DNA of 64,000 nucleotides from Crossaster papposus (taxonomy: Eukaryota > Echinodermata > Asteroidea > Velatida > Solasteridae). Each line of letters opens with the position of its first letter. Positions within the stretch are counted from its first letter, which is position 1. The translations under genes were made by a program, and so were the position numbers. Of this stretch, positions 1 through 64,000 are shown piece after piece. The notes below the pieces were generated by a model that made no database searches, was not told the origin of the DNA, and worked only from the letters and a program-made list of their open reading frames with translations. The stretch is from assembly GCA_037893245.1 (NCBI GenBank), contig JBAIAA010000238.1:1922001-1986000 (forward strand), read 5' to 3'.

Positions 1-512
1 CGGTTTCAGACCGTGTCCATAATTTGTTTTTATTTCAACATTATGTTCGCATTTTTGTATCACTGTGGAGACATGGCTTTGTTCTCGTGTACAAAATGGT
101 TAGAAAGTCGAGCACGTTTTTCAAAATGCTCCCATTTTAACCATATTTTTTTTCCTGGGTTGAAATTTCGACCCAATATACCCTATATTATACCCTAACC
201 CAAACACTAACCCTAACCCACATCCTAATCCTAGTTTTTGAGTAATTTAAGTAAAATCCAAAAATCTAATTCGTGAAATTCCCAGTGGAGACCTATTCAT
301 CTATAGAAATTTACCCTCCGGAGACGTTTTGTCTCCATTGTACACATTGTGTTCATGTCTCCAGAGGGTACCGTATTTCGCACCCTAATATCGCCCCATA
401 ATTCTTTGCGATATATAGCACACTTGGGTCAAATGTAAGTTTCTAAGGTCGCATGCAAATAGGCAGATATTATTAAAACTACATAAAATGTAAACAAAGA
501 CCAAAGGTTATT
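1..512. other. non-coding flank, with a hairpin
   Basis: No coding exon is recognised here. Positions 312-370 form an imperfect hairpin: ACCCTCCGGAGAC on the left arm pairs with GTCTCCAGAGGGT on the right, with a loop of about 33 bases. The sequence is AT-rich and otherwise unremarkable. Confidence 0.4.
192..223. repeat. short interstitial telomere-like motif
   Basis: Imperfect CCCTAA repeats (three or four degenerate units), the complement of the metazoan TTAGGG telomere repeat. Far too short to be a telomere. It is consistent with an old interstitial telomeric tract or chance. Confidence 0.4.
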
Positions 513-737
513 ATGTCAAAATTAGCATATAAAAGAATCTTGGAAACTCTGTACTGCCACTCGTGCTTGAAAGAACACTTGCCAGATAGAAAAAGTGGGA
601 CACGGAAAGATTGTCCTTGCAGGTGTGCTTTACAGAAATGTACAATTGCAATTAATGTGGCAAAAGGAAAAGAAAGTACAGCAATGATAAAAGCAGGTCT
701 TGAATTTGTAAAACCACACTGTTGCCGTATTGTTTGA
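513..737 (+). CDS. hypothetical 74-residue Cys-rich protein
   Basis: An open frame starts with ATG and ends with TGA. It has clustered cysteines: C-x2-C at residues 15-18, a CPCRC cluster at 34-38, C43 and a C-terminal CC at 70-71. The spacing hints at a small metal-binding or disulfide-rich fold, but no known family is recognised. There is no signal peptide: the N-terminus (MSKLAYKRIL) is basic, not hydrophobic. It could also be an internal exon of a larger gene or a chance ORF. No homologous copy is seen elsewhere in the window. Confidence 0.25.
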   Translation: MSKLAYKRILETLYCHSCLKEHLPDRKSGTRKDCPCRCALQKCTIAINVAKGKESTAMIKAGLEFVKPHCCRIV

Positions 738-1030
738 AATTTCTATAAAAGGTTCGACAAATAACTCGAAGTAGAATTACTTCCATTAAGCAGCTAATTT
801 AACTGTAATTTGTCATCCGAATTACAGAAAAGGTTAAACAAGCTTAGCTTATGTTGTATGATTTGAAATGGTTTGAAAAAGTATTATTATTTACCGTTTA
901 TTATGAAAAATTATTTAAACAAAATGACATAAACCTTTTGGGAAATGCATCACCTTTTGCAGCATGTATTATATATTTTTCGGCTTTTGGTGAATGCATG
1001 GCTGAATCCGCGGCCATAAATCCGGCCGAA

Positions 1031-1180
1031 GTACGACGTTTTGAAAGTTGAACCACGAGGTTTTGAAGGTTGAACCAAGACGTTGCCTGTCCGTTTTCGA
1101 ACACCATATACATTCAAAACTTTCAAAACGTCGTACTCCAAATTTCAAAACGTCGTGGTTCAACTTTCCAAACGTCGTAT
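1031..1180. repeat. imperfect inverted repeat built from an ACGACGTTTTGAA motif
   Basis: The left arm (1031-1077) carries GTACGACGTTTTGAAAG and a second TTTTGAAGGTTGAACC unit. The right arm (1121-1180) is its reverse complement with the units repeated. The two arms could fold around a centre near 1100. Within each arm the motif is repeated directly, so this is a short repeat array that has inverted on itself. It probably belongs to a transposon end. Confidence 0.6.
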
Positions 1181-1244
1181 GTGCTGACATCGCGGCAGAA
1201 ATGTGCACATAAATCTGCATATACGTGAGTGCGAGTGTGCGACC

Positions 1245-1292
1245 GGGGGGGGGGGGGGGGGGGGGCGGAGGGCCGGGGGGGGGGGGGGGGCC
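1245..1292 (+). repeat. poly-G tract, two runs
   Basis: A run of about 21 G (1245-1265), then GGAGGG, then a run of about 16 G (1275-1290). Strong G-quadruplex potential on the plus strand. Length is unreliable in assemblies. Confidence 0.85.
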
Positions 1293-1699
1293 TTCGAGGC
1301 TGTGATTGCGAAACGCTGTTGTACCGTCCATTCTCAAAATAGGGGGGAACAATTTTCTCACGCGAAAAATAAAGAGTTTTTGGCATCCAATCTTAACATA
1401 TTGTCTTTTGTAGTTGTAAAACGTTGTTATTTACCTTAATTTTTATCATCCAATGACAAAAATTGTATTGAAAATGAAAAAAGCAGTCGAACAAATTAAA
1501 CGTTGACGTACCGTTGATGCACGTGGAGATTGTGCACAAATACTCAAACGACGTTAACAAATACCTCCCCTAAAAAGGGCAATAATAATCGATAAATTGT
1601 GAAAAATCGTGCTTCGAACCCATTTTTTTTTCATGGATACATTAAAAAAGGATGTAGCAGTGATATACTGAATTTAAAAAAAAATCTGCCTGTGAACCC

Positions 1700-3737
1700 T
1701 ATGCGTTTTATCGTGTTGTTTTCAACACTGACTGTATTAGTGCTAGATTCTTGCATTTTACCTCATTCCTCATCTCGCCAGTTCTTTGTAAACTGTTCAA
1801 TAACTCATTGTCTACTGGTCGCCTTCCATGTGGATGGAAGTTGGCTAATATTTCCCCTGTTTTTAAATCTGGTGATCGATCTCTAATTAGTAATTATCGT
1901 CCTATTGCACTAACTTCCCTTGTTAGTAAGATTATGGAGCGATTGGTATCTAATGTTGTTACTGCACATTTAACCTCAAATTGTTTACTTATGGAAACCC
2001 AACATGGATTTGTCTCTCGTAAATCATGTGTTACGCAAGTCATGAACGTTTATTTCAACTGGGCTACCATTCTTGATCAACGTCAACCACCTAGCATTGA
2101 CGCTGTTTTCCTAGATATGAGCAAGGCCTTTGATCGTATGCCCCATCACATACTTCTCAATAAACTTGCTTCTAATTTTAATATCAATGGTGCTCTCTGG
2201 AACTGGATCAATAATTTCTTAGTAGGACGACTTCAAAGAGTTACCTTTCTTGGTAAGTCCTCATCGTGGTCCAGGGTTAAGTCTGGCGTTCCCCAAGGAA
2301 GTGTGCTTGGGCCCCTCCTGTTCAATATGTTTATCAATGATATTTCATTTAATCTCCAATCTACATGTGTTCAATTTGCAGATGATGTATTAAATTATAG
2401 ACCAATCAACTCGACCTTGGATGCGACTGCCCTTCAATCCGACCTTGATAAATTAAGCAATTGGAGTGTTACTAACGGGATGACATTCAATACCACTAAA
2501 AGTCAAATTATGCATATAACACGCAAGTCTAATCTGATTCCACATGTTTATTCCCTTTCTGACTCCATTCTGCATCCTACCTCATCTGTTAAATATCTTG
2601 GTATCACTCTCAATTCCCAGCTTTGCTGGAATGATCACGTTAACACCACTATTTCATCTGCTAATAGGATATTGGCTCTTGTTGTATCATTTAACTCTTC
2701 CACATCAGCTCGATTTTGTCTTTACAAAACCCTTGTTTTACCTATTTTAGAATACGGAATTCCAGCCTGGCTCCCGCATACTCAGAAGCAAACTCAAGCT
2801 CTCGAACGAGTACAGCAAAGAGCAACCCGTTTTATTCTTGGTCAAAGCGTTGGTGACATGTCATATCCCAATCGACTTGAATCCCTCTCTTGGTCATCAC
2901 TTTCTAACCGCCGTAATTTCTCTGTTCTTTCCTTTGTCATCAAGTGTTTTTTTAAACTCACTGATTGTTCTTCTACCGCCAGTATTTCTGTTAATGTTAG
3001 ACATTCCCATAATGTACTTTTTACCCACCTTTTTGCGAGAACCCAGGCTCTTCATTTATCCCCAATCCATCAATTCCCTCGAATCTGGTCAGATTTGCCT
3101 AGTGTCATTCGTGATTCTATGCTGCTATCACCATTGCATAGTTTCATGCAGATTTTGAAGGTGGCCGTGTTACATCCTGATGGTAATCGATAATTGCTCC
3201 AGCCCCTCTCACTATATGGGGATCTTCTCCGTTGTCTGCAGTTGATTAAGATGGTCGTATCACTGTCGATGGCGGAGAGGGTTCCCATATTGATACATAT
3301 AGTAGTAGTACTAGTAGTAGTAATAGTAGTAGTATTTTGTATTTAGTAATTTGTATTAGTATTTAGTGTTTACTTCCACTATTCATTGATTTGTTTTTTA
3401 TCTTGCCTCCCTTTATTTATTGCGTTATCTAGCATATCTAGTAAAACAATTGTGTATGTATTTGTTTTTGAAATTGTATATATATATATATATCTATTTA
3501 TTGTTTTTATAGTAAATTGTAACATAATATTTTTTATATACTTATTTTAATTTAATTTTAATTTATTTTATTTTTTGTTGCTCACTGGATGTGGGGTAGC
3601 TGGCCTACGGGCTACAGTATGTATTTGCTTTTGCTACTCCTTGCCCATTCAGTGTGTATAGTTTTTTGTAATTCATGTTCATTGTGTCCACTATTGTGTG
3701 TACCTATTTTGTATTGTCTGTTGTGTTTGGCAAAATA

Positions 3738-3770
<33 letters not shown>
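1700..3770 (+). mobile_element. 5'-truncated non-LTR retrotransposon, jockey/CR1-like
   Basis: The element is the C-terminal part of an ORF2-type reverse transcriptase (1721-3193), then about 550 bases of AT-rich 3' UTR, and a (AAT)n tail at 3735-3767. No LTR is seen. The 5' end fades near 1700, within the part of ORF2 that precedes RT motif 1, so the endonuclease domain is absent. Short TAG repeats occur at 3300-3340 in the 3' UTR. 5' truncation and a microsatellite tail are typical products of target-primed reverse transcription. No target-site duplication was identified by eye. Confidence 0.85.
1721..3193 (+). pseudogene. reverse transcriptase domain of the non-LTR element (truncated ORF2)
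   Basis: The frame is open from about 1721 to the TAA at 3191. Counting from a TTG at 1751, it is 480 codons. RT motif A is around D122 (LDMSKAFD), motif B is GVPQGSVLGPLLF from about residue 179, and motif C is FADD at 209-212, the FADD variant of YADD. The downstream part has SVKYLGITL and the LEYGIPAWLP-type segment characteristic of jockey/CR1-clade ORF2. The catalytic aspartates are all present and the frame is uninterrupted, so the copy is young. It has no start codon of its own and lacks the N-terminal endonuclease, so it is a dead copy. The RT assignment is secure; the clade is less so. Confidence 0.9.
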
Positions 3771-4320
3771 TCCGTGTAGATCGTGTCTGTGTACCTGGCT
3801 TTGCGGACGTTGTATAAATAACTGAATTCGGGGAGCGATGCACGGAGCAAATTTGTACGTGTTTCAATGGTGCGCTTCGAGGTAGCGATCTATACGTATT
3901 TACTGTGTGAGATGTGCGGCTCGTGAGCGTGGAAGAATGAATGAGATACATTTCAACGTTGGTGGCGCACTTTGTTTGGCCCCCCTTCGCCCCCCCCCCC
4001 CCCTGTGTGCGACATAGCTGCGCAGAATGTGCAATGAAAATGTACATGTAGTGCATGCCCATACGTGCGACATCGCACAAATTTGCGAAATCTGCGCAGA
4101 ACTTGAAATCTAAAATAAAAATATGCGACTTTTCACAAATCTGCCCAGAAAATATTTACCATCACATAAATCTGTGCAGAAATCTACAATAAAATCTTCC
4201 ACATCTCAGATATATGCTTAGATATATACAATAACATGTTTGTCATCGTTCAAATTCGCGCAAAATGCGCGAAATCGCAGAATCTGCGATGTGTAATGTC
4301 CTTTCAGGGCCACCCTAGTG
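3771..4320. other. non-coding repeat-derived stretch
   Basis: A C-run lies at 3990-4003. Below it, TGCGCAGAA-like words recur and a palindromic CGCGCAAAATGCGCG lies around 4257. The stretch ends in AGGGCCACCCT (4308-4318), preceded by TGTCCTTTC, which resembles the terminal bases of the MITE at 43962-44417. This may be one end of a related DNA element whose other end is not visible. No coding exon is seen. Confidence 0.35.
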
Positions 4321-4329
4321 CCGGATTGG

Positions 4330-4672
4330 GAAAGCATCCGTTTTGCGAATATGTTCGGTTTGCAAAAAGCATCCGAGTTTACAAAAAGCATTCAAACTAG
4401 AAAAGCATCCGAATTAAAAAAGCATCCGAGTTTATAAAAAGCATCCGAACTAAAAAAGCATTCGAATTAAAAAAGCATTCGAGATTACAAAAAGCATCCG
4501 AACTAGAAAAGCATCCGAATTAAAAAAGCATCCGAATTAAAAAAGCATCCGAGTTTACAAAAAGCATCCGAATTACGAATTCATCCGAATTAAAAAAGCA
4601 TCCGAGTTTGCAAAAAGCATCCGAATTAGGAATACATCCGAATTAGGAAAGCATCCGAGTTGTAAAAACACG
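4330..4672. repeat. minisatellite of AAAAAGCATCCGAATT-type units
   Basis: Roughly 18 imperfect copies of a 16-20 base unit of the form (A)4-6GCATCCGA followed by ATT, GTTT or ACT. Units alternate between GAATTA and GAGTTTAC endings, giving a higher-order pattern. Non-coding. Confidence 0.85.
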
Positions 4673-4704
4673 TCCGATCTTTTTGACACTGATTCTGCTT
4701 CATA

Positions 4705-5007
4705 ACTGCAGCCACTTCCCATGGACTCGTGTGCGATATCAAGCCGCGGCCGGGTAGTTCGGGCGCGGCCATATTTTTCCCACGCCCGCGTCATGTTGCC
4801 CACATACGCCCGCAATCCCAGCGCGCGTTATTGCGTTCGCGCGCCCCCCTAACTTGATGCACAGGTAGAACGTTTCGAGAACGCCATTACAATAATATTC
4901 CCTGACGAGTGGAGGTATCACATTGATCTCCATTATATAGTGGAGATCAATGAGGTATCAGCGAAACAGATTTGTCGGAATAAAATATGGTGAACTAAAT
5001 CCTAGTT
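4705..5007 (+). repeat. dispersed repeat, inverted partner of 52870-53150
   Basis: The sequence from about 4710 to 4990, which includes the GC-rich GCCGCGGCCGGGTAGTTCGG word and the CCTGACGAGTGGAGG word, reappears as its reverse complement at 52870-53150. In both places it abuts the 3' region of the same non-LTR retrotransposon. This indicates a composite element, or the 5'/UTR part of one retrotransposon, moved together. Confidence 0.7.
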
Positions 5008-5158
5008 TGTGATTGATTTTATATATATATAATATTAATAGAACAACATTTTTATAAAATTAATTTGCATTCCCACAAGTTTATAAAAAAAAGTACATTC
5101 AAGGGTATAATACAAACACCAGTCGTCAATGAACGACGACTGGGTTTATTTCCCTAGA
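5008..5158 (-). mobile_element. 3' fragment of non-LTR retrotransposon (same family as 30029-31480)
   Basis: Positions 5030-5158 match 30292-30545. The match contains a perfect 8-base stem (CAGTCGTC ... GACGACTG, 5120-5142) immediately followed by GGGTTTATTTC, which encodes the end of the RT ORF and the start of the 3' UTR on the minus strand. Confidence 0.7.
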
Positions 5159-5345
5159 CTTAAGGCCCGGTCACGCTGCAGCGATAACGGGCGCGATAAC
5201 GAGCACGGAAACGACAAAAATAATCGCACTCGTGTCACTTCAATGGAGATGGTCACACTGACACGATAACGATTCCGATACTTCGATAACGATACGATCA
5301 ATATCGTGGGAATCGCTCGGGGAGCGATTTTTATCGTATTGTTTT
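5159..5345. mobile_element. end of a TTAA-flanked DNA element
   Basis: Begins TTAAGGCCCGGTCACGCTG followed by repeated GATAACG words. The reverse complement of the same terminal sequence ends at 11176 beside another TTAA. Two independent copies with the same end next to TTAA point to a piggyBac-type MITE family. Only one end is recognised here. Confidence 0.55.
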
Positions 5346-5658
5346 TACTTGTAACCAATCAGCATTCATCAAATTCTTTACGTCATTACCCGGCCCAGAG
5401 GCGAAACAAAATGGACGACAAAAACTTGATTTTTTAGGTAAACAAACTCCGAAATTGTGTACAATAAGAACAACAGAGACTTCAAAGAGGTGCAACAAAA
5501 GAACGACATGTGGAAGAAGATTGGAGTGAAGTAGGCTGTAGTGGTAAGCAAGTTCTATTTTATCGATTTTTTTGGTTATTTCATGCGAGGCGTACCGTAC
5601 CGTACCGTATGCATCATTTGGGGGAATAATTTGGAGATTCGTGCTGAGTAGTAATACT

Positions 5659-5885
5659 GGGCCCAATGTCTTGGCTCTGCTTACCGTTAGCGAAAAATTC
5701 GGTGCTTACGGTAAACGTATTTCACGCGTTAGCAAGGAATGTTGGTCTCTGAGCATGCGTACAACCCGTAACTAAGGATTCTGTGCTTACGGGGTGAGCA
5801 CATAATTTTCTGCTATCGCGGTTAGCTGAAAATGGTGACCGTAAGCGAGGAATTCTGCGGTTAACAGAGCCAAGAAATTGGGCCC
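5659..5885. mobile_element. MITE with GGGCCCAAT termini
   Basis: A 227-base element. The left end is GGGCCCAATGTCTTGGCTCT and the right end is the reverse complement of GGGCCCAATTTCTTGGCTCT, continuing into GTTAACCG-type sequence. Internal ACCGTTAGCG and TGCTTACGG words are repeated. No ORF. Confidence 0.75.
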
Positions 5886-6058
5886 TGGTCACTACACGTA
5901 CTACACGGTTGGTAACCTGACTGTTATGTAATAATGCTGGGCGCTCAACGCTTACCATCGAATAGTCTGTGACCCATTTTAATTGTACGATGTATACAGT
6001 CCCTATAGTGGCGCGCGTCAGACGACTTTTATACCTTTTTCTAATAACCAAAATTATT

Positions 6059-6410
6059 GGTTAATTATGCACCTAAATAATCTCATTTAGATAGGGTCTT
6101 ATAGAAAAGGGTATAAAAGTCGTGTATACGAAAAACTAGGGACTGTATACAATTAACTAGGGACTGTATCAATTTTTATTGGTTAATTATGCACCTAAAT
6201 AATCTCATCTAGATAGGGTCTTATAGAAAAAGGTATACAAGTCGTGTATACGAAAAACTAGGGACTGTATACAATTAACTAGGGACTGTATCCATTTTTA
6301 TGGGTTAATTATGCACCTAAATAATCTCATCTAGATAGGGTCTTATATAAAAGTCGTGTATACAAAAAACTAGGGACTGTTTAAAATTAACTAGGGACTG
6401 TATCTATTTT
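6059..6410. repeat. three tandem copies of a 122-base unit
   Basis: GGTTAATTATGCACC starts units at 6059, 6181 and 6303. Each unit also carries AACTAGGGACTGTAT twice. The third copy has small deletions. Non-coding. Confidence 0.9.
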
Positions 6411-6642
6411 ATTTTTCCTCAAATAAATTACTTTCTAGAACAGTTTTTATCGCTGAAAATTGCATTTTCTCATGCAATTGACGTTTGGTGTCGTCATGGA
6501 GGTATAGGTGTCATAAAGGCCTATCCTATCGCGGGTACCCGGATACCCGGGTACCCGCCCGCGGAGGCCAAGAACTGGTTCCATTTTATCAACACAAAGT
6601 GTAAAAAAACACAAGTACATGGGTTCAAATATCACTATCAGA

Positions 6643-7076
6643 AGATTTACAAAGTTCCTAGTAAATTTATCGACGATTCCAAAACTCCATCCTGTGGTTT
6701 ATATTTTAGTTTTATTTAGACTATCTTTGATGCGTCTCCAGAAGCGCGAAAGTGAAACACGATAGTATCAACCTTTTGTTTGCGTTTGTAATAAAGCTTC
6801 TTGTACTAGCCACTATAGCCAGGAAATCATCCTCTCTGATGCGCCGCAGATGGCGGGTAGTACCTGAAATTAGTCCGTAACCTAAGATTTACAAAGTTCA
6901 AAGTGAATTACCGACCATTCCAAAACTCCATTTTGGGTTTTTTAGTTTGAGTTTAGTTTTGTTTTGACTATCTTTGACGCGTCTCCAGAAGCAAGAAAGT
7001 TGACCCATTGTGTGTGGTTTTTAATAAGTTTCTGGTAGCCAGGAAATGATCTTCTTTGATGCGCCACAGATGGCGG
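6643..7076. repeat. tandem duplication, period 242
   Basis: GATTTACAAAGTTC begins copies at 6643 and 6885. Both contain ACTATCTTTGA, GCGTCTCCAGAAGC and AGCCAGGAAAT in the same order, and end in GATGCGCC(A/G)CAGATGGCGG. The copies have diverged noticeably, so the duplication is not recent. Confidence 0.85.
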
Positions 7077-7340
7077 AATCAAGTGAACAAACGATACAAA
7101 GTGATTGGCATTGTAATTGTACTTACGCTAACCTGGCAGATACAGAATTTATTTAAAAGGCGTGTGTCGGTGTATTCCTCGAGCGAATTTATTTATCTCT
7201 TAGACCATGCCAACCGATGGTCATTAAATTGTGTAAGTACTTTTACAAAAGTTTGCCGTACTGATTTACAAATAAAAAGGTGTAAAAAAACCTGAGCCTG
7301 TTTATTTACGAAACCCTAGTCCTACTTTTTTTTGTTTTTC

Positions 7341-7792
7341 AATTCCTAAGGTTAATTATGTAATTGTCCTTGCTTTTATAGAAAAAAAAAGAAAGGTTAC
7401 TTAAAGACTTATTTGAATGAACTCCTAAAATTTCCCCAACAGATTTCAGGGGTAAATAATAATATGAGTTATTCTTGGTTTTTCTGATATCTAATAAAAT
7501 CGACATACACCTGACCATTAAATAACGAGGCTAGCGAAATTCCCGGTTTATTTAATAACATTGATTTCTGGTTTCGTTGTTTTAAAAAAAAGGAAGAGAA
7601 ATAAAAGGAACAGAACCTTAACACCTAATATTTTGAGATCCTAAACATTTTGATCAAAATAATTCCTAAGGTTAATTATGTAGTTTGCCTTGTTTTTATA
7701 GAAAACAAGAGAAAGGGTACTTAAAGACTTGTTTGAATAAACTCCTAAAAATTTCCCAACAGTTTTCAGGGGTAAATAATAATACGATTATA
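7341..7792. repeat. pair of direct repeats of about 130 bases
   Basis: AATTCCTAAGGTTAATTATG begins copies at 7341 and 7661. Both continue through TTTTATAGAAAA and CAGGGGTAAATAATAATA. The 180 bases between them are unrelated. Confidence 0.8.
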
Positions 7793-8159
7793 TTCCAAGT
7801 AGGGGCAAGAAATCCAGACAATGATTGACAGCTGACTACAAATTGTTTTACATTGTAGCAAGCGGGCCAACTGTGGCCTACCATTTCTTTGGAATTTCAA
7901 TAGGCTGGGGATGGGAATGTCTCTTCCTGGCATACAATTACAACCTATGAAAAAGAGAGATTGTTAGAAGGAAGGACATGATTGGACTGTTTCTTTTTTA
8001 TGGGATGGTTTATTTTTTACGTGGGTGAGAACTAGGGAAGAACACATAGCCAATAACAAGACTGCGCCATATGTAACACCATTGCATCACATTGCAGTTC
8101 AGGGCCGCGGCTGCTTACTTACAAAAAAAGTAGCAACATTACTGGTCTGGCCGGCTAGT

Positions 8160-8198
<39 letters not shown>
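8160..8198 (+). repeat. poly-G tract of about 39 bases
   Basis: An uninterrupted G homopolymer, the longest in the window. High G-quadruplex potential, and a likely polymerase or assembly problem site. Confidence 0.9.
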
Positions 8199-8199
<1 letters not shown>

Positions 8200-8504
8200 G
8201 GTTAAGGGGAAACCCTGTTAACAGTGACGGCCGGGCGGATGAACTCACTGAAGAATAGACAGCGGGGAGCTCTTGGAAGTTCGCCGACTTCGTCATCCAT
8301 GTCTTTATTAATCGCCAATACGTTTCTTTTATTTCATAAACTCAGATATATATATAACAGACATTTTTCACCGACAAATGTAATCAAATCGACCTTTTGC
8401 AAATCGGGATATCAAAGAAAGCATAATAGAACACGCTGGGTGGGGGCTGGGACGTTTAACGAAAACACTGACTTCCGGGTTGGCGTTATAAGAAAACACT
8501 TACG

Positions 8505-8600
8505 GTTTTTTTTTGGGTTTTTTTGGGTTTTTTGGGGGGGTTACGGGTACCCGGGGTACCCGACTTTGATCGGGACCGGGTACCCGGTTCCATTCAAAAC
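8505..8600. repeat. (T)nGGG tract and GGGTACCCG palindromes
   Basis: Short TTTTTTGGG repeats run into GGGTACCCGGGGTACCCG. The same palindromic GGGTACCCG words occur at 6532-6557. They are probably terminal sequences of a DNA-transposon family, but full element borders could not be drawn. Confidence 0.45.
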
Positions 8601-8802
8601 CGTAAACAAACAGGTTTGCATGTTCACTGACACTGTTCACCGCAGTGATCACCATGTTGCAATTAAAAAATGTAGTTGAGTTGATGTTTCCTTAATAATA
8701 AACTAGACAATCACCATATTGTTTTAGGAAGTGGATATTGAAATATATTGCAAATATTACTATTACGCATTCCTTCATTTCCTTTTCTATTTGAATGTAC
8801 AG

Positions 8803-9444
8803 GAGAATCAGCCCATAAAAGATGGAGAACTATATCAGGGATGTGCTTCAGAGCTACAATAAGAAACTTGCCACAAAGAGTGGGGACGCTGCGAAAACTG
8901 TCAATAAGTACAGATTTGCTGATGTGCTATCGTTTCTTGATCCATACCTCAAGGACCGAGAGTGAGTTGAAATAATTTGTTTTACTTTTTAAACTTCTGA
9001 TTAGAGTGTTTGGGGAGAATTGGTGGCGATAAAAGCAGCTTCCCCGGTTGTTTCTTTTCATCTGTTTGAGAATTGTTTTGTAATTGTATTAATTTGTTTA
9101 GGTCTTCAAGTAATGTACAACTTGAGGATTCATACATCATTGATCTATTTGGCAACATTGATGAGGAGCCAGACATTGCTGAGAAACCAGGCAGATATGG
9201 AGGAGCCCCATTGGTGCAAGTCCCGGAGGAACAAATACATGTACCAGACGTCCCATGTGTGTCACCATCCTTGCCGATGCAATCATCATCCCCCCAAAAG
9301 AGAAAACTTGCAGCAGGCGTAGAACTAGATAGGTGTATTTTGGATTATCTGGAAAACAGGCAAGATCTTAAAGATGTCAAAAAGTTGTCAAAAATTCCTG
9401 ATGACATTGATCAGTTTGTTAAGGCTATGGCCGTATCTGTCTAA
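8803..9444 (+). pseudogene. MADF-domain protein, C-terminal two exons, frameshifted
   Basis: Exon one (8803-8961) follows a tttctatttgaatgtacag acceptor and encodes the second half of a MADF (Myb/SANT-like) DNA-binding domain: GESAHKRWRTI, then a shift of frame, then RDVLQSYNKKLATKSG and YRFADVLSFLDPYLKDRE. The frames disagree by an extra AT dinucleotide at ACTATATCAGG. Exon two (9102-9444) joins in phase across GTGAGT/TTTAG, encodes SSSNVQLEDSYIIDLFG and a BESS-like tail, and ends at TAA. MADF genes are often transposon-associated (PIF/Harbinger) or transcriptional regulators. The N-terminal exon is not found. A truncated duplicate lies at 55149-55706. Confidence 0.7.
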
Positions 9445-9538
9445 GCTTTGCCCCAAAGAAAAAGGGAAGAGGTCAAGTTCAAAATTCATAGTACATGTAT
9501 ATATATATATTTTTTAAAATTTTATTTATTTAGGTTAA

Positions 9539-9900
9539 AGGTAGGATACACCATTTGCAGATATCGAAAATATTTACTACCGAATTATTAAGAAATATCT
9601 TACTCATTTGAAAGTTAATAATGATTCTAGGCATCCAGCAAAATGATTGCACTAGAAATCCTGTAATTATTCAGAAAAACATAATTCGCCGGACGGCGAT
9701 CGCGAAAAAACAAAGATAACATAAGAATAACTGCTCGGCGCCGGTTAAAAACAAACGCTGTTTTTTTTGCTTTTCTCGGCATTCATGATTGTAAAACTTC
9801 GGACAGGTCAGTTAAACGATATTTACTATGAAATACAACCCCCCCCCCCAAAATACCCATTCATGATAATTCAAGCAATTACCAATGGTGTATCCTACCT
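9539..9900. mobile_element. TTAA MITE, family 1
   Basis: 362 bases, flanked by TTAA on both sides (9535-9538 and 9901-9904). Terminal inverted repeat AGGTAGGATACACCATT. The interior contains GCCGGACGGCGATCGCG. A TTAA target duplication with such ends fits a piggyBac- or Kolobok-type non-autonomous element. Other copies lie at 29138, 54004, 55802 and 63053, with fragments at 11181 and 46020. Confidence 0.85.
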
Positions 9901-9904
9901 TTAA

Positions 9905-10040
9905 CTCCACAATATGACAGAAAAGGAAAAAAAACGAAACACAAAAACAGTTGATTTAACCTGGGATAGCCCCCCCAAAAGCCAATTTTAAAACATTAAA
10001 TACAAGGAAGACAAATATGCCCATTTAAAATATGACATAA
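9905..10040 (-). mobile_element. 3'-UTR fragment of the 30 kb non-LTR family
   Basis: Matches 30060-30200 and 52665-52800: AATATGACAGAAA, then GTTGATTTAACCTGGGATAG, then ACAAGGAAGACAAATATGCC. It carries no coding sequence. Confidence 0.7.
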
Positions 10041-11040
10041 ATATGTATAAGGGGCTCGTGCATTACAATCGTTGGTGTTAATGCTCAAACAAATGTCATT
10101 AATTAATTTAGTGTTTTTGCTCTCGTCTATTTTGCTCTTGTTGTGTTTCTCTGTTGACATCCAACTAAGATTCATCTCCCCAAAAAGTTTACAAATACTA
10201 CATTTTCAAAAATTCTACTCGTATAGTTAAATATCGAACATGGATATTGTATTGTTTTTTCCTTTTTAACAAAGATTAAACCATTTGTTAAGGATTTCAA
10301 CATTAATTTTTTGTATCACTTGCATTGAGGGCCTCTTTCTGTTTTTTCCCTTTTTCTTTTTTTTTGGTATTAAAAAAACCAACTTTTTACGTGTAATTTT
10401 CTTGGAAATTTGCTGATGGTTAAGATTCAATAATTGTTATAACCAGGAAAATGTAGAATTTTTGATGCTGATTTTAATGTTTTTTAAATATTTTATTGGT
10501 GGACTACAAAAGAGTTCTTTCACTTTTATTTATATAAAACAAACCATTTGTAAACAACTTGATGTTTATTTATTCATAACTTATTACCAAATATAGACTT
10601 GAAACTGTTTTCTGTTAAATAAAGATTTATGTTAAATAAAACATTGTTAAATGTCCCAGTAATTCATATTTGTGATTTGTTTTAATAGACTTGCATGCAT
10701 TGCAGTTTGATTGAACAAATATTTGGTTGACCTTTTTATTTCTAAGGCAACTTACGTATGGTTATATAATACTCACCTGAGGCACAGAGCCAGTCGCTGT
10801 CTGGCCTCAATTATTGACCTCAGCTGAGTTGTCACAAGGTCAAGAATATGATCAAATTAATCCTCCGACATGCAAACATATTCATGATTCGAAAGTTCTC
10901 TTACTAGGGTGTTGAATTCACCCCGCTGTCGATTTTAAAGATTTTATGTACCCCGATTCGCTTTTTTACTTCTCTGTTGCCGCCGTCTTGATAAAAGTAA
11001 CAAGCATCATCTTCTAAGTCTGTCATTTTAAACGGTTGTC
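10041..11040. other. AT-rich non-coding stretch
   Basis: No open frame, RNA gene or clear element border is seen. It is duplicated almost unchanged at 56300-57310. An AATAAA-rich section at 10600-10650 could serve as a polyadenylation region for the MADF gene, but this is weak. Confidence 0.4.
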
Positions 11041-11345
11041 ATAGTTACACATTGGCCTTTAACGATTTATCGTATTTTTTTTCGCGTACAATGTGACCTG
11101 AATTACGATAGTTCGTGTTAGTGTTCGTTTTCCGTGTTCGTTATCGCGTTCGTTGTCGCTGCAGTGTGACCGGCCCTTAACTGACAATCATGGATGCCGA
11201 GAAAACAAAAAAAACGGCGTTCGTTTTCCGGCGTCGGTCAGTTATTCTTATGTTGTTCTTGTTTTTTTTTTAGATCGCCGTCCGGCGATCGTGAATTATT
11301 TAAAATAAAATTCAATTGTTTAGAACAATTACAGGATATCTAGCG
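11041..11345. mobile_element. TTAA element end inserted in a family 1 MITE fragment
   Basis: 11041-11176 ends in GCTGCAGTGTGACCGGCCC, the reverse complement of the terminus at 5159, and stops at TTAA (11177-11180). From there AACTGACAATCATGGATGCC and the GCCGTCCGGCGATCG hairpin belong to a family 1 MITE. The first element therefore inserted at a TTAA within the second. Confidence 0.6.
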
Positions 11346-11399
11346 CAATACTTTATGCCCCAGTCACATTTCCGCCGGGCGCCGGGCGGAGAGGGGGTA

Positions 11400-11575
11400 T
11401 TGGGCGGTCACCCGATGTCCCGGCCATCGGAGACAAATCCCGGATGGCTCTTATCGATTAACCCATTGATCCATGACCTCATCTAGTTTCAGACACGCCT
11501 CCCTCTCATGATCCTCGGCGAGGTTTACCGATCTGATCATCGATATTGATCATGATCCTCCATCCGTCGGAAAAT
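11400..11575. repeat. dispersed repeat shared in inverted orientation with 32080-32200
   Basis: CATGATCCTCGGCGAGGTT, CCTCCCTCTCATG and ATCGATTAACCCATTG words occur here, and their reverse complements occur in the reverse order at 32080-32200. Short palindromes around GATCATCGAT suggest a DNA-element end. Confidence 0.6.
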
Positions 11576-12190
11576 TAGGTTAAATACGCACTCTACACTA
11601 CTGACTGGGTTAGGTTCGAATCATGGATGATTGAAAAGTGAGAACGAATGATATGAAAAATAGAGAACAAGAATCAGAAATTAAAAAAGTAAGAAAAAGA
11701 AGGGAATCAGACGATAATATTTACCGTATTGAAAATTGATGAAAAAATACCTTTGTACAGAAATGGTGTATATAATGGCTTTCTATATTTACATTTAATA
11801 ATTACAAATTACATTTCTAAATTTAATACGGAAAAAACGCCTTTGCTTGATCCTTTTGAAAAACACTTGTTGATAATGATCCATAAGAACAAAAATAGTA
11901 CTCGCCTTCTAATTTGAATTATTTTTCAATAATGTTGGCAATCGTGGCATTTTAGAAAATCTTGGGGTTTTTTCTTCCAAATTCTGTTAGAGGTTTAGGT
12001 TTAGAGGTTTAAAATCTTACATAATAGTCTTCTAATAAGACTGTTTTATAGTGCACGCCATGCTTAGCTCCCGATTTGTTATGTATATAGCAACATGCTA
12101 TAATAATTAACCACTAACAATTTCCATTTTTCTCTGAATTCAGTTGGGCTTGGAATTGCAATTTTAATGAAGTGCTTAAGAATCACTTAC

Positions 12191-12395
12191 ATTTGGTGTC
12201 ATTGAGATTGCCTCGTTTACCACGGCACTCGCTTCTGAAAGCCGCGAAAGCCTTGTCACGAAGCGTGGTCAGATTATCACCATCAGCAGCCTTGATCATG
12301 GCGCTACACATCTTCCCTTGTACGGGTTGCAAAGAGAGAGAACTAAGAAACCCAAAAGCTAAAACCAACACTAACATTTTACGCGGGTTTTTCAT
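12191..12395 (-). CDS. orphan exon 1: signal peptide and propeptide-like segment
   Basis: ATG at 12395 opens a frame with a strong signal peptide: basic MKNPRK, hydrophobic LVLVLAFGFLSSLSL and a cleavage region near residues 22-27. A 41-residue segment with C30 and C57 and a CRGKRG motif follows. The frame can end two ways. A donor GTAAGTG lies after AAA T (phase 1), as in the other copies; if unspliced, the frame stops two codons later as a 70-residue secreted peptide. No FAMeT exon was found downstream (towards position 1), so this copy is cut off from its domain exons, unlike the copies at 23.7, 40.1 and 58.4 kb. Confidence 0.65.
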
Positions 12396-12557
12396 GTCCA
12401 GCCAGCACAGCAGTTCCTCACTTTGGTATCTGCGTCCAAAACAGAAACCGCACCACTCCCGTGTACGGTATGATGAGCATTGATCGCGTCTACAAAATTA
12501 CCGTTTGTCATCCTAGGTTTCCACAGTAACCGTAACAATAGCTATTGTGTGGAATTG

Positions 12558-15500
12558 GTTTGCACATTTTTCCAAAACGAAAACGTGTCCAAAATGGTGA
12601 AATTAAAACTAACAACAAATGTTTTGAAGAATGTTGAAGCACGGGTAAAACTCCATGTTTGTTCTTGAATAGATGAAGCCCCATAATTATGTAAACTAAC
12701 ACTGGTTACTTCGCCTCCAAATCGCATACGGTTCGTATACATATAACGCTAGCGAACAGGTCATTTCAGTATATACGCTCTGACGACGGGTAGAACATAC
12801 TGCCCGAAACGTTTCCTTCCGGTTCTTTTCAGAACCACACACATTTACAAAAGAGATTGAACACATGATGCTAGTGTATCGCAAACAATATTATTGCCTT
12901 TTCACCATGAATATCTTAAAATCTCCTCTAATCTACTGAGTTTTGCTAACCATTGCTTTTACTTTTAGTATTGCCTTTCTAATATCGATTTTTCTTACAA
13001 AGTGTATGGTTCTCGTTTTGTTATTTGAGAAACCAGTACGATCCTGCAGTTTCCCCGTTAGACAACGACTATAGTCGCAATTTTGGCCGCGTGGGATCAC
13101 TTAAGTTTAAAGTCGTCCCTCTTTAAATGTACTGAGTGGCTATCCCCCTCTCAAGAGTAAGTGTCTTATAAAAGCCACTTCAAAAAGAGTAAAATAAACT
13201 AAGTTCAGAGTGAAAATAACTCTGACCAACAAAAGTAAAAACAACTTCAAAAGATTTATTAATCTCTGTAGATTAGGAGTAATTTATATTTTTACGAAAA
13301 TTATGAAAATAACAACTATAGTATAATCATTATATATCAAAGTACATTGTGTATGTGTGGGTCTGTAGAAAATACCCGACAGGTTAAATTTCTGATTATG
13401 ATAGATTCAATCTGCAAAAGTAATGGAAACAAATCACATACAAAAATGTAGTGGGACTCCCCCCAAAATACTGAAGTTAAAATGAGGGTGTACTAAGAAG
13501 GAACAACAAAAACTTGCATAAATCGGTACACAATAGGCTTATGCAACAAAATAAGCAAATCGAAACCCCAAAACTGAATTCCCTGGGCCTTTCAACTGCT
13601 AGAAAACCGCAAACACGCTTGATCATTACCACACGCTATCAAGCGGCCAGCCCGTTGAGCTTTGGATACATAACGCAATTTATTATATAATAGCCTATTG
13701 TGTAATATACTTCTGACAACCAAACACATGGTACTTCTAGCGTTTCAATCCGTTCGGCTTCCAATAGACACAATTAACGGTGCCTTAAGGATTGGTAGAT
13801 CAGACAGGATCGGAAGTAGGGGTTCCGCTAACTTTCTGTTCCGAATTTTGAAATGGTGCCTTAGGTGTCGGAAATACGTGTCTTTTAATAAAAATTGTGC
13901 ATTTAAAACCAAAATAATTAATGTGTTTTCCAAAGGTTGAATTTGGTTAAATTATTTATGGGTGTTAGTTAGAGTCCCAATAAATAAACACATTCGGCTA
14001 CAATTTGCTTGTTAACACAGTACATGTACAATCACTATGGTTATAACAATCACTATGTTCAAAGACCTGTCATTCCCCATCAAATTGTGAAAATAAAATA
14101 CTATGATTTTAAATTAAAACAATAACATTGCACATTATATAAGACTATAAATATTATTAGACAAAACAAAATAGAACAAGACAAGACAAGACAAACAACA
14201 AAACAAGACACGACACAATGCCTTAAAGCACACACTACTATTAAAGCCAAACTAACGAAAAAACAGGATGTATCACATGGGCAAAACATAACACTAAAAC
14301 AATATACTGCAAGACAAAACAAGACAGGGAAAACACAAAGACAAACAAACCTGCCACCTAATTACACGAGACAACAACAAACAAACAATTGTGTGGAAGA
14401 TTTCGGCTGTGTAGATCCAACGAATGACACTGTCCGTTACTAAACCGCAAACACATTCCATCCATTGAGTAATCCTGAATCTCCCAAAAAATTGGCACAC
14501 AAATTAATAAATTTTCAATTCCTAACAGTCCTCTGACAAAATAATGCTCACAGTGATGATGAACTATCATGTTAAATGCATCAAGCGAAAGGCAATAAGC
14601 GATAAATGAGTGGAAAAGCGAAACACGAGTACAAAACCAAAATGGTACATCTTACACAACGAAATCAAAGTGACTTTTACTCGGCTGATCGTATAATATA
14701 TTATTCCATTTCTAGCCTCGAGCTACAATGTATGATTCCTTCTAATACGTTATCTCTATTTTAATGAATAAATGTCAAATAATGCACGCCATAAATACGT
14801 GCAGCTCTCTATAACAAGGTGTCTACTCTACTGCTATACATGGTTAATATACAGGGTGTATCCCAAAAACGTTTTGTAAATCCTTTTACATAGGTTGATA
14901 GACAATGGTGCAGTGCTTTTTGTGCAATTGCACATACTCTACATGTAACGCATAAGTAAGCACATGCTAATTACGTAAATTGCGATACATCTGTTTTGCG
15001 CGAAAAAGTGCTGTGTTGAAAACAGGATCTGAGACCCTGAGAAGCAATGCATATATTAACAGTGCTCGATGTGTCCTTACAGCTAGATTTAATAGTACAG
15101 AAAACTACTGTTCTAAGTGTTCTATAAGTATACACCCAATTCCAGACATTACCTCACCCAAATTCCAAGTGTGGTTGTGGGCCCACTTAACCAATGTATA
15201 ATGTGTAATTCCCCAAAACACTGAAATATATTGTATACACTTAGAACAATTTTCGTTTCGAATTTTAATATTTGTGCCTTAGGTGTCGGAAATACGTGTC
15301 TTTTAATAAACATTGTGCATTTAATACAAAATAATTAACGTGTTTCCCAATCCTAAGACAGAAGTTGATAAGTACATCTATGTGTGCCCTTCTTGAACTC
15401 GTTATCAACCACCCTCATTTTCCACCCGCCCGCTTTTAGTTGGTTTCTCGCTATCTTGGTTTCTTCCATAACTAGTGACTTCCATAAGCACACGTGTGAA

Positions 15501-15660
15501 AATAACTGTGATGTTAACACGTCTCAGTCATCTACTACACTGTAAAAGATAAAATTCCAGGCAGTTTAATGGACGCCACTGTATTTTAACGGGGCGAACT
15601 GTGCCCGCCTTTTCAACTTGTTATACATCACCCTCATTTCAACCGCATGCTTTTGGTTTC
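12558..15660. repeat. array copy A, intergenic block
   Basis: Non-coding sequence that recurs in copies at 25.3-28.1, 46.4-51.5 and 59.0-62.1 kb. It includes a region rich in ACAAGACAAGACAAACAAC words (14160-14350). It also includes a block around TAGGTGTCGGAAATACGTG that occurs twice within each copy (13860 and 15280). CAGGGTGTATCCCAAAA at 14851 resembles a transposon terminus. No convincing gene. Confidence 0.7.
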
Positions 15661-15989
15661 TTAGGCACAGAATTGATTAAACACCCAGTCCGCTGGTTCT
15701 TGGCCCCAAGAACTGATACCAACGTAGACCGGGGTCGATATGTTGCGACGATGATGCGCAGCGGCGTCCCACTCCAGGAAAGCCTCCTCCTGTCCTCCTT
15801 TGCCGACAGTCACCACGCCCCGTTTGTACTCTACCCAGAAGGGGCGACGTTCAGTGCCACTGACGATACCTGCCTCGTGGTAGTGTGAACGCCCACCAAA
15901 ATACATACCAGGGCATTCGGGTGCGGAGGGTGGGGGAGGGTAGTAACAGGCTCGGATACCCGATTCCAAGTTCCACCAGCCACCTAGAA
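15661..15989 (-). CDS. gene A exon 3: C-terminal half of FAMeT domain
   Basis: The exon begins after the acceptor ttttttctatag (phase 1) and ends at a TAA at 15661-15663. It encodes LGGWWNLESGIRACYY, then CPGMYFGGRS, then AGIVSGTERRPFWVEYKRG and VVTVGKGGQEEAFLEW, ending in WVFNQFCA. The order IGGW-N-SxI, RPFW, GxxxVGKGG and F-EW is the signature of the Methyltransf_FA family (farnesoic acid O-methyltransferase domain). Despite the name, the family's function in animals is unsettled, and a binding role is as likely as catalysis. With exon 2 this makes a complete domain at the C-terminus of the protein. The exon is intact, although exon 1 of this gene has lost its start. Confidence 0.85.
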
Positions 15990-16216
15990 CTATAGAAAAA
16001 AACAAAGAGTTTCGATGTTATGAACTTATCAATTGCGGTGCCCTCTTTTGAATTATCGTTTGCAATTGGTCCCGTTACGGTGTCTCAATAAATAGCACAA
16101 CATTTATGTCATATCTCATCAACGGAACCAGCTAAATTCACAATTCCTTTGGTAATTGTGTCAAGTGTATGACGCCATGATGTCCCATAAAAATGCAATC
16201 TTTTTTATCGTAACAC

Positions 16217-16452
16217 CCCAGTCGGCAAAACTATGTTTCAAAAAACGCGTGTCTTGGCGAGGTAAAATGAAATATCCGAACACGCGTTTCAAATGGTCAC
16301 GTGTTTAACAGTAGTTCCAGACACGCATATAACATTTTAATACGCCTAGAACACATTTGAAACGCATGTTTAGATATTGTATTTGTTTTCGCCAAGACAC
16401 GCGTTTTTTCTTACTCGTTAACCCTTTTTGAAACATAGCTTTGCCGACTGGG
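16217..16452. mobile_element. MITE family 3, palindromic, CCCAGTCGGCAAA ends
   Basis: 236 bases in intron 2 of gene A. The ends are CCCAGTCGGCAAAACTATG and its inverse CTATGTTTCAAAAAG-type arm, with ACGCGTGTCTTGGCGA inside both arms. Partial copies lie at 51945-52012 and 54930-55148. Confidence 0.75.
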
Positions 16453-16722
16453 ACATTGGCAAAGCTTTGGTAAAAACAGTAGTGCTTTTGTCCACCATGT
16501 AACAGTCCGTGGCATTTTTTCGGTAACTCACTAGAAGCTGTAGGACCGATAGAAGTAAGTAGGAAAGTGCTTGTTTCTGTTACACATTGTCTAATCAATT
16601 ACACATTCACCAATTCAACGAATTCCAGACCGTCGATCCCATGCCTTGCGGCTCTTACGATACAACCCTTTCCCTGAACAAAAGTCAAATGAGTAACCAA
16701 ACAATAGCTCATTGACGCTCAC

Positions 16723-16881
16723 CTATTGAGGCAAAGACGGACGCTTCTGTATTTGCCTCCGCCAGATTTATTGTGGCATCACGGACTGTCTTCACATCGA
16801 AGTCCAACCGAAACGGCGCCCTCAGCGGCTGCAAGATGAACGTGACACCTTGGGTGGACGCCTCCAAAGTGAACGAGCAAG
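16723..16881 (-). CDS. gene A exon 2: N-terminal half of FAMeT domain
   Basis: 159 bases between the acceptor gtgtcacacag and the donor GTGAGC. It starts in phase 1 (matching the exon 1 donor) and ends in phase 1 (matching exon 3). It encodes CSFTLEASTQGVTFILQPLR, then APFRLDFDVKTVRDATINLA and a short linker. F-x-VK followed by AxINLAE corresponds to the first beta-strands of the Methyltransf_FA domain, whose second half begins with IVLGGW in exon 3. Copies of identical length sit at 29789 and 52392. Confidence 0.78.
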
Positions 16882-17199
16882 CTGTGTGACACCCCAAGAT
16901 ATAAATACCAAAATGACCACTCAAACGCAATTTCGCAATCTTATCTTTAAAAGCATTAATTTATCGTCTTCAAATACCAACCGGATATATACATATACAT
17001 TGCCACCCTGCTCCCGAGTGTTGCGAGGCAGCGCCGTTTGTGTGATTTTGTGTTGTTTCCTTTGAGCCCGCGCTTTGCAGGTGACTTTTATTTGTGTGGC
17101 GCGCCCTCTATCGACATAAAATAAGTCGGGTTTTCGGACAATTAATGCGTGGGCGGCTCATTAACCCTGAAAACACAGTTTCTACTTCTTCCTTTGAGC

Positions 17200-17545
17200 A
17201 GATGTAGGATAGAGCTTCCAGCTTCCAAACCTATTAAGTCACATCGATTTGAAACAATGTTGATTGGTAGTCGAATGGCCGAGTGGTTAGGCTCTTTGTC
17301 TGCGGGCTTCCCTCGCCTGGGTTATAGACCCCTGTCTGGCCCACGTCATTCCCCCCCCCCCCAGTTTTAACGTGCGCGATTTCTTTAAAAGCATTAATTT
17401 ATTGTCTTAACCGGAGTTAGCTCAGCGGCTTAATTCGTCAGGCTGGCACTGTCCGCGGAGTTCAGGTTCGCACCTTCGTACAGGGACGGAGTTCGTTTGC
17501 TTGCATAGGCGGCAATAGCTAGGGCCTCGCATATCGATACCATTG
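17200..17545 (+). mobile_element. tRNA-derived SINE-like repeat with two tRNA-like modules
   Basis: Module one (17268-17330) has an A-box ATGGCCGAGTGGTTAGGC typical of tRNA-Ser/Leu and a decayed B-box GGTTATAGACC. Module two (17411-17475) has GTTAGCTCAGCGG and B-box GGTTCGCACC. The same pair, diverged, occurs at 22500-22700. Neither module folds as a functional tRNA by eye. Confidence 0.6.
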
Positions 17546-18545
17546 GGGAACTAAGCCTGCGCGAGTTTCCTTCACGAAAATCACAATGGAGAAACTATCG
17601 AAAAAGTCGGTTTTTTTTGCATCTATCGTCATTGTAAGAATACTTTTCAATATATTTCTTAGTTCTGTTAGCATAACGAAGCTAAGATACTCTACTTTCA
17701 GAAAATATTAAATATAATGAAATCTTTAATCATTAAGGCTCGCTGATTTCATGATAAAAGTCACATTTTCCGTAAAAATCGGTCTCATTTCCTGTGTAAA
17801 GTCCTTTTTTGTACAGTAACTCCCGACTTCAACTCGTCATAAAAATAAATAGCGCCACCGCACGTCTTAATTCTAAAGAGTGAATCTTCAGCAAGCCTTT
17901 GCCGAACTAACAATGTAACAATCATTTTGATTGGTTTAGGATAACACTCGCGGATCTTTCTTTAAACAAAAACTATCCATTCAAACCTAGCGTTTCTCGA
18001 GAGCCTGACCTGCTTGGCTAGTCTTTTCGCATGCGCAATTTAGTACACGCTTCCGTAGGCGCGCGAACGTACGTACACACACGTACACATCGTAAACAGG
18101 ATGTAAGAGTTGTTAAGACTGCTAGGAGACTACATCAATCGGCGGGAGAAGTGAAAGGTTGGAACGTTCGTCTCGATCGCTGTATATTTTGGGCCAAATT
18201 GTGAGTAAGTCCTTCTGATTTTTGTTACAATTTTGTAATCATATTGTAGTTTAAGTTATATACAACAAAAGTATGTAATTTGTGTTAGCCAATTTCACCG
18301 TATAATCAATAGTTTGAGGAAAGAAAATTACCACGTGAAAAAGGCAAGTACGTGCGTGTACGTACACTGATGAATGGCTTATTCCATTTCCAATCAGAAG
18401 GGGGTAAACACGATACTTCACCCATTTTGCTCGATCGTGTTGGCAGCTCAGTGTATTCATTATCGTTTGTCACCAGAGTTAAAATTTAAATACAAGTTCT
18501 GTTTGTTAATTATTTTAACATTGTCATTTTTTTTCTCGGTCATAG
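17546..18545 (+). other. upstream region of the plus-strand 18-21 kb gene
   Basis: A non-coding first exon may end at 18200, where CAAATT is followed by GTGAGTAAG, a good donor. The stretch 18050-18200 is richer in GC and contains alternating purine/pyrimidine ACGTACGTACACACACG. No ATG in a useful frame precedes the donor, so translation would start in later sequence. The ORF from the ATG at 18374 runs through into the next exon without a stop and is an alternative start. Confidence 0.4.
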
Positions 18546-18817
18546 AAGTGAAGCTTCGTGAGAAGGCCAGCATCAACTACCGTCAACTCCATCAGGGGCC
18601 GAAGTTGTCTTCAGCAGCCACACGTGAACGGTGGTCAACATCGAAGTTGTGGCGGTTTGAAATTGTTGAGGAGAGGGAAGATGAAGTGAAAGTTCATTGG
18701 GAGGGATGGCCAGCTACTTATGACCAGTGGATTTCTAGAGATAGTGTCGTTGATGTACCTGATGCTACTGTCCAGGCCGATGCTTTCAGTCATCTGACAA
18801 ATCAGCTGTACATTCAG
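18546..18817 (+). CDS. exon encoding chromo-barrel/Tudor-knot-like domain
   Basis: The exon lies between the acceptor ttttttctcggtcatag and the donor GTAAGATC and ends in phase 0. It encodes 90 residues, with RERWSTSKLWRFEIVEERED, then VKVHWEGWPATYDQWISRDS. The V-x-V-HW-GW-YD-WI pattern is the hallmark of chromo-barrel/Tudor-knot modules, which bind methyl-lysine or RNA in chromatin factors. The next exon is 19216-19575. The gene lies within intron 1 of gene A, on the opposite strand. The start codon is uncertain (ATG at 18374 if unspliced). Confidence 0.7.
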
Positions 18818-19215
18818 GTAAGATCAAGAATTTAGTTTCAACTAAACTCTGCATGGTGACAAGTCGTCAAGTATTATCTATGATGAAAAAAATGACAAAA
18901 TGGGTATATGATGAAGCAAAACTAAAAAAGTTCAATTACCGATTACAAGGCCTTTATTTAAAAAAAAAATATTTTGGGATTCTGGTTTAATACGTCAAAG
19001 TATAGGCTATTATTGTGAAACAAACACTGTTAATCGAGTTTCAGTGATTCTACAAAGTACAATGGAATCAGCTTCATCATCCCCCCATTGTACTCTTATT
19101 TCATGAGATCGTGGAGGAATCTCATGTGCGATCGACTGCAGGAGAAAAATATTATAAATGAGTTAATGAAATGCAAGATTCTAAATTTATATTTCATTTC
19201 TTGGTTTCCATTCAG

Positions 19216-19575
19216 GTCCAGGAGCAATTGACTACTGCAAGACGTTCTGACTCGGAGATCACCATCCGGATTCCTGTCCAGAGAGAAAATTTTGACGACT
19301 TCTGCGAGAAAGCAGGACTAGTGGAGTCAGGATCGAGATTTCGTATAAGAGACTATTCCCTTTTTGCACAGCGTCTTGGAGAAGATTGGGATGTACGGGT
19401 GTCCAATGATGCTGGGGACCATGCATGGGTCAACTTGGACACGTTGACCATTTGGATTCAGGAACGTCGTCCACTGGTGACATATACACGCACTCTGAAG
19501 AAGAAACTTGTTCATCGTGGTTACAACTTGGTTATGCGTTTTGTTAAGGATTATGGGAATCGGTTGGACTTGCAG
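19216..19575 (+). CDS. second coding exon of the chromo-barrel gene
   Basis: Exactly 120 codons between the acceptor tttccattcag and the donor GTAATT, phase 0 at both ends. The sequence begins VQEQLTTARRSDSEITIRIP and includes FDDFCEKAGLVESGSRFRIR and WVNLDTLTIWIQERRP. It ends with VMRFVKDYGNRLDLQ. No named domain is recognised. Codon use and the exact-multiple-of-three length support real coding. Confidence 0.7.
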
Positions 19576-19622
19576 GTAATTTGAAAAACTTCCTTGTCGA
19601 CTTAACATCTCAAGCAGTCATC

Positions 19623-20531
19623 ATGGCAAGTATTTTTTCTCCAACATTGATTCTGTTATTATGCCTTGCCGCAACCCTAGTAGTTTCCTTGCCTAATTCT
19701 AATGATTGGTTGTTGCCCCTAAATAAGTTTGCTCTCCATGAAACAGTATTGTCTTCTTGCCCCAATAGAAAATCTGCATCCTTTGATAATACTGTCGCAG
19801 ACTCGGTTCTGATTAAAATTTTAGAAACAAATGGAATTTCCGAAAATGATGTAAACCAGCCCACACTGAGTCAACAAATACTTAAAGGTGTACGAGTAAT
19901 GATAAGTAAATTGAAAGTCGAAAGTAGAAAAGGGGGTTATGCTGCCTCTAAGTTGCTTGGCACGTGGAAGGATAGTGTGTTTAACCTAAAACTAGGGGGG
20001 GGGGGGAAACGTAAACTTGAAGATGAACTCTCTAGAGAAAAGAAACGAAGGAAGATTTGTGAGGAGGAAATTGCTAATCGAAGGAAAAAGATCAAAACTA
20101 TGGAAAAAGAAAGAAATGATGTAGTACGGAAACTAGTTAAGAAGACTAAGAAAGCATCACGAAAAAATGGGTCAAAAAAAGAATACTCTAAACGGTACAT
20201 AAAACGAATGAAAAAAAATCTGGTTGAAACCTCTAATGCAACAGTTGTTCTGTTGCAGTCCATCGGCTTAAAGGTGACAACTCTCTGTGTATCAGATAAG
20301 TTTGGTAATAAAGTGGATCTGAAATATGGTACGGAACTTAAGAAAAAAGATATGCAACTCTCAATCAACAAAGCCCTACATCTAAAAGATAGCCTCTGCA
20401 TATCTGACCGCAGTTACAGAAAACTCTCAAAAAGTTTGAATCAACTTCCGAGTTTAAAACAGCTAAAAAAACGAGCAAAAGAGATAGATGCCATTTTCCC
20501 TGTGTATACATATAATGGAATGATTATATAA
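19623..20531 (+). CDS. third coding section: basic coiled-coil region
   Basis: Open from an ATG at 19623 (frame open from 19581) to TAA at 20529. It contains LHETVLSSCPNRKSASFDN, then AASKLLGTWKDSVF and a long charged helix with KRKLEDELSREKKRRK and KKIKTMEKERNDVVRKL. The first residues, IFSPTLILLLCLAATLVVSL, look like a signal peptide. They may instead be the pyrimidine-rich 3' end of an intron: an acceptor at cctaaataag (exon from 19728) joins the previous exon in phase 0. A G(10) run at about 19997-20006 lies within the frame, so length errors there would shift it. Likely one protein with the exons before and after; family not named. Confidence 0.55.
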   Translation: MASIFSPTLILLLCLAATLVVSLPNSNDWLLPLNKFALHETVLSSCPNRKSASFDNTVADSVLIKILETNGISENDVNQPTLSQQILKGVRVMISKLKVESRKGGYAASKLLGTWKDSVFNLKLGGGGKRKLEDELSREKKRRKICEEEIANRRKKIKTMEKERNDVVRKLVKKTKKASRKNGSKKEYSKRYIKRMKKNLVETSNATVVLLQSIGLKVTTLCVSDKFGNKVDLKYGTELKKKDMQLSINKALHLKDSLCISDRSYRKLSKSLNQLPSLKQLKKRAKEIDAIFPVYTYNGMII

Positions 20532-20541
20532 TATATATAAT

Positions 20542-21210
20542 GGCAGCCTCTTAATCAAAAGCTTCAAGTTGTAATTGACCAAATGAGTAGGATTTGTAAG
20601 GGACCTTTCTATACCATGGTCATTTTATACCTCTAAGGAATCTGCTCAAATTCAGTATCGAGATTTTACTGGTCCTGAGCACATCAAGGTCCAAAAACAC
20701 ATCAATCTTGATAATCTCATTTCTTGGCATCCCAAAACACATCAAATAAAGTGGCTATGGAAAGAATTCCGTGATATAATGACCCTCATGAAATCTGAAA
20801 ATGTAGATCCAGAAGCAGTTGAAACTCGTGCTAGAGATTGGGTGTCGAATTATGCTGAAACTTTCCAAGCTAAAGATGTCACACCCTATATGCACACATT
20901 CATGAACCATGTTTCCGAATCGCTCAAACTGCACGGACCAATAAACAACTTAAGCCAACAAGCTATGGAAAAATTGAATGATAAAGTAACATCCCTCTTC
21001 TTTCGGGCAACCAACCACAGGAATACCGAGGCTTTTATTCAAGTCATGCAGAAACAAAACAGAATATCACACCTCGACCAGTGGTGTCAAGATGACCTGG
21101 AATATCATGTACATTGTAGTAGGTGTGGTGGGGTAGATCATAACAAACGCACATGTCATTTAAAATACCACCCGTTAAACAATGTAGTTCTGGAAGATGA
21201 AGAACTTTGA
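20542..21210 (+). pseudogene. C-terminal section with zinc knuckle, one frameshift
   Basis: Frame one, from 20542, reads QPLNQKLQVVIDQMSRICKG and stops at 20634. The sense continues in another frame from about 20620 (SFYTSKESAQIQYRDFTGPE) to TGA at 21208. The tail contains PYMHTFMNHV, then QAMEKLNDKVTSLFFRATNH and the knuckle CSRCGGVDHNKRTC (C-x2-C-x4-H-x4-C). The PYxHxxxxH...EKLND...NHR arrangement is seen in uncharacterised, often transposon-like, invertebrate proteins, and such knuckles are common in transposases. One indel separates the frames: assembly error, decay, or an unrecognised short intron. Confidence 0.55.
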
Positions 21211-22139
21211 GTTAAAAATGAATCAGCTGCAGATACTGTCAGGCCAAATTTTGAGTCTTTTATTAAATTTTTTACAACTTTTTACAATGTGTCAGCTTGC
21301 CATATCATGTAGATACATTTTTTTATATGGAAATATCAAATAATAGTTTGTATAACTTTTTTATAACAGGTTAAACTTTATAAACAGTGTGTGCTAACTT
21401 CAGACAAATTTTATAATACAATGTATAATTGCAAATTTTGCTTTGGGACATGAGCATAATTTGACACTGACAAATTACATTTCATTGTATCTGTAATTCT
21501 GTATTGTAAAATTTACTAAAAGAACGACTGGCAAGATTTAACCATAGTTCGGGAATTCATGGTTAGTGAATCCAGTGTGGTTTAAAGTGCTAATGATGGA
21601 CAGCAACTCAGAAAAAAAGTAAAAGTAAAGTACAATCTATGATGTACAATCTATAAAGTAAATCAGTGTGCTCTAAAACTTTTTACAAATTGTCAGCTTG
21701 CCATATCATGTAGAAATATTTTTTTACATGGAAATATTAAACAATAGTTTGTATAACTTTTGTTATTACGGGTTTATAAACAGTGTGTGCTAACGTCAGA
21801 CAAATGGGCTACTTTAATACATAATGTAGTTGTAGACTAATGCATTTTGTTGTTTTTCATATGCACAACTCTTATGTTATAGTATTTAGATTATTTTTTC
21901 GGTAACTCTGCATGTTGTTTTTCCTTTTATAATAAAGTACACAGTTGTGATTTATTAATACAAGAAATTGAATCAGTTTGAAGTATTTTCTGGTTGGTCT
22001 TTTGTTAATCTATAATTGTGCATTTTCCCAGATCAAGTTATGGATAAACAGTTCACCAAGTAAACATCTCCCAAAGCTTTTAAAATGATGCAACACAAAT
22101 ACCATTTAATTCGGATTATTACCCATTGTCAATAATGGA
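21211..22139 (+). other. 3' region of the chromo-barrel gene with a direct repeat
   Basis: A block of about 135 bases containing GTCAGCTTGCCATATCATG and ACAGTGTGTGCTAAC occurs twice (21286-21405 and 21694-21807). AATAAA at 21932, in the context TTATAATAAAGTAC, is a plausible polyadenylation signal for the upstream gene. No coding sequence. Confidence 0.5.
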
Positions 22140-22790
22140 CTAGTCCAACCAGTGCAAATTGCGCTCCACAGAGTCGGGGGATTCCAAGGTCGTTTGTGTG
22201 AGTACACTAAAGCCGTGCGTTTCTGTGGGGTCTATTTGGCCCAAAGGTTTCCATATGCTCCGTTCTCCTCCCTTATATGGTTGCGTGGCCTTCGGGTTAA
22301 ATGAACATGGACAGGGAAGGAAGTGTGATGGGCCGGGAATCCTAGAACCCAAAAGAGTCCTATATGGGAGTCGTTCAATGAGTAAAGTCATGGGTCCGAA
22401 CCCCTGAATGCTTGGTCAACAACACATAACTGTTTTTTCCTTCATTCTACAATGGAGCTATTCTAGCTTTCAAACTTATTAAGTCATATCGATTTGAAAC
22501 AATGTTGACTGGTAGTCGAATGGCCGAGTGGTTAGGCTCTTCGTCTGCGGGGTTCCATCGCCTGGTTTCTCGTCCTGGCCGATGTCGTTTTGTTTTCAGT
22601 TTTAACGCGCGCGATTTCACAATCTTATCTTTAAAAGCATTAATTTATCGTCTTCAAATACCAACCGTAGTTAGCTCAACGGCTTTATTCTCCAGGTTGA
22701 AGAGTCCTATATGGGAGTCGGTCAATGTGTGGAGTCATAGGTCCGTACCCCTGAATTGCTTAGTCAACACTACATTACTTTTTTCCCCTT
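22140..22790 (+). mobile_element. SINE-like repeat cluster
   Basis: 22450-22700 is a diverged copy of 17200-17430, with the A-box ATGGCCGAGTGGTTAGGC at 22519. On both sides lie copies of AGAGTCCTATATGGGAGTCG (22356 and 22702), each followed by GGTCCG(A/T)ACCCCTGAAT. This indicates a repeat unit flanking the tRNA-like core. No functional tRNA. Confidence 0.5.
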
Positions 22791-23244
22791 CATTTTCATC
22801 TCACCAACAATGCAGACGTACGTTGTATTATTTTCTTGATTCACTTAAAAAGAGGCGGGGGGAAGTAATGAAAGGTTTACTTCAAAATGTTATTGAAATA
22901 TACAACAGTGTAATAATAAGCTAAGCCGCGCCTACAATCGGCGTTAATATTGTAACTATACAATCACGCTTTTATTGGTAAGACAAATTGGTCTAATTTT
23001 AGTCTGCAGGTTAACTCCTCACAATGTTTAAATTTCAAATGAAAAACATATACATTGCCACCCTACTCACAAGTGTCGCGAGGCAGCGCCGTCTGTCTGA
23101 TTTTTTGTTGTTTCCTTTCAGCTCGCGTTTTGCTGGTGACTGCTATAATGTTGTGTGCTATAATAGTAGGCTGCGTTCGTTTGTTAACGGTAATCGTCAC
23201 ACGGCACTAATTTTGATGCTGTGATTTGACGATAAATTTCAGGA

Positions 23245-23672
23245 AATCTATGCATAGAAAGTTCAAGATATTTAAAAATCGTCATAATCTATTCCTCGTC
23301 TAGTATTTGTGAAAATCCCAGGGTGGCATCGAAATGGATTTGGAAATTACAGGTCAATTTGCAAGCTGGGTGTGTTGGCTCTGATGTGTCGCTCGACGTT
23401 ACAATACATTTGAATGTGGTGCTAGAGTTCCTCGACTTTTGGCGGGAAAACTACACATAGAAACTGTATGAGTTTTACGTAGCATCTTCAGTGGATTCTA
23501 TCCTCCAAATTGTCCAAAGTTTAGGGTGACATCATAATCGGTTTAAAAATGAGAGGAATTTTCACGAACAAGTCGATCAAATTTACGAAAGATGGAGGTT
23601 TTTTAAAAATATTTAAAAATCGTCATAATGAAATCGTCATCTTGTTTTTGTAAAAATCCCAGGGTGGCAATT
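23245..23672. repeat. direct repeats around AAATCCCAGGGTGGCA
   Basis: ATTTAAAAATCGTCATAAT followed by a CTCGTC/CATCTTG variant and AAATCCCAGGGTGGCA occurs at 23270-23330 and 23610-23670. The second copy abuts the array block that carries exon 1 of gene A. Confidence 0.65.
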
Positions 23673-23740
23673 TTCAGTTTTCTCTGAATTCAGTTGTGCT
23701 TGGGATTGCAATTTTAATGAAGTGCTTAAGAATCACTTAC

Positions 23741-23936
23741 ATTTGGTGTCGTTCAGATTGCCTCGATTACCACGGCACTCGCTTCTGAAAGCCGCGAAAG
23801 CCTTGTCACGAAGCGTGGTCAGATTATCACCGGCAGCAGCCTTGGTCATGGCGCTACACATCTTCCCTCGTACGGGTTGCAAAGAGAGGGAACTAAGAAA
23901 CCCCAAAGCTAAAACCAACACCGAAATTTTACGCGG
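23741..23936 (-). pseudogene. gene A exon 1, start codons lost
   Basis: Homologous throughout to the intact exon 1 at 40064-40268. Both Met codons of the signal peptide are gone: the initiator ATG is replaced by TTTAA-type sequence, giving a stop just upstream in frame, and the second ATG has become ATT TCG. The remaining frame reads VLVLALGFLSSLSLQPVRGK, then CRGNRGN and a phase 1 GTAAGTG donor. The dibasic GKR of the other copies is GNR here. An upstream in-frame ATG was not found, so gene A probably cannot make a secreted product from this exon. Its domain exons at 16.9-15.7 kb are still open. Confidence 0.7.
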
Positions 23937-23944
23937 TTTTTTTT

Positions 23945-26900
23945 AAATTTCCAGCCAACAGTTCCGCGCTTTGATATCTGCGTCAAAACAGAAACTGCAC
24001 CACTCCCGTGTACGGTATGATGAACATTGATCACGTCTTCGAATGTACCGTTTGTCATCCTAGGTTTCCACAGTAACCGTAACATTAGCTATTGTGTGGA
24101 TTTGGTTTGCATGGAAGTCAATTTATTAAATGTCGTTCACAATTCTCCAGCCTAACTGCCGTTTTTATAACGAGATACTCGCCGATCGATAAGCGTCTGT
24201 CATTTGCCTGCAGGTAATAAACGGGCGGGTTTCATTTCTGGACGTCGCCTCGTGTTTGCGGGAGCAAATAAAAAAACCACATGTTTTAGGGCCATGCCTT
24301 TTTTTTTTAAAGGAAGGAGTCAGCCCTTTTCCCCCTTTTTTTTTCTTATTCAAAATGGCCGCCCGACACATTTTAATGCAAGTCATGTAGTGAACATGTC
24401 ACACCCTATCTTTCTATTTGAAATTAAAGCATAGCTCACCCACGTTTACAATTCAAAATTCATGTGGGTCGATCATGTATGCACCATACACGTCACACCC
24501 TAGCCTTCCCATTAGACAAAATATATTTTCACAACATGTAAACTAGTGATGTACACAAGTCTAAATAACGATCTTTAAATGTAATTATCTTCTTTCTCTT
24601 TTTTTCAAAAACATATTATTGATAACTCTTCTGTGGTCTAGTCAAGTAATTGTAGCGGACCATACTCACGTAAATTAAGGGGGAAGAAATGAGGAACGGT
24701 CCTCTACTTAAAGCATTTAACAAAATTTGCAATAAACCAGAGACTATGTATATTGACGACTATCTCCTGCATATAATTTTACAAGACAACACTTATTACA
24801 TTAAATGCACAGTATTAGGGCCTAACTATGCCCGTATTACAATAAAATGGCACAGCAATACAACATGACATGCAAATGCCAACACATGGCTAGCTGTATA
24901 GCCTACACGGTGTACTATACGCACGGTACAATCTGACAATACAATTATTCAATAATGAAATACACGGTCGCGAATAATTACAATGATCTCACAAAAAATA
25001 TCAAACAAATTACATTACTCACTATAGGGGTTTCAATGATAGTTACCCTCTCACATGGTTTACATTTTAGAGCATGGCCGGAGCCATGCTCCCTAGAAAA
25101 TCGAGAGAATTTATAGACCTAATAATGTTGGTTTTCTCTGTTCGAAGCCCACAGAAGAAAACCTTGCTACAAGTTGCCTTTGCGCGGGAAGCACAAAGGT
25201 CACCTTATGTGTTTTGTACAAACATGCAAATCAATAATTGCAAAACTTTTATGCATACACAAACAGAGGGCGCACTTGGTCTCCCTACATAATCATAATG
25301 TATGCTGCCAACAATAATTCCCAAAGACAACAAAGGTGTCCAAAATGGTGAAACTAAAACTAACAAACAATATTTTGAAGAATTTCAAATCACGGGTAAA
25401 ACTTGAATAGATGAAGCCCCATAATTATGTAAACTAACACTGGTTACTCCGCCTTCAGATCGCATACGGTTTGTATACGTATAACGCTAGCGAACAGGTC
25501 ATTTCAGTTTATGCTCTGTCGACGAGTAGAACATACTGCCCGAAACGTTGAGTTTCCTCTTTCAGAACCACACACATTTACAAAAGATATTGAACACGTG
25601 GTGCTTTAGTACCACAAAACAATCTTATTGTCTTTTCACCATGCAAACCCTCAAATTTCATCTAATCTACTGAGTTTTGCTAACCTTTGCTTTAGTATTG
25701 CCTTTCTAATATCGATTTTTCTTACAAAGTGTATGGTTCTAGTTTTGTTAGTCGCAATTTTGGCGGCGTGGTATCACTTACGTTTGAAGTCGTCCCTCTT
25801 TAAATGAGTGGCTATATAGCAATTAAAAGATTAAATTTCTGATTTTAATAGAACCAATCTGCAAAAGTATTGGGGAAAAATCACATTAAAAAAATGTAGT
25901 GACTCCAAAGAAAATCCTGAAGTTCAAAGTAGATGTAGTGAGAAGGAACAAAAACCACTTGCTGAAGTCGGCACAAAATAGGCTCATGCAACAAAATAAG
26001 CAAATCAAAACCCTCAAAACTGAATTCCCTGGGGCCTTTCAACTGCTAGAAAAACCGCAAACAGGCTTGATCATTACCGCACGCTGTCAAGCGGCCAGCC
26101 CGTTGAGCTTTGGATAACGCAATGTATTATAATAGCCTATTGTGTAATATACTTCCGACAACCAAACACATGGCCTTCTAGCGTTTCAATCCGTTCGGCT
26201 TCCAATAGACACAATTAACGGTGCCTTAACGATTGGTAGATCAGACAGGATTGGAAGTAGGGGTTCCGCTAACTTTCTGTTTCGAATTTTGAAATGGTGC
26301 CTCAGGTGTCGGAAATACGTGTCTTTTAATAAACATTGTGCATTTAAAACAACATTAATTAATGTGTTTCCCAAAGTTTGATTTTGGTTAATTTATTTAT
26401 GGGAGTTAGAGTCCCAATAAATAAACACATTCGGCTACAATTTGCCTGTTAACACAATACATGTACAATCACTACCATATAACAATCACTATGTTCAAAG
26501 ACCTGTCATCCCCCATCAAATTGTGAAAATAAAATACTATGATTTTAAACTAAAACAACAACATTGCACATTATATAAGACTATAAATATTAGACAAAAC
26601 AAAATAGAACAAGACAAGACAAGACAAACAACAAAACAAGACACGACACAATGCCTTAAAGCATCACACTGCATGTACTATTAAAGCCAAACTAACGAAA
26701 AAACAGGATGTATCACACGGGACAAAACATAAAACTAAAACAATATACTGCAAGACAAAACAAGACAGGGAAAACACAAAGACAAAAAAACCTGCCACCT
26801 AATTACACGAGACAACAACAAACAAACAATTGTGTGGGGGATTTCGGCTGTGTAGATCCAACGAATGGCACTGTCCGTTACTAAACCGCAAACACATTGT

Positions 26901-28126
26901 ATGCATGCCTTTCATTTATTCCATCCATTGAGTAATCCTGAATCTCCAGAGCAGTGGCACACAAATTAATTAATTTTCAATTCCTTACTCCTCTGACAAG
27001 ATTATGCTCACAGTGATGATGAACTATCATGGTTAATGCATCAAGCGAAAGGCAATAAAGCGATAAATGAGTGGAAAAGCGAAACACGAGTACAAAACCA
27101 AAATGGTACATCTTACACAACGAAATCAAAGTGACTTTTACTCGGCTGATCGTATAATATATTATTCCATTTCTAGCCTCGAGCTACAATGTATGATTTC
27201 TTCTAATACGTTATCTCTATATTAATGATTAAATGTCAAATAAAGCACGTTATAAATACGTGCAGCTCTCTATAACATGGTGTTTACTCTACTGCTATAC
27301 TTGGTTATTACAGGGTGTATCCCCAAAAATGTCCCACTTAGAAAAATTGCCCTAAAATTAATATTCTATTATTTTTTGCAAATCCTTTTACATAGGTTGA
27401 TAGACAATGGTGCAGTGCTTTTTTGTGCAATTGCACATACTCTACATGTCACGCATGAGTGAGCACAAGCTAATTACGTAAATTGTGATACATCTGTTTT
27501 GCGCGAAAAAGTGCTAAGACCATGAGAAACAACCTTTATATTAACAGTGCTCGCTGTGTCCTTGCATAAACAGCTGGATTTAATACAGAAAACCACTGTT
27601 CTAAGTGTTCTATAAGTATACACCCAATTCCAGACATTACCTCACCCACATTCCAAGTGTGGCTGTGGGCACACTTAACCAAATGTATAATGCGTAATTC
27701 CCCCAAACACTGTAATTTATTGTACACTTAGAACAATTTTCGTTTCGAATTTTAATATTTGTGCTTTAGGTGTCTGAAATACGTGTCTTTTAATAAACAT
27801 CGTGCATTTAAAACAAAATAATTAACGTGTTTCCCAATCCTAAGATTGTGTGCCCTTCTTCAACTCGTTATCAACCACCCTTATTTTCCACCCGCCCGCT
27901 TTTAGTTGGTTTCTCGCTATCTTGGTTTCTTTCATAACTAGTGACTTCCATAAGCACACGTGTGAAAATAACTGTGATGTTAACACGTCTCAGTCATCTA
28001 CTGCACTGTAAAAGATTAAATTCCTGGCAGTTTAATGGGCGCCACTATATTGTAACGGGACGAACTGTGCCCGCCTTTTCAACTTGTTATACATCACCCT
28101 CATTTCACCCGCGTGCTTTTTGTTTC
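23945..28126. repeat. array copy B, intergenic block
   Basis: Mostly alignable with 12400-15660. Private insertions include 24120-25320, which begins a section with GTAGCGGACCATACTCACG (24652) that recurs at 41984. The ACAAGACAAGACAAAC-rich block is at 26600-26650. No convincing gene; the apparent small frames are shadows of the repeats. Confidence 0.65.
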
Positions 28127-28446
28127 TTAGGCACAGAATTGATTGAACACCCACTCCGCTGGGTTATGGTCCCAAGAACGTATACCAACGTATACCGGCG
28201 TTGATATGTTGCGACGATGATGCGCAGCGGCGTCCCACTCCATGAAAGCCTCCTCCTGTCCTCCTTTGCCGACGGTCACCACGCCCCGTTTGTACTCTAC
28301 CCAGAAGGGGCGACGTTCAGTGGCACTGACGATACCTGCCTCGTTGTATTCTAAACGCCCACCAGACAACATACCATGGCATTCGTTTGACTCGGTGTAG
28401 TAACAGGCTTGGATAGCCGACTTAGAGTTCTCCCAGCCACCTATGA
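28127..28446 (-). CDS. gene B exon 3: C-terminal half of FAMeT domain
   Basis: Acceptor ttttttctcctttag, phase 1, and stop TAA at 28127-28129. It encodes IIGGWENSKSAIQACYY, then AGIVSATERRPFWVEYKRG and VTVGKGGQEEAFMEWDAAAH, ending in WVFNQFCA. All family hallmarks are present and nothing interrupts the frame. With exon 1 (40064-40268) and exon 2 (29789-29947) it gives a 227-residue secreted protein: signal peptide, 42-residue linker with two cysteines, and one FAMeT domain. This is the only gene of the array complete within the window. The 10 kb first intron holds the foldback and non-LTR elements. Confidence 0.85.
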
Positions 28447-28494
28447 CTAAAGGAGAAAAAACCAAAGGGTTTTGATATTATGAACTTATAAATT

Positions 28495-28640
28495 GCGGAG
28501 CCCAGAAAGGTCACTGACATAACTGCCTCGATGTGAGTCTGAACGCCCATTCAACAACTTGTGGCATTCTAGTGAGTCATTGTGGAAACAGGCCCGGGTG
28601 ACCGACTTAACTTCTGTCCAGCCCAGCCGTCAATAGCTGG
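28495..28640 (-). pseudogene. decayed extra copy of FAMeT exon 3
   Basis: Acceptor-like ctctttcatcatccag precedes ATT GAC GGC TGG, matching IGGW. A duplicated GCTGG then shifts the frame. In the shifted frame, TEVKSVTRACF, then SLECHKLLNGRSDSH align with NSKSAIQACYY and NECHGMLSGGR of exon 3. The RPFW/VGKGG part is missing. The same lesion is present in the copies at 53.4 and 62.5 kb, so decay preceded the array's last expansion. Confidence 0.65.
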
Positions 28641-28794
28641 ATGATGAAAGAGTTTTAAACAACATTTTCGGTGTGGTATATGAAGCCCAGCAATGTCTCT
28701 GTGATTTGCCAACCTGATTATAGGCTTTAACTGAGATAAAGACCTCATTGATACCTCGTGTCTCGCAGAGAAACGCGACGGGGTCGACATCAGA

Positions 28795-29137
28795 GGTCAC
28801 GTGACGTCATCTTAAAGGTGTATACATTTAAGGGTCCGATTGGTTCAAACTTGGTATGTAGGTAGACCGGGATGTGTTAAAGACGAACATTGAAGTGACG
28901 TCATGATGGCGTCATCGTACGATTTTATATTAATTGTTCACTTTTGTACCTTTAGGTTGTAAGCATTTGTGTAATTCCTCGGAGTAACACATTTAAACAG
29001 CTGGAAGAGTGTTACGTGCAGTTACGTAATAATAGTGCCTTTAAATACAGGACACGTTGCCGACTTCGGTTCAGTTGGTCCGTGGAACGTGAACCATCGA
29101 CAACGTCCACCATGCCGCATTACTACAGTTGTATTAA
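28795..29137 (+). promoter_or_regulatory. conserved CRE-containing promoter-like block, copy 1
   Basis: It contains two perfect CRE palindromes TGACGTCA: one at 28802 inside CACGTGACGTCA, and one at 28896 followed by a half site GCGTCA. Downstream, a CCACCATG context opens at 29112 a 15-codon frame reading into the MITE. The block is repeated at 53665 and 62683 with the same motifs. The pattern suits a cAMP/ATF-responsive promoter, possibly bidirectional. No TATA box at a fixed distance is obvious. Confidence 0.5.
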
Positions 29138-29447
29138 AGGTAAGATACACCATTGGTAATTGCTTGAATTGTCAGGAGTAGGTGGATTTGGGAGATTGTA
29201 ATTTGTAGTAAATATCGTTTAACTGACCTGTCCAAAGTTATAGATCATGGATGCTGTGAAAAGCAAGAAAAAAGGCGTTCGTTTTCAACCGTTCGTTGTT
29301 TTTTTAATAAAATTAAATTTTCGGAACAATTACAGGATATCTAGCGCAATCATTTTGCTTAATGCCTACAATCCTTGTTTATTTTCAAATAAGAAAGATA
29401 TTTCTTAATAATTCGGTAGTCGATATCTGCAAATGGTGTATCCTATA
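29138..29447. mobile_element. TTAA MITE, family 1, reverse orientation
   Basis: Starts AGGTAAGATACACCATTGG next to TTAA (29134-29137) and ends at the degenerate ATGGTGTATCCTATA. Interior matches the 9539 copy reversed (ATCGTTTAACTGACCTGTCC, TCTAGCGCAATCATTTTGC). It sits directly after the short ATG frame of the CRE block. Confidence 0.8.
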
Positions 29448-29788
29448 TGTTCTTCAGTTGTAGTTTCATTAATAAATTATTTAGACCCGACTTACGTTTC
29501 ATAAGTTTCCTCTTTTGAATTATCGTTTGCATTGGTTTGCATTGGACACTCACTTATTGAGGCAAAGACGGACGCTTCTGGACAATAAGCATATTTTAAA
29601 GGCAAATAAGTTTCAAATGCTTGACAAAACGAAATAAAGATTGCACCCCCCCCCCCCCTCCCACCACTACCACCACCAATTTAACGAACTCCAGACCGTC
29701 GATCGCATGCCTCGTTGCTCTTGCGATACAACCCTTTCCCTGAAAAAAAGTCAAATGAGTAACCAAACAATAGCTCACTGACACTCAC

Positions 29789-29947
29789 TTATTTGGGCAA
29801 AGATGGACGCTTCTGTATTTTCCTCCGCCAGACTTATTGTGGCAGTTTTGCGTGTCTTAACATCAAAGTCCAACCGAAAAGGCGCCCTCAGCGGCTGCAA
29901 GATGAACGTGATACCTTGGTCGAGAGCCTCCGAAGTGAACGAGCAAG
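29789..29947 (-). CDS. gene B exon 2: N-terminal half of FAMeT domain
   Basis: 159 bases, acceptor gtgtcacacag, donor GTGAGT, phase 1 at both ends. It encodes CSFTSEALDQGITFILQPLR, then APFRLDFDVKTRKTATISLA. Splicing to exon 3 rebuilds the I-I-G-G-W strand. The frame is intact. The preceding donor in phase is exon 1 at 40064, 10.1 kb upstream on the minus strand. Confidence 0.78.
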
Positions 29948-30028
29948 CTGTGTGACACCCCAAGATAAAAATACAAAAATGAACAGTCAAACCGAATTAT
30001 ATCATAGGACTTTTCAAATAGAGATGAA

Positions 30029-31480
30029 TATTTGATTTGATTTGATTTATTTATTCAGGTTAACTCGAAACACAAAAGCAGTTGATTTAACCTATGGGAT
30101 AGCCCCAAAAGGCAAATTTTACAGGCTTATTTCCATTGGGGTCCGAACATTAAAGACAGAACAAGAAACAAAAACACATTAATTACAAGAAAGACAGATA
30201 TGCATATTTAAAACATAACATGATCAATATACATGGCCACCCACCCCCCACCCCCCCCCCCCCCCCCCCCCACACACACTTCTAAACAAATATATATATT
30301 TATAGAACAACATTTTGATAAAATTAAGTTGAATTCCCACAAGTTTATAAAAAAGAACATTTAAAATTACAGATTGAATTAAATGCACAAACTATTTGGT
30401 CTGAATACCCCGAATTTATTAAGAAATCCAATTTCAATAAAACATGTACCCTAAGAGTAACCCCTGTAATTACACATCAGCAGCCTTGGTGAGGGTATAA
30501 TAGAAAACATCAGTCGTCAATGAACGACGACTGGGTTTATTTCTCTAGATTCAGCTTGTTCAGATAGGTGACACTTAATATAGAAAGACTAGTGGTGCAC
30601 TTTACATTGGAGGGCAGGTCATTCCAGTGTTTGATGGCTGTATTAAAAAAAGTAGCACTTGTTAAATGGGATATAGCTGAAACAACACAATTATGTTCAC
30701 TGGCCCTTGTATTGTGAATATGTCGTTCAAAGACTCTAGTAAAATTATCAGTATGATATTCTGGAAATTCATTGTGAACTATTTTATACACATGATTCAG
30801 CTTCAATTGAGTAACTCTAACCGTAACATTTAATAGCCCAAGTGAACCCAATTCTTTTTTGCTCAACATGATCTCTGGAGTTTTTGTTTAAAATAAACCT
30901 AACCATTTTGTTCTGCATAACCTGAAGCTTATTCTGCAGTCTGATGAAGAGTGCAGAATACCATGATGAATATGAATAATCAAAATAACATTTAATCAAA
31001 GCTGAACATAAGATTTGTCGATATTTTTCGTTGAGGAAAAGGGCTTGATGTCTATACAGAAACTTAAGCCTGTCAACTGTTTTTTGTAATAATCGAATTC
31101 GCGATATCCTCACCAGATAACGATTGGTCAAGCGAAACCCTTAGATATTTTACAGAAGAGGCAGGTTTGATTGGTTCACCATTACAAGTAACTAGCAAAT
31201 CATTAACTGTCTTCAATTTGTTTTTTGTTCCAAAGAGAATAGTCTCAGTCCTTCCCAAATGCAGAGAGCTTATTATCAATAAGTCATTGACTGCACGATT
31301 CTAATTCCAGGCTAAGAGATTTAGCAATATCACTAGGATCCTTACCAAAAACCAGGAGAACGCTGTCGTCCGCATAAAGGAGTAGTTTTACATTGAACAC
31401 TGATTGGCATATCATTGCTATATCACGGAACAAAAGTACCATACTCGATCGCCACTTGTAATTGTACGCCATAAAAAAAA
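30029..31480 (-). mobile_element. decayed non-LTR retrotransposon, 5'-truncated
   Basis: Read on the minus strand: VKLLLYADDSVLLVFG, with YADD at 31376-31365, then SSVKYLRVSLDQSL, then the palm/thumb and C-terminal part in shifting frames, ending SILSVTYLNKLNLEK near 30537. At least three frameshifts break the ORF. The 3' UTR carries a CAGTCGTC/GACGACTG hairpin (30511-30533) and ends in a (TCAAA)n tail at 30031-30050. RT motifs upstream of motif C are lost. Fragments of the same family lie at 5008, 9905, 52640 and 56170. Confidence 0.8.
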
Positions 31481-31508
31481 AAAAATGCACTGTTTCTTGA
31501 AGAGAGTA

Positions 31509-31660
31509 CACTGTAAAAAATAACCGTAAAATAAAGTGTTTTTCCACCTGTAAAAAACCAAACGTGATATTTTCACGGCACACTACCGTAATTTTACTTT
31601 AGAAATCCGTTACGGCGATTGTGAAAAAACACCGTTATTTTACGGTTATTTTTTACAGTG
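31509..31660. mobile_element. 152-base palindromic MITE with TA target duplication
   Basis: Begins CACTGTAAAAAATAACCGTA and ends with its reverse complement, flanked by TA on each side (31507-31508, 31661-31662). The arms extend for about 30 bases with few mismatches. The TA duplication suits a Tc1/mariner-type or similar source element. Confidence 0.85.
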
Positions 31661-32789
31661 TAGAAGTATATAAGGTGTGTAAAACCCCAAATCATCCAAG
31701 GAAAGATGATGGCTTTCTAGGACATTCTTTCGAGACAGGTATCGTTCGAACGTGTGGACAGCCATCTTGCGTGTCTTGTTCATGTCGTGTGGTGTGTGTG
31801 CGATGTGGTTAGGAATAAACAACAAACGTGGTTCGACTAATTTTAAGGAAAAGGAAAAAATCGGGTTGTGTTAGATAAAGCATAGATAACGTGCGGGAAC
31901 CCCCTCGATATACACGTATACTTTCAACCTGTATATTTAAATATTTAAATATTAATTTGATCTCGTCTTCATGCACTTTGCCATTTATATTTAAATCAAC
32001 TTCTTCCAGAGCGTCAGTAGCCTAATGGATAAGAACGCTTGTAGTGTAGAGTACGTATATTTTTACTTCGTTTTCTGGTAGAGGATTATGATCCTCATCG
32101 AGGATGAGATCGGTAACCTCGCCGAGGATCATGAGAGGGAGGTGTATATGTAACTAGTTGAGGTCATGTGTCAATGGGTTAATCGATAAAAAGGGGATTA
32201 TGGATATAATTATGATGACTCGAACGGAAATAAGACGACCGATAATCGATTACCAGGCTTTGCGCGGGAGGGGTTGATGTTGAAAAGAGTTCATCGTAAT
32301 CGTCAATTATGAGGTTTCTGTCGGTTTGGGTTTGTTTGTTTCACCAATTTTAAGCCGTTTTTTAGCCATGTATATTTTTAGTCTTTATGTAGATCGATGT
32401 TGATGTGAATTAAATTACGACTCCTTCAACCATCCTGAGCCACGCAGCGCTTTCACGAGCTTTCTACTAATAGCTCTCAAACCCCTGCAGACACTCGGCA
32501 AGATCCGTGGTTATTTGGTCCAAAGATTCATGCGCCCAATCAGAGCCTCTGTTACAAACAGACCAAGGCATGCGAACCAAGCTCGTCCCCAGGCATTAAA
32601 ACTGTCCTTAATGGCTTTATTCAGCCATTCCGGTAAGGTCTCGGGTACAAACTCCGGAATATTCTTCTGAGATTTCGAGAAAGAAAAGCCTCGATCGAAG
32701 AAACAAATGCAACAATCATCATGTACTTTAATTGCAACAGCGGCACTTTGCTATGGAGGTCACCTTGTTTGTTGATGTTTGATACCCAC
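31661..32789. other. non-coding stretch with repeat fragments
   Basis: 32010-32040 resembles the 5' half of a tRNA (AGTAGCCTAATGGATAAG, an A-box) without a matching 3' half. 32080-32200 is the inverted copy of 11400-11575. The remainder contains no recognised gene. Confidence 0.45.
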
Positions 32790-33367
32790 TATAGGTCACG
32801 TGACTTAGAGGGCGCAATCGGTCTACTATTGGCTTTCACCAAATCCTCCCTAAGTTCTTCTGCAACGCGCATTTCTATTGGTCCATTCGCTTGGACATCT
32901 GAGGTGTTCTCACAAATTGTCATCCTCCCACGTAAAAATTTATTTTTCAATGACACATTGTGTTTTGAAGTGGTATAGTCGTTTTTCAAGAAGGAGTTCA
33001 CTAGGGGTCACTCCAGTCATGAGAAACCTGGGCCCCAACCAAAAGCCATTCAGTTTCAAAAGACTATTTTGGCTGATATCCGTGTTTTTTAGCCCACTAG
33101 TTATTTTCTGATTGGCTCTTTTGAATCAAAAGATGAAGTAATCCTTCTAATTTTAGGAAATCAACCTAATGAGCTTTGTCCCCAAAACTTGTACCGAAAA
33201 CATCCGTCTAGATATAAGTGTCTGAGATCGCCCTGGCCCTCAGAAGCGATCTAAGACCTGGTAAGAAAGTTGTTTCCGAGTGCTACCTGCACTTCGTTCT
33301 GTTTTAAGTTAGTGAAACTTTCTTAATTTCAACTTCTCATCATTTGACTTGTGCTCTGTTTGTACAG
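32790..33367 (+). promoter_or_regulatory. possible promoter and non-coding first exon
   Basis: A GTCACGTGAC E-box palindrome is at 32796. Three ATTGG (inverted CCAAT) motifs lie at 32828, 32876 and 33111. The sequence then runs to TTTGTACAG followed by GTAAGACT, a strong donor at 33368. This is compatible with a plus-strand promoter and 5' UTR exon. No partner coding exon is evident downstream, so it may be a relic or a mobile promoter. Confidence 0.3.
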
Positions 33368-34315
33368 GTAAGACTATATTTTGTTGTTGCTTTCTAACGG
33401 TATATTTACTGATCGATAGACAGTGATTAGAATTTCTTTTATGCCAACAATACTTGGTTTAAAATAAGCTGATATGAGTTTAGCAAGTCCAACATGGCTT
33501 GAAGCCATAGTGGTTATTTTGATCTCATTTGACTGTCTGATTTCATATTTACTTATGTTGCATTAGGCATAATATTGTATATACCAATTGCATATTCGTA
33601 TTCAATCATGCTATATAAGTTCAGTAGATCATTATGTATCCCTGCTGATTAATCATTTCCCCTGATAATTGAATTATTGATGAATGACTGTACAATTTAA
33701 CTTTACGATGTCAGTTGCATTCTGGCCAATATTTTTTTCGAGGATCTCAATTTGATTATAGTTTGATAGTATACATTTCTATGATAGATCTATTCCGTCC
33801 TCATTTTATTTTACAATAATAGTTCATCTGAGTTGTATAGACCTAGAATATCTTAGTTTGAGAAATTCACTACAAAGTCTCTTTGTATAATTTCCAGTCG
33901 TTATAGTTTCAATATTTGCCGTTGTTCGATTTACAGTGTTACTATAATTCCTGTTAAGTGTTAAGCCTAAGTCACATTTTCCGAGGCGGCTGTGGGGTCT
34001 AAAATATCTACAGCCAATAGCAATTATAGTGCCGCCGCAGCATTCACACGGTCACATACTGTAGCAGTCACATATTATGTTAGCGTATTTTGAATTTGTG
34101 GAGACAGAAAACCTGCGGCGGCCATTGAAGCGATGGCGCACGGTCGCCTTAGGGCATCCCTGTGGCGGCCGTAGGTTTTGGACAAAAAACAAGGCAGACG
34201 CAAGGTAGCCACAAGGCGCCCGCAAGGCGGCCGCAGGGGGACCATACGGCGACCGTGCGGCCAGACTGTCACGGGGGCCGTACGGATGGCGCGTTTAACA
34301 CGTTTGATGATACAA
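33368..34315. other. non-coding; GC-rich patch at 34100-34290
   Basis: AT-rich to about 33950. Then GGCGGCCGCAGG-type words recur at 34115-34290 (GCGGCGGCC, AAGGCGCCCGCAAGG, GGCGACCGTGCGG). This resembles a DNA-element terminus. No coding support. Confidence 0.4.
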
Positions 34316-34590
34316 TGTGTACATGTACATGTACATGTACATGTACATGTACATGTACATGTACATGTACATGTACATGTACATGTACATGTACATGTAC
34401 ATGTACATGTACATGTACATGTACATGTACATGTACATGTACATGTACATGTACATGTACATGTACATGTACATGTACATGTACATGTACATGTACATGT
34501 ACATGTACATGTACATGTACATGTACATGTACATGTACATGTACATGTACATGTACATGTACATGTACATGTACATGTACATGTACATAT
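34316..34590. repeat. (ACATGT)n hexamer array 1
   Basis: About 45 near-perfect copies of the self-complementary hexamer ACATGT. Every frame on both strands stays open (YM, HV or CT dipeptides), so the long frames here are artefacts. It can extrude as a cruciform or hairpin. Confidence 0.95.
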
Positions 34591-34626
34591 AAATGTTCGC
34601 GGCATTTTGTTATTATTTTTGAATAA

Positions 34627-34697
34627 AAAAATGCCGAGGACACTTAATATATAAAATATTTACGTGGACCCACTCTTAAATGTCCTCGGCATTTTTG
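34627..34697. repeat. perfect 16-base inverted repeat around a 38-base linker
   Basis: AAAAATGCCGAGGACA is followed by a linker with CTTAATATATAAAATATT, and then TGTCCTCGGCATTTTT. The same hairpin lies at 35538-35608 and 38060-38130. It is the junction of two foldback-element termini. Confidence 0.85.
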
Positions 34698-35279
34698 TAT
34701 TATTTTTCATTATGAAAGGACCTGGTAAGCAAGTAACCAACATTGAAATATTTTTTCTTTATATTGCCCGTTGCCATGGTAACAGGCCATTTTGTGTTTT
34801 GGGCATTTTTAGCCAGACGCAAAAACATTTTTTTTGCTTATTTAAAAAAAAACACCCAGCCAAAATACAAATGTTATCACAAAATCAACTATATCATTAC
34901 AAAGTATCACCCTTACTTGAGAAAAAAAATTATAGCATGTTTTCAGAACTTGTAAAATTGTAATTTTTGACTCCCACTCTCTAAAATCCTGAAAAAACAG
35001 AATATTTTATTTAAACAAATTTTCAATACGTAAGCAAAATTGTTTCCTTTGAGAAGTTGAGTAAAGATCCTAAAAAAAATATTAAAGAAATTAATTGCAA
35101 AGGTGCAAACGTCCTGAATTTATGACCAGAGAAATTCAGGATTTTTTTCTTTAAGGGTATCGTTGTCGTCATTTTCAAAATACCAAACGGATTCTGCCCT
35201 CAAAACTTGTAGGCAAGAGATGACCCTAATATGTACCGAAAAGTCTTTCATTTTCACGAATAACACGTTTGATGATACA

Positions 35280-35500
35280 ATGTGTACATGTACACGTACA
35301 TGTACATGTACACGTACATGTACATGTACACGTACATGTACATGTACACGTACATGTACATGTACACGTACATGTACATGTACACGTACATGTACACGTA
35401 CATGTACATGTACATGTACATGTACATGTACATGTACATGTACATGTACATGTACATGTACATGTACATGTACATGTACATGTACATGTACATGTACATA
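35280..35500. repeat. hexamer array 2 (ACATGT with ACACGT variants)
   Basis: About 37 hexamers. The first half has regularly spaced ACACGT variants every two or three units, the second half is pure ACATGT. The partner array is 37922-38020. Confidence 0.95.
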
Positions 35501-35591
35501 TAAATGTTCGCGGCATTTTGTTATTATTTTTGAATAAAAAAATGCCGAGGACACTTAATATATAAAATATTTACGTGGACCCACTCTTAAA

Positions 35592-37322
35592 TGTCCTCGG
35601 CATTTTTGTATTATTTTTTATTATGAAAAGGACCTGGTAAGCAAGTAACCAACATTGAAATATTTTTTCTTTATATTGCCCGTTGCCATGGTAACAGGCC
35701 ATTTTGTGTTTTGGGCATTTTTAGCCAGACGCAAAAACATTTTTTTTGCTTATTTAAAAAAAAACACCCAGCCAAAATACAAATGTTATCACAAAATCAA
35801 CTATATCATTACAAAGTATCACCCTTACTTGAGAAAAAAAATTATAGCATGTTTTCAGAACTTGTAAAATTGTAATTTTTGACCTATTTTTGTCCCTCAA
35901 AGAGTCAACTCAAAATATTTTCTTTTTGGATTTGATTAGAGCCAACATTGATCTTTTCATATATGGTGAGAAAGGTTTGGGGAATTGTATCCTCTTAAGG
36001 CAGTACTGCATCAAAAATTGTCATTTTCCATAAAACTAAAAAAAAAAAATGAAGCTTTTACTTTAGTTTGAAGTAATAATACACACAAACAATAATATTT
36101 GTATAAATCTGGTGCCTTTTTAAAACCATAAGAGCGAGTTGTAGGCCTGTGAATTACTTCTACTGAATAAGCAGCATTTTTGACGGCAAAAATCTAGACT
36201 AATCCCCTCCAGAACATTTCTTATACATACCATTTTCTGATAACATTTTATTAGTGGCATATAAAAAGAGAAAACAATACTTGTTGGGAACTAAAACATT
36301 GTTTCTACAGAACCCAACTAAAGTATTATTTCTACAGAACCCAACAACCCCTTTAAGCATGACGCCTCTCAGTGCCTGCAAGTGTATTCAAGTGTTGCGC
36401 TATAGCGCCCCGGTATAGGCGGGACTCGTGTGACCGCTAACGACACGATTTGTATCCCATCAGCTCCCTTGATCACGCAATGGTCTTTGCAAATTGCTTA
36501 AATGGGGCGTAAACTTTTAATACAAATTCGACCATTCGAATATAGGCATAGCTTCTTCACGCAGTGAACTAGCATTCAACTACCAACTACTATAATGGCA
36601 GTCTCCAAAATGGTCAGTCTTTGTTCAAGGGCGCCAGTCAGAAGTCACAAACACCAGAATGCCATGTGGCCATGGATCACACTCAATTTTACGATACAAC
36701 CTGGGAAGCGACATTGTGGAGATTACTCAATGAGGATACGAATTTGTATCTTATACTACACAAATAAACCACAAGGGAAACTTACTAAATGTGCATACAT
36801 TTTTTTAATGGTTTGAAGGGTTGTTATGGTATAATAGTTCAAATATAAAAAAGTGCGAAAAAGACCTGTTTTGTTCTTCGAACTGACATAGCTCCAAGGG
36901 AGCGCTATAACGTAACACTTTGGATACACTTGCAGACAAAAAAGCTGTGTGTTTGAGGGGTGACATGCTTAAAGGGGGTGTTGGGTTCTTTAGAAATAAT
37001 GCTTTCGATAGGTTCTGTATCAATAAGGTTTTAGTTCACAACAAGTATTGTTTTCTCTTTATATATACCACTAATAAAATGGTATCAGAAAATAGAATGT
37101 AAGAAATGCTGTGGAGGGGTTTAGTCTAAATTTTTGCCGTCAAAAATGCTGCTTTTTTAGTAGAAGTAATTCACAGGCCTGCAACTCACTCTTATGATTT
37201 TAAAAAGGCGCCAGATTCATAAAAGTACAATTTGTGTGTGTATTATTACTTTAAACTGAAGGAAAAGCTCAAATTTCAATTTTCCAGATTGTTTGGAAAA
37301 TGACCATTATTTTGTGATTAAA
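35592..37322. mobile_element. foldback element, copy 1 (right terminus missing)
   Basis: A terminal arm beginning TGTCCTCGGCATTTTT (35592-35882) joins a core (35883-37322) that is itself inverted. ATTTTTGACGGCAAAAATC at 36176 pairs with the reverse complement around 37131, and AACAATACTTGTTGGGAAC at 36273 pairs near 37040. The centre (about 36420-36880) is unpaired. It ends where the second duplication unit begins. The small frames in it have no known relatives. Confidence 0.75.
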
Positions 37323-37921
37323 TGTCCTCGGCATTTTTGTATTATTTTTTATTATGAAAGGACCTGGTAAGCAAGTAACCAACATTGAAATATTTTTTCT
37401 TTATATTGCCCGTTGCCATGGTAACAGGCCATTTTGTGTTTTGGGCATTTTTAGCCAGACGCAAAAACATTTTTTTTGCTTATTTAAAAAAAAACACCCA
37501 GCCAAAATACAAATGTTATCACAAAATCAACTATATCATTACAAAGTATCACCCTTACTTGAGAAAAAAAATTATAGCATGTTTTCAGAACTTGTAAAAT
37601 TGTAATTTTTGACCCCCACTCTCTAAAATCCTGAAAAAACAGAATATTTTATTTAAACAAATTTTCAATACGTAAGCAAAATTGTTTCCTTTGAGAAGTT
37701 GAGTAAAGATCCTAAAAAAAATATTAAAGAAATTAATTGCAAAGGTGCAAACGTCCTGAATTTATGACCAGAGAAATTCAGGATTTTTTTCTTTAAGGGT
37801 ATCGTTGTCGTCATTTTCAAAATACCAAACGGATTCTGCCCTCAAAACTTGTAGGCAAGAGATGACCCTAATATGTACCGAAAAGTCTTTCATTTTCACG
37901 AATAACACGTTTGATGATACA

Positions 37922-38020
37922 ATGTGTACATGTACACGTAGGCCTACATGTACATGTACATGTACATGTACATGTACATGTACATGTACATGTACATGTA
38001 CATGTACATGTACATGTACA
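37922..38020. repeat. hexamer array 3, contracted
   Basis: About 16 ACATGT hexamers with one interruption (GTAGGCCTACA). It is the duplicate of array 2, shortened by about 120 bases. Confidence 0.95.
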
Positions 38021-38113
38021 TATAAATGTTCGCGGCATTTTGTTATTATTTTTGAATAAAAAAATGCCGAGGACACTTAATATATAAAATATTTACGTGG
38101 ACCCACTCTTAAA

Positions 38114-40015
38114 TGTCCTCGGCATTTTTGTATTATTTTTTATTATGAAAGGACCTGGTAAGCAAGTAACCAACATTGAAATATTTTTTCTTTATATTGC
38201 CCGTTGCCATGGTAACAGGCCATTTTGTGTTTTGGGCATTTTTAGCCAGACGCAAAAACATTTTTTTTGCTTATTTAAAAAAAACCACCCAGCCAAAATA
38301 CAAATGTTATCACAAAATCAACTATATCATTACAAAGTATCACCCTTACTTGAGAAAAAAAATTATAGCATGTTTTCAGAACTTGTAAAATTGTAATTTT
38401 TGACCTATTTTTGTCCCTCAAAGAGTCAACTCAAAATATTTTCTTTTTGGATTTGATTAGAGCCAACATTGATCTTTTCATATATGGTGAGAAAGGTTTG
38501 GGGAATTGTATCCTCTTAAGGCAGTACTGCATCAAAAATTGTCATTTTTCCATAAAACTAAAAAAAAAAAATGAAGCTTTTACTTTAGTTTGAAGTAATA
38601 ATACACACAAACAATAATATTTGTATAAATCTGGTGCCTTTTTAAAACCATAAGAGCGAGTTGTAGGCCTGTGAATTACTTCTACTGAATAAGCAGCATT
38701 TTTGACGGCAAAAATCTAGACTAATCCCCTCCAGAACATTTCTTATACATACCATTTTCTGATAACATTTTATTAGTGGCATATAAAAAGAGAAAACAAT
38801 ACTTGTTGGGAACTAAAACATTGTTTCTACAGAACCCAACTAAAGTATTATTTCTACAGAACCCAACAACCCCTTTAAGCATGACGCCTCTCAGTGCCTG
38901 CAAGTGTATTCAAGTGTTGCGCTATAGCGCCCCGGTATAGGCGGGACTCGTGTGACCGCTAACGACACGATTTGTATCCCATCAGCTCCCTTGATCACGC
39001 AATGGTCTTTGCAAATTGCTTAAATGGGGCGTAAACTTTTAATACAAATTCGACCATTCGAATATAGGCATAGCTTCTTCACGCAGTGAACTAGCATTCA
39101 ACTACCAACTACTATAATGGCAGTCTCCAAAATGGTCAGTCTTTGTTCAAGGGCGCCAGTCAGAAGTCACAAACACCAGAATGCCATGTGGCCATGGATC
39201 ACACTCAATTTTACGATACAACCTGGGAAGCGACATTGTGGAGATTACTCAATGAGGATACGAATTTGTATCTTATACTACACAAATAAACCACAAGGGA
39301 AACTTACTAAATGTGCATACATTTTTTTAATGGTTTGAAGGGTTGTTATGGTATAATAGTTCAAATATAAAAAAGTGCGAAAAAGACCTGTTTTGTTCTT
39401 CGAACTGACATAGCTCCAAGGGAGCGCTATAACGTAACACTTTGGATACACTTGCAGACAAAAAAGCTGTGTGTTTAAGGGGTGACATGCTTAAAGGGGG
39501 TGTTGGGTTCTTTAGAAATAATGCTTTCGATAGGTTCTGTATCAATAAGGTTTTAGTTCACAACAAGTATTGTTTTCTCTTTATATATACCACTAATAAA
39601 ATGGTATCAGAAAATAGAATGTAAGAAATGCTGTGGAGGGGTTTAGTCTAAATTTTTGCCGTCAAAAATGCTGCTTTTTTAGTAGAAGTAATTCACAGGC
39701 CTGCAACTCACTCTTATGATTTTAAAAAGGCGCCAGATTCATAAAAGTACAATTTGTGTGTGTATTATTACTTTAAACTGAAGGAAAAGCTCAAATTTCA
39801 ATTTTCCAGATTGTTTGGAAAATGACCATTATTTTGTGATAAAAGTTGTATTTTTGTTTTCTTTATTAAAAGAACTATTTTTGCGGCCCCAAAACTGGCT
39901 AAAAATGACAAAAACACAAAATGGCCGGTTTCTGTAGCAACGGGCAATAAAATGGGTTATTTTGGTTACTTGCTTACCAAGTCCTTTCATATTAAAAAAA
40001 AAAAAAAATGCCGAG
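38114..40015. mobile_element. foldback element, copy 2 (both termini)
   Basis: 1.9 kb. The left end is TGTCCTCGGCATTTTT (38114). The right end is its reverse complement, AAAATGCCGAGGACA, at about 40004-40018. The right terminal arm (39841-40015) is a diverged inverse of the left (TTGGTTACTTGCTTACC matches GGTAAGCAAGTAACCAA). The long inverted arms and absence of a transposase identify a foldback or giant MITE type element. It lies 50 bases from gene B exon 1. Confidence 0.8.
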
Positions 40016-40063
40016 GACACTTATATGAAATATTACGCGGGCCCACTCTTAAGAATCACTTAC

Positions 40064-40268
40064 ATTTGGTGTCGTTCAGGTTGCCTCGTTTACCACGGCA
40101 CTCGGTATTGAAAGCCGCGAAAGCCTTGTCACGAAGCGTGGTCAGATTATCACCGGCAGCAGCCTTGATCATGGCGCTACACATCTTCCCTCGTACGGGT
40201 TGCAAAGAGAGGGAACTAAGAAACCCCAAAGCTAAAACCAACACCAACATTTTACGCGGGTTTTTCAT
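40064..40268 (-). CDS. gene B exon 1: signal peptide and Cys-containing segment
   Basis: The ATG at 40268 opens MKNPRKMLVLVLALGFLSSL. The signal peptide is about 22-27 residues, followed by C30, an acidic/helical stretch (GDNLTTLRDKAFAAF), C57 and the RGKRGN dibasic site. The exon ends AAA T before the GTAAGTG donor (phase 1). The next phase 1 acceptor on the same strand in this gene order is exon 2 at 29947, which contributes a third Cys at position 70. If the intron is retained, translation ends after 70 residues. An upstream in-frame ATG at 40355 exists but precedes a poor signal, so 40268 is preferred. Confidence 0.72.
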
Positions 40269-40355
40269 TTCCAGCCAGCAGTTCCTTACTTTGGTATCTG
40301 CGTCCAAAACAGAAACCGCACCACTCCCTTGTACGTTATGATGAGCATTGATCAC

Positions 40356-42055
40356 GTCTACAAAATTACCGTTTGTCGTCCTAAGTGTCTATAGTAACCG
40401 TAACAATGGCTATTGTGTGAAATTGGTTTGCATGGATTGTCAATTTAATAAATGTCGCTCACAATTTTCCAGCCAAACTGCCTTTTTAATTTCGAGATAC
40501 TCGATCGATTAGCGTCCATTGTTTGCCTGCACGTAATAAACAGGCGGGTTTCATTTCTAGACATCACCCCGTGTTTGCCTAGTTGCCTAGTTTGTATGGA
40601 TAAGAATGGAAGTTCTCCCCTCGTGATACCTGTTCCACGTCAGCGTGTTTTCTTAGCGAAACGGTACACCTTGGTACGGTGCGCATTTAATTACAAATGT
40701 AAAATTAACCCTTCTGTGGTCTAGTCAAGTAATCATAATGAGTGTTTGCTGCGATAAATAATTTGCTAAAACGAAAACGTGTCCAAAATGGTGAAACTAA
40801 AACTAACAACAAATGTTTTGAAGAATTTCGAACCACGGGTAAAACTCCATGTTTGTTCTTGAATAGATGAAGCCCCATAATTATGTAAACTAACACTACA
40901 CTAACTAATTATTTAACTGACTTCACGTTTGCTGAAGGTAACAGGGGTCGGTTGAATGGTGGTTAGACCGAACAACGGAAACCATCGTTTTATTAGCGCG
41001 GTAAGGCCAAATAAAAAAATAAAATATGTTTAGCGTCACCGCCCGCTTCCTTTTTGGAGGCCACCTCCTTTTTTTCTTTTTCTTTTTTAAATGATAAATT
41101 GTATTATCTTTTAGAATTTTTATTTTTTTTAAAGATAATACAATTTTAAGATCGTATTTTAGACTTCAGCATCACTGTGTACATGCTGTGGAAATATATA
41201 TTTTTCACTGCTGCATTTGTGTTTTGAATATTTCACTAAATGAGCACTTATAGGGAGACAAATTAGCGTAAGTGTTTAGGTAATAAGAAGACAGTGACAC
41301 GTAGGGAGACATTTCAGTGTCTCCCTAAGTGTCTAGCTACATTAAAAACAAAAAATTGGGAGTTATTTTTGCTCTAGAACGACAGATTGGGGACTAAATA
41401 GCAAAAATCGCAAGTGTCGGTTTTTTTAATATTATTATTACTGTGATTAATTCTCACTGGTACCACTACCAGTGTCCACTACTTTCAAATGAAAATGCAC
41501 ACACTTGAGTATAGATTTAAAACAAAACTCCGAGATGATTTTCTTTTGGCAGCCCTAAGACATCTTATTAAAGAATTTTAAAGACAAAAATTGCCCCCCT
41601 GATATCCTAATTTCCATATTTCCAAGATGGCTGCCGTGTGCATAATTAAGTGTAATATCTCAGTACCTAATGAACCGATGTTGGTGATACTGGTGGCAAA
41701 ATTGTGATTTGTTGGGATGCTGAATCGATTTTTGCTGTTTTTGCTGTTAAAAATCATCATGGAAATATTCTAATTAGGACATATTCAGACTTTGTTTTGC
41801 TGGCAACATCAACATTATTTAGGGATGCTAAAATTCATGTTGGAATTTTGTTTTAGGGGGCCGTTTAAAGTACTATTTAGATGAGCTATTCATAAAAAAC
41901 CTCTGTAAAGGTATGTACTTTTCTTGCGTTAAGAATAATGAACAAATTATGGTTTTTTTTCAAAAACATTTTTCTGCCAACTGTAGCGGACCATACCCAC
42001 GTCATTAAGGGGGAAGGAAGGAGGAACGGTCCTCTAGTTAAAGCGGACAAGCATT
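40356..42055. other. non-coding sequence, part array flank, part unique
   Basis: 40356-40900 aligns with the exon 1 upstream flank of the other array copies. From 40900 the sequence is unique. A hairpin pairs TAAATTGTATTATCTTT (41094) with AAAGATAATACAATTTT (41131). At 41984 GTAGCGGACCATACCCACG repeats the word at 24652. No coding support. Confidence 0.5.
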
Positions 42056-42275
42056 CAATTGACCGGTTTGGGCGATGACCAATGGTAATAAACCTCGCCT
42101 TCGGCTCGGTCTATTACCAGCGGTCATCGCCCAACCCGGTCAATTATCACGCAGTAATGACCGGGTCCTCACCCTGTTATTTCCTTTAATAAATACCTTT
42201 TTATTTAGGAAATAGCAGTGAATTTGCTTCAATTTTTGAAAGCCCGGTCAATTACTGCGTGATAATACCCTCCAC
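42056..42275. repeat. two overlapping inverted repeats
   Basis: The first palindrome pairs TTGACCGGTTTGGGCGATGA (42059) with its complement ending TCGCCCAACCCGGTCAA (42142). The second pairs AATTATCACGCAGTAATGAC (42141) with TCAATTACTGCGTGATAAT (42250-42268). The arms interlock, so alternative folds exclude each other. Probably a foldback MITE. Confidence 0.75.
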
Positions 42276-42366
42276 GTGATCGAGTCTCGACCAATCAGAA
42301 GCTTCGAACTCCCCTAGGTATTTATTAACTAACTGTAATAGAAATTCATTGAACCATTATATAATT

Positions 42367-43377
42367 TCACAATGGTACCATCTCAATGCCAACTCTATTA
42401 TTGCCCCGCCTTTTGAAAAAGGCTACTTTAAGACCCTGTCTAAATTTCTTGTATTTCAACTCATAGATGATTGGATTAATGACAGAGTTTCAATAGAAAA
42501 AAAATGCTAAGATTCCGCCGATATATACATTAGTCTCTGAATGACAGTATGGCAAAGGACTAGTGTCTGTGCGAAACAAGCAAAGGAAGACAGTTATGTA
42601 GTCTGGTGTCCATAGGACGATAATAGCTCCCAAGACGATTGTGAGTGTGGTGACCAGACGCTGTCTAGCAATCACAAGATCACATGCTGCTGCACTCGCG
42701 TGTTCCAATCTGAGAGCATCGGCTTGCCTTTTCAGAGTTCGTTGCATCTTGTAGGAGGCCCAAACCATCAGTGTTATAGGCAGCAAGTAACCGAAGAGAA
42801 ACGAATACAACGTAAGCAAAATTAAAGATGTCAGATCAGGGTATTTGATATCTGAGCAAGCCTTGTCTGGATCAGTGCTGGCTTTAATTGTAAATGAAAA
42901 CGGTAACGAACTCAGAAATGATATCACACAGATTAGAGCAACCAGCGTTTTCATCCGTGTTGCTGTGAGTGTCATGGCGTAGTGCAGCGGGTACACAATA
43001 GCGACATATCTGTCCAGTGTTACCAAACAGAGATTGTAAGCTGATGCATAGCTCAAAGCCCAATTTAAACACCTTGAGACCAAAAGTCGGCAGAAAATGT
43101 CTTTACCACCACTGCTTGTTGGCACAAGAGCAACGAGTGCACAGTCTGAAGACGTCAGATAAGTGACCACCTCTTGTAGACATAGCAGCATATCGGCCAC
43201 AGCCAAATTTACCAGCAGATGGTTTGTCATGTTGTGCAGGAATTTGACGCGTAGAATGACGAAGCACACTAAGAGGTTTCCTAAGACACCGATGGCTCCT
43301 TCCGCAACTAACAAGTGACAGACCCATTTGCTTCCTGTATGCCCCTCATTGTCAACAAATGGCTGAGTTGAATTCAT
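42367..43377 (-). pseudogene. rhodopsin-like (class A) GPCR with an in-frame TGA in TM7
   Basis: The ATG at 43377 begins a 295-codon frame. TM1 has GNLLVCFVIL, TM2 has NLAVADMLLC, and TM3 ends in DRYVAIVYPLHY, the DRY motif. TM4 is LVALICVISFLSSLPFSF, TM5 contains LLTLYSFLFGYLLPITLM, and TM6 has VLGAIIVLWTPDYITVFL. The frame meets TGA at 42490-42492, but the same frame continues at once with NSVINPIIYELKYKKF, the NPxxY motif and helix 8, to a normal stop at 42367. So one nonsense codon interrupts an otherwise complete 336-codon single-exon receptor. Ligand unknown; invertebrate amine/peptide-like orphan class. Pseudogene, null allele or sequence error are all possible. Confidence 0.85.
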
Positions 43378-43432
43378 GGCTGACACTTCTGTTGAGAACT
43401 TGTCCGTGAAATTCCCGTGTCTTTAAAACACT

Positions 43433-43745
43433 AGGGGTGTCATGGGTGGCTTGTGCGTAAATCGCTCGCCTCTCACCAATGTGGCCCGGGTTCGATTCCC
43501 GGCACGGGCGATTATATGAGTAGAGTTGTGCGTTGGTTCTCTCCTGTGCCACGAGGGTTTTTCTCCAGGTCCTCCAGTTTTCCTCCCTCTGGAAAAATCA
43601 AACACTTTCGATCTCAGGCTGTACATGCTTCGTAGTCATATATGAGTCGATGTGGCCGGCTGCCATAGGCGCCTTTACCTGACAGCGGCTCGACCACGTT
43701 GTAGCCGCGTCCTTGGTAATTCAGCATACTTACTAAAAGAGGATG
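43433..43745 (+). mobile_element. tRNA-derived SINE
   Basis: A perfect B-box GGTTCGATTCC at 43490 inside CCCGGGTTCGATTCCCGGC. It is followed by GTGCGTTGGTTCTCTCCTG and TTTTTCTCCAGGTCCTCC, a body found in widespread invertebrate SINEs. It lies only about 55 bases upstream of the GPCR start codon. The A-box region is weak. Confidence 0.65.
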
Positions 43746-43961
43746 AGTGGGTACGTATTACCGTGTACCGTTAATGTGCACCGTGTAAATATTCGTCTTC
43801 TGGGTGCCTAAAAGTGTGGGCTATGAAAGAGAGTACCCAGATGTAGTAGTCGATCTACATTTGTGGCATGTACTCTCAATGTTGTTCTCATAAATACTGT
43901 CGAGTATCAAGCAGCTCTACACGTATCATCCCTGATACAGTGACGAGGGCGTGGCAACGAT

Positions 43962-44417
43962 GGTGGCCCCGGAGGGACATCGCAAATCGTGAATATTGAA
44001 TTTAATACTCGCAACAAATTTCACGACTTGCCCCCAAAGTCATGAAGATTAACGTCAATATTCGGGGCAAATTTCACGACTCGCCCCCCAAAGTCGTGAA
44101 TATTTACGTTAATATCTACGTTAAATTTCACGACCGGTCGTAAAGGTAATTCTGTGCGACCGCAGATACAGTACGAATTTAACGTTAAAGTGTACAGTGT
44201 GTGTGCAGGAAGCAAGTGATGTGTGTTTGAATCTGCGCGTGCGCACATTGACCTGCCAACCATTCACCACCTAGCTTGCTAAAAAAGAAAGTTCGCGAAA
44301 TTTGACGTCAATATAGTGATGGCAATATTCACAATTTTAGGGGCAAGTCGTGAAATTTGTTGCGAATACATTGAAGTCAACTTATTCACGATTTGCGATG
44401 TCCCTCCAGGGCCACCA
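43962..44417. mobile_element. 456-base MITE with GGTGGCCC ends
   Basis: The left end is GGTGGCCCCGGAGGGACATC and the right end is its reverse complement. Both arms contain GCAAATCGTGAATA and AACAAATTTCACGACTTG. Tandem TTCACGACT(T/C)GCCCCC units lie in the left half. No target duplication could be fixed. Confidence 0.8.
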
Positions 44418-44750
44418 CACCACGCCGCTCCATCCGCTGCAACAAAAGCGCAGACTACGAAACAAGCTGACGTCATGGCAAGCCATAGCCAATCAGAAAC
44501 GTGCCTGAACGTTTTTGATTGGTTCAAGTCACTGATCAGTGGTTCAAATGTACAGCCTGGTCGGAACTGAATGAACGCAGAAATACGGCAGCCATTGGAC
44601 CCCCTGGTTACCCCTGAAACAATTAAATAAAGTCGGCCCACCGCAGTCGTAAACAGTCAGGAATAGAAACACGAAACGACGCGTCATGCATCGTTGACAA
44701 AAGGAAACTACTCCCGGTAATAAACGCATAATTATTTGTATTACGCCAGC

Positions 44751-45254
44751 TTAGTTAATTCCCAAAGCGAGAGCGCAGAAAAAGCAATAAATACATTTAA
44801 TTTCGTCAATGGCATTCACTGTGTTCATAGAATATGCCGAATGGCGTCCCCATTCTGTTTCTGGGTATAGTAGTTGATGAAACTGCATCATTAGGACAGG
44901 CAGGTCATGTAGTAATAGTACCAGGTTGCATAAAGACAAATGGAAAAGTGGTAGCGCTGGACAAGATTGTTGTAGAGAATGAGGGTAAATTATCCAAATG
45001 AGGACTGGTGCTCGCCAAAACATGGTGTGGTGTGGTGGGTTTAATGGTTGTTCAATCCCAGAACAAGCGAGCGTGCTCTGCTGTAGTACAACGGTTGGTT
45101 TGCTATACAGAAGTATGCAGTCACTATAATCTACCACCACATTATTACGGTGAAGATAAGAAAATGTTGTGCGACTTTGAGGATTAAAACTCCATGTCTG
45201 TTCTTGATACAAAAATACCACTTTATCTGAAAATGCTAGCAGACCAGGAGCCAT
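44751..45254 (-). CDS. hypothetical 167-residue frame
   Basis: The ATG at 45254 opens MAPGLLAFSDKVVFLYQEQ, and the frame runs to a stop at 44751. No domain is recognised. The composition (many His, Leu, Gln, Ser) and partial DNA similarity of 45190-45215 to array flank near 12650 argue against a conserved gene. It has no paralogue in the window. It is kept because it is the longest unexplained ATG-initiated frame. Confidence 0.15.
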   Translation of the reverse strand: MAPGLLAFSDKVVFLYQEQTWSFNPQSRTTFSYLHRNNVVVDYSDCILLYSKPTVVLQQSTLACSGIEQPLNPPHHTMFWRAPVLIWIIYPHSLQQSCPALPLFHLSLCNLVLLLHDLPVLMMQFHQLLYPETEWGRHSAYSMNTVNAIDEIKCIYCFFCALALGIN

Positions 45255-46449
45255 GATTTAACAGTCCAGTAAAGTATTTTACAATCCAAGTATTTCTTAA
45301 TGATTATTTGGTCATTTTATTATAAATGTTCGCAAATTGTTGTATATTCTCTTTAAAACTTGTTTTAATGCGCTTAATTGCCTGCTTTATTATTTGTTAG
45401 GGGGGAAAACTCTTATTATAGTCTCTCGGTATCGACTTCAGTCAAGCACACATCAGATAATAATTTAACATAATTGTTCGATCTCTGAGTGGTGCCTTTT
45501 TCGGCAACAGCTTAGACGAATTTGATTGACGAATATCCTTGATCCGGTGTTTTAAAAAGGGTAACCAAACGGCGAAATTGAATGATAAAATAATGACTAA
45601 ATTGGTTTTGTTATAAGCGTGTGATTTCCCCCCCGTTGTTATAAGCGTGCGCGTGGACTTGGTTGCTCGCTGATGATTGCCATGCACGATAGATGTAGCC
45701 TCGACCCTCCGTAATCTGCGCACCTAACGCTCATGCACGCCCGCGTGTTGCCAAACGTAAATTAAATGTGAATGCGTAGACAAAGGACCGCGTGTATTTG
45801 GTCTGACGATACATGACGCACCTCGCATGTAGTTGATATACAGTGGCATAGTAGTGTACAGACTCTAATTTGACAGTTTGACAAAATATATCGAGTCTTG
45901 ATGAGTGAAGCCTTGTTCCATGCATGCTCTGACAATGTAGGACTTATTCGAATCTGTTTAGTTTTATGAACAACATAAGAACAACTGCCAAACGCCAGTT
46001 TAAAACGAACACCGTCTTTCTTGCTTTTTTCAGCATCCATGATCCTAAAACTTTGAACCGGTCAGTTAAACAATATTTACTATAAAATCCAACCCCCCAC
46101 ACCCACCAATTAATGATATTTCAGGCAATTACCAACGGTGTTTTCTACCTTTGAGGTGATTGTCCATTCACCTCCTACAATTTTAGAGAATTTGTGTTTT
46201 TATCTCGTGTTGATTAGTAGGTGTTTAGACGAATCTTGTGAGCCTACGTCATTTCCAAGTTTTAGTGAATACTAGTTCAGTTGCAACACCGCCCAGTTGA
46301 ATAGGTGCAGTGGGAAATGGTGCATGCCCAACACCAGTAAACTTGTACGTTTTTCTTTTGGATGAGTACGTGTACGTAAACATATTCTTTGACACGGTCG
46401 GCCGGATTTGCGCACCATGCATTATCTGCACGTAGAGCAAATGTTATAC
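45255..46449. other. non-coding; MITE family 1 fragment at 46020-46160
   Basis: CAGCATCCATGATCCTAAAAC and GGCAATTACCAACGGTG at 46030-46160 are the end of a family 1 MITE. The rest has no recognised gene or element. Confidence 0.5.
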
Positions 46450-47234
46450 GTGGTCATGTGTATATTGCACAATGTACATGTACAATCATCATGGTTATAA
46501 CAATCACTATGATAAAAGACCTGTCATCCCCTATTAAATTGTGAAAATAAAATATATATAATTTTAAATTAAAACAATAACATGCACATTATATTATAAG
46601 AGTATAAATATTAGACAAAACAAACTAGAACAAGACAAGACAAAACAAACAACAAAACAAGACACGACACAATGCCTAAAGGCACACAGCTAAGTCAAAC
46701 TAACGAAACAAAACAGGATGTATCACATGGGAAAAAAACATAAAACTAAAACAATATACTGCAAGACAAAACAAGACAGGGAAAACACAAAGACAAAAAA
46801 ACGCCACCTAATTACACGAGACAACAACAAACAAACAATTGTGTGGGGGATTTCGGCTGTGTAGATCCAACGAATGACACTGTCCGTTACTAAACCACAA
46901 ACACATTGTATGCATGCCTTTCATTTATTCCATCCATTGAGTAATCCTGAATCTCCAGAGCAGTTGTACACAAATTAATTAATTTTCAATTTCTTACAGT
47001 CCTCTGACAAAATAATGCTCACAGTGATGATGGACTATCATGTTAAATGCATCAAGCGAAAGGCAATAAAGCGATAAATGAGTGGAAAAGCGAAACACGA
47101 GTACAAAACCAAAATGGTACATCTTACACAACGAAATCAAAATGACTTTTACTCGGCTGATCGTATAATATATTATTCATTTCTAGCCTCGAGCTACAAT
47201 GTATGATTTCTTCTAATACGTTATCTCTATTTTA
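46450..47234. repeat. array copy C, intergenic block, left part
   Basis: Aligns with 14020-14755, 26450-27215 and 60390-61130, including the ACAAGACAAGAC-rich section and GGATTTCGGCTGTGTAGATC. It is interrupted at 47234 by a transposon. Confidence 0.8.
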
Positions 47235-48721
47235 CAGTTTTTCTCAATCGCTTTAATGCACTTTTCCAAACTCTTACCTCATTTTGTTAACAGCGTCTCA
47301 AAACCCCGCATCATGAATGCAATTGGCCAATCCACTATTTCTAGTTCCCATTGTGTGCACACAAAATGCAAAACTCTAAACGCACTTGCCATAGCACAGA
47401 TGCAATTTTCATTCTATTTTGACATTCTAGGCAAAACAGGTTGTTTTCTTTTCAACTGACTGTGTACCTTTTCTATTCGAAATACTGCAGTTGTGCATTG
47501 GGTAAATCATTGCATGCAAAATACTACGTACAGTGAGCAGTGTGTTTGTACAAAAGATAACGCCAGCACGATGGGAGTTACTGCTCTTCACTGGCTCAAT
47601 TGAATAGGCCTACTACCAGAGCATCATGCTGTCCATTCCATCATACAAGGTAGAGATGATGAATGTTTAGTACTCATAACGTATATAAGGGTTCCACTGA
47701 GCGCAATAGTTCTACGTAAAATGGAGCGAGAGGCAGGTATCAACGAGCGTCGTGCAAGAGACGGTGTCCATGTGCGTGGTAGTAGGGCAGGAGGAAGAGT
47801 GCACAGGGGACGGGGAGGCAGGGAAGGAGGCAGGGAAGGGGAGAGAGAAAGATGCAGGGGAAGAGGCAGGGGAAGAGGCAGGGGAAGAGGCAGGGGAAGG
47901 AATATGAATGTTTCAAATGAGATACGAGCATGATCACCGACCCCAAAACCAATTATCTCTACTAGACGCCATGAATGCTGGTTGTGGGAATATCTCACTC
48001 GAGGACTGCCAAGGTTGGATACGTCATGCCAGAAGGTTCATTGTATTTATTTCTTTAGTATTTGATGTGGGTAATGTGTGTACATGAGCATTACTTTATT
48101 GTTTAGCGCAATAACATTTTCATCTGTTGTCCCACAGGTTTTTCCCTCGGTGCCTTCAGAGGCAACACATCAGATGCGATGTGGATGAAGTGCTTTGGCC
48201 AAACAGGGAGGAGAGAATGGATGCCCAATGAGAGTCCTGTGGAGCTTGACTACATTTGTCAGCAATGGGGCGATTGTCCCAAAAACTATACATAAATAAA
48301 GAAATAAGAAATAAAACAACAATACTACATGTACATGTATTACACAATATGTAATAAACGTAATACATTCAAGATACACACCATCACAAATGTGTCTTTT
48401 CTTATATAGTGTGTCCATTTGTTGTTTACATTATCAGCAACACTATCACTCTGTCCAGTTTTGATGCAACTACTTTGCCATTTGGGTGTCGGTGTTCATG
48501 CAGCAATCAGAAGGAGCTGTGCATTTTGTTACATTGATGTAGCAATCGACTGACTTAGTGTATTTTGACGCCTGTTGTTAGCATTTTGATTGTTTTATTT
48601 GCTTTTGCACGGGTGGTACAGTGTTGTGAGAAATGCTTTCAGTGTTTTGGGGATTGCATTTTGAGTTTTGAGAAAGAGGTTACTGTCTCGGGAAGTGCAT
48701 CAAAGCAACTGAGAAAAACTG
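47235..48721 (+). mobile_element. internally deleted Tc1/mariner-type transposon
   Basis: 1487 bases. The left end is CAGTTTTTCTCAATCGCTTT and the right end is its inverse, reading CAGTTTTTCTCAGTTGCTTT. TA lies on both sides. Array copies A and D show the empty site (CTATTTTAATGAATAAATG), which proves a TA insertion. The interior holds the two ends of a transposase gene. Confidence 0.88.
47721..48231 (+). pseudogene. transposase remnant: N-terminal RG repeat and C-terminal end only
   Basis: ATG at 47721 opens a region ending in (RG)n and NVSNEIRA (to 47930). It is followed directly, in another frame, by QNQLSLLDAMNAGCGNISLE, DCQGWIRHARR and, across an intron (48036-48137, acceptor tgtcccacag), FFPRCLQRQHIRCDVDEVLW to a stop at 48229. 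The order RG-rich N-terminus and DCQGWIRHxRRFFPRC C-terminus is typical of the ISRm11-like Tc1 transposases known from fishes and invertebrates. The whole DDE core is missing. Confidence 0.8.
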
Positions 48722-48723
48722 TA

Positions 48724-49360
48724 ATGATTAAAAGTCAAATAATGCACGCCATAAATACGTGCAGCTCTCTATAAACAAGGTGTCTACTCTACTGCTATAC
48801 TTGGTTAATACAGGGTGGATCCAAAAAATGTCCCACTTTGAAAAATTGCCCTAAAATTAATTCTAAAAAAATGTGCAAATCCTTTTACATAGGTTGATAG
48901 ACAATGGTGCAGTGCTTTTTTTGTGCAAGTGCACATACTCAACATGTCACGCGTGAGTGAGCACAAGCTAATTACGTAAATTGCGATACATCTGTTTTGC
49001 GAGAAAAAGTGCTGGGTTGAAAACAGGATCTGAGACCCTGAGAAACAACGTATCTATTAACAGTGCTCGCTGTGTCCTTACATAATATAACAGCTAGATT
49101 TAATACAGAAAACCACTGTTCTAAGTGTTCTATAAGTATACACCCAATTCCAGACACTTAGAACAATGTTCGTTTCGAATTTTGAAATTGTGCCTTAGGT
49201 GTCGGAAATACGTGTCTTTTAATAAACATTGTGCATTTAAAACAAAATAATTAACGTGTTTCCCAAAGGTTGATTTTGGTTAATTTATTTATGGGAGTTA
49301 ATTAGAGTCCCAATAAATAAACACATTTGGCTACAATTTGCCTTTTAACAACAATGTCTG
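48724..49360. repeat. array copy C, intergenic block, middle part
   Basis: Resumes the array after the transposon: GCACGCCATAAATACGTGCAG, CCTTTTACATAGGTTGATAG, GGTGTCGGAAATACGTG. It aligns with 14755-15350, and ends where the minisatellites begin. Confidence 0.75.
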
Positions 49361-49449
49361 GGTACTCGTCAATTAATGAACTACTAGGCGGTCACCCGGG
49401 GTTTGTCGGTTCTCGGGTTTGTAGCTACTTCCCTGGATGGATGGGGATT

Positions 49450-50060
49450 GTGGATACATGTTGACTCTATCATTCCAAGTTCGACTCGCATTCGGGCTTC
49501 CCGTCCCCGAGTTTAAGCCCGATCGGACAAACTGTGAAAATTCGACCCTTAGATGACCTTTGACCCGACAAACGCTTTTTTTTTCAAGTTCGACTCGCAT
49601 TCGGGCTTCCCGTCCCCGAGTTGAAGCCCGATCGGACAAACTTTGAAAATTCGACCCTTAGATGACCTTTGACCCGACAAACGTTTTTTTTTCCAACTTC
49701 GACTCGCATTCGGGCTTCCCGTCCCCGAGTTTAAGCCCGATCGGACCAACTTTGAAAATTCGACCCTTAGATGACCTTTGACCCGACAAACGTTTTTTTT
49801 TCCAACTTCGACTCGCATTCGGGCTTCCCGTCCCCGAGTTTAAGCCCGATCGGACCAACTTCAAAAAGTTGACCCCTAGATGACCTTTGACCCGACAAAC
49901 GCTTTTTTTTCCACGCTCAACTTGCATTCGGGCTTCCCGTCCCCGAGTTTAAGCCCGATAGGACAAACTTTGAAAATTCGACCCTTAGACGACCTTTGAC
50001 CCCGGAAGACCCGAAAAACGCTAACCCGTTTTATTTTTGCCACGCTCACCTCGCATCGAG
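49450..50060 (-). repeat. minisatellite, 109-base unit, about 5.5 copies
   Basis: Units contain GACTCGCATTCGGGCTTCCC, CCCGATCGGACAAACTT and TGACCTTTGACCC. The last occurs at 49554, 49663, 49772 and 49881, with a variant near 49990. Spacing is exactly 109 for the first four. The minus strand stays open across units, but with no known protein. Confidence 0.92.
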
Positions 50061-50089
50061 CATTGCGATCACCGAGTTTAAGCACGATC

Positions 50090-50830
50090 CGACCAACTTC
50101 AAAAAGGTGACCCCTAGATGACCTTTGACCTCGTACGCTCTAGCGAATGCAAACTGGTTCTTGCGGGGACCGAGCCGGACCCACCCACCGAGTTTGAACG
50201 CCGCACGACCCCGGGAAGGGGACGAAAAAGCGCGCACAGACTTCAAAAAGGTGACCCCTAGATGACCTTTGACCTCGTACGCTCTAGCGAATGCAAACTG
50301 GTTCTTGCGGGGACCGAGCCGGACCCACCCACCGAGTTTGAACGCCGCACGACCCCGGGAAGGGGACGAAAAAGCGCGCACAGATTCAAAAAGGTGACCC
50401 CTAGATGACCTTTGACCTCGTACGCTCTAGCGAATGCAAACTGGTTCTTGCGGGGACCGAGCCGGACCCACCCACCGAGTTTGAACGCCGCACGACCCCG
50501 GGAAGGGGACGAAAAAGCGCGCACAGACTTCAAAAAGGTGACCCCTAGATGACCTTTGACCTCGCACGCTCTAGCGAATGCAAACTGGTTCTTGCGGGGA
50601 CCGAGCCGGACCCACCCACCGAGTTTGAACGCCGCACGACCCCGGGAAGGGGACGAAAAAGCGCGCACAGATTCAAAAAGGTGACCCCTAGATGACCTTT
50701 GACCTCGCACGCCCTAGCGAATGCAAACTGGTTCTCGCGGGGACCGAGCCGGACCCACCCACCGAGTTTGAACGCCGCACGACCCCGGGAAGGGGACGAA
50801 AAAGCGCGCACAGACAGACACACAGACAGA
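50090..50830 (-). repeat. minisatellite, 143-144-base unit, 5 copies
   Basis: Units carry GCGAATGCAAACTGGTTCTT, ACCCACCGAGTTTGAACGCC and GGACGAAAAAGCGCGCACAG. A perfect TGACCTTTGACCT sits at 50119, 50263, 50406, 50550 and 50693. Copies differ by only a few bases. The array ends in CAGACAGACAGAGAG. It shares the TGACC(C)-TAGATGACCTTTGACC core with the preceding minisatellite, so one probably derived from the other. Confidence 0.93.
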
Positions 50831-51558
50831 CAGAGAGTAGCGTATTATTATATAGATAGATAATAATCGTCACCGTTTTCACGAAGAGCAACACATTTCA
50901 ACAATTATCATTTGTTCGATTTCGATTTGTTCACTATTTTGCTTTAAAACACTGTATTTAACTATTTTGACAAGCTTCTGTGAGCAAACCATTATTATTG
51001 TATTAATTAAATGAATGATCCATAACCACACCATGTATGATACTGGGTTCATCATACAAATTTACCTCTCATAGAATATGTAAAGGTTTGCATTTTTCTT
51101 TTATAAGAGAAAATCCTCTTGCGATTATCTCCTAAAACGCTTTTCAAAATCCACGTCTCCGTGAAAACGGTGACGACATTACGTCGCTGTTATGAATAAC
51201 TGCATGTTTTACGACAGACCTAAAACAGACATCAATCTCAGTGAGTTTACGGGTTAATTGCTGTAATTATAGTTATTTTATTACTAAGACAGAAGTGTAT
51301 AAGTGACCACCCTCATTTTCCGCCCGCCCGCTTTTAGTTGGTTTCTCGCTATCTTGGTTTCTTTCATAACTATTGACTTCCATAAGCACACGTGTGAAAA
51401 TAACTGTGATGTTAACACGTCTCAGTCATCTACTACACTGTAAAAGATTAAATTCCAGGCAGTTTAATGGGCGCCACTATGTTTTAACAGGATGAACTGT
51501 GCCCGCCTTTTCAACTTGTTATACATCACCCTCATTTCACCCGCATGCTTTTGGTTTC
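50831..51558. other. non-coding; array resumes near 51290
   Basis: 50831-51280 is unique AT-rich sequence with no recognised feature. From CTAAGACAGAAGTGTATAAG the array flank before exon 3 resumes (aligns with 15350-15660). Confidence 0.5.
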
Positions 51559-51878
51559 TTAGGCACAGAATTGATTGAACACCCACTCCGCTGGTTCATG
51601 TTCCCAAGAACTTATACCAACGTATACCGGCGTTGATATGTTGCGACGATGATGCGCAGCGGCGTCCCACTCCAGAAAAGCCTCCTCCTGTCCTCCTTTG
51701 CCGACGGTCACCACGCCCCGTTTGTACTCTACCCAGAAGGGGCGACGTTCAGTGCCACTGACGATACCAGCCTCGTTGTATTGTGAACGCCCACCAAACA
51801 ACGTTGGAGGGCATTCGTTTTCCTCGGTGTAGTAACAGGCTTTGATAGCCGACATCGAGTTATACTAGCCACCTATGA
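51559..51878 (-). pseudogene. gene C exon 3, with a TAG in the FAMeT domain
   Basis: Same borders as gene B exon 3 (acceptor tttttttatatag, stop TAA at 51559). The conserved IGGW has become I-I-G-G-stop: TGG is TAG at 51865-51867, codon 126 of the spliced message. After it, SAIKACYYTEENECPP, ERRPFWVEYKRGVVTVGKGG and WVFNQFCA are intact. A translated product would end before the second half of the domain. Confidence 0.8.
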
Positions 51879-52391
51879 CTATATAAAAAAAAGGTTTCGA
51901 TCTTATGAACTTATAAACTGCGGAGCCCAGAGATATTTCATTTTATCTCGCCAAGACACGAGTTTTTCCTTACTTGTTAATCCGTGTTAGAAACATAGTT
52001 TTGTCGACTGGGACATTGGCAAAGCTTTGGTAAAAACAGTAGTGCTTTTGTCCACCGTGTAACAGTCCGTGGCATTTTTAAAGGTAACTCACTAGAAGTT
52101 ATAGGACCGATAAAACTAAGTAGGAAAGTGCTTGTTTCTGTCTAATGAATTACACATTCACATGGACTTGGGCAATAAGCATATTAAGGGGCAAATAAGT
52201 TTCAAAGGCTTTACAAAACAAACTAAAGGTTGCACACCCCCTCCACCCCCCCTCCCCCCCCCCCCCACCCACCACCACCAATTTAATGAACCCCAGACGG
52301 TCGATCTCATGCCTTGTGGCTCTTGCGATACAACCCTTTCCCTGAAAAAAAAGTCAAATGAGTAACCAAACAATAGCTCACTGACACTCAC

Positions 52392-52550
52392 TAATGTTGG
52401 CAAAGACGGACGCTTCTGTATTTTCCTCCGCCAGATTTATTATGGCATTATTGCGTGTCTTCACATCGTAGTCCAACCGGAAAGGCGCCCTCAGCGGCTG
52501 CAAGATGAACGTGATACCTTGGGCGGACGCCTCCAAAGTGAACGAGCAAG
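52392..52550 (-). CDS. gene C exon 2: N-terminal half of FAMeT domain
   Basis: 159 bases, acceptor gtgtcacacag, donor GTGAGT. It encodes CSFTLEASAQGITFILQPLR, then APFRLDYDVKTRNNAIINLA. The exon itself is undamaged and in phase with exon 1 at 58350-58554. The gene is broken by the TAG in exon 3. Confidence 0.72.
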
Positions 52551-52639
52551 CTGTGTGACACCCCAAGATATAAATACAAAAATGACCAGTCGAACCGAAT
52601 TATATTATATTAAAGGAATTTTCAAATAGAGATGAGTAT

Positions 52640-53150
52640 TTGATTTGATTTGATTTATTAACTCAACAATATGACAGAAACAAATACGAAACACAAAAGG
52701 GCAATTTTAGAGGCTTATTTCCATTGGGGTCCCAACATTAAAGACAGAACAAGAAACAAAAAAACATTAATTACAAGGAAGACAAATAATTATGCCTATT
52801 TAAAACATGACATGGTAAATATACATGGCAACCCCCCCCCCCCCCCTTCCCCTAAATATATAAAATCAATCACAAACTAGGATAGGTTTTAGTTCACCAT
52901 ATTTTATTCCGACAAATCTGTTTCGTGGATACCTCCACTCGTCAGGGAATATTATTGTAATGGCGTTTTCGAAACGTTCTACCTGTGTATCAAGTTAGGG
53001 AGGCGCGCGAACGCAATAACGCGCGCTGGGATTGCGGGCGTATGTGGGCAACATGAGGCGGGCTTGGGAAAAATATGACCGCGCCCGAACTACCCGGCCG
53101 CGGCTTGATATCGCACACGAGTCCATGGGAAGTGGCTGCAGTCACTACCA
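52640..53150 (-). mobile_element. retrotransposon 3' end fused to an inverted dispersed repeat
   Basis: 52640-52830 is the tail and 3' UTR of the 30 kb non-LTR family: TTTGATTTGATTTGATT, ATATGACAGAAA, a C-run. 52870-53150 is the reverse complement of 4705-4990 (CCTCCACTCGTCAGGG, GGGCGTATGTGGGCAACATG). Confidence 0.7.
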
Positions 53151-53339
53151 TAGACCCGCGTGTAACTTGAAGCCGCAGCCAAACAATTCGGACACGGCCT
53201 AACATTACACTCTGGGCGTGGTTTTGGCATACTTTTTCAGTTTGAATTTAGCCGCATGCCGGCATGCGCTAGTTAGCTCAGATCTTTTGTTTAGAGTAGC
53301 CATTTCTGGGTGGCAGATAATATAGAATTTCTCCATAGG

Positions 53340-53660
53340 GTTTCGATGTTATGAACTTATAAATTGCGGAGCCCAGAAAGGTCACTGATATAACTGCCGC
53401 GATGTGAGTCTGAACGCCCATCCAACAACTTGTGGCATTCTGGTGAGTCATTGTGGAAACAGGCCCGGGTGACCGACTTAACTTCTGTCCAGCCCAGCCG
53501 TCAATAGCTGGATGATGAAATAGTTTTAAACAACATTTTCGGTGTGGTATATGAAGCCCAGCAATGTCTCTGTGATTGTCCAACCTGATTATAGGCTTTA
53601 ACTGAGGTAAAGACCTCATTGATACCTCGTGTCTCGCAGAGAAACGCGACGGGGACGACA
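53340..53660 (-). pseudogene. decayed extra FAMeT exon 3, copy 2
   Basis: Carries the same GCTGG duplication frameshift and the same truncation as 28495-28640: GCTGGGCTGGACAGAAG, then SVTRACFHNDS- and ECHKLL-type residues in the shifted frame. In this copy it lies upstream of exon 2 rather than between exons 2 and 3. Confidence 0.6.
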
Positions 53661-53664
53661 TCAG

Positions 53665-53998
53665 AGGTTACGTGACGTCATCTTAAAGGCGTATAAATTT
53701 AGGGGTCTAGAGAACGGTCGGTCCGATTGGCTCAAACTTGGTAGGTAGACCGGGATGTGTTATAGACGAACATTGAAGTGACGTCATGATGGCGTCATCC
53801 TACGATTTTATATGATTTTTTTAACTTTTGTACCTTTAGGTTGTAAGCATTTTTGTAACCCATTTAAACAGCTGGAAGAGTGTTACGTGCAGTTACGTAA
53901 TAATAGTGCCTTGAAATACAGGCCACGTTGCCGTGATCGGTTCAGTTGGTCCGTGGAACGTGAACCGTCGACAACGTCCACCATGCCGCATTACTTAT
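53665..53998 (+). promoter_or_regulatory. conserved CRE-containing block, copy 2
   Basis: TGACGTCA at 53673 and 53779, the latter followed by GGCGTCA. ATG at 53983 in CCACCATG. Here the ATG frame continues for 30 codons into the MITE (MPHYLCMEGKYTIG) before a stop. Confidence 0.5.
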
Positions 53999-54003
53999 GT
54001 ATG

Positions 54004-54745
54004 GAAGGTAAATACACCATTGGTATTTGCTTGAATTGTCAGGATTTGGGAGATTTGAGAGATTGTAATTTATAGTGAATATCGTTTAACTGACCTGTCC
54101 GAAGTTTTATGATCATGGATGCTGTGAAAAGCAAGAAAAGAAGGCGTTCTTTTTCAACCGGCGTCGGGCTGTGGTTCTTATATTGTTCTTTTTTTAATTT
54201 TTTTAATAAAATTTAATTTTTCGGAACCATTACAGGATATCTAGCGCAATCATTTTGCATAAAGGGATCGTATACGTTGGGTAATTGGAACCCATTGTTT
54301 GTTTCAATCCTATATACATGTAGTTATAGATATATACCATAAAACTAACCTGTCAAAATTTCATTTCAAAAGGTGGTAGCGATTTTGAGATATTGCCGAA
54401 AATCTGGAGCGGTTATGTCCACGCAGGAAGAATAATCTGCATTGGAATACACACTCTGAAAAACGTCACTGCAGTAACGCTTCTCAGATTCAAATTTTTG
54501 GGGATGAAAAATGATATCTTTTTCCATAACCGCAGTACTTCGAAGTGAACAGTTTCTAAAAATGCATTATACTATCAAAAGCTGCTGCACTTCTTACCAA
54601 GTAAGTTTTTATTGCCATTAATTTTTAAAGTAATTACCAAACGTATACGATCCCTTTAATGCCAACAATCATTATTTATTTTCAAATAAGTAAGATATTT
54701 CTTAATAATTCGGTAGTCGATATCTGCAAATGGTGTATTCTATAA
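54004..54745. mobile_element. TTAA MITE family 1, interrupted
   Basis: The left part has GGTAAATACACCATTGG and the right part has ATATCTGCAAATGGTGTATTC. It is split at 54262 by a second MITE. Confidence 0.75.
54263..54655. mobile_element. TTAA MITE family 2, nested
   Basis: 393 bases with terminal inverted repeats AGGGATCGTATACGTTGGG / AGGGATCGTATACGTTTGG, inserted at TTAA (right copy TTAA at 54656-54659; left now ATAA). The undisturbed family 1 sequence TTTTGCTTAATGCC in the copies at 29138 and 63053 shows the empty site. Confidence 0.85.
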
Positions 54746-54926
54746 GTTCTTCAGTTGTAGTTTCATTAATAAATTATTCATACGGCCCGACTTACGTTTC
54801 ACAAGTCTCCTCTTTTCAATTATCGTTTGCAATTGGTCCCGGTACGGTGTCTCAATAAATGACACAACATTTATGTCATATCTCATCAACGGAACCTCCT
54901 AAAATCGTTTTGATCGTAACACCCTA

Positions 54927-55148
54927 GTCGGCAAAACTATGTTTCAAAAAACGCGTGTCTTGGCGAAATAAAATGAAATATCCGAACACGCATTTCAAAT
55001 GGTCACGTGTTTAACTGTAGTTTCAGACACGCATATTACATTGTAATACGTCTAGAACACACTTGAAACGCGTGTTTAGATATTTCACTTTACCTGGCCA
55101 AGACACGCGTTTTTCTTACTTGTTAACCCGTGTTAGAAACATATTTTT
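54927..55148. mobile_element. MITE family 3, cut by the segmental duplication
   Basis: Starts CCTAGTCGGCAAAACTATG and ends within the right arm at AGAAACATATTTTTGCC, where the duplicated segment begins. Its last bases are missing. Confidence 0.75.
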
Positions 55149-55706
55149 GCCTGCGAAAACTGTCAATAAGTACAGATTTGCTGATGTGCTATCGTTTCTT
55201 GATCCACACCTCAAGGACCGAGAGTGAGTTGAAATAATTTGTTTTACTTTTTAAACTTCTGATTAGAGTGTTTGGGGAGAATTGGTGGCGATAAAAGCAG
55301 CTTCCCCGGTTGTTTCTTTTCATCTGTTTGAGAATTGTTTTGTAATTGTATTAATTTGTTTAGGTCTTCAAGTAATGTACAACTTGAGGATTCATACATC
55401 ATTGATCTATTTGGCAACATTGATGAGGAGCCAGACATTGCTGAGAAACCAGGCAGATATGGAGGAGCCCCATTGGTGCAAGTCCCGGAGGAACAAATAC
55501 ATGTACCAGACGTCCCATGTGTGTCACCATCCTTGCCGATGCAATCATCATCCCCACAAAAGAGAAAACTTGCAGCAGGCGTAGAACTAGATAGGTGTAT
55601 TTTGGATTATCTGGAAAACAGGCAAGATCTTAAAGATGTCAAAAAGTTGTCAAAAATTCCTGATGACATTGATCAGTTTGTTAAGGCTATGGCCGTATCT
55701 GTCTAA
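55149..55706 (+). pseudogene. truncated MADF gene, copy 2
   Basis: Begins mid-exon at TGCGAAAACTGTCAATAAG. The first exon is only the C-terminal 25 codons of MADF (to 55223). The last exon (55364-55706) matches the first copy apart from rare substitutions. It cannot encode a complete MADF domain. Confidence 0.75.
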
Positions 55707-55801
55707 GCTTTGCCCCAAAGAAAAAGGGAAGAGGTCAAGTTCAAAATTCAAAGTACATGTATATATATATATATTTTTTAAAATTTATTTATTTAGGTTA
55801 A

Positions 55802-56163
55802 AGGTAGGATACACCATTTGCAGATATCGAAAATATTTACTACCGAATTATTAAGAAATATCTTACTCATTTGAAAGTTAATAATGATTCTAGGCATCCA
55901 GCAAAATGATTGCACTAGAAATCCTGTAATTATTCAGAAAAACATAATTCGCCGGACGGCGATCGCGAAAAAACAAAGATAACATAAGAATAACTGCTCG
56001 GCGCCGGTTAAAAACAAACGCTGTTTTTTTTGCTTTTCTCGGCATTCATGATTGTAAAACTTCGGACAGGTCAGTTAAACGATATTTACTATGAAATACA
56101 ACCCCCCCCAAAAAAATACCCATTCATGATAATTCAAGCAATTACCAATGGTGTATCCTACCT
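55802..56163. mobile_element. TTAA MITE family 1 (duplicate of 9539-9900)
   Basis: Same ends and interior as the first copy; flanking TTAA at 55798 and 56164. It moved with the segmental duplication, not by transposition. Confidence 0.85.
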
Positions 56164-58349
56164 TTAACTCCACAATATGACAGAAAAGAAAAAAAAACGA
56201 AACACAAAAACAGTTGATTTAACCTGGGATAGCCCCCCAAAAAGCCAATTTTAAAACATTAAATACAAGGAAGACAAATATGCCCATTTAAAATATGACA
56301 TAAATATGTATAAGGGGCTCGTGCATTACAATCGTTGGTGTTAATGCTCAAACAAATGTCATTAATTAATTTAGTATTTTTGCTCTCGTCTATTTTGCTC
56401 TTGTTGTGTTTCTCTGTTGACATCCAACTAAGATTCATCTCCCCAAAAAGTTTACAAATACTCCTTTTTCAAAAATTCTACTCGTATAGTTAAATATCGA
56501 ACATGGATATTGTATTGTTTTTTCCTTTTTAACAAAGATTAAACCATTTGTTAAGGATTTCAACATTAATTTTTTGTATCACTTGCATTGAGGGCCTCTT
56601 TCTGTTTTTTCCCTTTTTCTTTTTTTTTTGTATTAAAAAAAACAACTTTTTACGTGTAATTTTCTTGGAAATTTGCTGATGGTTAAGATTCAATAATTGT
56701 TATAACCAGGAAAATGTAGAATTTTTGATGCTGATTTTAATGTTTTTTAAATATTTTATTGGTGGACTACAAAAGAGTTCTTTCACTTTTATTTATATAA
56801 AACAAACCATTTGTAAACAACTTGATGTTTATTTATTCATAACTTATTACCAAATATAGACTTGAAACTGTTTTCTGTTAAATAAAGATTTATGTTAAAT
56901 AAAACATTGTTAAATGTCCCAGTAATTCATATTTGTGATTTGTTTTAATAGACTTGCATGCATTGCAGTTTGATTGAACAAATATTTGGTTGACCTTTTT
57001 ATTTCTAAGGCAACTTACGTATGGTTATATAATACTCACCTGAGGCACAGAGCCAGTCGCTGTCTGGCCTCAATTATTGACCTCAGCTGAGTTGTCACAA
57101 GGTCAAAAATATGATCAAATTAATCTTCCGACATGCAAACATATTCATGATTCGAAAGTTCTCTTACTAGGGTGTTGAATTCACCCCGCTGTCGATTTTA
57201 AAGATTTTATGTACCCCGATTCGCTTTTTTACTTCTCTGTTGCCGCCGTCTTGATAAAAGTAACAAGCATCATCTTCTAAGTCTGTCATTTTAAACGGTT
57301 GTCATAGTTACACATTGGCCTTTAACGATTTATCGTATTTTTTTTCGCGTACAATGTGACCTGAATTACGATAGTTCGTGTTAGTGTTCGTTTTCCGTGT
57401 TCGTTATCGCGTTCGTTGTCGCTGCAGTGTGACCGGCCCTTAACTGACAATCATGGATGCCGAGAAAACAAAAAAAACGGCGTTCGTTTTCCGGCGTCGG
57501 TCAGTTATTCTTATGTTGTTCTTGTTTTTTTTTAGATCGCCGTCCGGCGATCGTGAATTATTTCCGCCGGGCGCCGGGCGGAGAGGGGGTATTGGGCGGT
57601 CACCCGATGTCCCGGCCATCGGAGACAAATCCCGGATGGCTCTTATCGATTAACCCATTGACCCATGACCTCATCTAGTTCCAGACACACCTCCCTCTCA
57701 TGATCCTCGGCGAGGTTTACCGATCTGATCATCGATGATGATCATGATCCTCCATCCGTCGGAAAATTAGGTTAAATACGCACTCTACACTACTGACTGG
57801 GTTAGGTTCGAATCATGGATGATTGAAAAGTGAGAACGAATGATATGAAAAATAGAGAACAAGAATCAGAAATTAAAAAAGTAAGAAAAAGAAGGGAATC
57901 AGACGATAATATTTACCGTATTGAAAATTGATGAAAAAAAACCTTCGTACAGAAATGGTGTATATAATGGCTTTCTATATTTACATTTAATAATTACAAA
58001 TTACATTTCTAAATTTAATACGGAAAAAACGCCTTTGCTTGATCCTTTTGAAAAACAAAAATAGTACTCGCCTTCTAATTTGAATTATTTTTCAATAATG
58101 TTGGCAATCGTGGCATTTTAAAAAATCTTGGGGTTTTTTCTTCCAAATTCTGTTAGAGGTTTAGACTCAAAAATCTTACATAATAGTCTTCTAATAAGAC
58201 TGTTTTATAGTGCCCGCCATGCTTAGCTCCCGATTTGTTATGTATATAGCAACATGCTAGAATAATTAACCACTAACAATTTCCAGTTTTCTCTGAATTC
58301 AGTTGGGCTTGGAATTGCAATTTTAATGAAGTGCTTAAGAATCACTTAC
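56164..58349. other. non-coding part of duplication copy 2
   Basis: Retrotransposon 3' fragment (56170-56300), AT-rich stretch, TTAA-element end (57300-57440) and GCGCCGGGCGGAGAG repeat section (57560-57720), in the same order as 9905-12190. No gene. Confidence 0.6.
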
Positions 58350-58554
58350 ATTTGGTGTCATTGAGATTGCCTCGTTTACCACGGCACTCGCTTCTGAAAG
58401 CCGCGAAAGCCTTGTCACGAAGCGTGGTCAGATTATCACCATCAGCAGCCTTGATCATGGCGCTACACATCTTCCCTTGTACGGGTTGCAAAGAGAGAGA
58501 ACTAAGAAACCCAAAAGCTAAAACCAACACTAACATTTTACGCGGGTTTTTCAT
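58350..58554 (-). CDS. gene C exon 1: signal peptide segment
   Basis: ATG at 58554. It has the same sequence as the orphan exon at 12191-12395 (MKNPRKMLVLVLAFGFLSSL; ECRGKRGN) and the same GTAAGTG donor in phase 1. The next FAMeT exon 2 downstream on this strand is 52550, 5.8 kb away. The exon itself is intact. Confidence 0.68.
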
Positions 58555-58716
58555 GTCCAGCCAGCACAGCAGTTCCTCACTTTGGTATCTGCGTCCAAAA
58601 CAGAAACCGCACCACTCCCTCATACGGTATGATGAGCATTGATCGCGTCTACAAAATTACCGTTTGTCATCCTAGGTTTCCACAGTAACCGTAACAATAG
58701 CTATTGTGTGGAATTG

Positions 58717-61700
58717 GTTTGCATGAAATGTTAATTTAATAAATGTCGTTCACAATTTTCCAGCCAAACTGCCTTTTTAATATCGAGATACTCGATCGAT
58801 TAGCGTCTATTGTTTGCCTGCACGTAATAAACAGGCGGGTTTCATCTCTAGACATCATCCCGTCGTTTGCCTAGTTGCCTATTTGTATGGATAAGAATGG
58901 AAGTTCTCCCCTCATAGTACCTGTTCCACGTCAGCGTGTTTTCTTAGCGAACCGGTACACCTTGGTACGGTGCGCATTTAATTACAAATGTAAAATTAAC
59001 CCCTCTGTGGTCTAGTCAAGTAATCATAATGAGTGTATGCTGCAAAAATTTTTCCAAAACGTTTCCTTCCGGTTCTTTTCAGAACCACTCACATTTACAA
59101 AAGAGATTGAACACATGATGCTAGTGTATCGCAAACAATCTTATTGCCTTTTCACCATGAATATCTTAAAATCTCATCTAATCTACTGAGTTTTGCTAAC
59201 CATTGCTTTTAGTATTGCCTTTCTAATATCGATTTTTCTTACAAAGTGTATGGTTCTCGTTTTGTTATTGGAGAAACCAGTACGATTCTGCAGTTTCCCC
59301 GTTAGACAACGACTATAGTCGCAATTTTGGCGGCGTGGGATCACTTAAGTTTAAAGTCGTCCCTCTTTAAATGTACTGAGTGGTTATATAGCCCCCTCTC
59401 AAGTGTCTTATAAAAGCCACTTCAAAAAGAGTGAAATAAACTAAGTTCAGAGTGAAAATAACTCTGACCAACAAAAGTGAAAACAACTTCAAAAGATTTA
59501 TTAATCTCTATAGATTAGGAGTAATTATTTTTTTCTCTTGATATTAAAAAACTTATTTTTTCAACTGAAAATTGTGTATGTGTGGGTCTGTGGAAAATAC
59601 TCGACAGATTAAATTTCTGATTATGATAGATCCAATCTGCAAAAGTAACGGAAAACAAATCACATACAAAAATGCAGTGGGACTCCAAAGAAATTCCTGT
59701 AGTTCAAATGAGGGTGTACTAAGAAGGAACAACAAAAACTTGCATAAATCGGTACAAAATAGGCTTATGCAACAAAATAAGCAAATCGAACCCCCAAAAC
59801 GAATTTCCCTGGGGCCTTTTAACTGCTAGAAAACCGCAAACACGCTTGATCATTACCACACGCTGTCAAGCGGCCAGCCCGTTGATCTTTGGATACATAA
59901 CGCAATTTATTATAATAGCCTTGTGTAATAATACTTCTGACAACCAAACACATGGCCTTCTAGCGTTCCAATCCGTTCGGCTTCCAATAAACACAATTAA
60001 CGGTGCCTTAAGGATTGGTAGATTAGACAGGATCGGAAGTAGGGGTTCCACTAACTTTCTGCTCTGAATTTTGAAATGGTGCCTCAGGTGTCGGAAATAC
60101 GTGTCTTTTAATAAACATTGTGCAAATCCAATAAGTCTTAATTGAATTAAACAATAATTAATGTCAATCATTACCTCCATGTTAATCACTGGCGTGAGTG
60201 ATTGTATTACATTAATACGTTCCATGGAATTTTGTATGGTTTTTGGTTTCTGCGCGTGTATTGATTTGGCGGCGTATAATGAACAAAAATAATTAATGTG
60301 TTTTCCAAAGGTTGAATTTGGTTAAATTATTTATGGGTGTTAGTTAGAGTCCAAATAAATAAACACATTCGGCTACAATTTGCCTGTTAACACGGTACAT
60401 GTACAATCACCATGGTTATAACAATCACTATGTTCAAAGACCTGTCATCCCCCATCAAATTGTGAAAATAAAATACTATAATTTCAATTTAAAACAATAA
60501 CATTGCACATTATATAAGACTATAAATATTGGACAAAACAAAATAGAACAAGACAAGACAAGATAAACAACAAAACAAAACAAGACAAGACACAATGCCT
60601 AAAGGCACACAACTAAGCCAAACTAACGAAACAAAACATGATGTATCACATGGGGCAAAACATAAAACTAAAACAATATACTGCAAGACAAAACAAGACA
60701 GGAAAAACACAAAGACAAAAAACCTGCCACCTAATCACACGAGACAACAACAAACAAACAATAATTGTGTGGGGGATTTCGGCTGTGTAGATCCAACGAA
60801 TGACACTGTCCGTTACTAAACCGCAAACACATTGTATGCATGCCTTTCATTTATTCCATCCATTGAGTAATCCTGAATCTCCAGAGCAGTGGCACACAAT
60901 TTAATTAATTTTCAATTTCTTACTCCTCTGACAAGATAATGCCAACAACGGATGATGAACTCTCATGGTTAATGCATCACGCGAAAGGCACTAAAGCGAT
61001 AAATGAGTGGAAAACCAAAATGGTACATCTTACACAACGAAATCAAAGTGACTTTTACTCGGTTGATCGTATAATATATTATTCCATTTCTAGCCTCGAG
61101 CTACAATGTATGATTTCTTCTAATACGTTATATCTATTTTAATGAATAAATGTCAAATAATGCACGCCATAAATACGTGCAGCTCTCTATAACAAGGTGT
61201 TTACTCTACTGCTATACTTGGTTAATACAGGGTGTATCCCAAAAAATGTCCCACTTTGAAATATTGCCCTAAAATTAATATTCTAATTTTTTTTGCAAAT
61301 CCTTTTACATAGGTTGATAGACAATGGTGCAGTGCTTTTTTGTGCAATTGGACATACTTAACATGTCACGCGTGAGTGAGCACAAGCTAATTACGTAAAT
61401 TGCGATACATCTGTTTTGCGCGAAAAAGTGCTGGGTTGAAAACAGGATTTGAGACCCTGAGAAACAACCTTTATATTAACAGTGCTCGCTGTGTCCTTAC
61501 ATAAACAGCTGGATTTAATACAGAAAACCACTGTTCTAAGTGTTCTATAAGTATACACCCAATTCCAGACATTACCTCGCCCACATTCCAAGTGTGGCTG
61601 TGGGCCCACTTAACCAATTGTATAATGCCTAATTCCCCAAAACACTGTAATTTATTGTATACTTAGAACAATTTTCGTTTCGAATTTTAATATTTGTGCT

Positions 61701-62083
61701 TTAGGTGTCGGAAATACGTGTCTTTTAATAAACATTGTGCTTTTAAAACAAAATAATTAACGTGTTTCCCAATCCTAAGACAGAAGTTTATAAGTACATC
61801 TATGTGTGCCCTTCTTCAACTCGTTATCAACCACCCTCATTTTCCACCCGCCCGCTTTTAGTTGGTTTCTCGCTATCTTGGTTTCTTTCATAACTAGTGA
61901 CTTTCATAAGCACACGTTGTGAAAATAACTGTGATGTTAACACGTCTCAGTCATCTACTGCACTGTAAAAGATTAAATTCCTGGCAGTTTAATGGGCGCC
62001 ACTATATTGTAACGGGACGAACTGTGCCCGCCTTTTCAACTTGTTATACATCACCCTCATTTCACCCGCGTGCTTTTGGTTTC
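58717..62083. repeat. array copy D, intergenic block
   Basis: Aligns with 12560-15660. It contains a private insert at 60121-60290 and the ACAAGACAAG-rich block at 60548. It keeps the empty site of the 47235 transposon at about 61135. No convincing gene. Confidence 0.7.
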
Positions 62084-62409
62084 TTAGGCACAGAATTGAT
62101 TGAACACCCACTCCACTGGGTTATGGTCCCAAGAACGTATACCAACGTATACCGGCGTTGATATGTTGCGACGATGATGCGCAGCGGCGTCCCACTCCAG
62201 GAAAGCCTCCTTCTGTCCTCCTTTGCCGACGGTTACCACGCCCCGTTTGTACTCTACCCAGAAGGGGCGACGTTCAGTGCCACTGACGATACCAGCCTCG
62301 TTGTATTCTGAACGCCCACCAAAAAACATATGAGAGCATTCGGCTGAGGGTGGATCAGAGATGTAACAGGCTCCGATAGCCGACTTCGAGTTATCCCAGC
62401 CACCTATGA
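62084..62409 (-). CDS. gene D exon 3: C-terminal half of FAMeT domain
   Basis: Acceptor tttttcctatag, phase 1; TAA at 62084-62086. It encodes IGGWDNSKSAIGACYISDPP, then HMFFGGRSEYNEAGIVSGTE and RRPFWVEYKRGVVTVGKGG, ending WVFNQFCA. Intact. The matching exon 2 is not found before 63389, where the array sequence is broken by unrelated DNA, and the expected exon 1 lies outside the window. Confidence 0.82.
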
Positions 62410-62447
62410 CTATAGGAAAAAACCAAAGGGTTTCGAGGTTATGAACT

Positions 62448-62680
62448 TATAAATTCTGGTGAGTCATTGTGAAAACAGGCCCGGGTGACCGACTTAACTT
62501 CTGTCCAGCCCAGTCGTCAATAGCTGGATGATGAAAGAGTTTTAAACCACATTTTCGGTGTGGTATATGAAGCCCAGCAATGTCTCTGTGATTTTCCAAC
62601 CTGATTATAGGCTTTAACTGAGGTAAAGACCCCGTTAATACCTCGTGTCTCGCAGAGAAACGCGACGGGGTCGACATCAG
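62448..62680 (-). pseudogene. decayed extra FAMeT exon 3, copy 3
   Basis: Homologous to 28495-28640 but shorter: the part beyond ACTCACCAGAAT is deleted, so only the IGGW-proximal third remains. It shares the ancestral 5-base duplication. Confidence 0.6.
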
Positions 62681-62682
62681 GG

Positions 62683-63048
62683 GTCACGTGACGTCATCTT
62701 AAAGGTGTATAAATGTAGGGGTCCTATATCTATAGAGAACGGTGGGGTCCGATTGGTTCAAACTTGGTATGTATAGGTAGACCGGGATGTGTTATAGACG
62801 AAAATTGAAGTGACGTCATGATGGCGTCATCGTACGATTTTATATGAATTATTCACTTTTGTACCTTTAGGTTGTAAGCATTTTTGTAATTCCTCGGAGT
62901 AACCCATTTAAACAGCTGGAAGAGTGTTACGTACAGTTACGTAATAATAGTGCCTTTAAATACAGGCCACGTTGCCGACTTCGGTTCAGTTGGTCCGTGG
63001 AACGTGAACCATCGACAACGTCCACCATGCCGCATTACTACTGTTGTA
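62683..63048 (+). promoter_or_regulatory. conserved CRE-containing block, copy 3
   Basis: CACGTGACGTCA with TGACGTCA at 62689, and a second TGACGTCA at 62811 followed by GGCGTCA. CCACCATG at 63027 opens the same short frame as in copy 1. Confidence 0.5.
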
Positions 63049-63052
63049 TTAA

Positions 63053-63362
63053 AGGTAAGATACACCATTGGTAATTGCTTGAATTGTCAGGAGTAGGTGG
63101 ATTTGGGATATTGTAATTTGTAGTAAATATCGTTTAACTGACCTGTCCAAAGTTATAGATCATGGATGCTGTGAAAAGCAAGAAAAAAGGCGTTCGTTTT
63201 CAACCGTTCGTTGTTTTTTTAATAAAATTAAATTTTCGGAACAATTACAGGATATCTAGCGCAATCATTTTGCTTAATGCCTACAATCATTGTTTATTTT
63301 CAAATAAAAAAGATATTTCTTAATAATTCGGTAGTCGATATCTGCAAATGGTGTATCCTATA
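63053..63362. mobile_element. TTAA MITE family 1
   Basis: TTAA at 63049-63052, end AGGTAAGATACACCATTGG, interior as at 29138. Right end degenerate (ATGGTGTATCCTATA). Confidence 0.8.
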
Positions 63363-63388
63363 TGTTCTTCAGTTGTAGTTTCATTAAT

Positions 63389-64000
63389 TTGTTCGTAAAT
63401 TTGAATGAAAACTTGTTGAACAAAAAACCCAGGGAAAACAGTCGCGCCTCATGGTTGCACTGGCTATAAGCTCTGTAGATTTTAGTTATTTTATCTGGAC
63501 TGCTACTCACATGTTGGACAAATTATATATCAACTTGAAGAGGAAGGTGCAGAGACAACACTGGACACTTTCTAATATCACTGGTTTCTCGTTTTCAGAG
63601 ATATTTGGGGGGATAAATTTTGCAGTTTTTCAAATCTTATCATTGGAAAGTAAGCACATAGCTACATGTCTATTGTGTATTTCTCCTTCACTGACTTTGA
63701 CCAGTGCTGATGGCTTTTCAAAGGACAGCAGTGAACACCATTATTCTCATCTGGACAATGACTTTGCTTTCATACTCGAAGGAGGTGCTACTGGACATTA
63801 GGAAACAATGCTCTGGGACTAGACTGCCTATTGATGTCTACCACACAATTGTGGACAATGGCATTAGGAGTAACTTCAATCTCTAGAAATTACGGTAGCA
63901 TTGAAATGGACTCCTTCACAGAAGATCTTAACACTGCATTTCAATATTTCCCATACAAAAGTGATTCAGAAAACCAAGTGGTTTTTTATAACGATACAAT
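63389..64000 (+). other. unrelated sequence breaking array copy D
   Basis: The array similarity stops at TTTCATTAAT and new DNA begins. The frame 63704-63886 contains LSYSKEVLLDIRKQC and LPIDVYHTIVDNGIRSN. A YSxExLLxIR pattern is seen at the start of some non-LTR ORFs, so this may be the 5' part of another retrotransposon that continues outside the window. An exon with acceptor ctcgttttcag at 63599 is an alternative. Neither is secure. Confidence 0.25.

What the first reader, a model, noticed from the sequence alone, without database searches (positions are those of the whole stretch)
12191..62409. A tandem array of secreted single-FAMeT-domain genes with phase-matched split exons
Four signal-peptide exons, three N-half and four C-half FAMeT exons alternate on the minus strand. 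Donor and acceptor phases match at every junction: AAA T before GTAAGT, CT TGC after the acceptor, then ATA G/A before GTGAG and TT or TC after. The joined gene B reads as a 227-residue protein made of signal peptide, short Cys-containing segment and FAMeT domain. I know of no well-characterised secreted family of this layout. Seen directly: the exons, their phases and the domain signature. Inferred: that the exons are joined across 6-10 kb introns.
Basis: partly seen in the sequence, partly recalled or inferred. Interest (0 to 1): 0.75.

Follow-up and report, generated by a model that had tools for sequence, protein, structure and literature searches.

The report
Sea star array of secreted FAMeT genes
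A probable sea star carries long arrays of small secreted-protein genes in which one conserved leader exon is shared by several different binding domains whose loops have diversified under selection, which looks like an inherited repertoire of recognition proteins.

Summary
Confirmed and extended. The window lies in a 1.02-Gb assembly whose mitochondrial contig uses the echinoderm code: probably a sea star. Its minus strand holds three-exon genes: leader (E1), FAMeT N-half (E2), FAMeT C-half (E3). On three contigs the order 1-2-3 recurs 71 times (shuffles: mean 10.9, maximum 20). Splice sites are kept in 19 of 19 gene sets read. Probes allowing 3 mismatches count 216 leaders and 172 C-halves genome-wide.

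Two results go further. First, 15-19 positions of E3 and 9 of E2 show diversifying selection (pN 0.18-0.30 against 0.08 in the intron); the core is conserved. Second, the leader is shared: it also heads F5/8 type C genes (C113) and a distant FAMeT subfamily. Between the FAMeT subfamilies the domain exon is saturated (pS 0.75), the leader is not (pS 0.10), so leaders were exchanged or homogenised between arrays. Best reading: a secreted, lectin-like recognition repertoire. Expression and ligand are untested.

The parts
40064..40268 (-). Gene W2 exon 1: signal peptide plus 41-residue Cys-containing segment, ends in phase 1 before GTAAGT
29789..29947 (-). Gene W2 exon 2: N-half of FAMeT domain
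28127..28446 (-). Gene W2 exon 3: C-half of FAMeT domain and stop; W2 is the only complete, undamaged gene in the window
58350..58554 (-). Gene W3 exon 1 (leader), identical in DNA to the W0 leader
52392..52550 (-). Gene W3 exon 2, identical in DNA to W0 exon 2
51559..51878 (-). Gene W3 exon 3 with an in-frame TAG: probable pseudogene; W0 exon 3 outside the window differs at one base and is open
23741..23945 (-). Gene W1 exon 1 without a start codon (TAA in its place, second Met lost)
16723..16881 (-). Gene W1 exon 2
15661..15989 (-). Gene W1 exon 3, longest variable loop of the 19 sets read
12191..12395 (-). Gene W0 exon 1; its exons 2 and 3 lie left of the window at C238:1919293 and C238:1918477
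62084..62409 (-). Gene W4 exon 3; its exons 1 and 2 lie right of the window at C238:2017057 and C238:1991597
28512..28623 (-). Decayed partial copy of exon 3 in intron 2 of W2 (72.6% DNA identity over 117 columns)
53383..53494 (-). Decayed partial copy of exon 3 in intron 1 of W3 (71.8% DNA identity over 117 columns)

Best explanation
The array encodes small secreted proteins. Each has a cleaved signal peptide, a conserved 41-residue Cys-containing leader segment and one FAMeT domain. The FAMeT domain acts as a binding module, not an enzyme: a conserved scaffold carries a few loops (one between the Cys pair ACYY...EC in E3, one at SSW..EPAEW) that differ from copy to copy under diversifying selection. 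Tandem and segmental duplication multiplied the genes. Recombination kept one promoter-proximal and leader cassette nearly uniform across these arrays, a distant FAMeT subfamily and an F5/8 type C array. The whole set therefore behaves as a germline repertoire of secreted lectin-like recognition proteins, most likely in immune or mucosal defence. Shown: exon structure, copy number, order, splice phases, shared leader, selection pattern. Inferred: splicing in vivo, secretion, ligand binding, immune role.
For: Order 1-2-3: 71 triplets against shuffle mean 10.9, maximum 20. GT/AG and phase kept at all four junctions in 19 of 19 gene sets. 216 leader and 172 C-half pattern matches at up to 3 mismatches, 0 in the reversed controls. 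Selection: with variable columns defined without the tested pair, pN 0.176 against pS 0.094 in variable sites (p 0.009) and pN 0.034 against pS 0.063 elsewhere, 7 disjoint pairs, 14 of 18 genes. Split halves give pN 0.29-0.30 in variable E3 columns against intron-2 divergence 0.079. Shared leader: F5/8C by Pfam at 2.4e-13 and 8.5e-6 for two C113 exons, a phase-1-compatible acceptor in 6 of 6 copies read, the same AAAT/GTAAGT donor in 6 of 6 C113 leaders, leader plus flanks 84-86% identical between families. Leader exchange: domain pS 0.750 against leader pS 0.102 between the two FAMeT subfamilies. F5/8C is named as a carbohydrate-binding domain in sea star footprint proteins (PMC9382459 section 2.4). 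FAMeT may be no enzyme (PMC10015273, passages).
Against: No transcript, protein or expression data. The footprint paper says the role of the FAMeT domain in the adhesive is unknown, and I saw no ligand named for it. The structure model of E3 alone is too poor to use (mean pLDDT 49.4), so placing the variable sites on one face is not shown. Two of three complete genes in the window are damaged, so part of the array is decaying. Gene conversion can distort pairwise selection estimates, and pS is also raised in the variable columns (0.12-0.26). Diversifying selection also fits reproductive, adhesive or venom proteins.
Confidence: 0.45

Rival explanations
1. The proteins are structural or adhesive components: tube-foot glue, mucus, skeletal or other secreted matrix, like the FAMeT-bearing footprint proteins of sea stars and shell-matrix UP5 of abalone.
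For: FAMeT domains occur in Sfp1, 3, 4a, 5, 7 and 8 of sea star footprints, and galactose-binding or F5/8C domains in Sfp10 and Sfp11 (PMC9382459). Abalone UP5 is listed as secreted with methyltransf_FA (PMC6003135). Mussel genes with a FAMeT domain rise during shell repair (PMC8194122, passages).
Against: Those sea star proteins are multi-domain; here Pfam finds one FAMeT domain and nothing else. More than 170 closely related exons with loops under diversifying selection are not what I would expect of a matrix component (judgement).
Confidence: 0.25
2. Reproductive proteins such as egg-coat or seminal recognition factors, which also can diversify quickly.
For: Diversifying selection at few sites on a conserved scaffold.
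Against: A copy number above 170 would be unusual for gamete recognition (recalled); nothing here links the genes to gonad.
Confidence: 0.12
3. Prepro-protein family: the conserved leader is a pro-region removed at a furin-type site and only the variable domain acts, as in peptide families with conserved prepro regions (analogy recalled). This can be true together with any of the roles above.
For: R-x-x-R follows the second leader Cys in 26 of 28 leaders read (the site rule is recalled). The leader is shared by unrelated domains, and its mature part is under purifying selection between families (pS 0.128, pN 0.034).
Against: Two leaders read RGKQ. The FAMeT domain is a full domain, not a short peptide. 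Nothing shows cleavage.
Confidence: 0.3
4. A methyltransferase that makes methyl farnesoate, as the domain name says.
For: Only the Pfam name.
Against: A 2023 paper states that the capacity was never reliably shown in vitro and that a fruit fly mutant had unchanged hormone levels (PMC10015273, passages). The proteins here are predicted to be secreted.
Confidence: 0.02
5. Mostly dead or assembly-inflated repeats.
For: Two of three complete window genes are damaged. Copies on different contigs have equal scores, so leftover haplotypes are possible.
Against: In the capped best-150 lists, 149 of 150 leaders, 149 of 150 E2 and 142 of 150 PF12248 matches have no stop inside (such lists favour intact copies). 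Core sites are under purifying selection. PF04997 polymerase exons lie on three animal contigs (C355, C932, C24), as expected for three polymerases in an undoubled assembly; which is which was not checked.
Confidence: 0.08

Closest known systems
PF12248 Methyltransf_FA (FAMeT) domain proteins of arthropods
   Same: Same domain by curated profile (82.2 bits, cut-off 24.2)
   Different: The arthropod proteins described combine two FAMeT domains or FAMeT with DUF3421 (PMC10015273, passages); here one FAMeT domain behind a signal peptide and a Cys-containing segment without Pfam match, in very large arrays
Sea star footprint proteins Sfp1, 3, 4a, 5, 7, 8
   Same: Secreted sea star proteins with FAMeT domains; F5/8C is listed among the domains of the same secretion (PMC9382459)
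   Different: Multi-domain proteins (EGF, hyalin, WAP and others); no array or shared leader described in the parts I read
Haliotis UP5 shell-matrix protein
   Same: Secretory signal peptide plus methyltransf_FA (PMC6003135, one table passage)
   Different: Mollusc shell matrix; its sequence, leader segment and copy number were not compared
Expanded secreted recognition families such as snail FREPs or sea urchin 185/333 (recalled)
   Same: Large germline families, conserved scaffold, diversified parts
   Different: Different domains; no immune evidence here

Membership tests
PF12248 FAMeT domain family | Profile score above the curated cut-off | tested here: met
   82.2 bits against 24.2, residues 94-225, all within E2 and E3 of W2
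PF12248 FAMeT domain family | Farnesoic acid O-methyltransferase activity | not testable with these tools
   Activity doubted in print for the arthropod proteins (PMC10015273)
Sea star footprint proteins (Sfp) | Multi-domain architecture with EGF, hyalin, WAP or vWF domains beside FAMeT | tested here: not met
   Only PF12248 found at E up to 1 in the joined protein
Sea star footprint proteins (Sfp) | Expression in tube-foot adhesive glands | not testable with these tools
   No expression data
Secreted single-FAMeT layout (as abalone UP5) | Signal peptide plus one FAMeT domain | tested here: inconclusive
   One domain behind a signal-like N-terminus (mean hydropathy 2.33 over residues 7-21); no signal-peptide predictor was available
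Germline diversified recognition family | Many tandem copies | tested here: met
   172 C-half and 216 leader matches; arrays on C238, C125, C5
Germline diversified recognition family | Diversifying selection at a limited set of sites | tested here: met
   on 19 gene sets
Germline diversified recognition family | Variable sites form a ligand surface | tested here: inconclusive
   Model of E3 alone has mean pLDDT 49.4
Germline diversified recognition family | Induction or binding on microbial challenge | not testable with these tools
   none

The most novel reading that the evidence does not exclude
A promoter-proximal plus leader-exon cassette (about 200 bases upstream, the exon and the start of intron 1) has been passed by recombination among at least three secreted domain arrays of one animal: two FAMeT subfamilies 35-46% alike in protein and an F5/8 type C array. 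It gives about 200 diversified binding genes a common targeting and perhaps control module, so unrelated lectin-like domains work as one combinatorial recognition repertoire.
Probability: 0.35. Interest if true: 0.8.

Novelty: new variant of a known kind. Interest (0 to 1): 0.6.

Why it matters
What the FAMeT domain does is open. A family with a conserved scaffold and selected loops gives natural variants to test what the domain binds. The shared leader across unrelated domains offers a clear case of leader exchange between gene families, with a built-in clock: leader pS about 0.10 against saturated domain pS. If immune, it would add a large repertoire to echinoderm defence. The searches on this domain (I saw the listings and opened passages of five of the listed papers) listed no title about such an array; this covers open-licence papers only.

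Tried and rejected
Methyltransferase reading: set aside on the literature. Doubled assembly as the source of the copy number: PF04997 exons on three animal contigs speak against a general doubling, but local leftover haplotypes in the arrays remain possible. Leader without FAMeT on C113 first looked like an orphan; comparison of three stretches showed F5/8C exons. Structure of E3 alone: too poor, so no fold search was made. Solved-structure searches with the joined protein, the leader and a five-row profile gave nothing significant (best E 0.66). One scan of prokaryote contigs for intronless relatives: 56 pattern matches, none confirmed. A paper search on conserved prepro regions found nothing. 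Passages of the Acanthaster mitochondrial paper did not give the gene order, so the sea star assignment by order rests on recall, while gene positions and code were examined here.

Limits: genome searches score at most 150 candidates, and pattern searches list 100 places, so lists are lower bounds. The order test used coordinates typed: W1's leader was added by hand, ten E3 places were set approximately, one far E2 on C5 was left out, and leaders that appeared only later were not added. The selection tests used 19 gene sets chosen mainly for being compact or near the window. Broken W3 stayed and in the intron and leader averages, and was left out of the split-half, disjoint-pair and subfamily tests. 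W1's leader was left out. Three leaders and four domain exons of the distant subfamily were used.

Full report
What was checked. The window is C238:1922001-1986000 of an assembly of 1.02 Gb in 1841 contigs. tblastn with the three exon proteins finds on the minus strand four E1, three E2 and four E3 exons in the order described, plus short decayed E3 copies. The spliced middle gene W2 gives 227 residues with 6 Cys. The domain is PF12248 at 82.2 bits, the only Pfam family found at E up to 1 (on a joined protein whose leader came from a sister copy). Donors, acceptors and their phase 1 are kept at all four junctions in 19 of 19 gene sets.

Organism. Contig C1841 (16,330 bases) holds COX1, ND4L, COX2, ATP6, ND4 and ND5 on one strand and ND1 and ND2 on the other; 8 of 8 frames read with table 9 match their Pfam families. 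In COX1, AAA as Asn and AGA as Ser fit the conserved stretches (my reading). That is the echinoderm code, and ND2/ND1 inverted before COX1 is the sea star order as I recall it. I call the source a probable sea star.

The array. I took E1, E2 and E3 places on C238, C125 and C5 (94, 97 and 95 exons; capped lists, adjustments told under Tried and rejected). In nine same-strand clusters the labels mostly run 123123...: 71 full triplets against a shuffle mean of 10.9 and maximum of 20 in 2000 shuffles; 78 of 92 E1 are followed by E2 and 85 of 97 E2 by E3. Median introns are 7.3 kb (0.9-37 kb, 78 cases) and 0.83 kb (0.4-24 kb, 85 cases). Pattern counts with up to 3 mismatches are 216 for a leader core and 172 for an E3 core, with none in the reversed controls. 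PF04997 polymerase exons lie on three animal contigs, so the assembly is probably not generally doubled, but equal-scoring copies on different contigs mean that some leftover haplotypes cannot be excluded.

Damage in the window. W1 has TAA at the start position and no Met before the hydrophobic stretch. W3 has TAG early in exon 3, while its copy W0 (leaders 46 kb apart, third exons 55 kb apart) is open and differs from it by one base in 684 bases compared. Of three genes with all exons inside the window only W2 is intact.

Selection. Over 19 sets the ratio of dN to dS on mean differences is 0.61 for E1, 1.11 for E2 and 1.12 for E3. In E3 the change sits in columns 1-40 and 91-100, with columns 41-90 conserved. 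Intron 2, where alignable (138 pairs), differs by 0.079 on average, close to pS 0.083. When variable columns (three or more residues) are defined in one group of genes and tested in the other, pN is 0.29-0.30 in variable E3 columns and 0.23-0.26 in variable E2 columns, and 0.036-0.067 elsewhere. pS is also raised in those columns (0.12-0.26), so part of the excess may reflect older or less converted stretches. With seven disjoint pairs and columns defined without the pair, variable sites have pN 0.176 against pS 0.094 (Fisher p 0.009) and the rest pN 0.034 against pS 0.063; the N to S contrast between the two classes has p 6.5e-5. This is diversifying selection on a few sites of a kept scaffold. 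One variable stretch lies between two Cys (ACYY...EC).

The leader is shared. On C113 the leaders are followed not by FAMeT but by F5/8 type C exons: Pfam E 2.4e-13 and 8.5e-6 for the second and third exon (the latter just under its cut-off), while the first exon alone gave no Pfam match. The acceptor of the first exon can be read in phase 1 in 6 of 6 copies, and 6 of 6 C113 leaders keep the AAAT/GTAAGT donor. Of the 11 leaders that one search lists on C113 (8), C141, C1096 and C415 (1 each), 11 have an F5/8C exon downstream on the same strand within about 2-47 kb (paired by eye; one of them has another leader in between; only C113 was read as sequence). On C304, C61 and C937 the leader precedes a distant FAMeT subfamily, and on C198 the coordinates say the same. 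Other FAMeT arrays (C279, C465) show no such leader in the capped lists, so the pairing is probably not universal. Between the FAMeT and F5/8C groups the homology covers about 200 bases upstream, the exon and parts of the first 430 bases of intron 1. The mature leader segment is under purifying selection between groups (pS 0.128, pN 0.034), the signal peptide is not clearly so (pS 0.044, pN 0.078). Between the two FAMeT subfamilies domain pS is 0.750 but leader pS 0.102 (18 by 4 domain exons, 17 by 3 leaders). The simplest account is exchange or gene conversion of a leader cassette after the domains had diverged.

Mechanism. Steps shown: gene structure, multiplicity, selection pattern, leader sharing. 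Steps inferred: secretion, folding as a binding domain, ligand, role. Diversified loops, very high copy number and pairing of one leader with two kinds of presumed binding domain fit a recognition repertoire best (0.45). Adhesion or matrix is the main rival because sea star footprint proteins carry FAMeT and F5/8C domains (PMC9382459, passages and section 2.4). A pro-region cut at R-x-x-R (26 of 28 leaders) is compatible with either.

Known or new. The domain is known and its enzyme role is doubted in print (PMC10015273, passages). A secreted FAMeT protein is listed in abalone shell (PMC6003135, one table passage), and the domain is part of CPAMD8 (PMC9363628, passage). I saw no report of such arrays, of loops under selection or of a shared leader in the searches named under Why it matters. 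I file it as a new variant of a known kind: an expanded, diversified secreted family.

Noticed in passing
42490-43422 (-): Open frame of a rhodopsin-type GPCR (7tm_1, E 2.4e-35) lying between two array genes.
   Followed up: partly
1667-3190 (+): Reverse transcriptase open frame (RVT_1, E 1.3e-35), LINE-like.
   Followed up: partly
18374-21210 (+): Chromo-like fragment (below its cut-off) followed by open frames of 140, 327 and 207 aa without Pfam match.
   Followed up: partly
8889-11301 and 55151-57563: Direct copies 99.2% identical, beside leader copies about 46 kb apart: a recent segmental duplication inside the array.
   Followed up: partly
34372-39844: Repeated blocks 98.5-99.5% identical with long simple-repeat runs.
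   Followed up: no
G000:C8 (5.3 Mb contig), e.g. L021: Bacterial-like contig: open COX1-family frame of 682 aa and RNA polymerase frame of 1407 aa without introns; symbiont or contaminant.
   Followed up: no
G000:C238:1067086/1071046 and 1092006/1094781; C191:2255396/2257707; C567:1498760/1500692; C225:1447244/1451176: Pairs of leader exons 2-4 kb apart, possible alternative first exons.
   Followed up: no
G000:C474, C121, C704, C853, C561, C18, C224: Further groups of exons 53-67% like the C113 F5/8C first exon; their leaders were not looked at.
   Followed up: no
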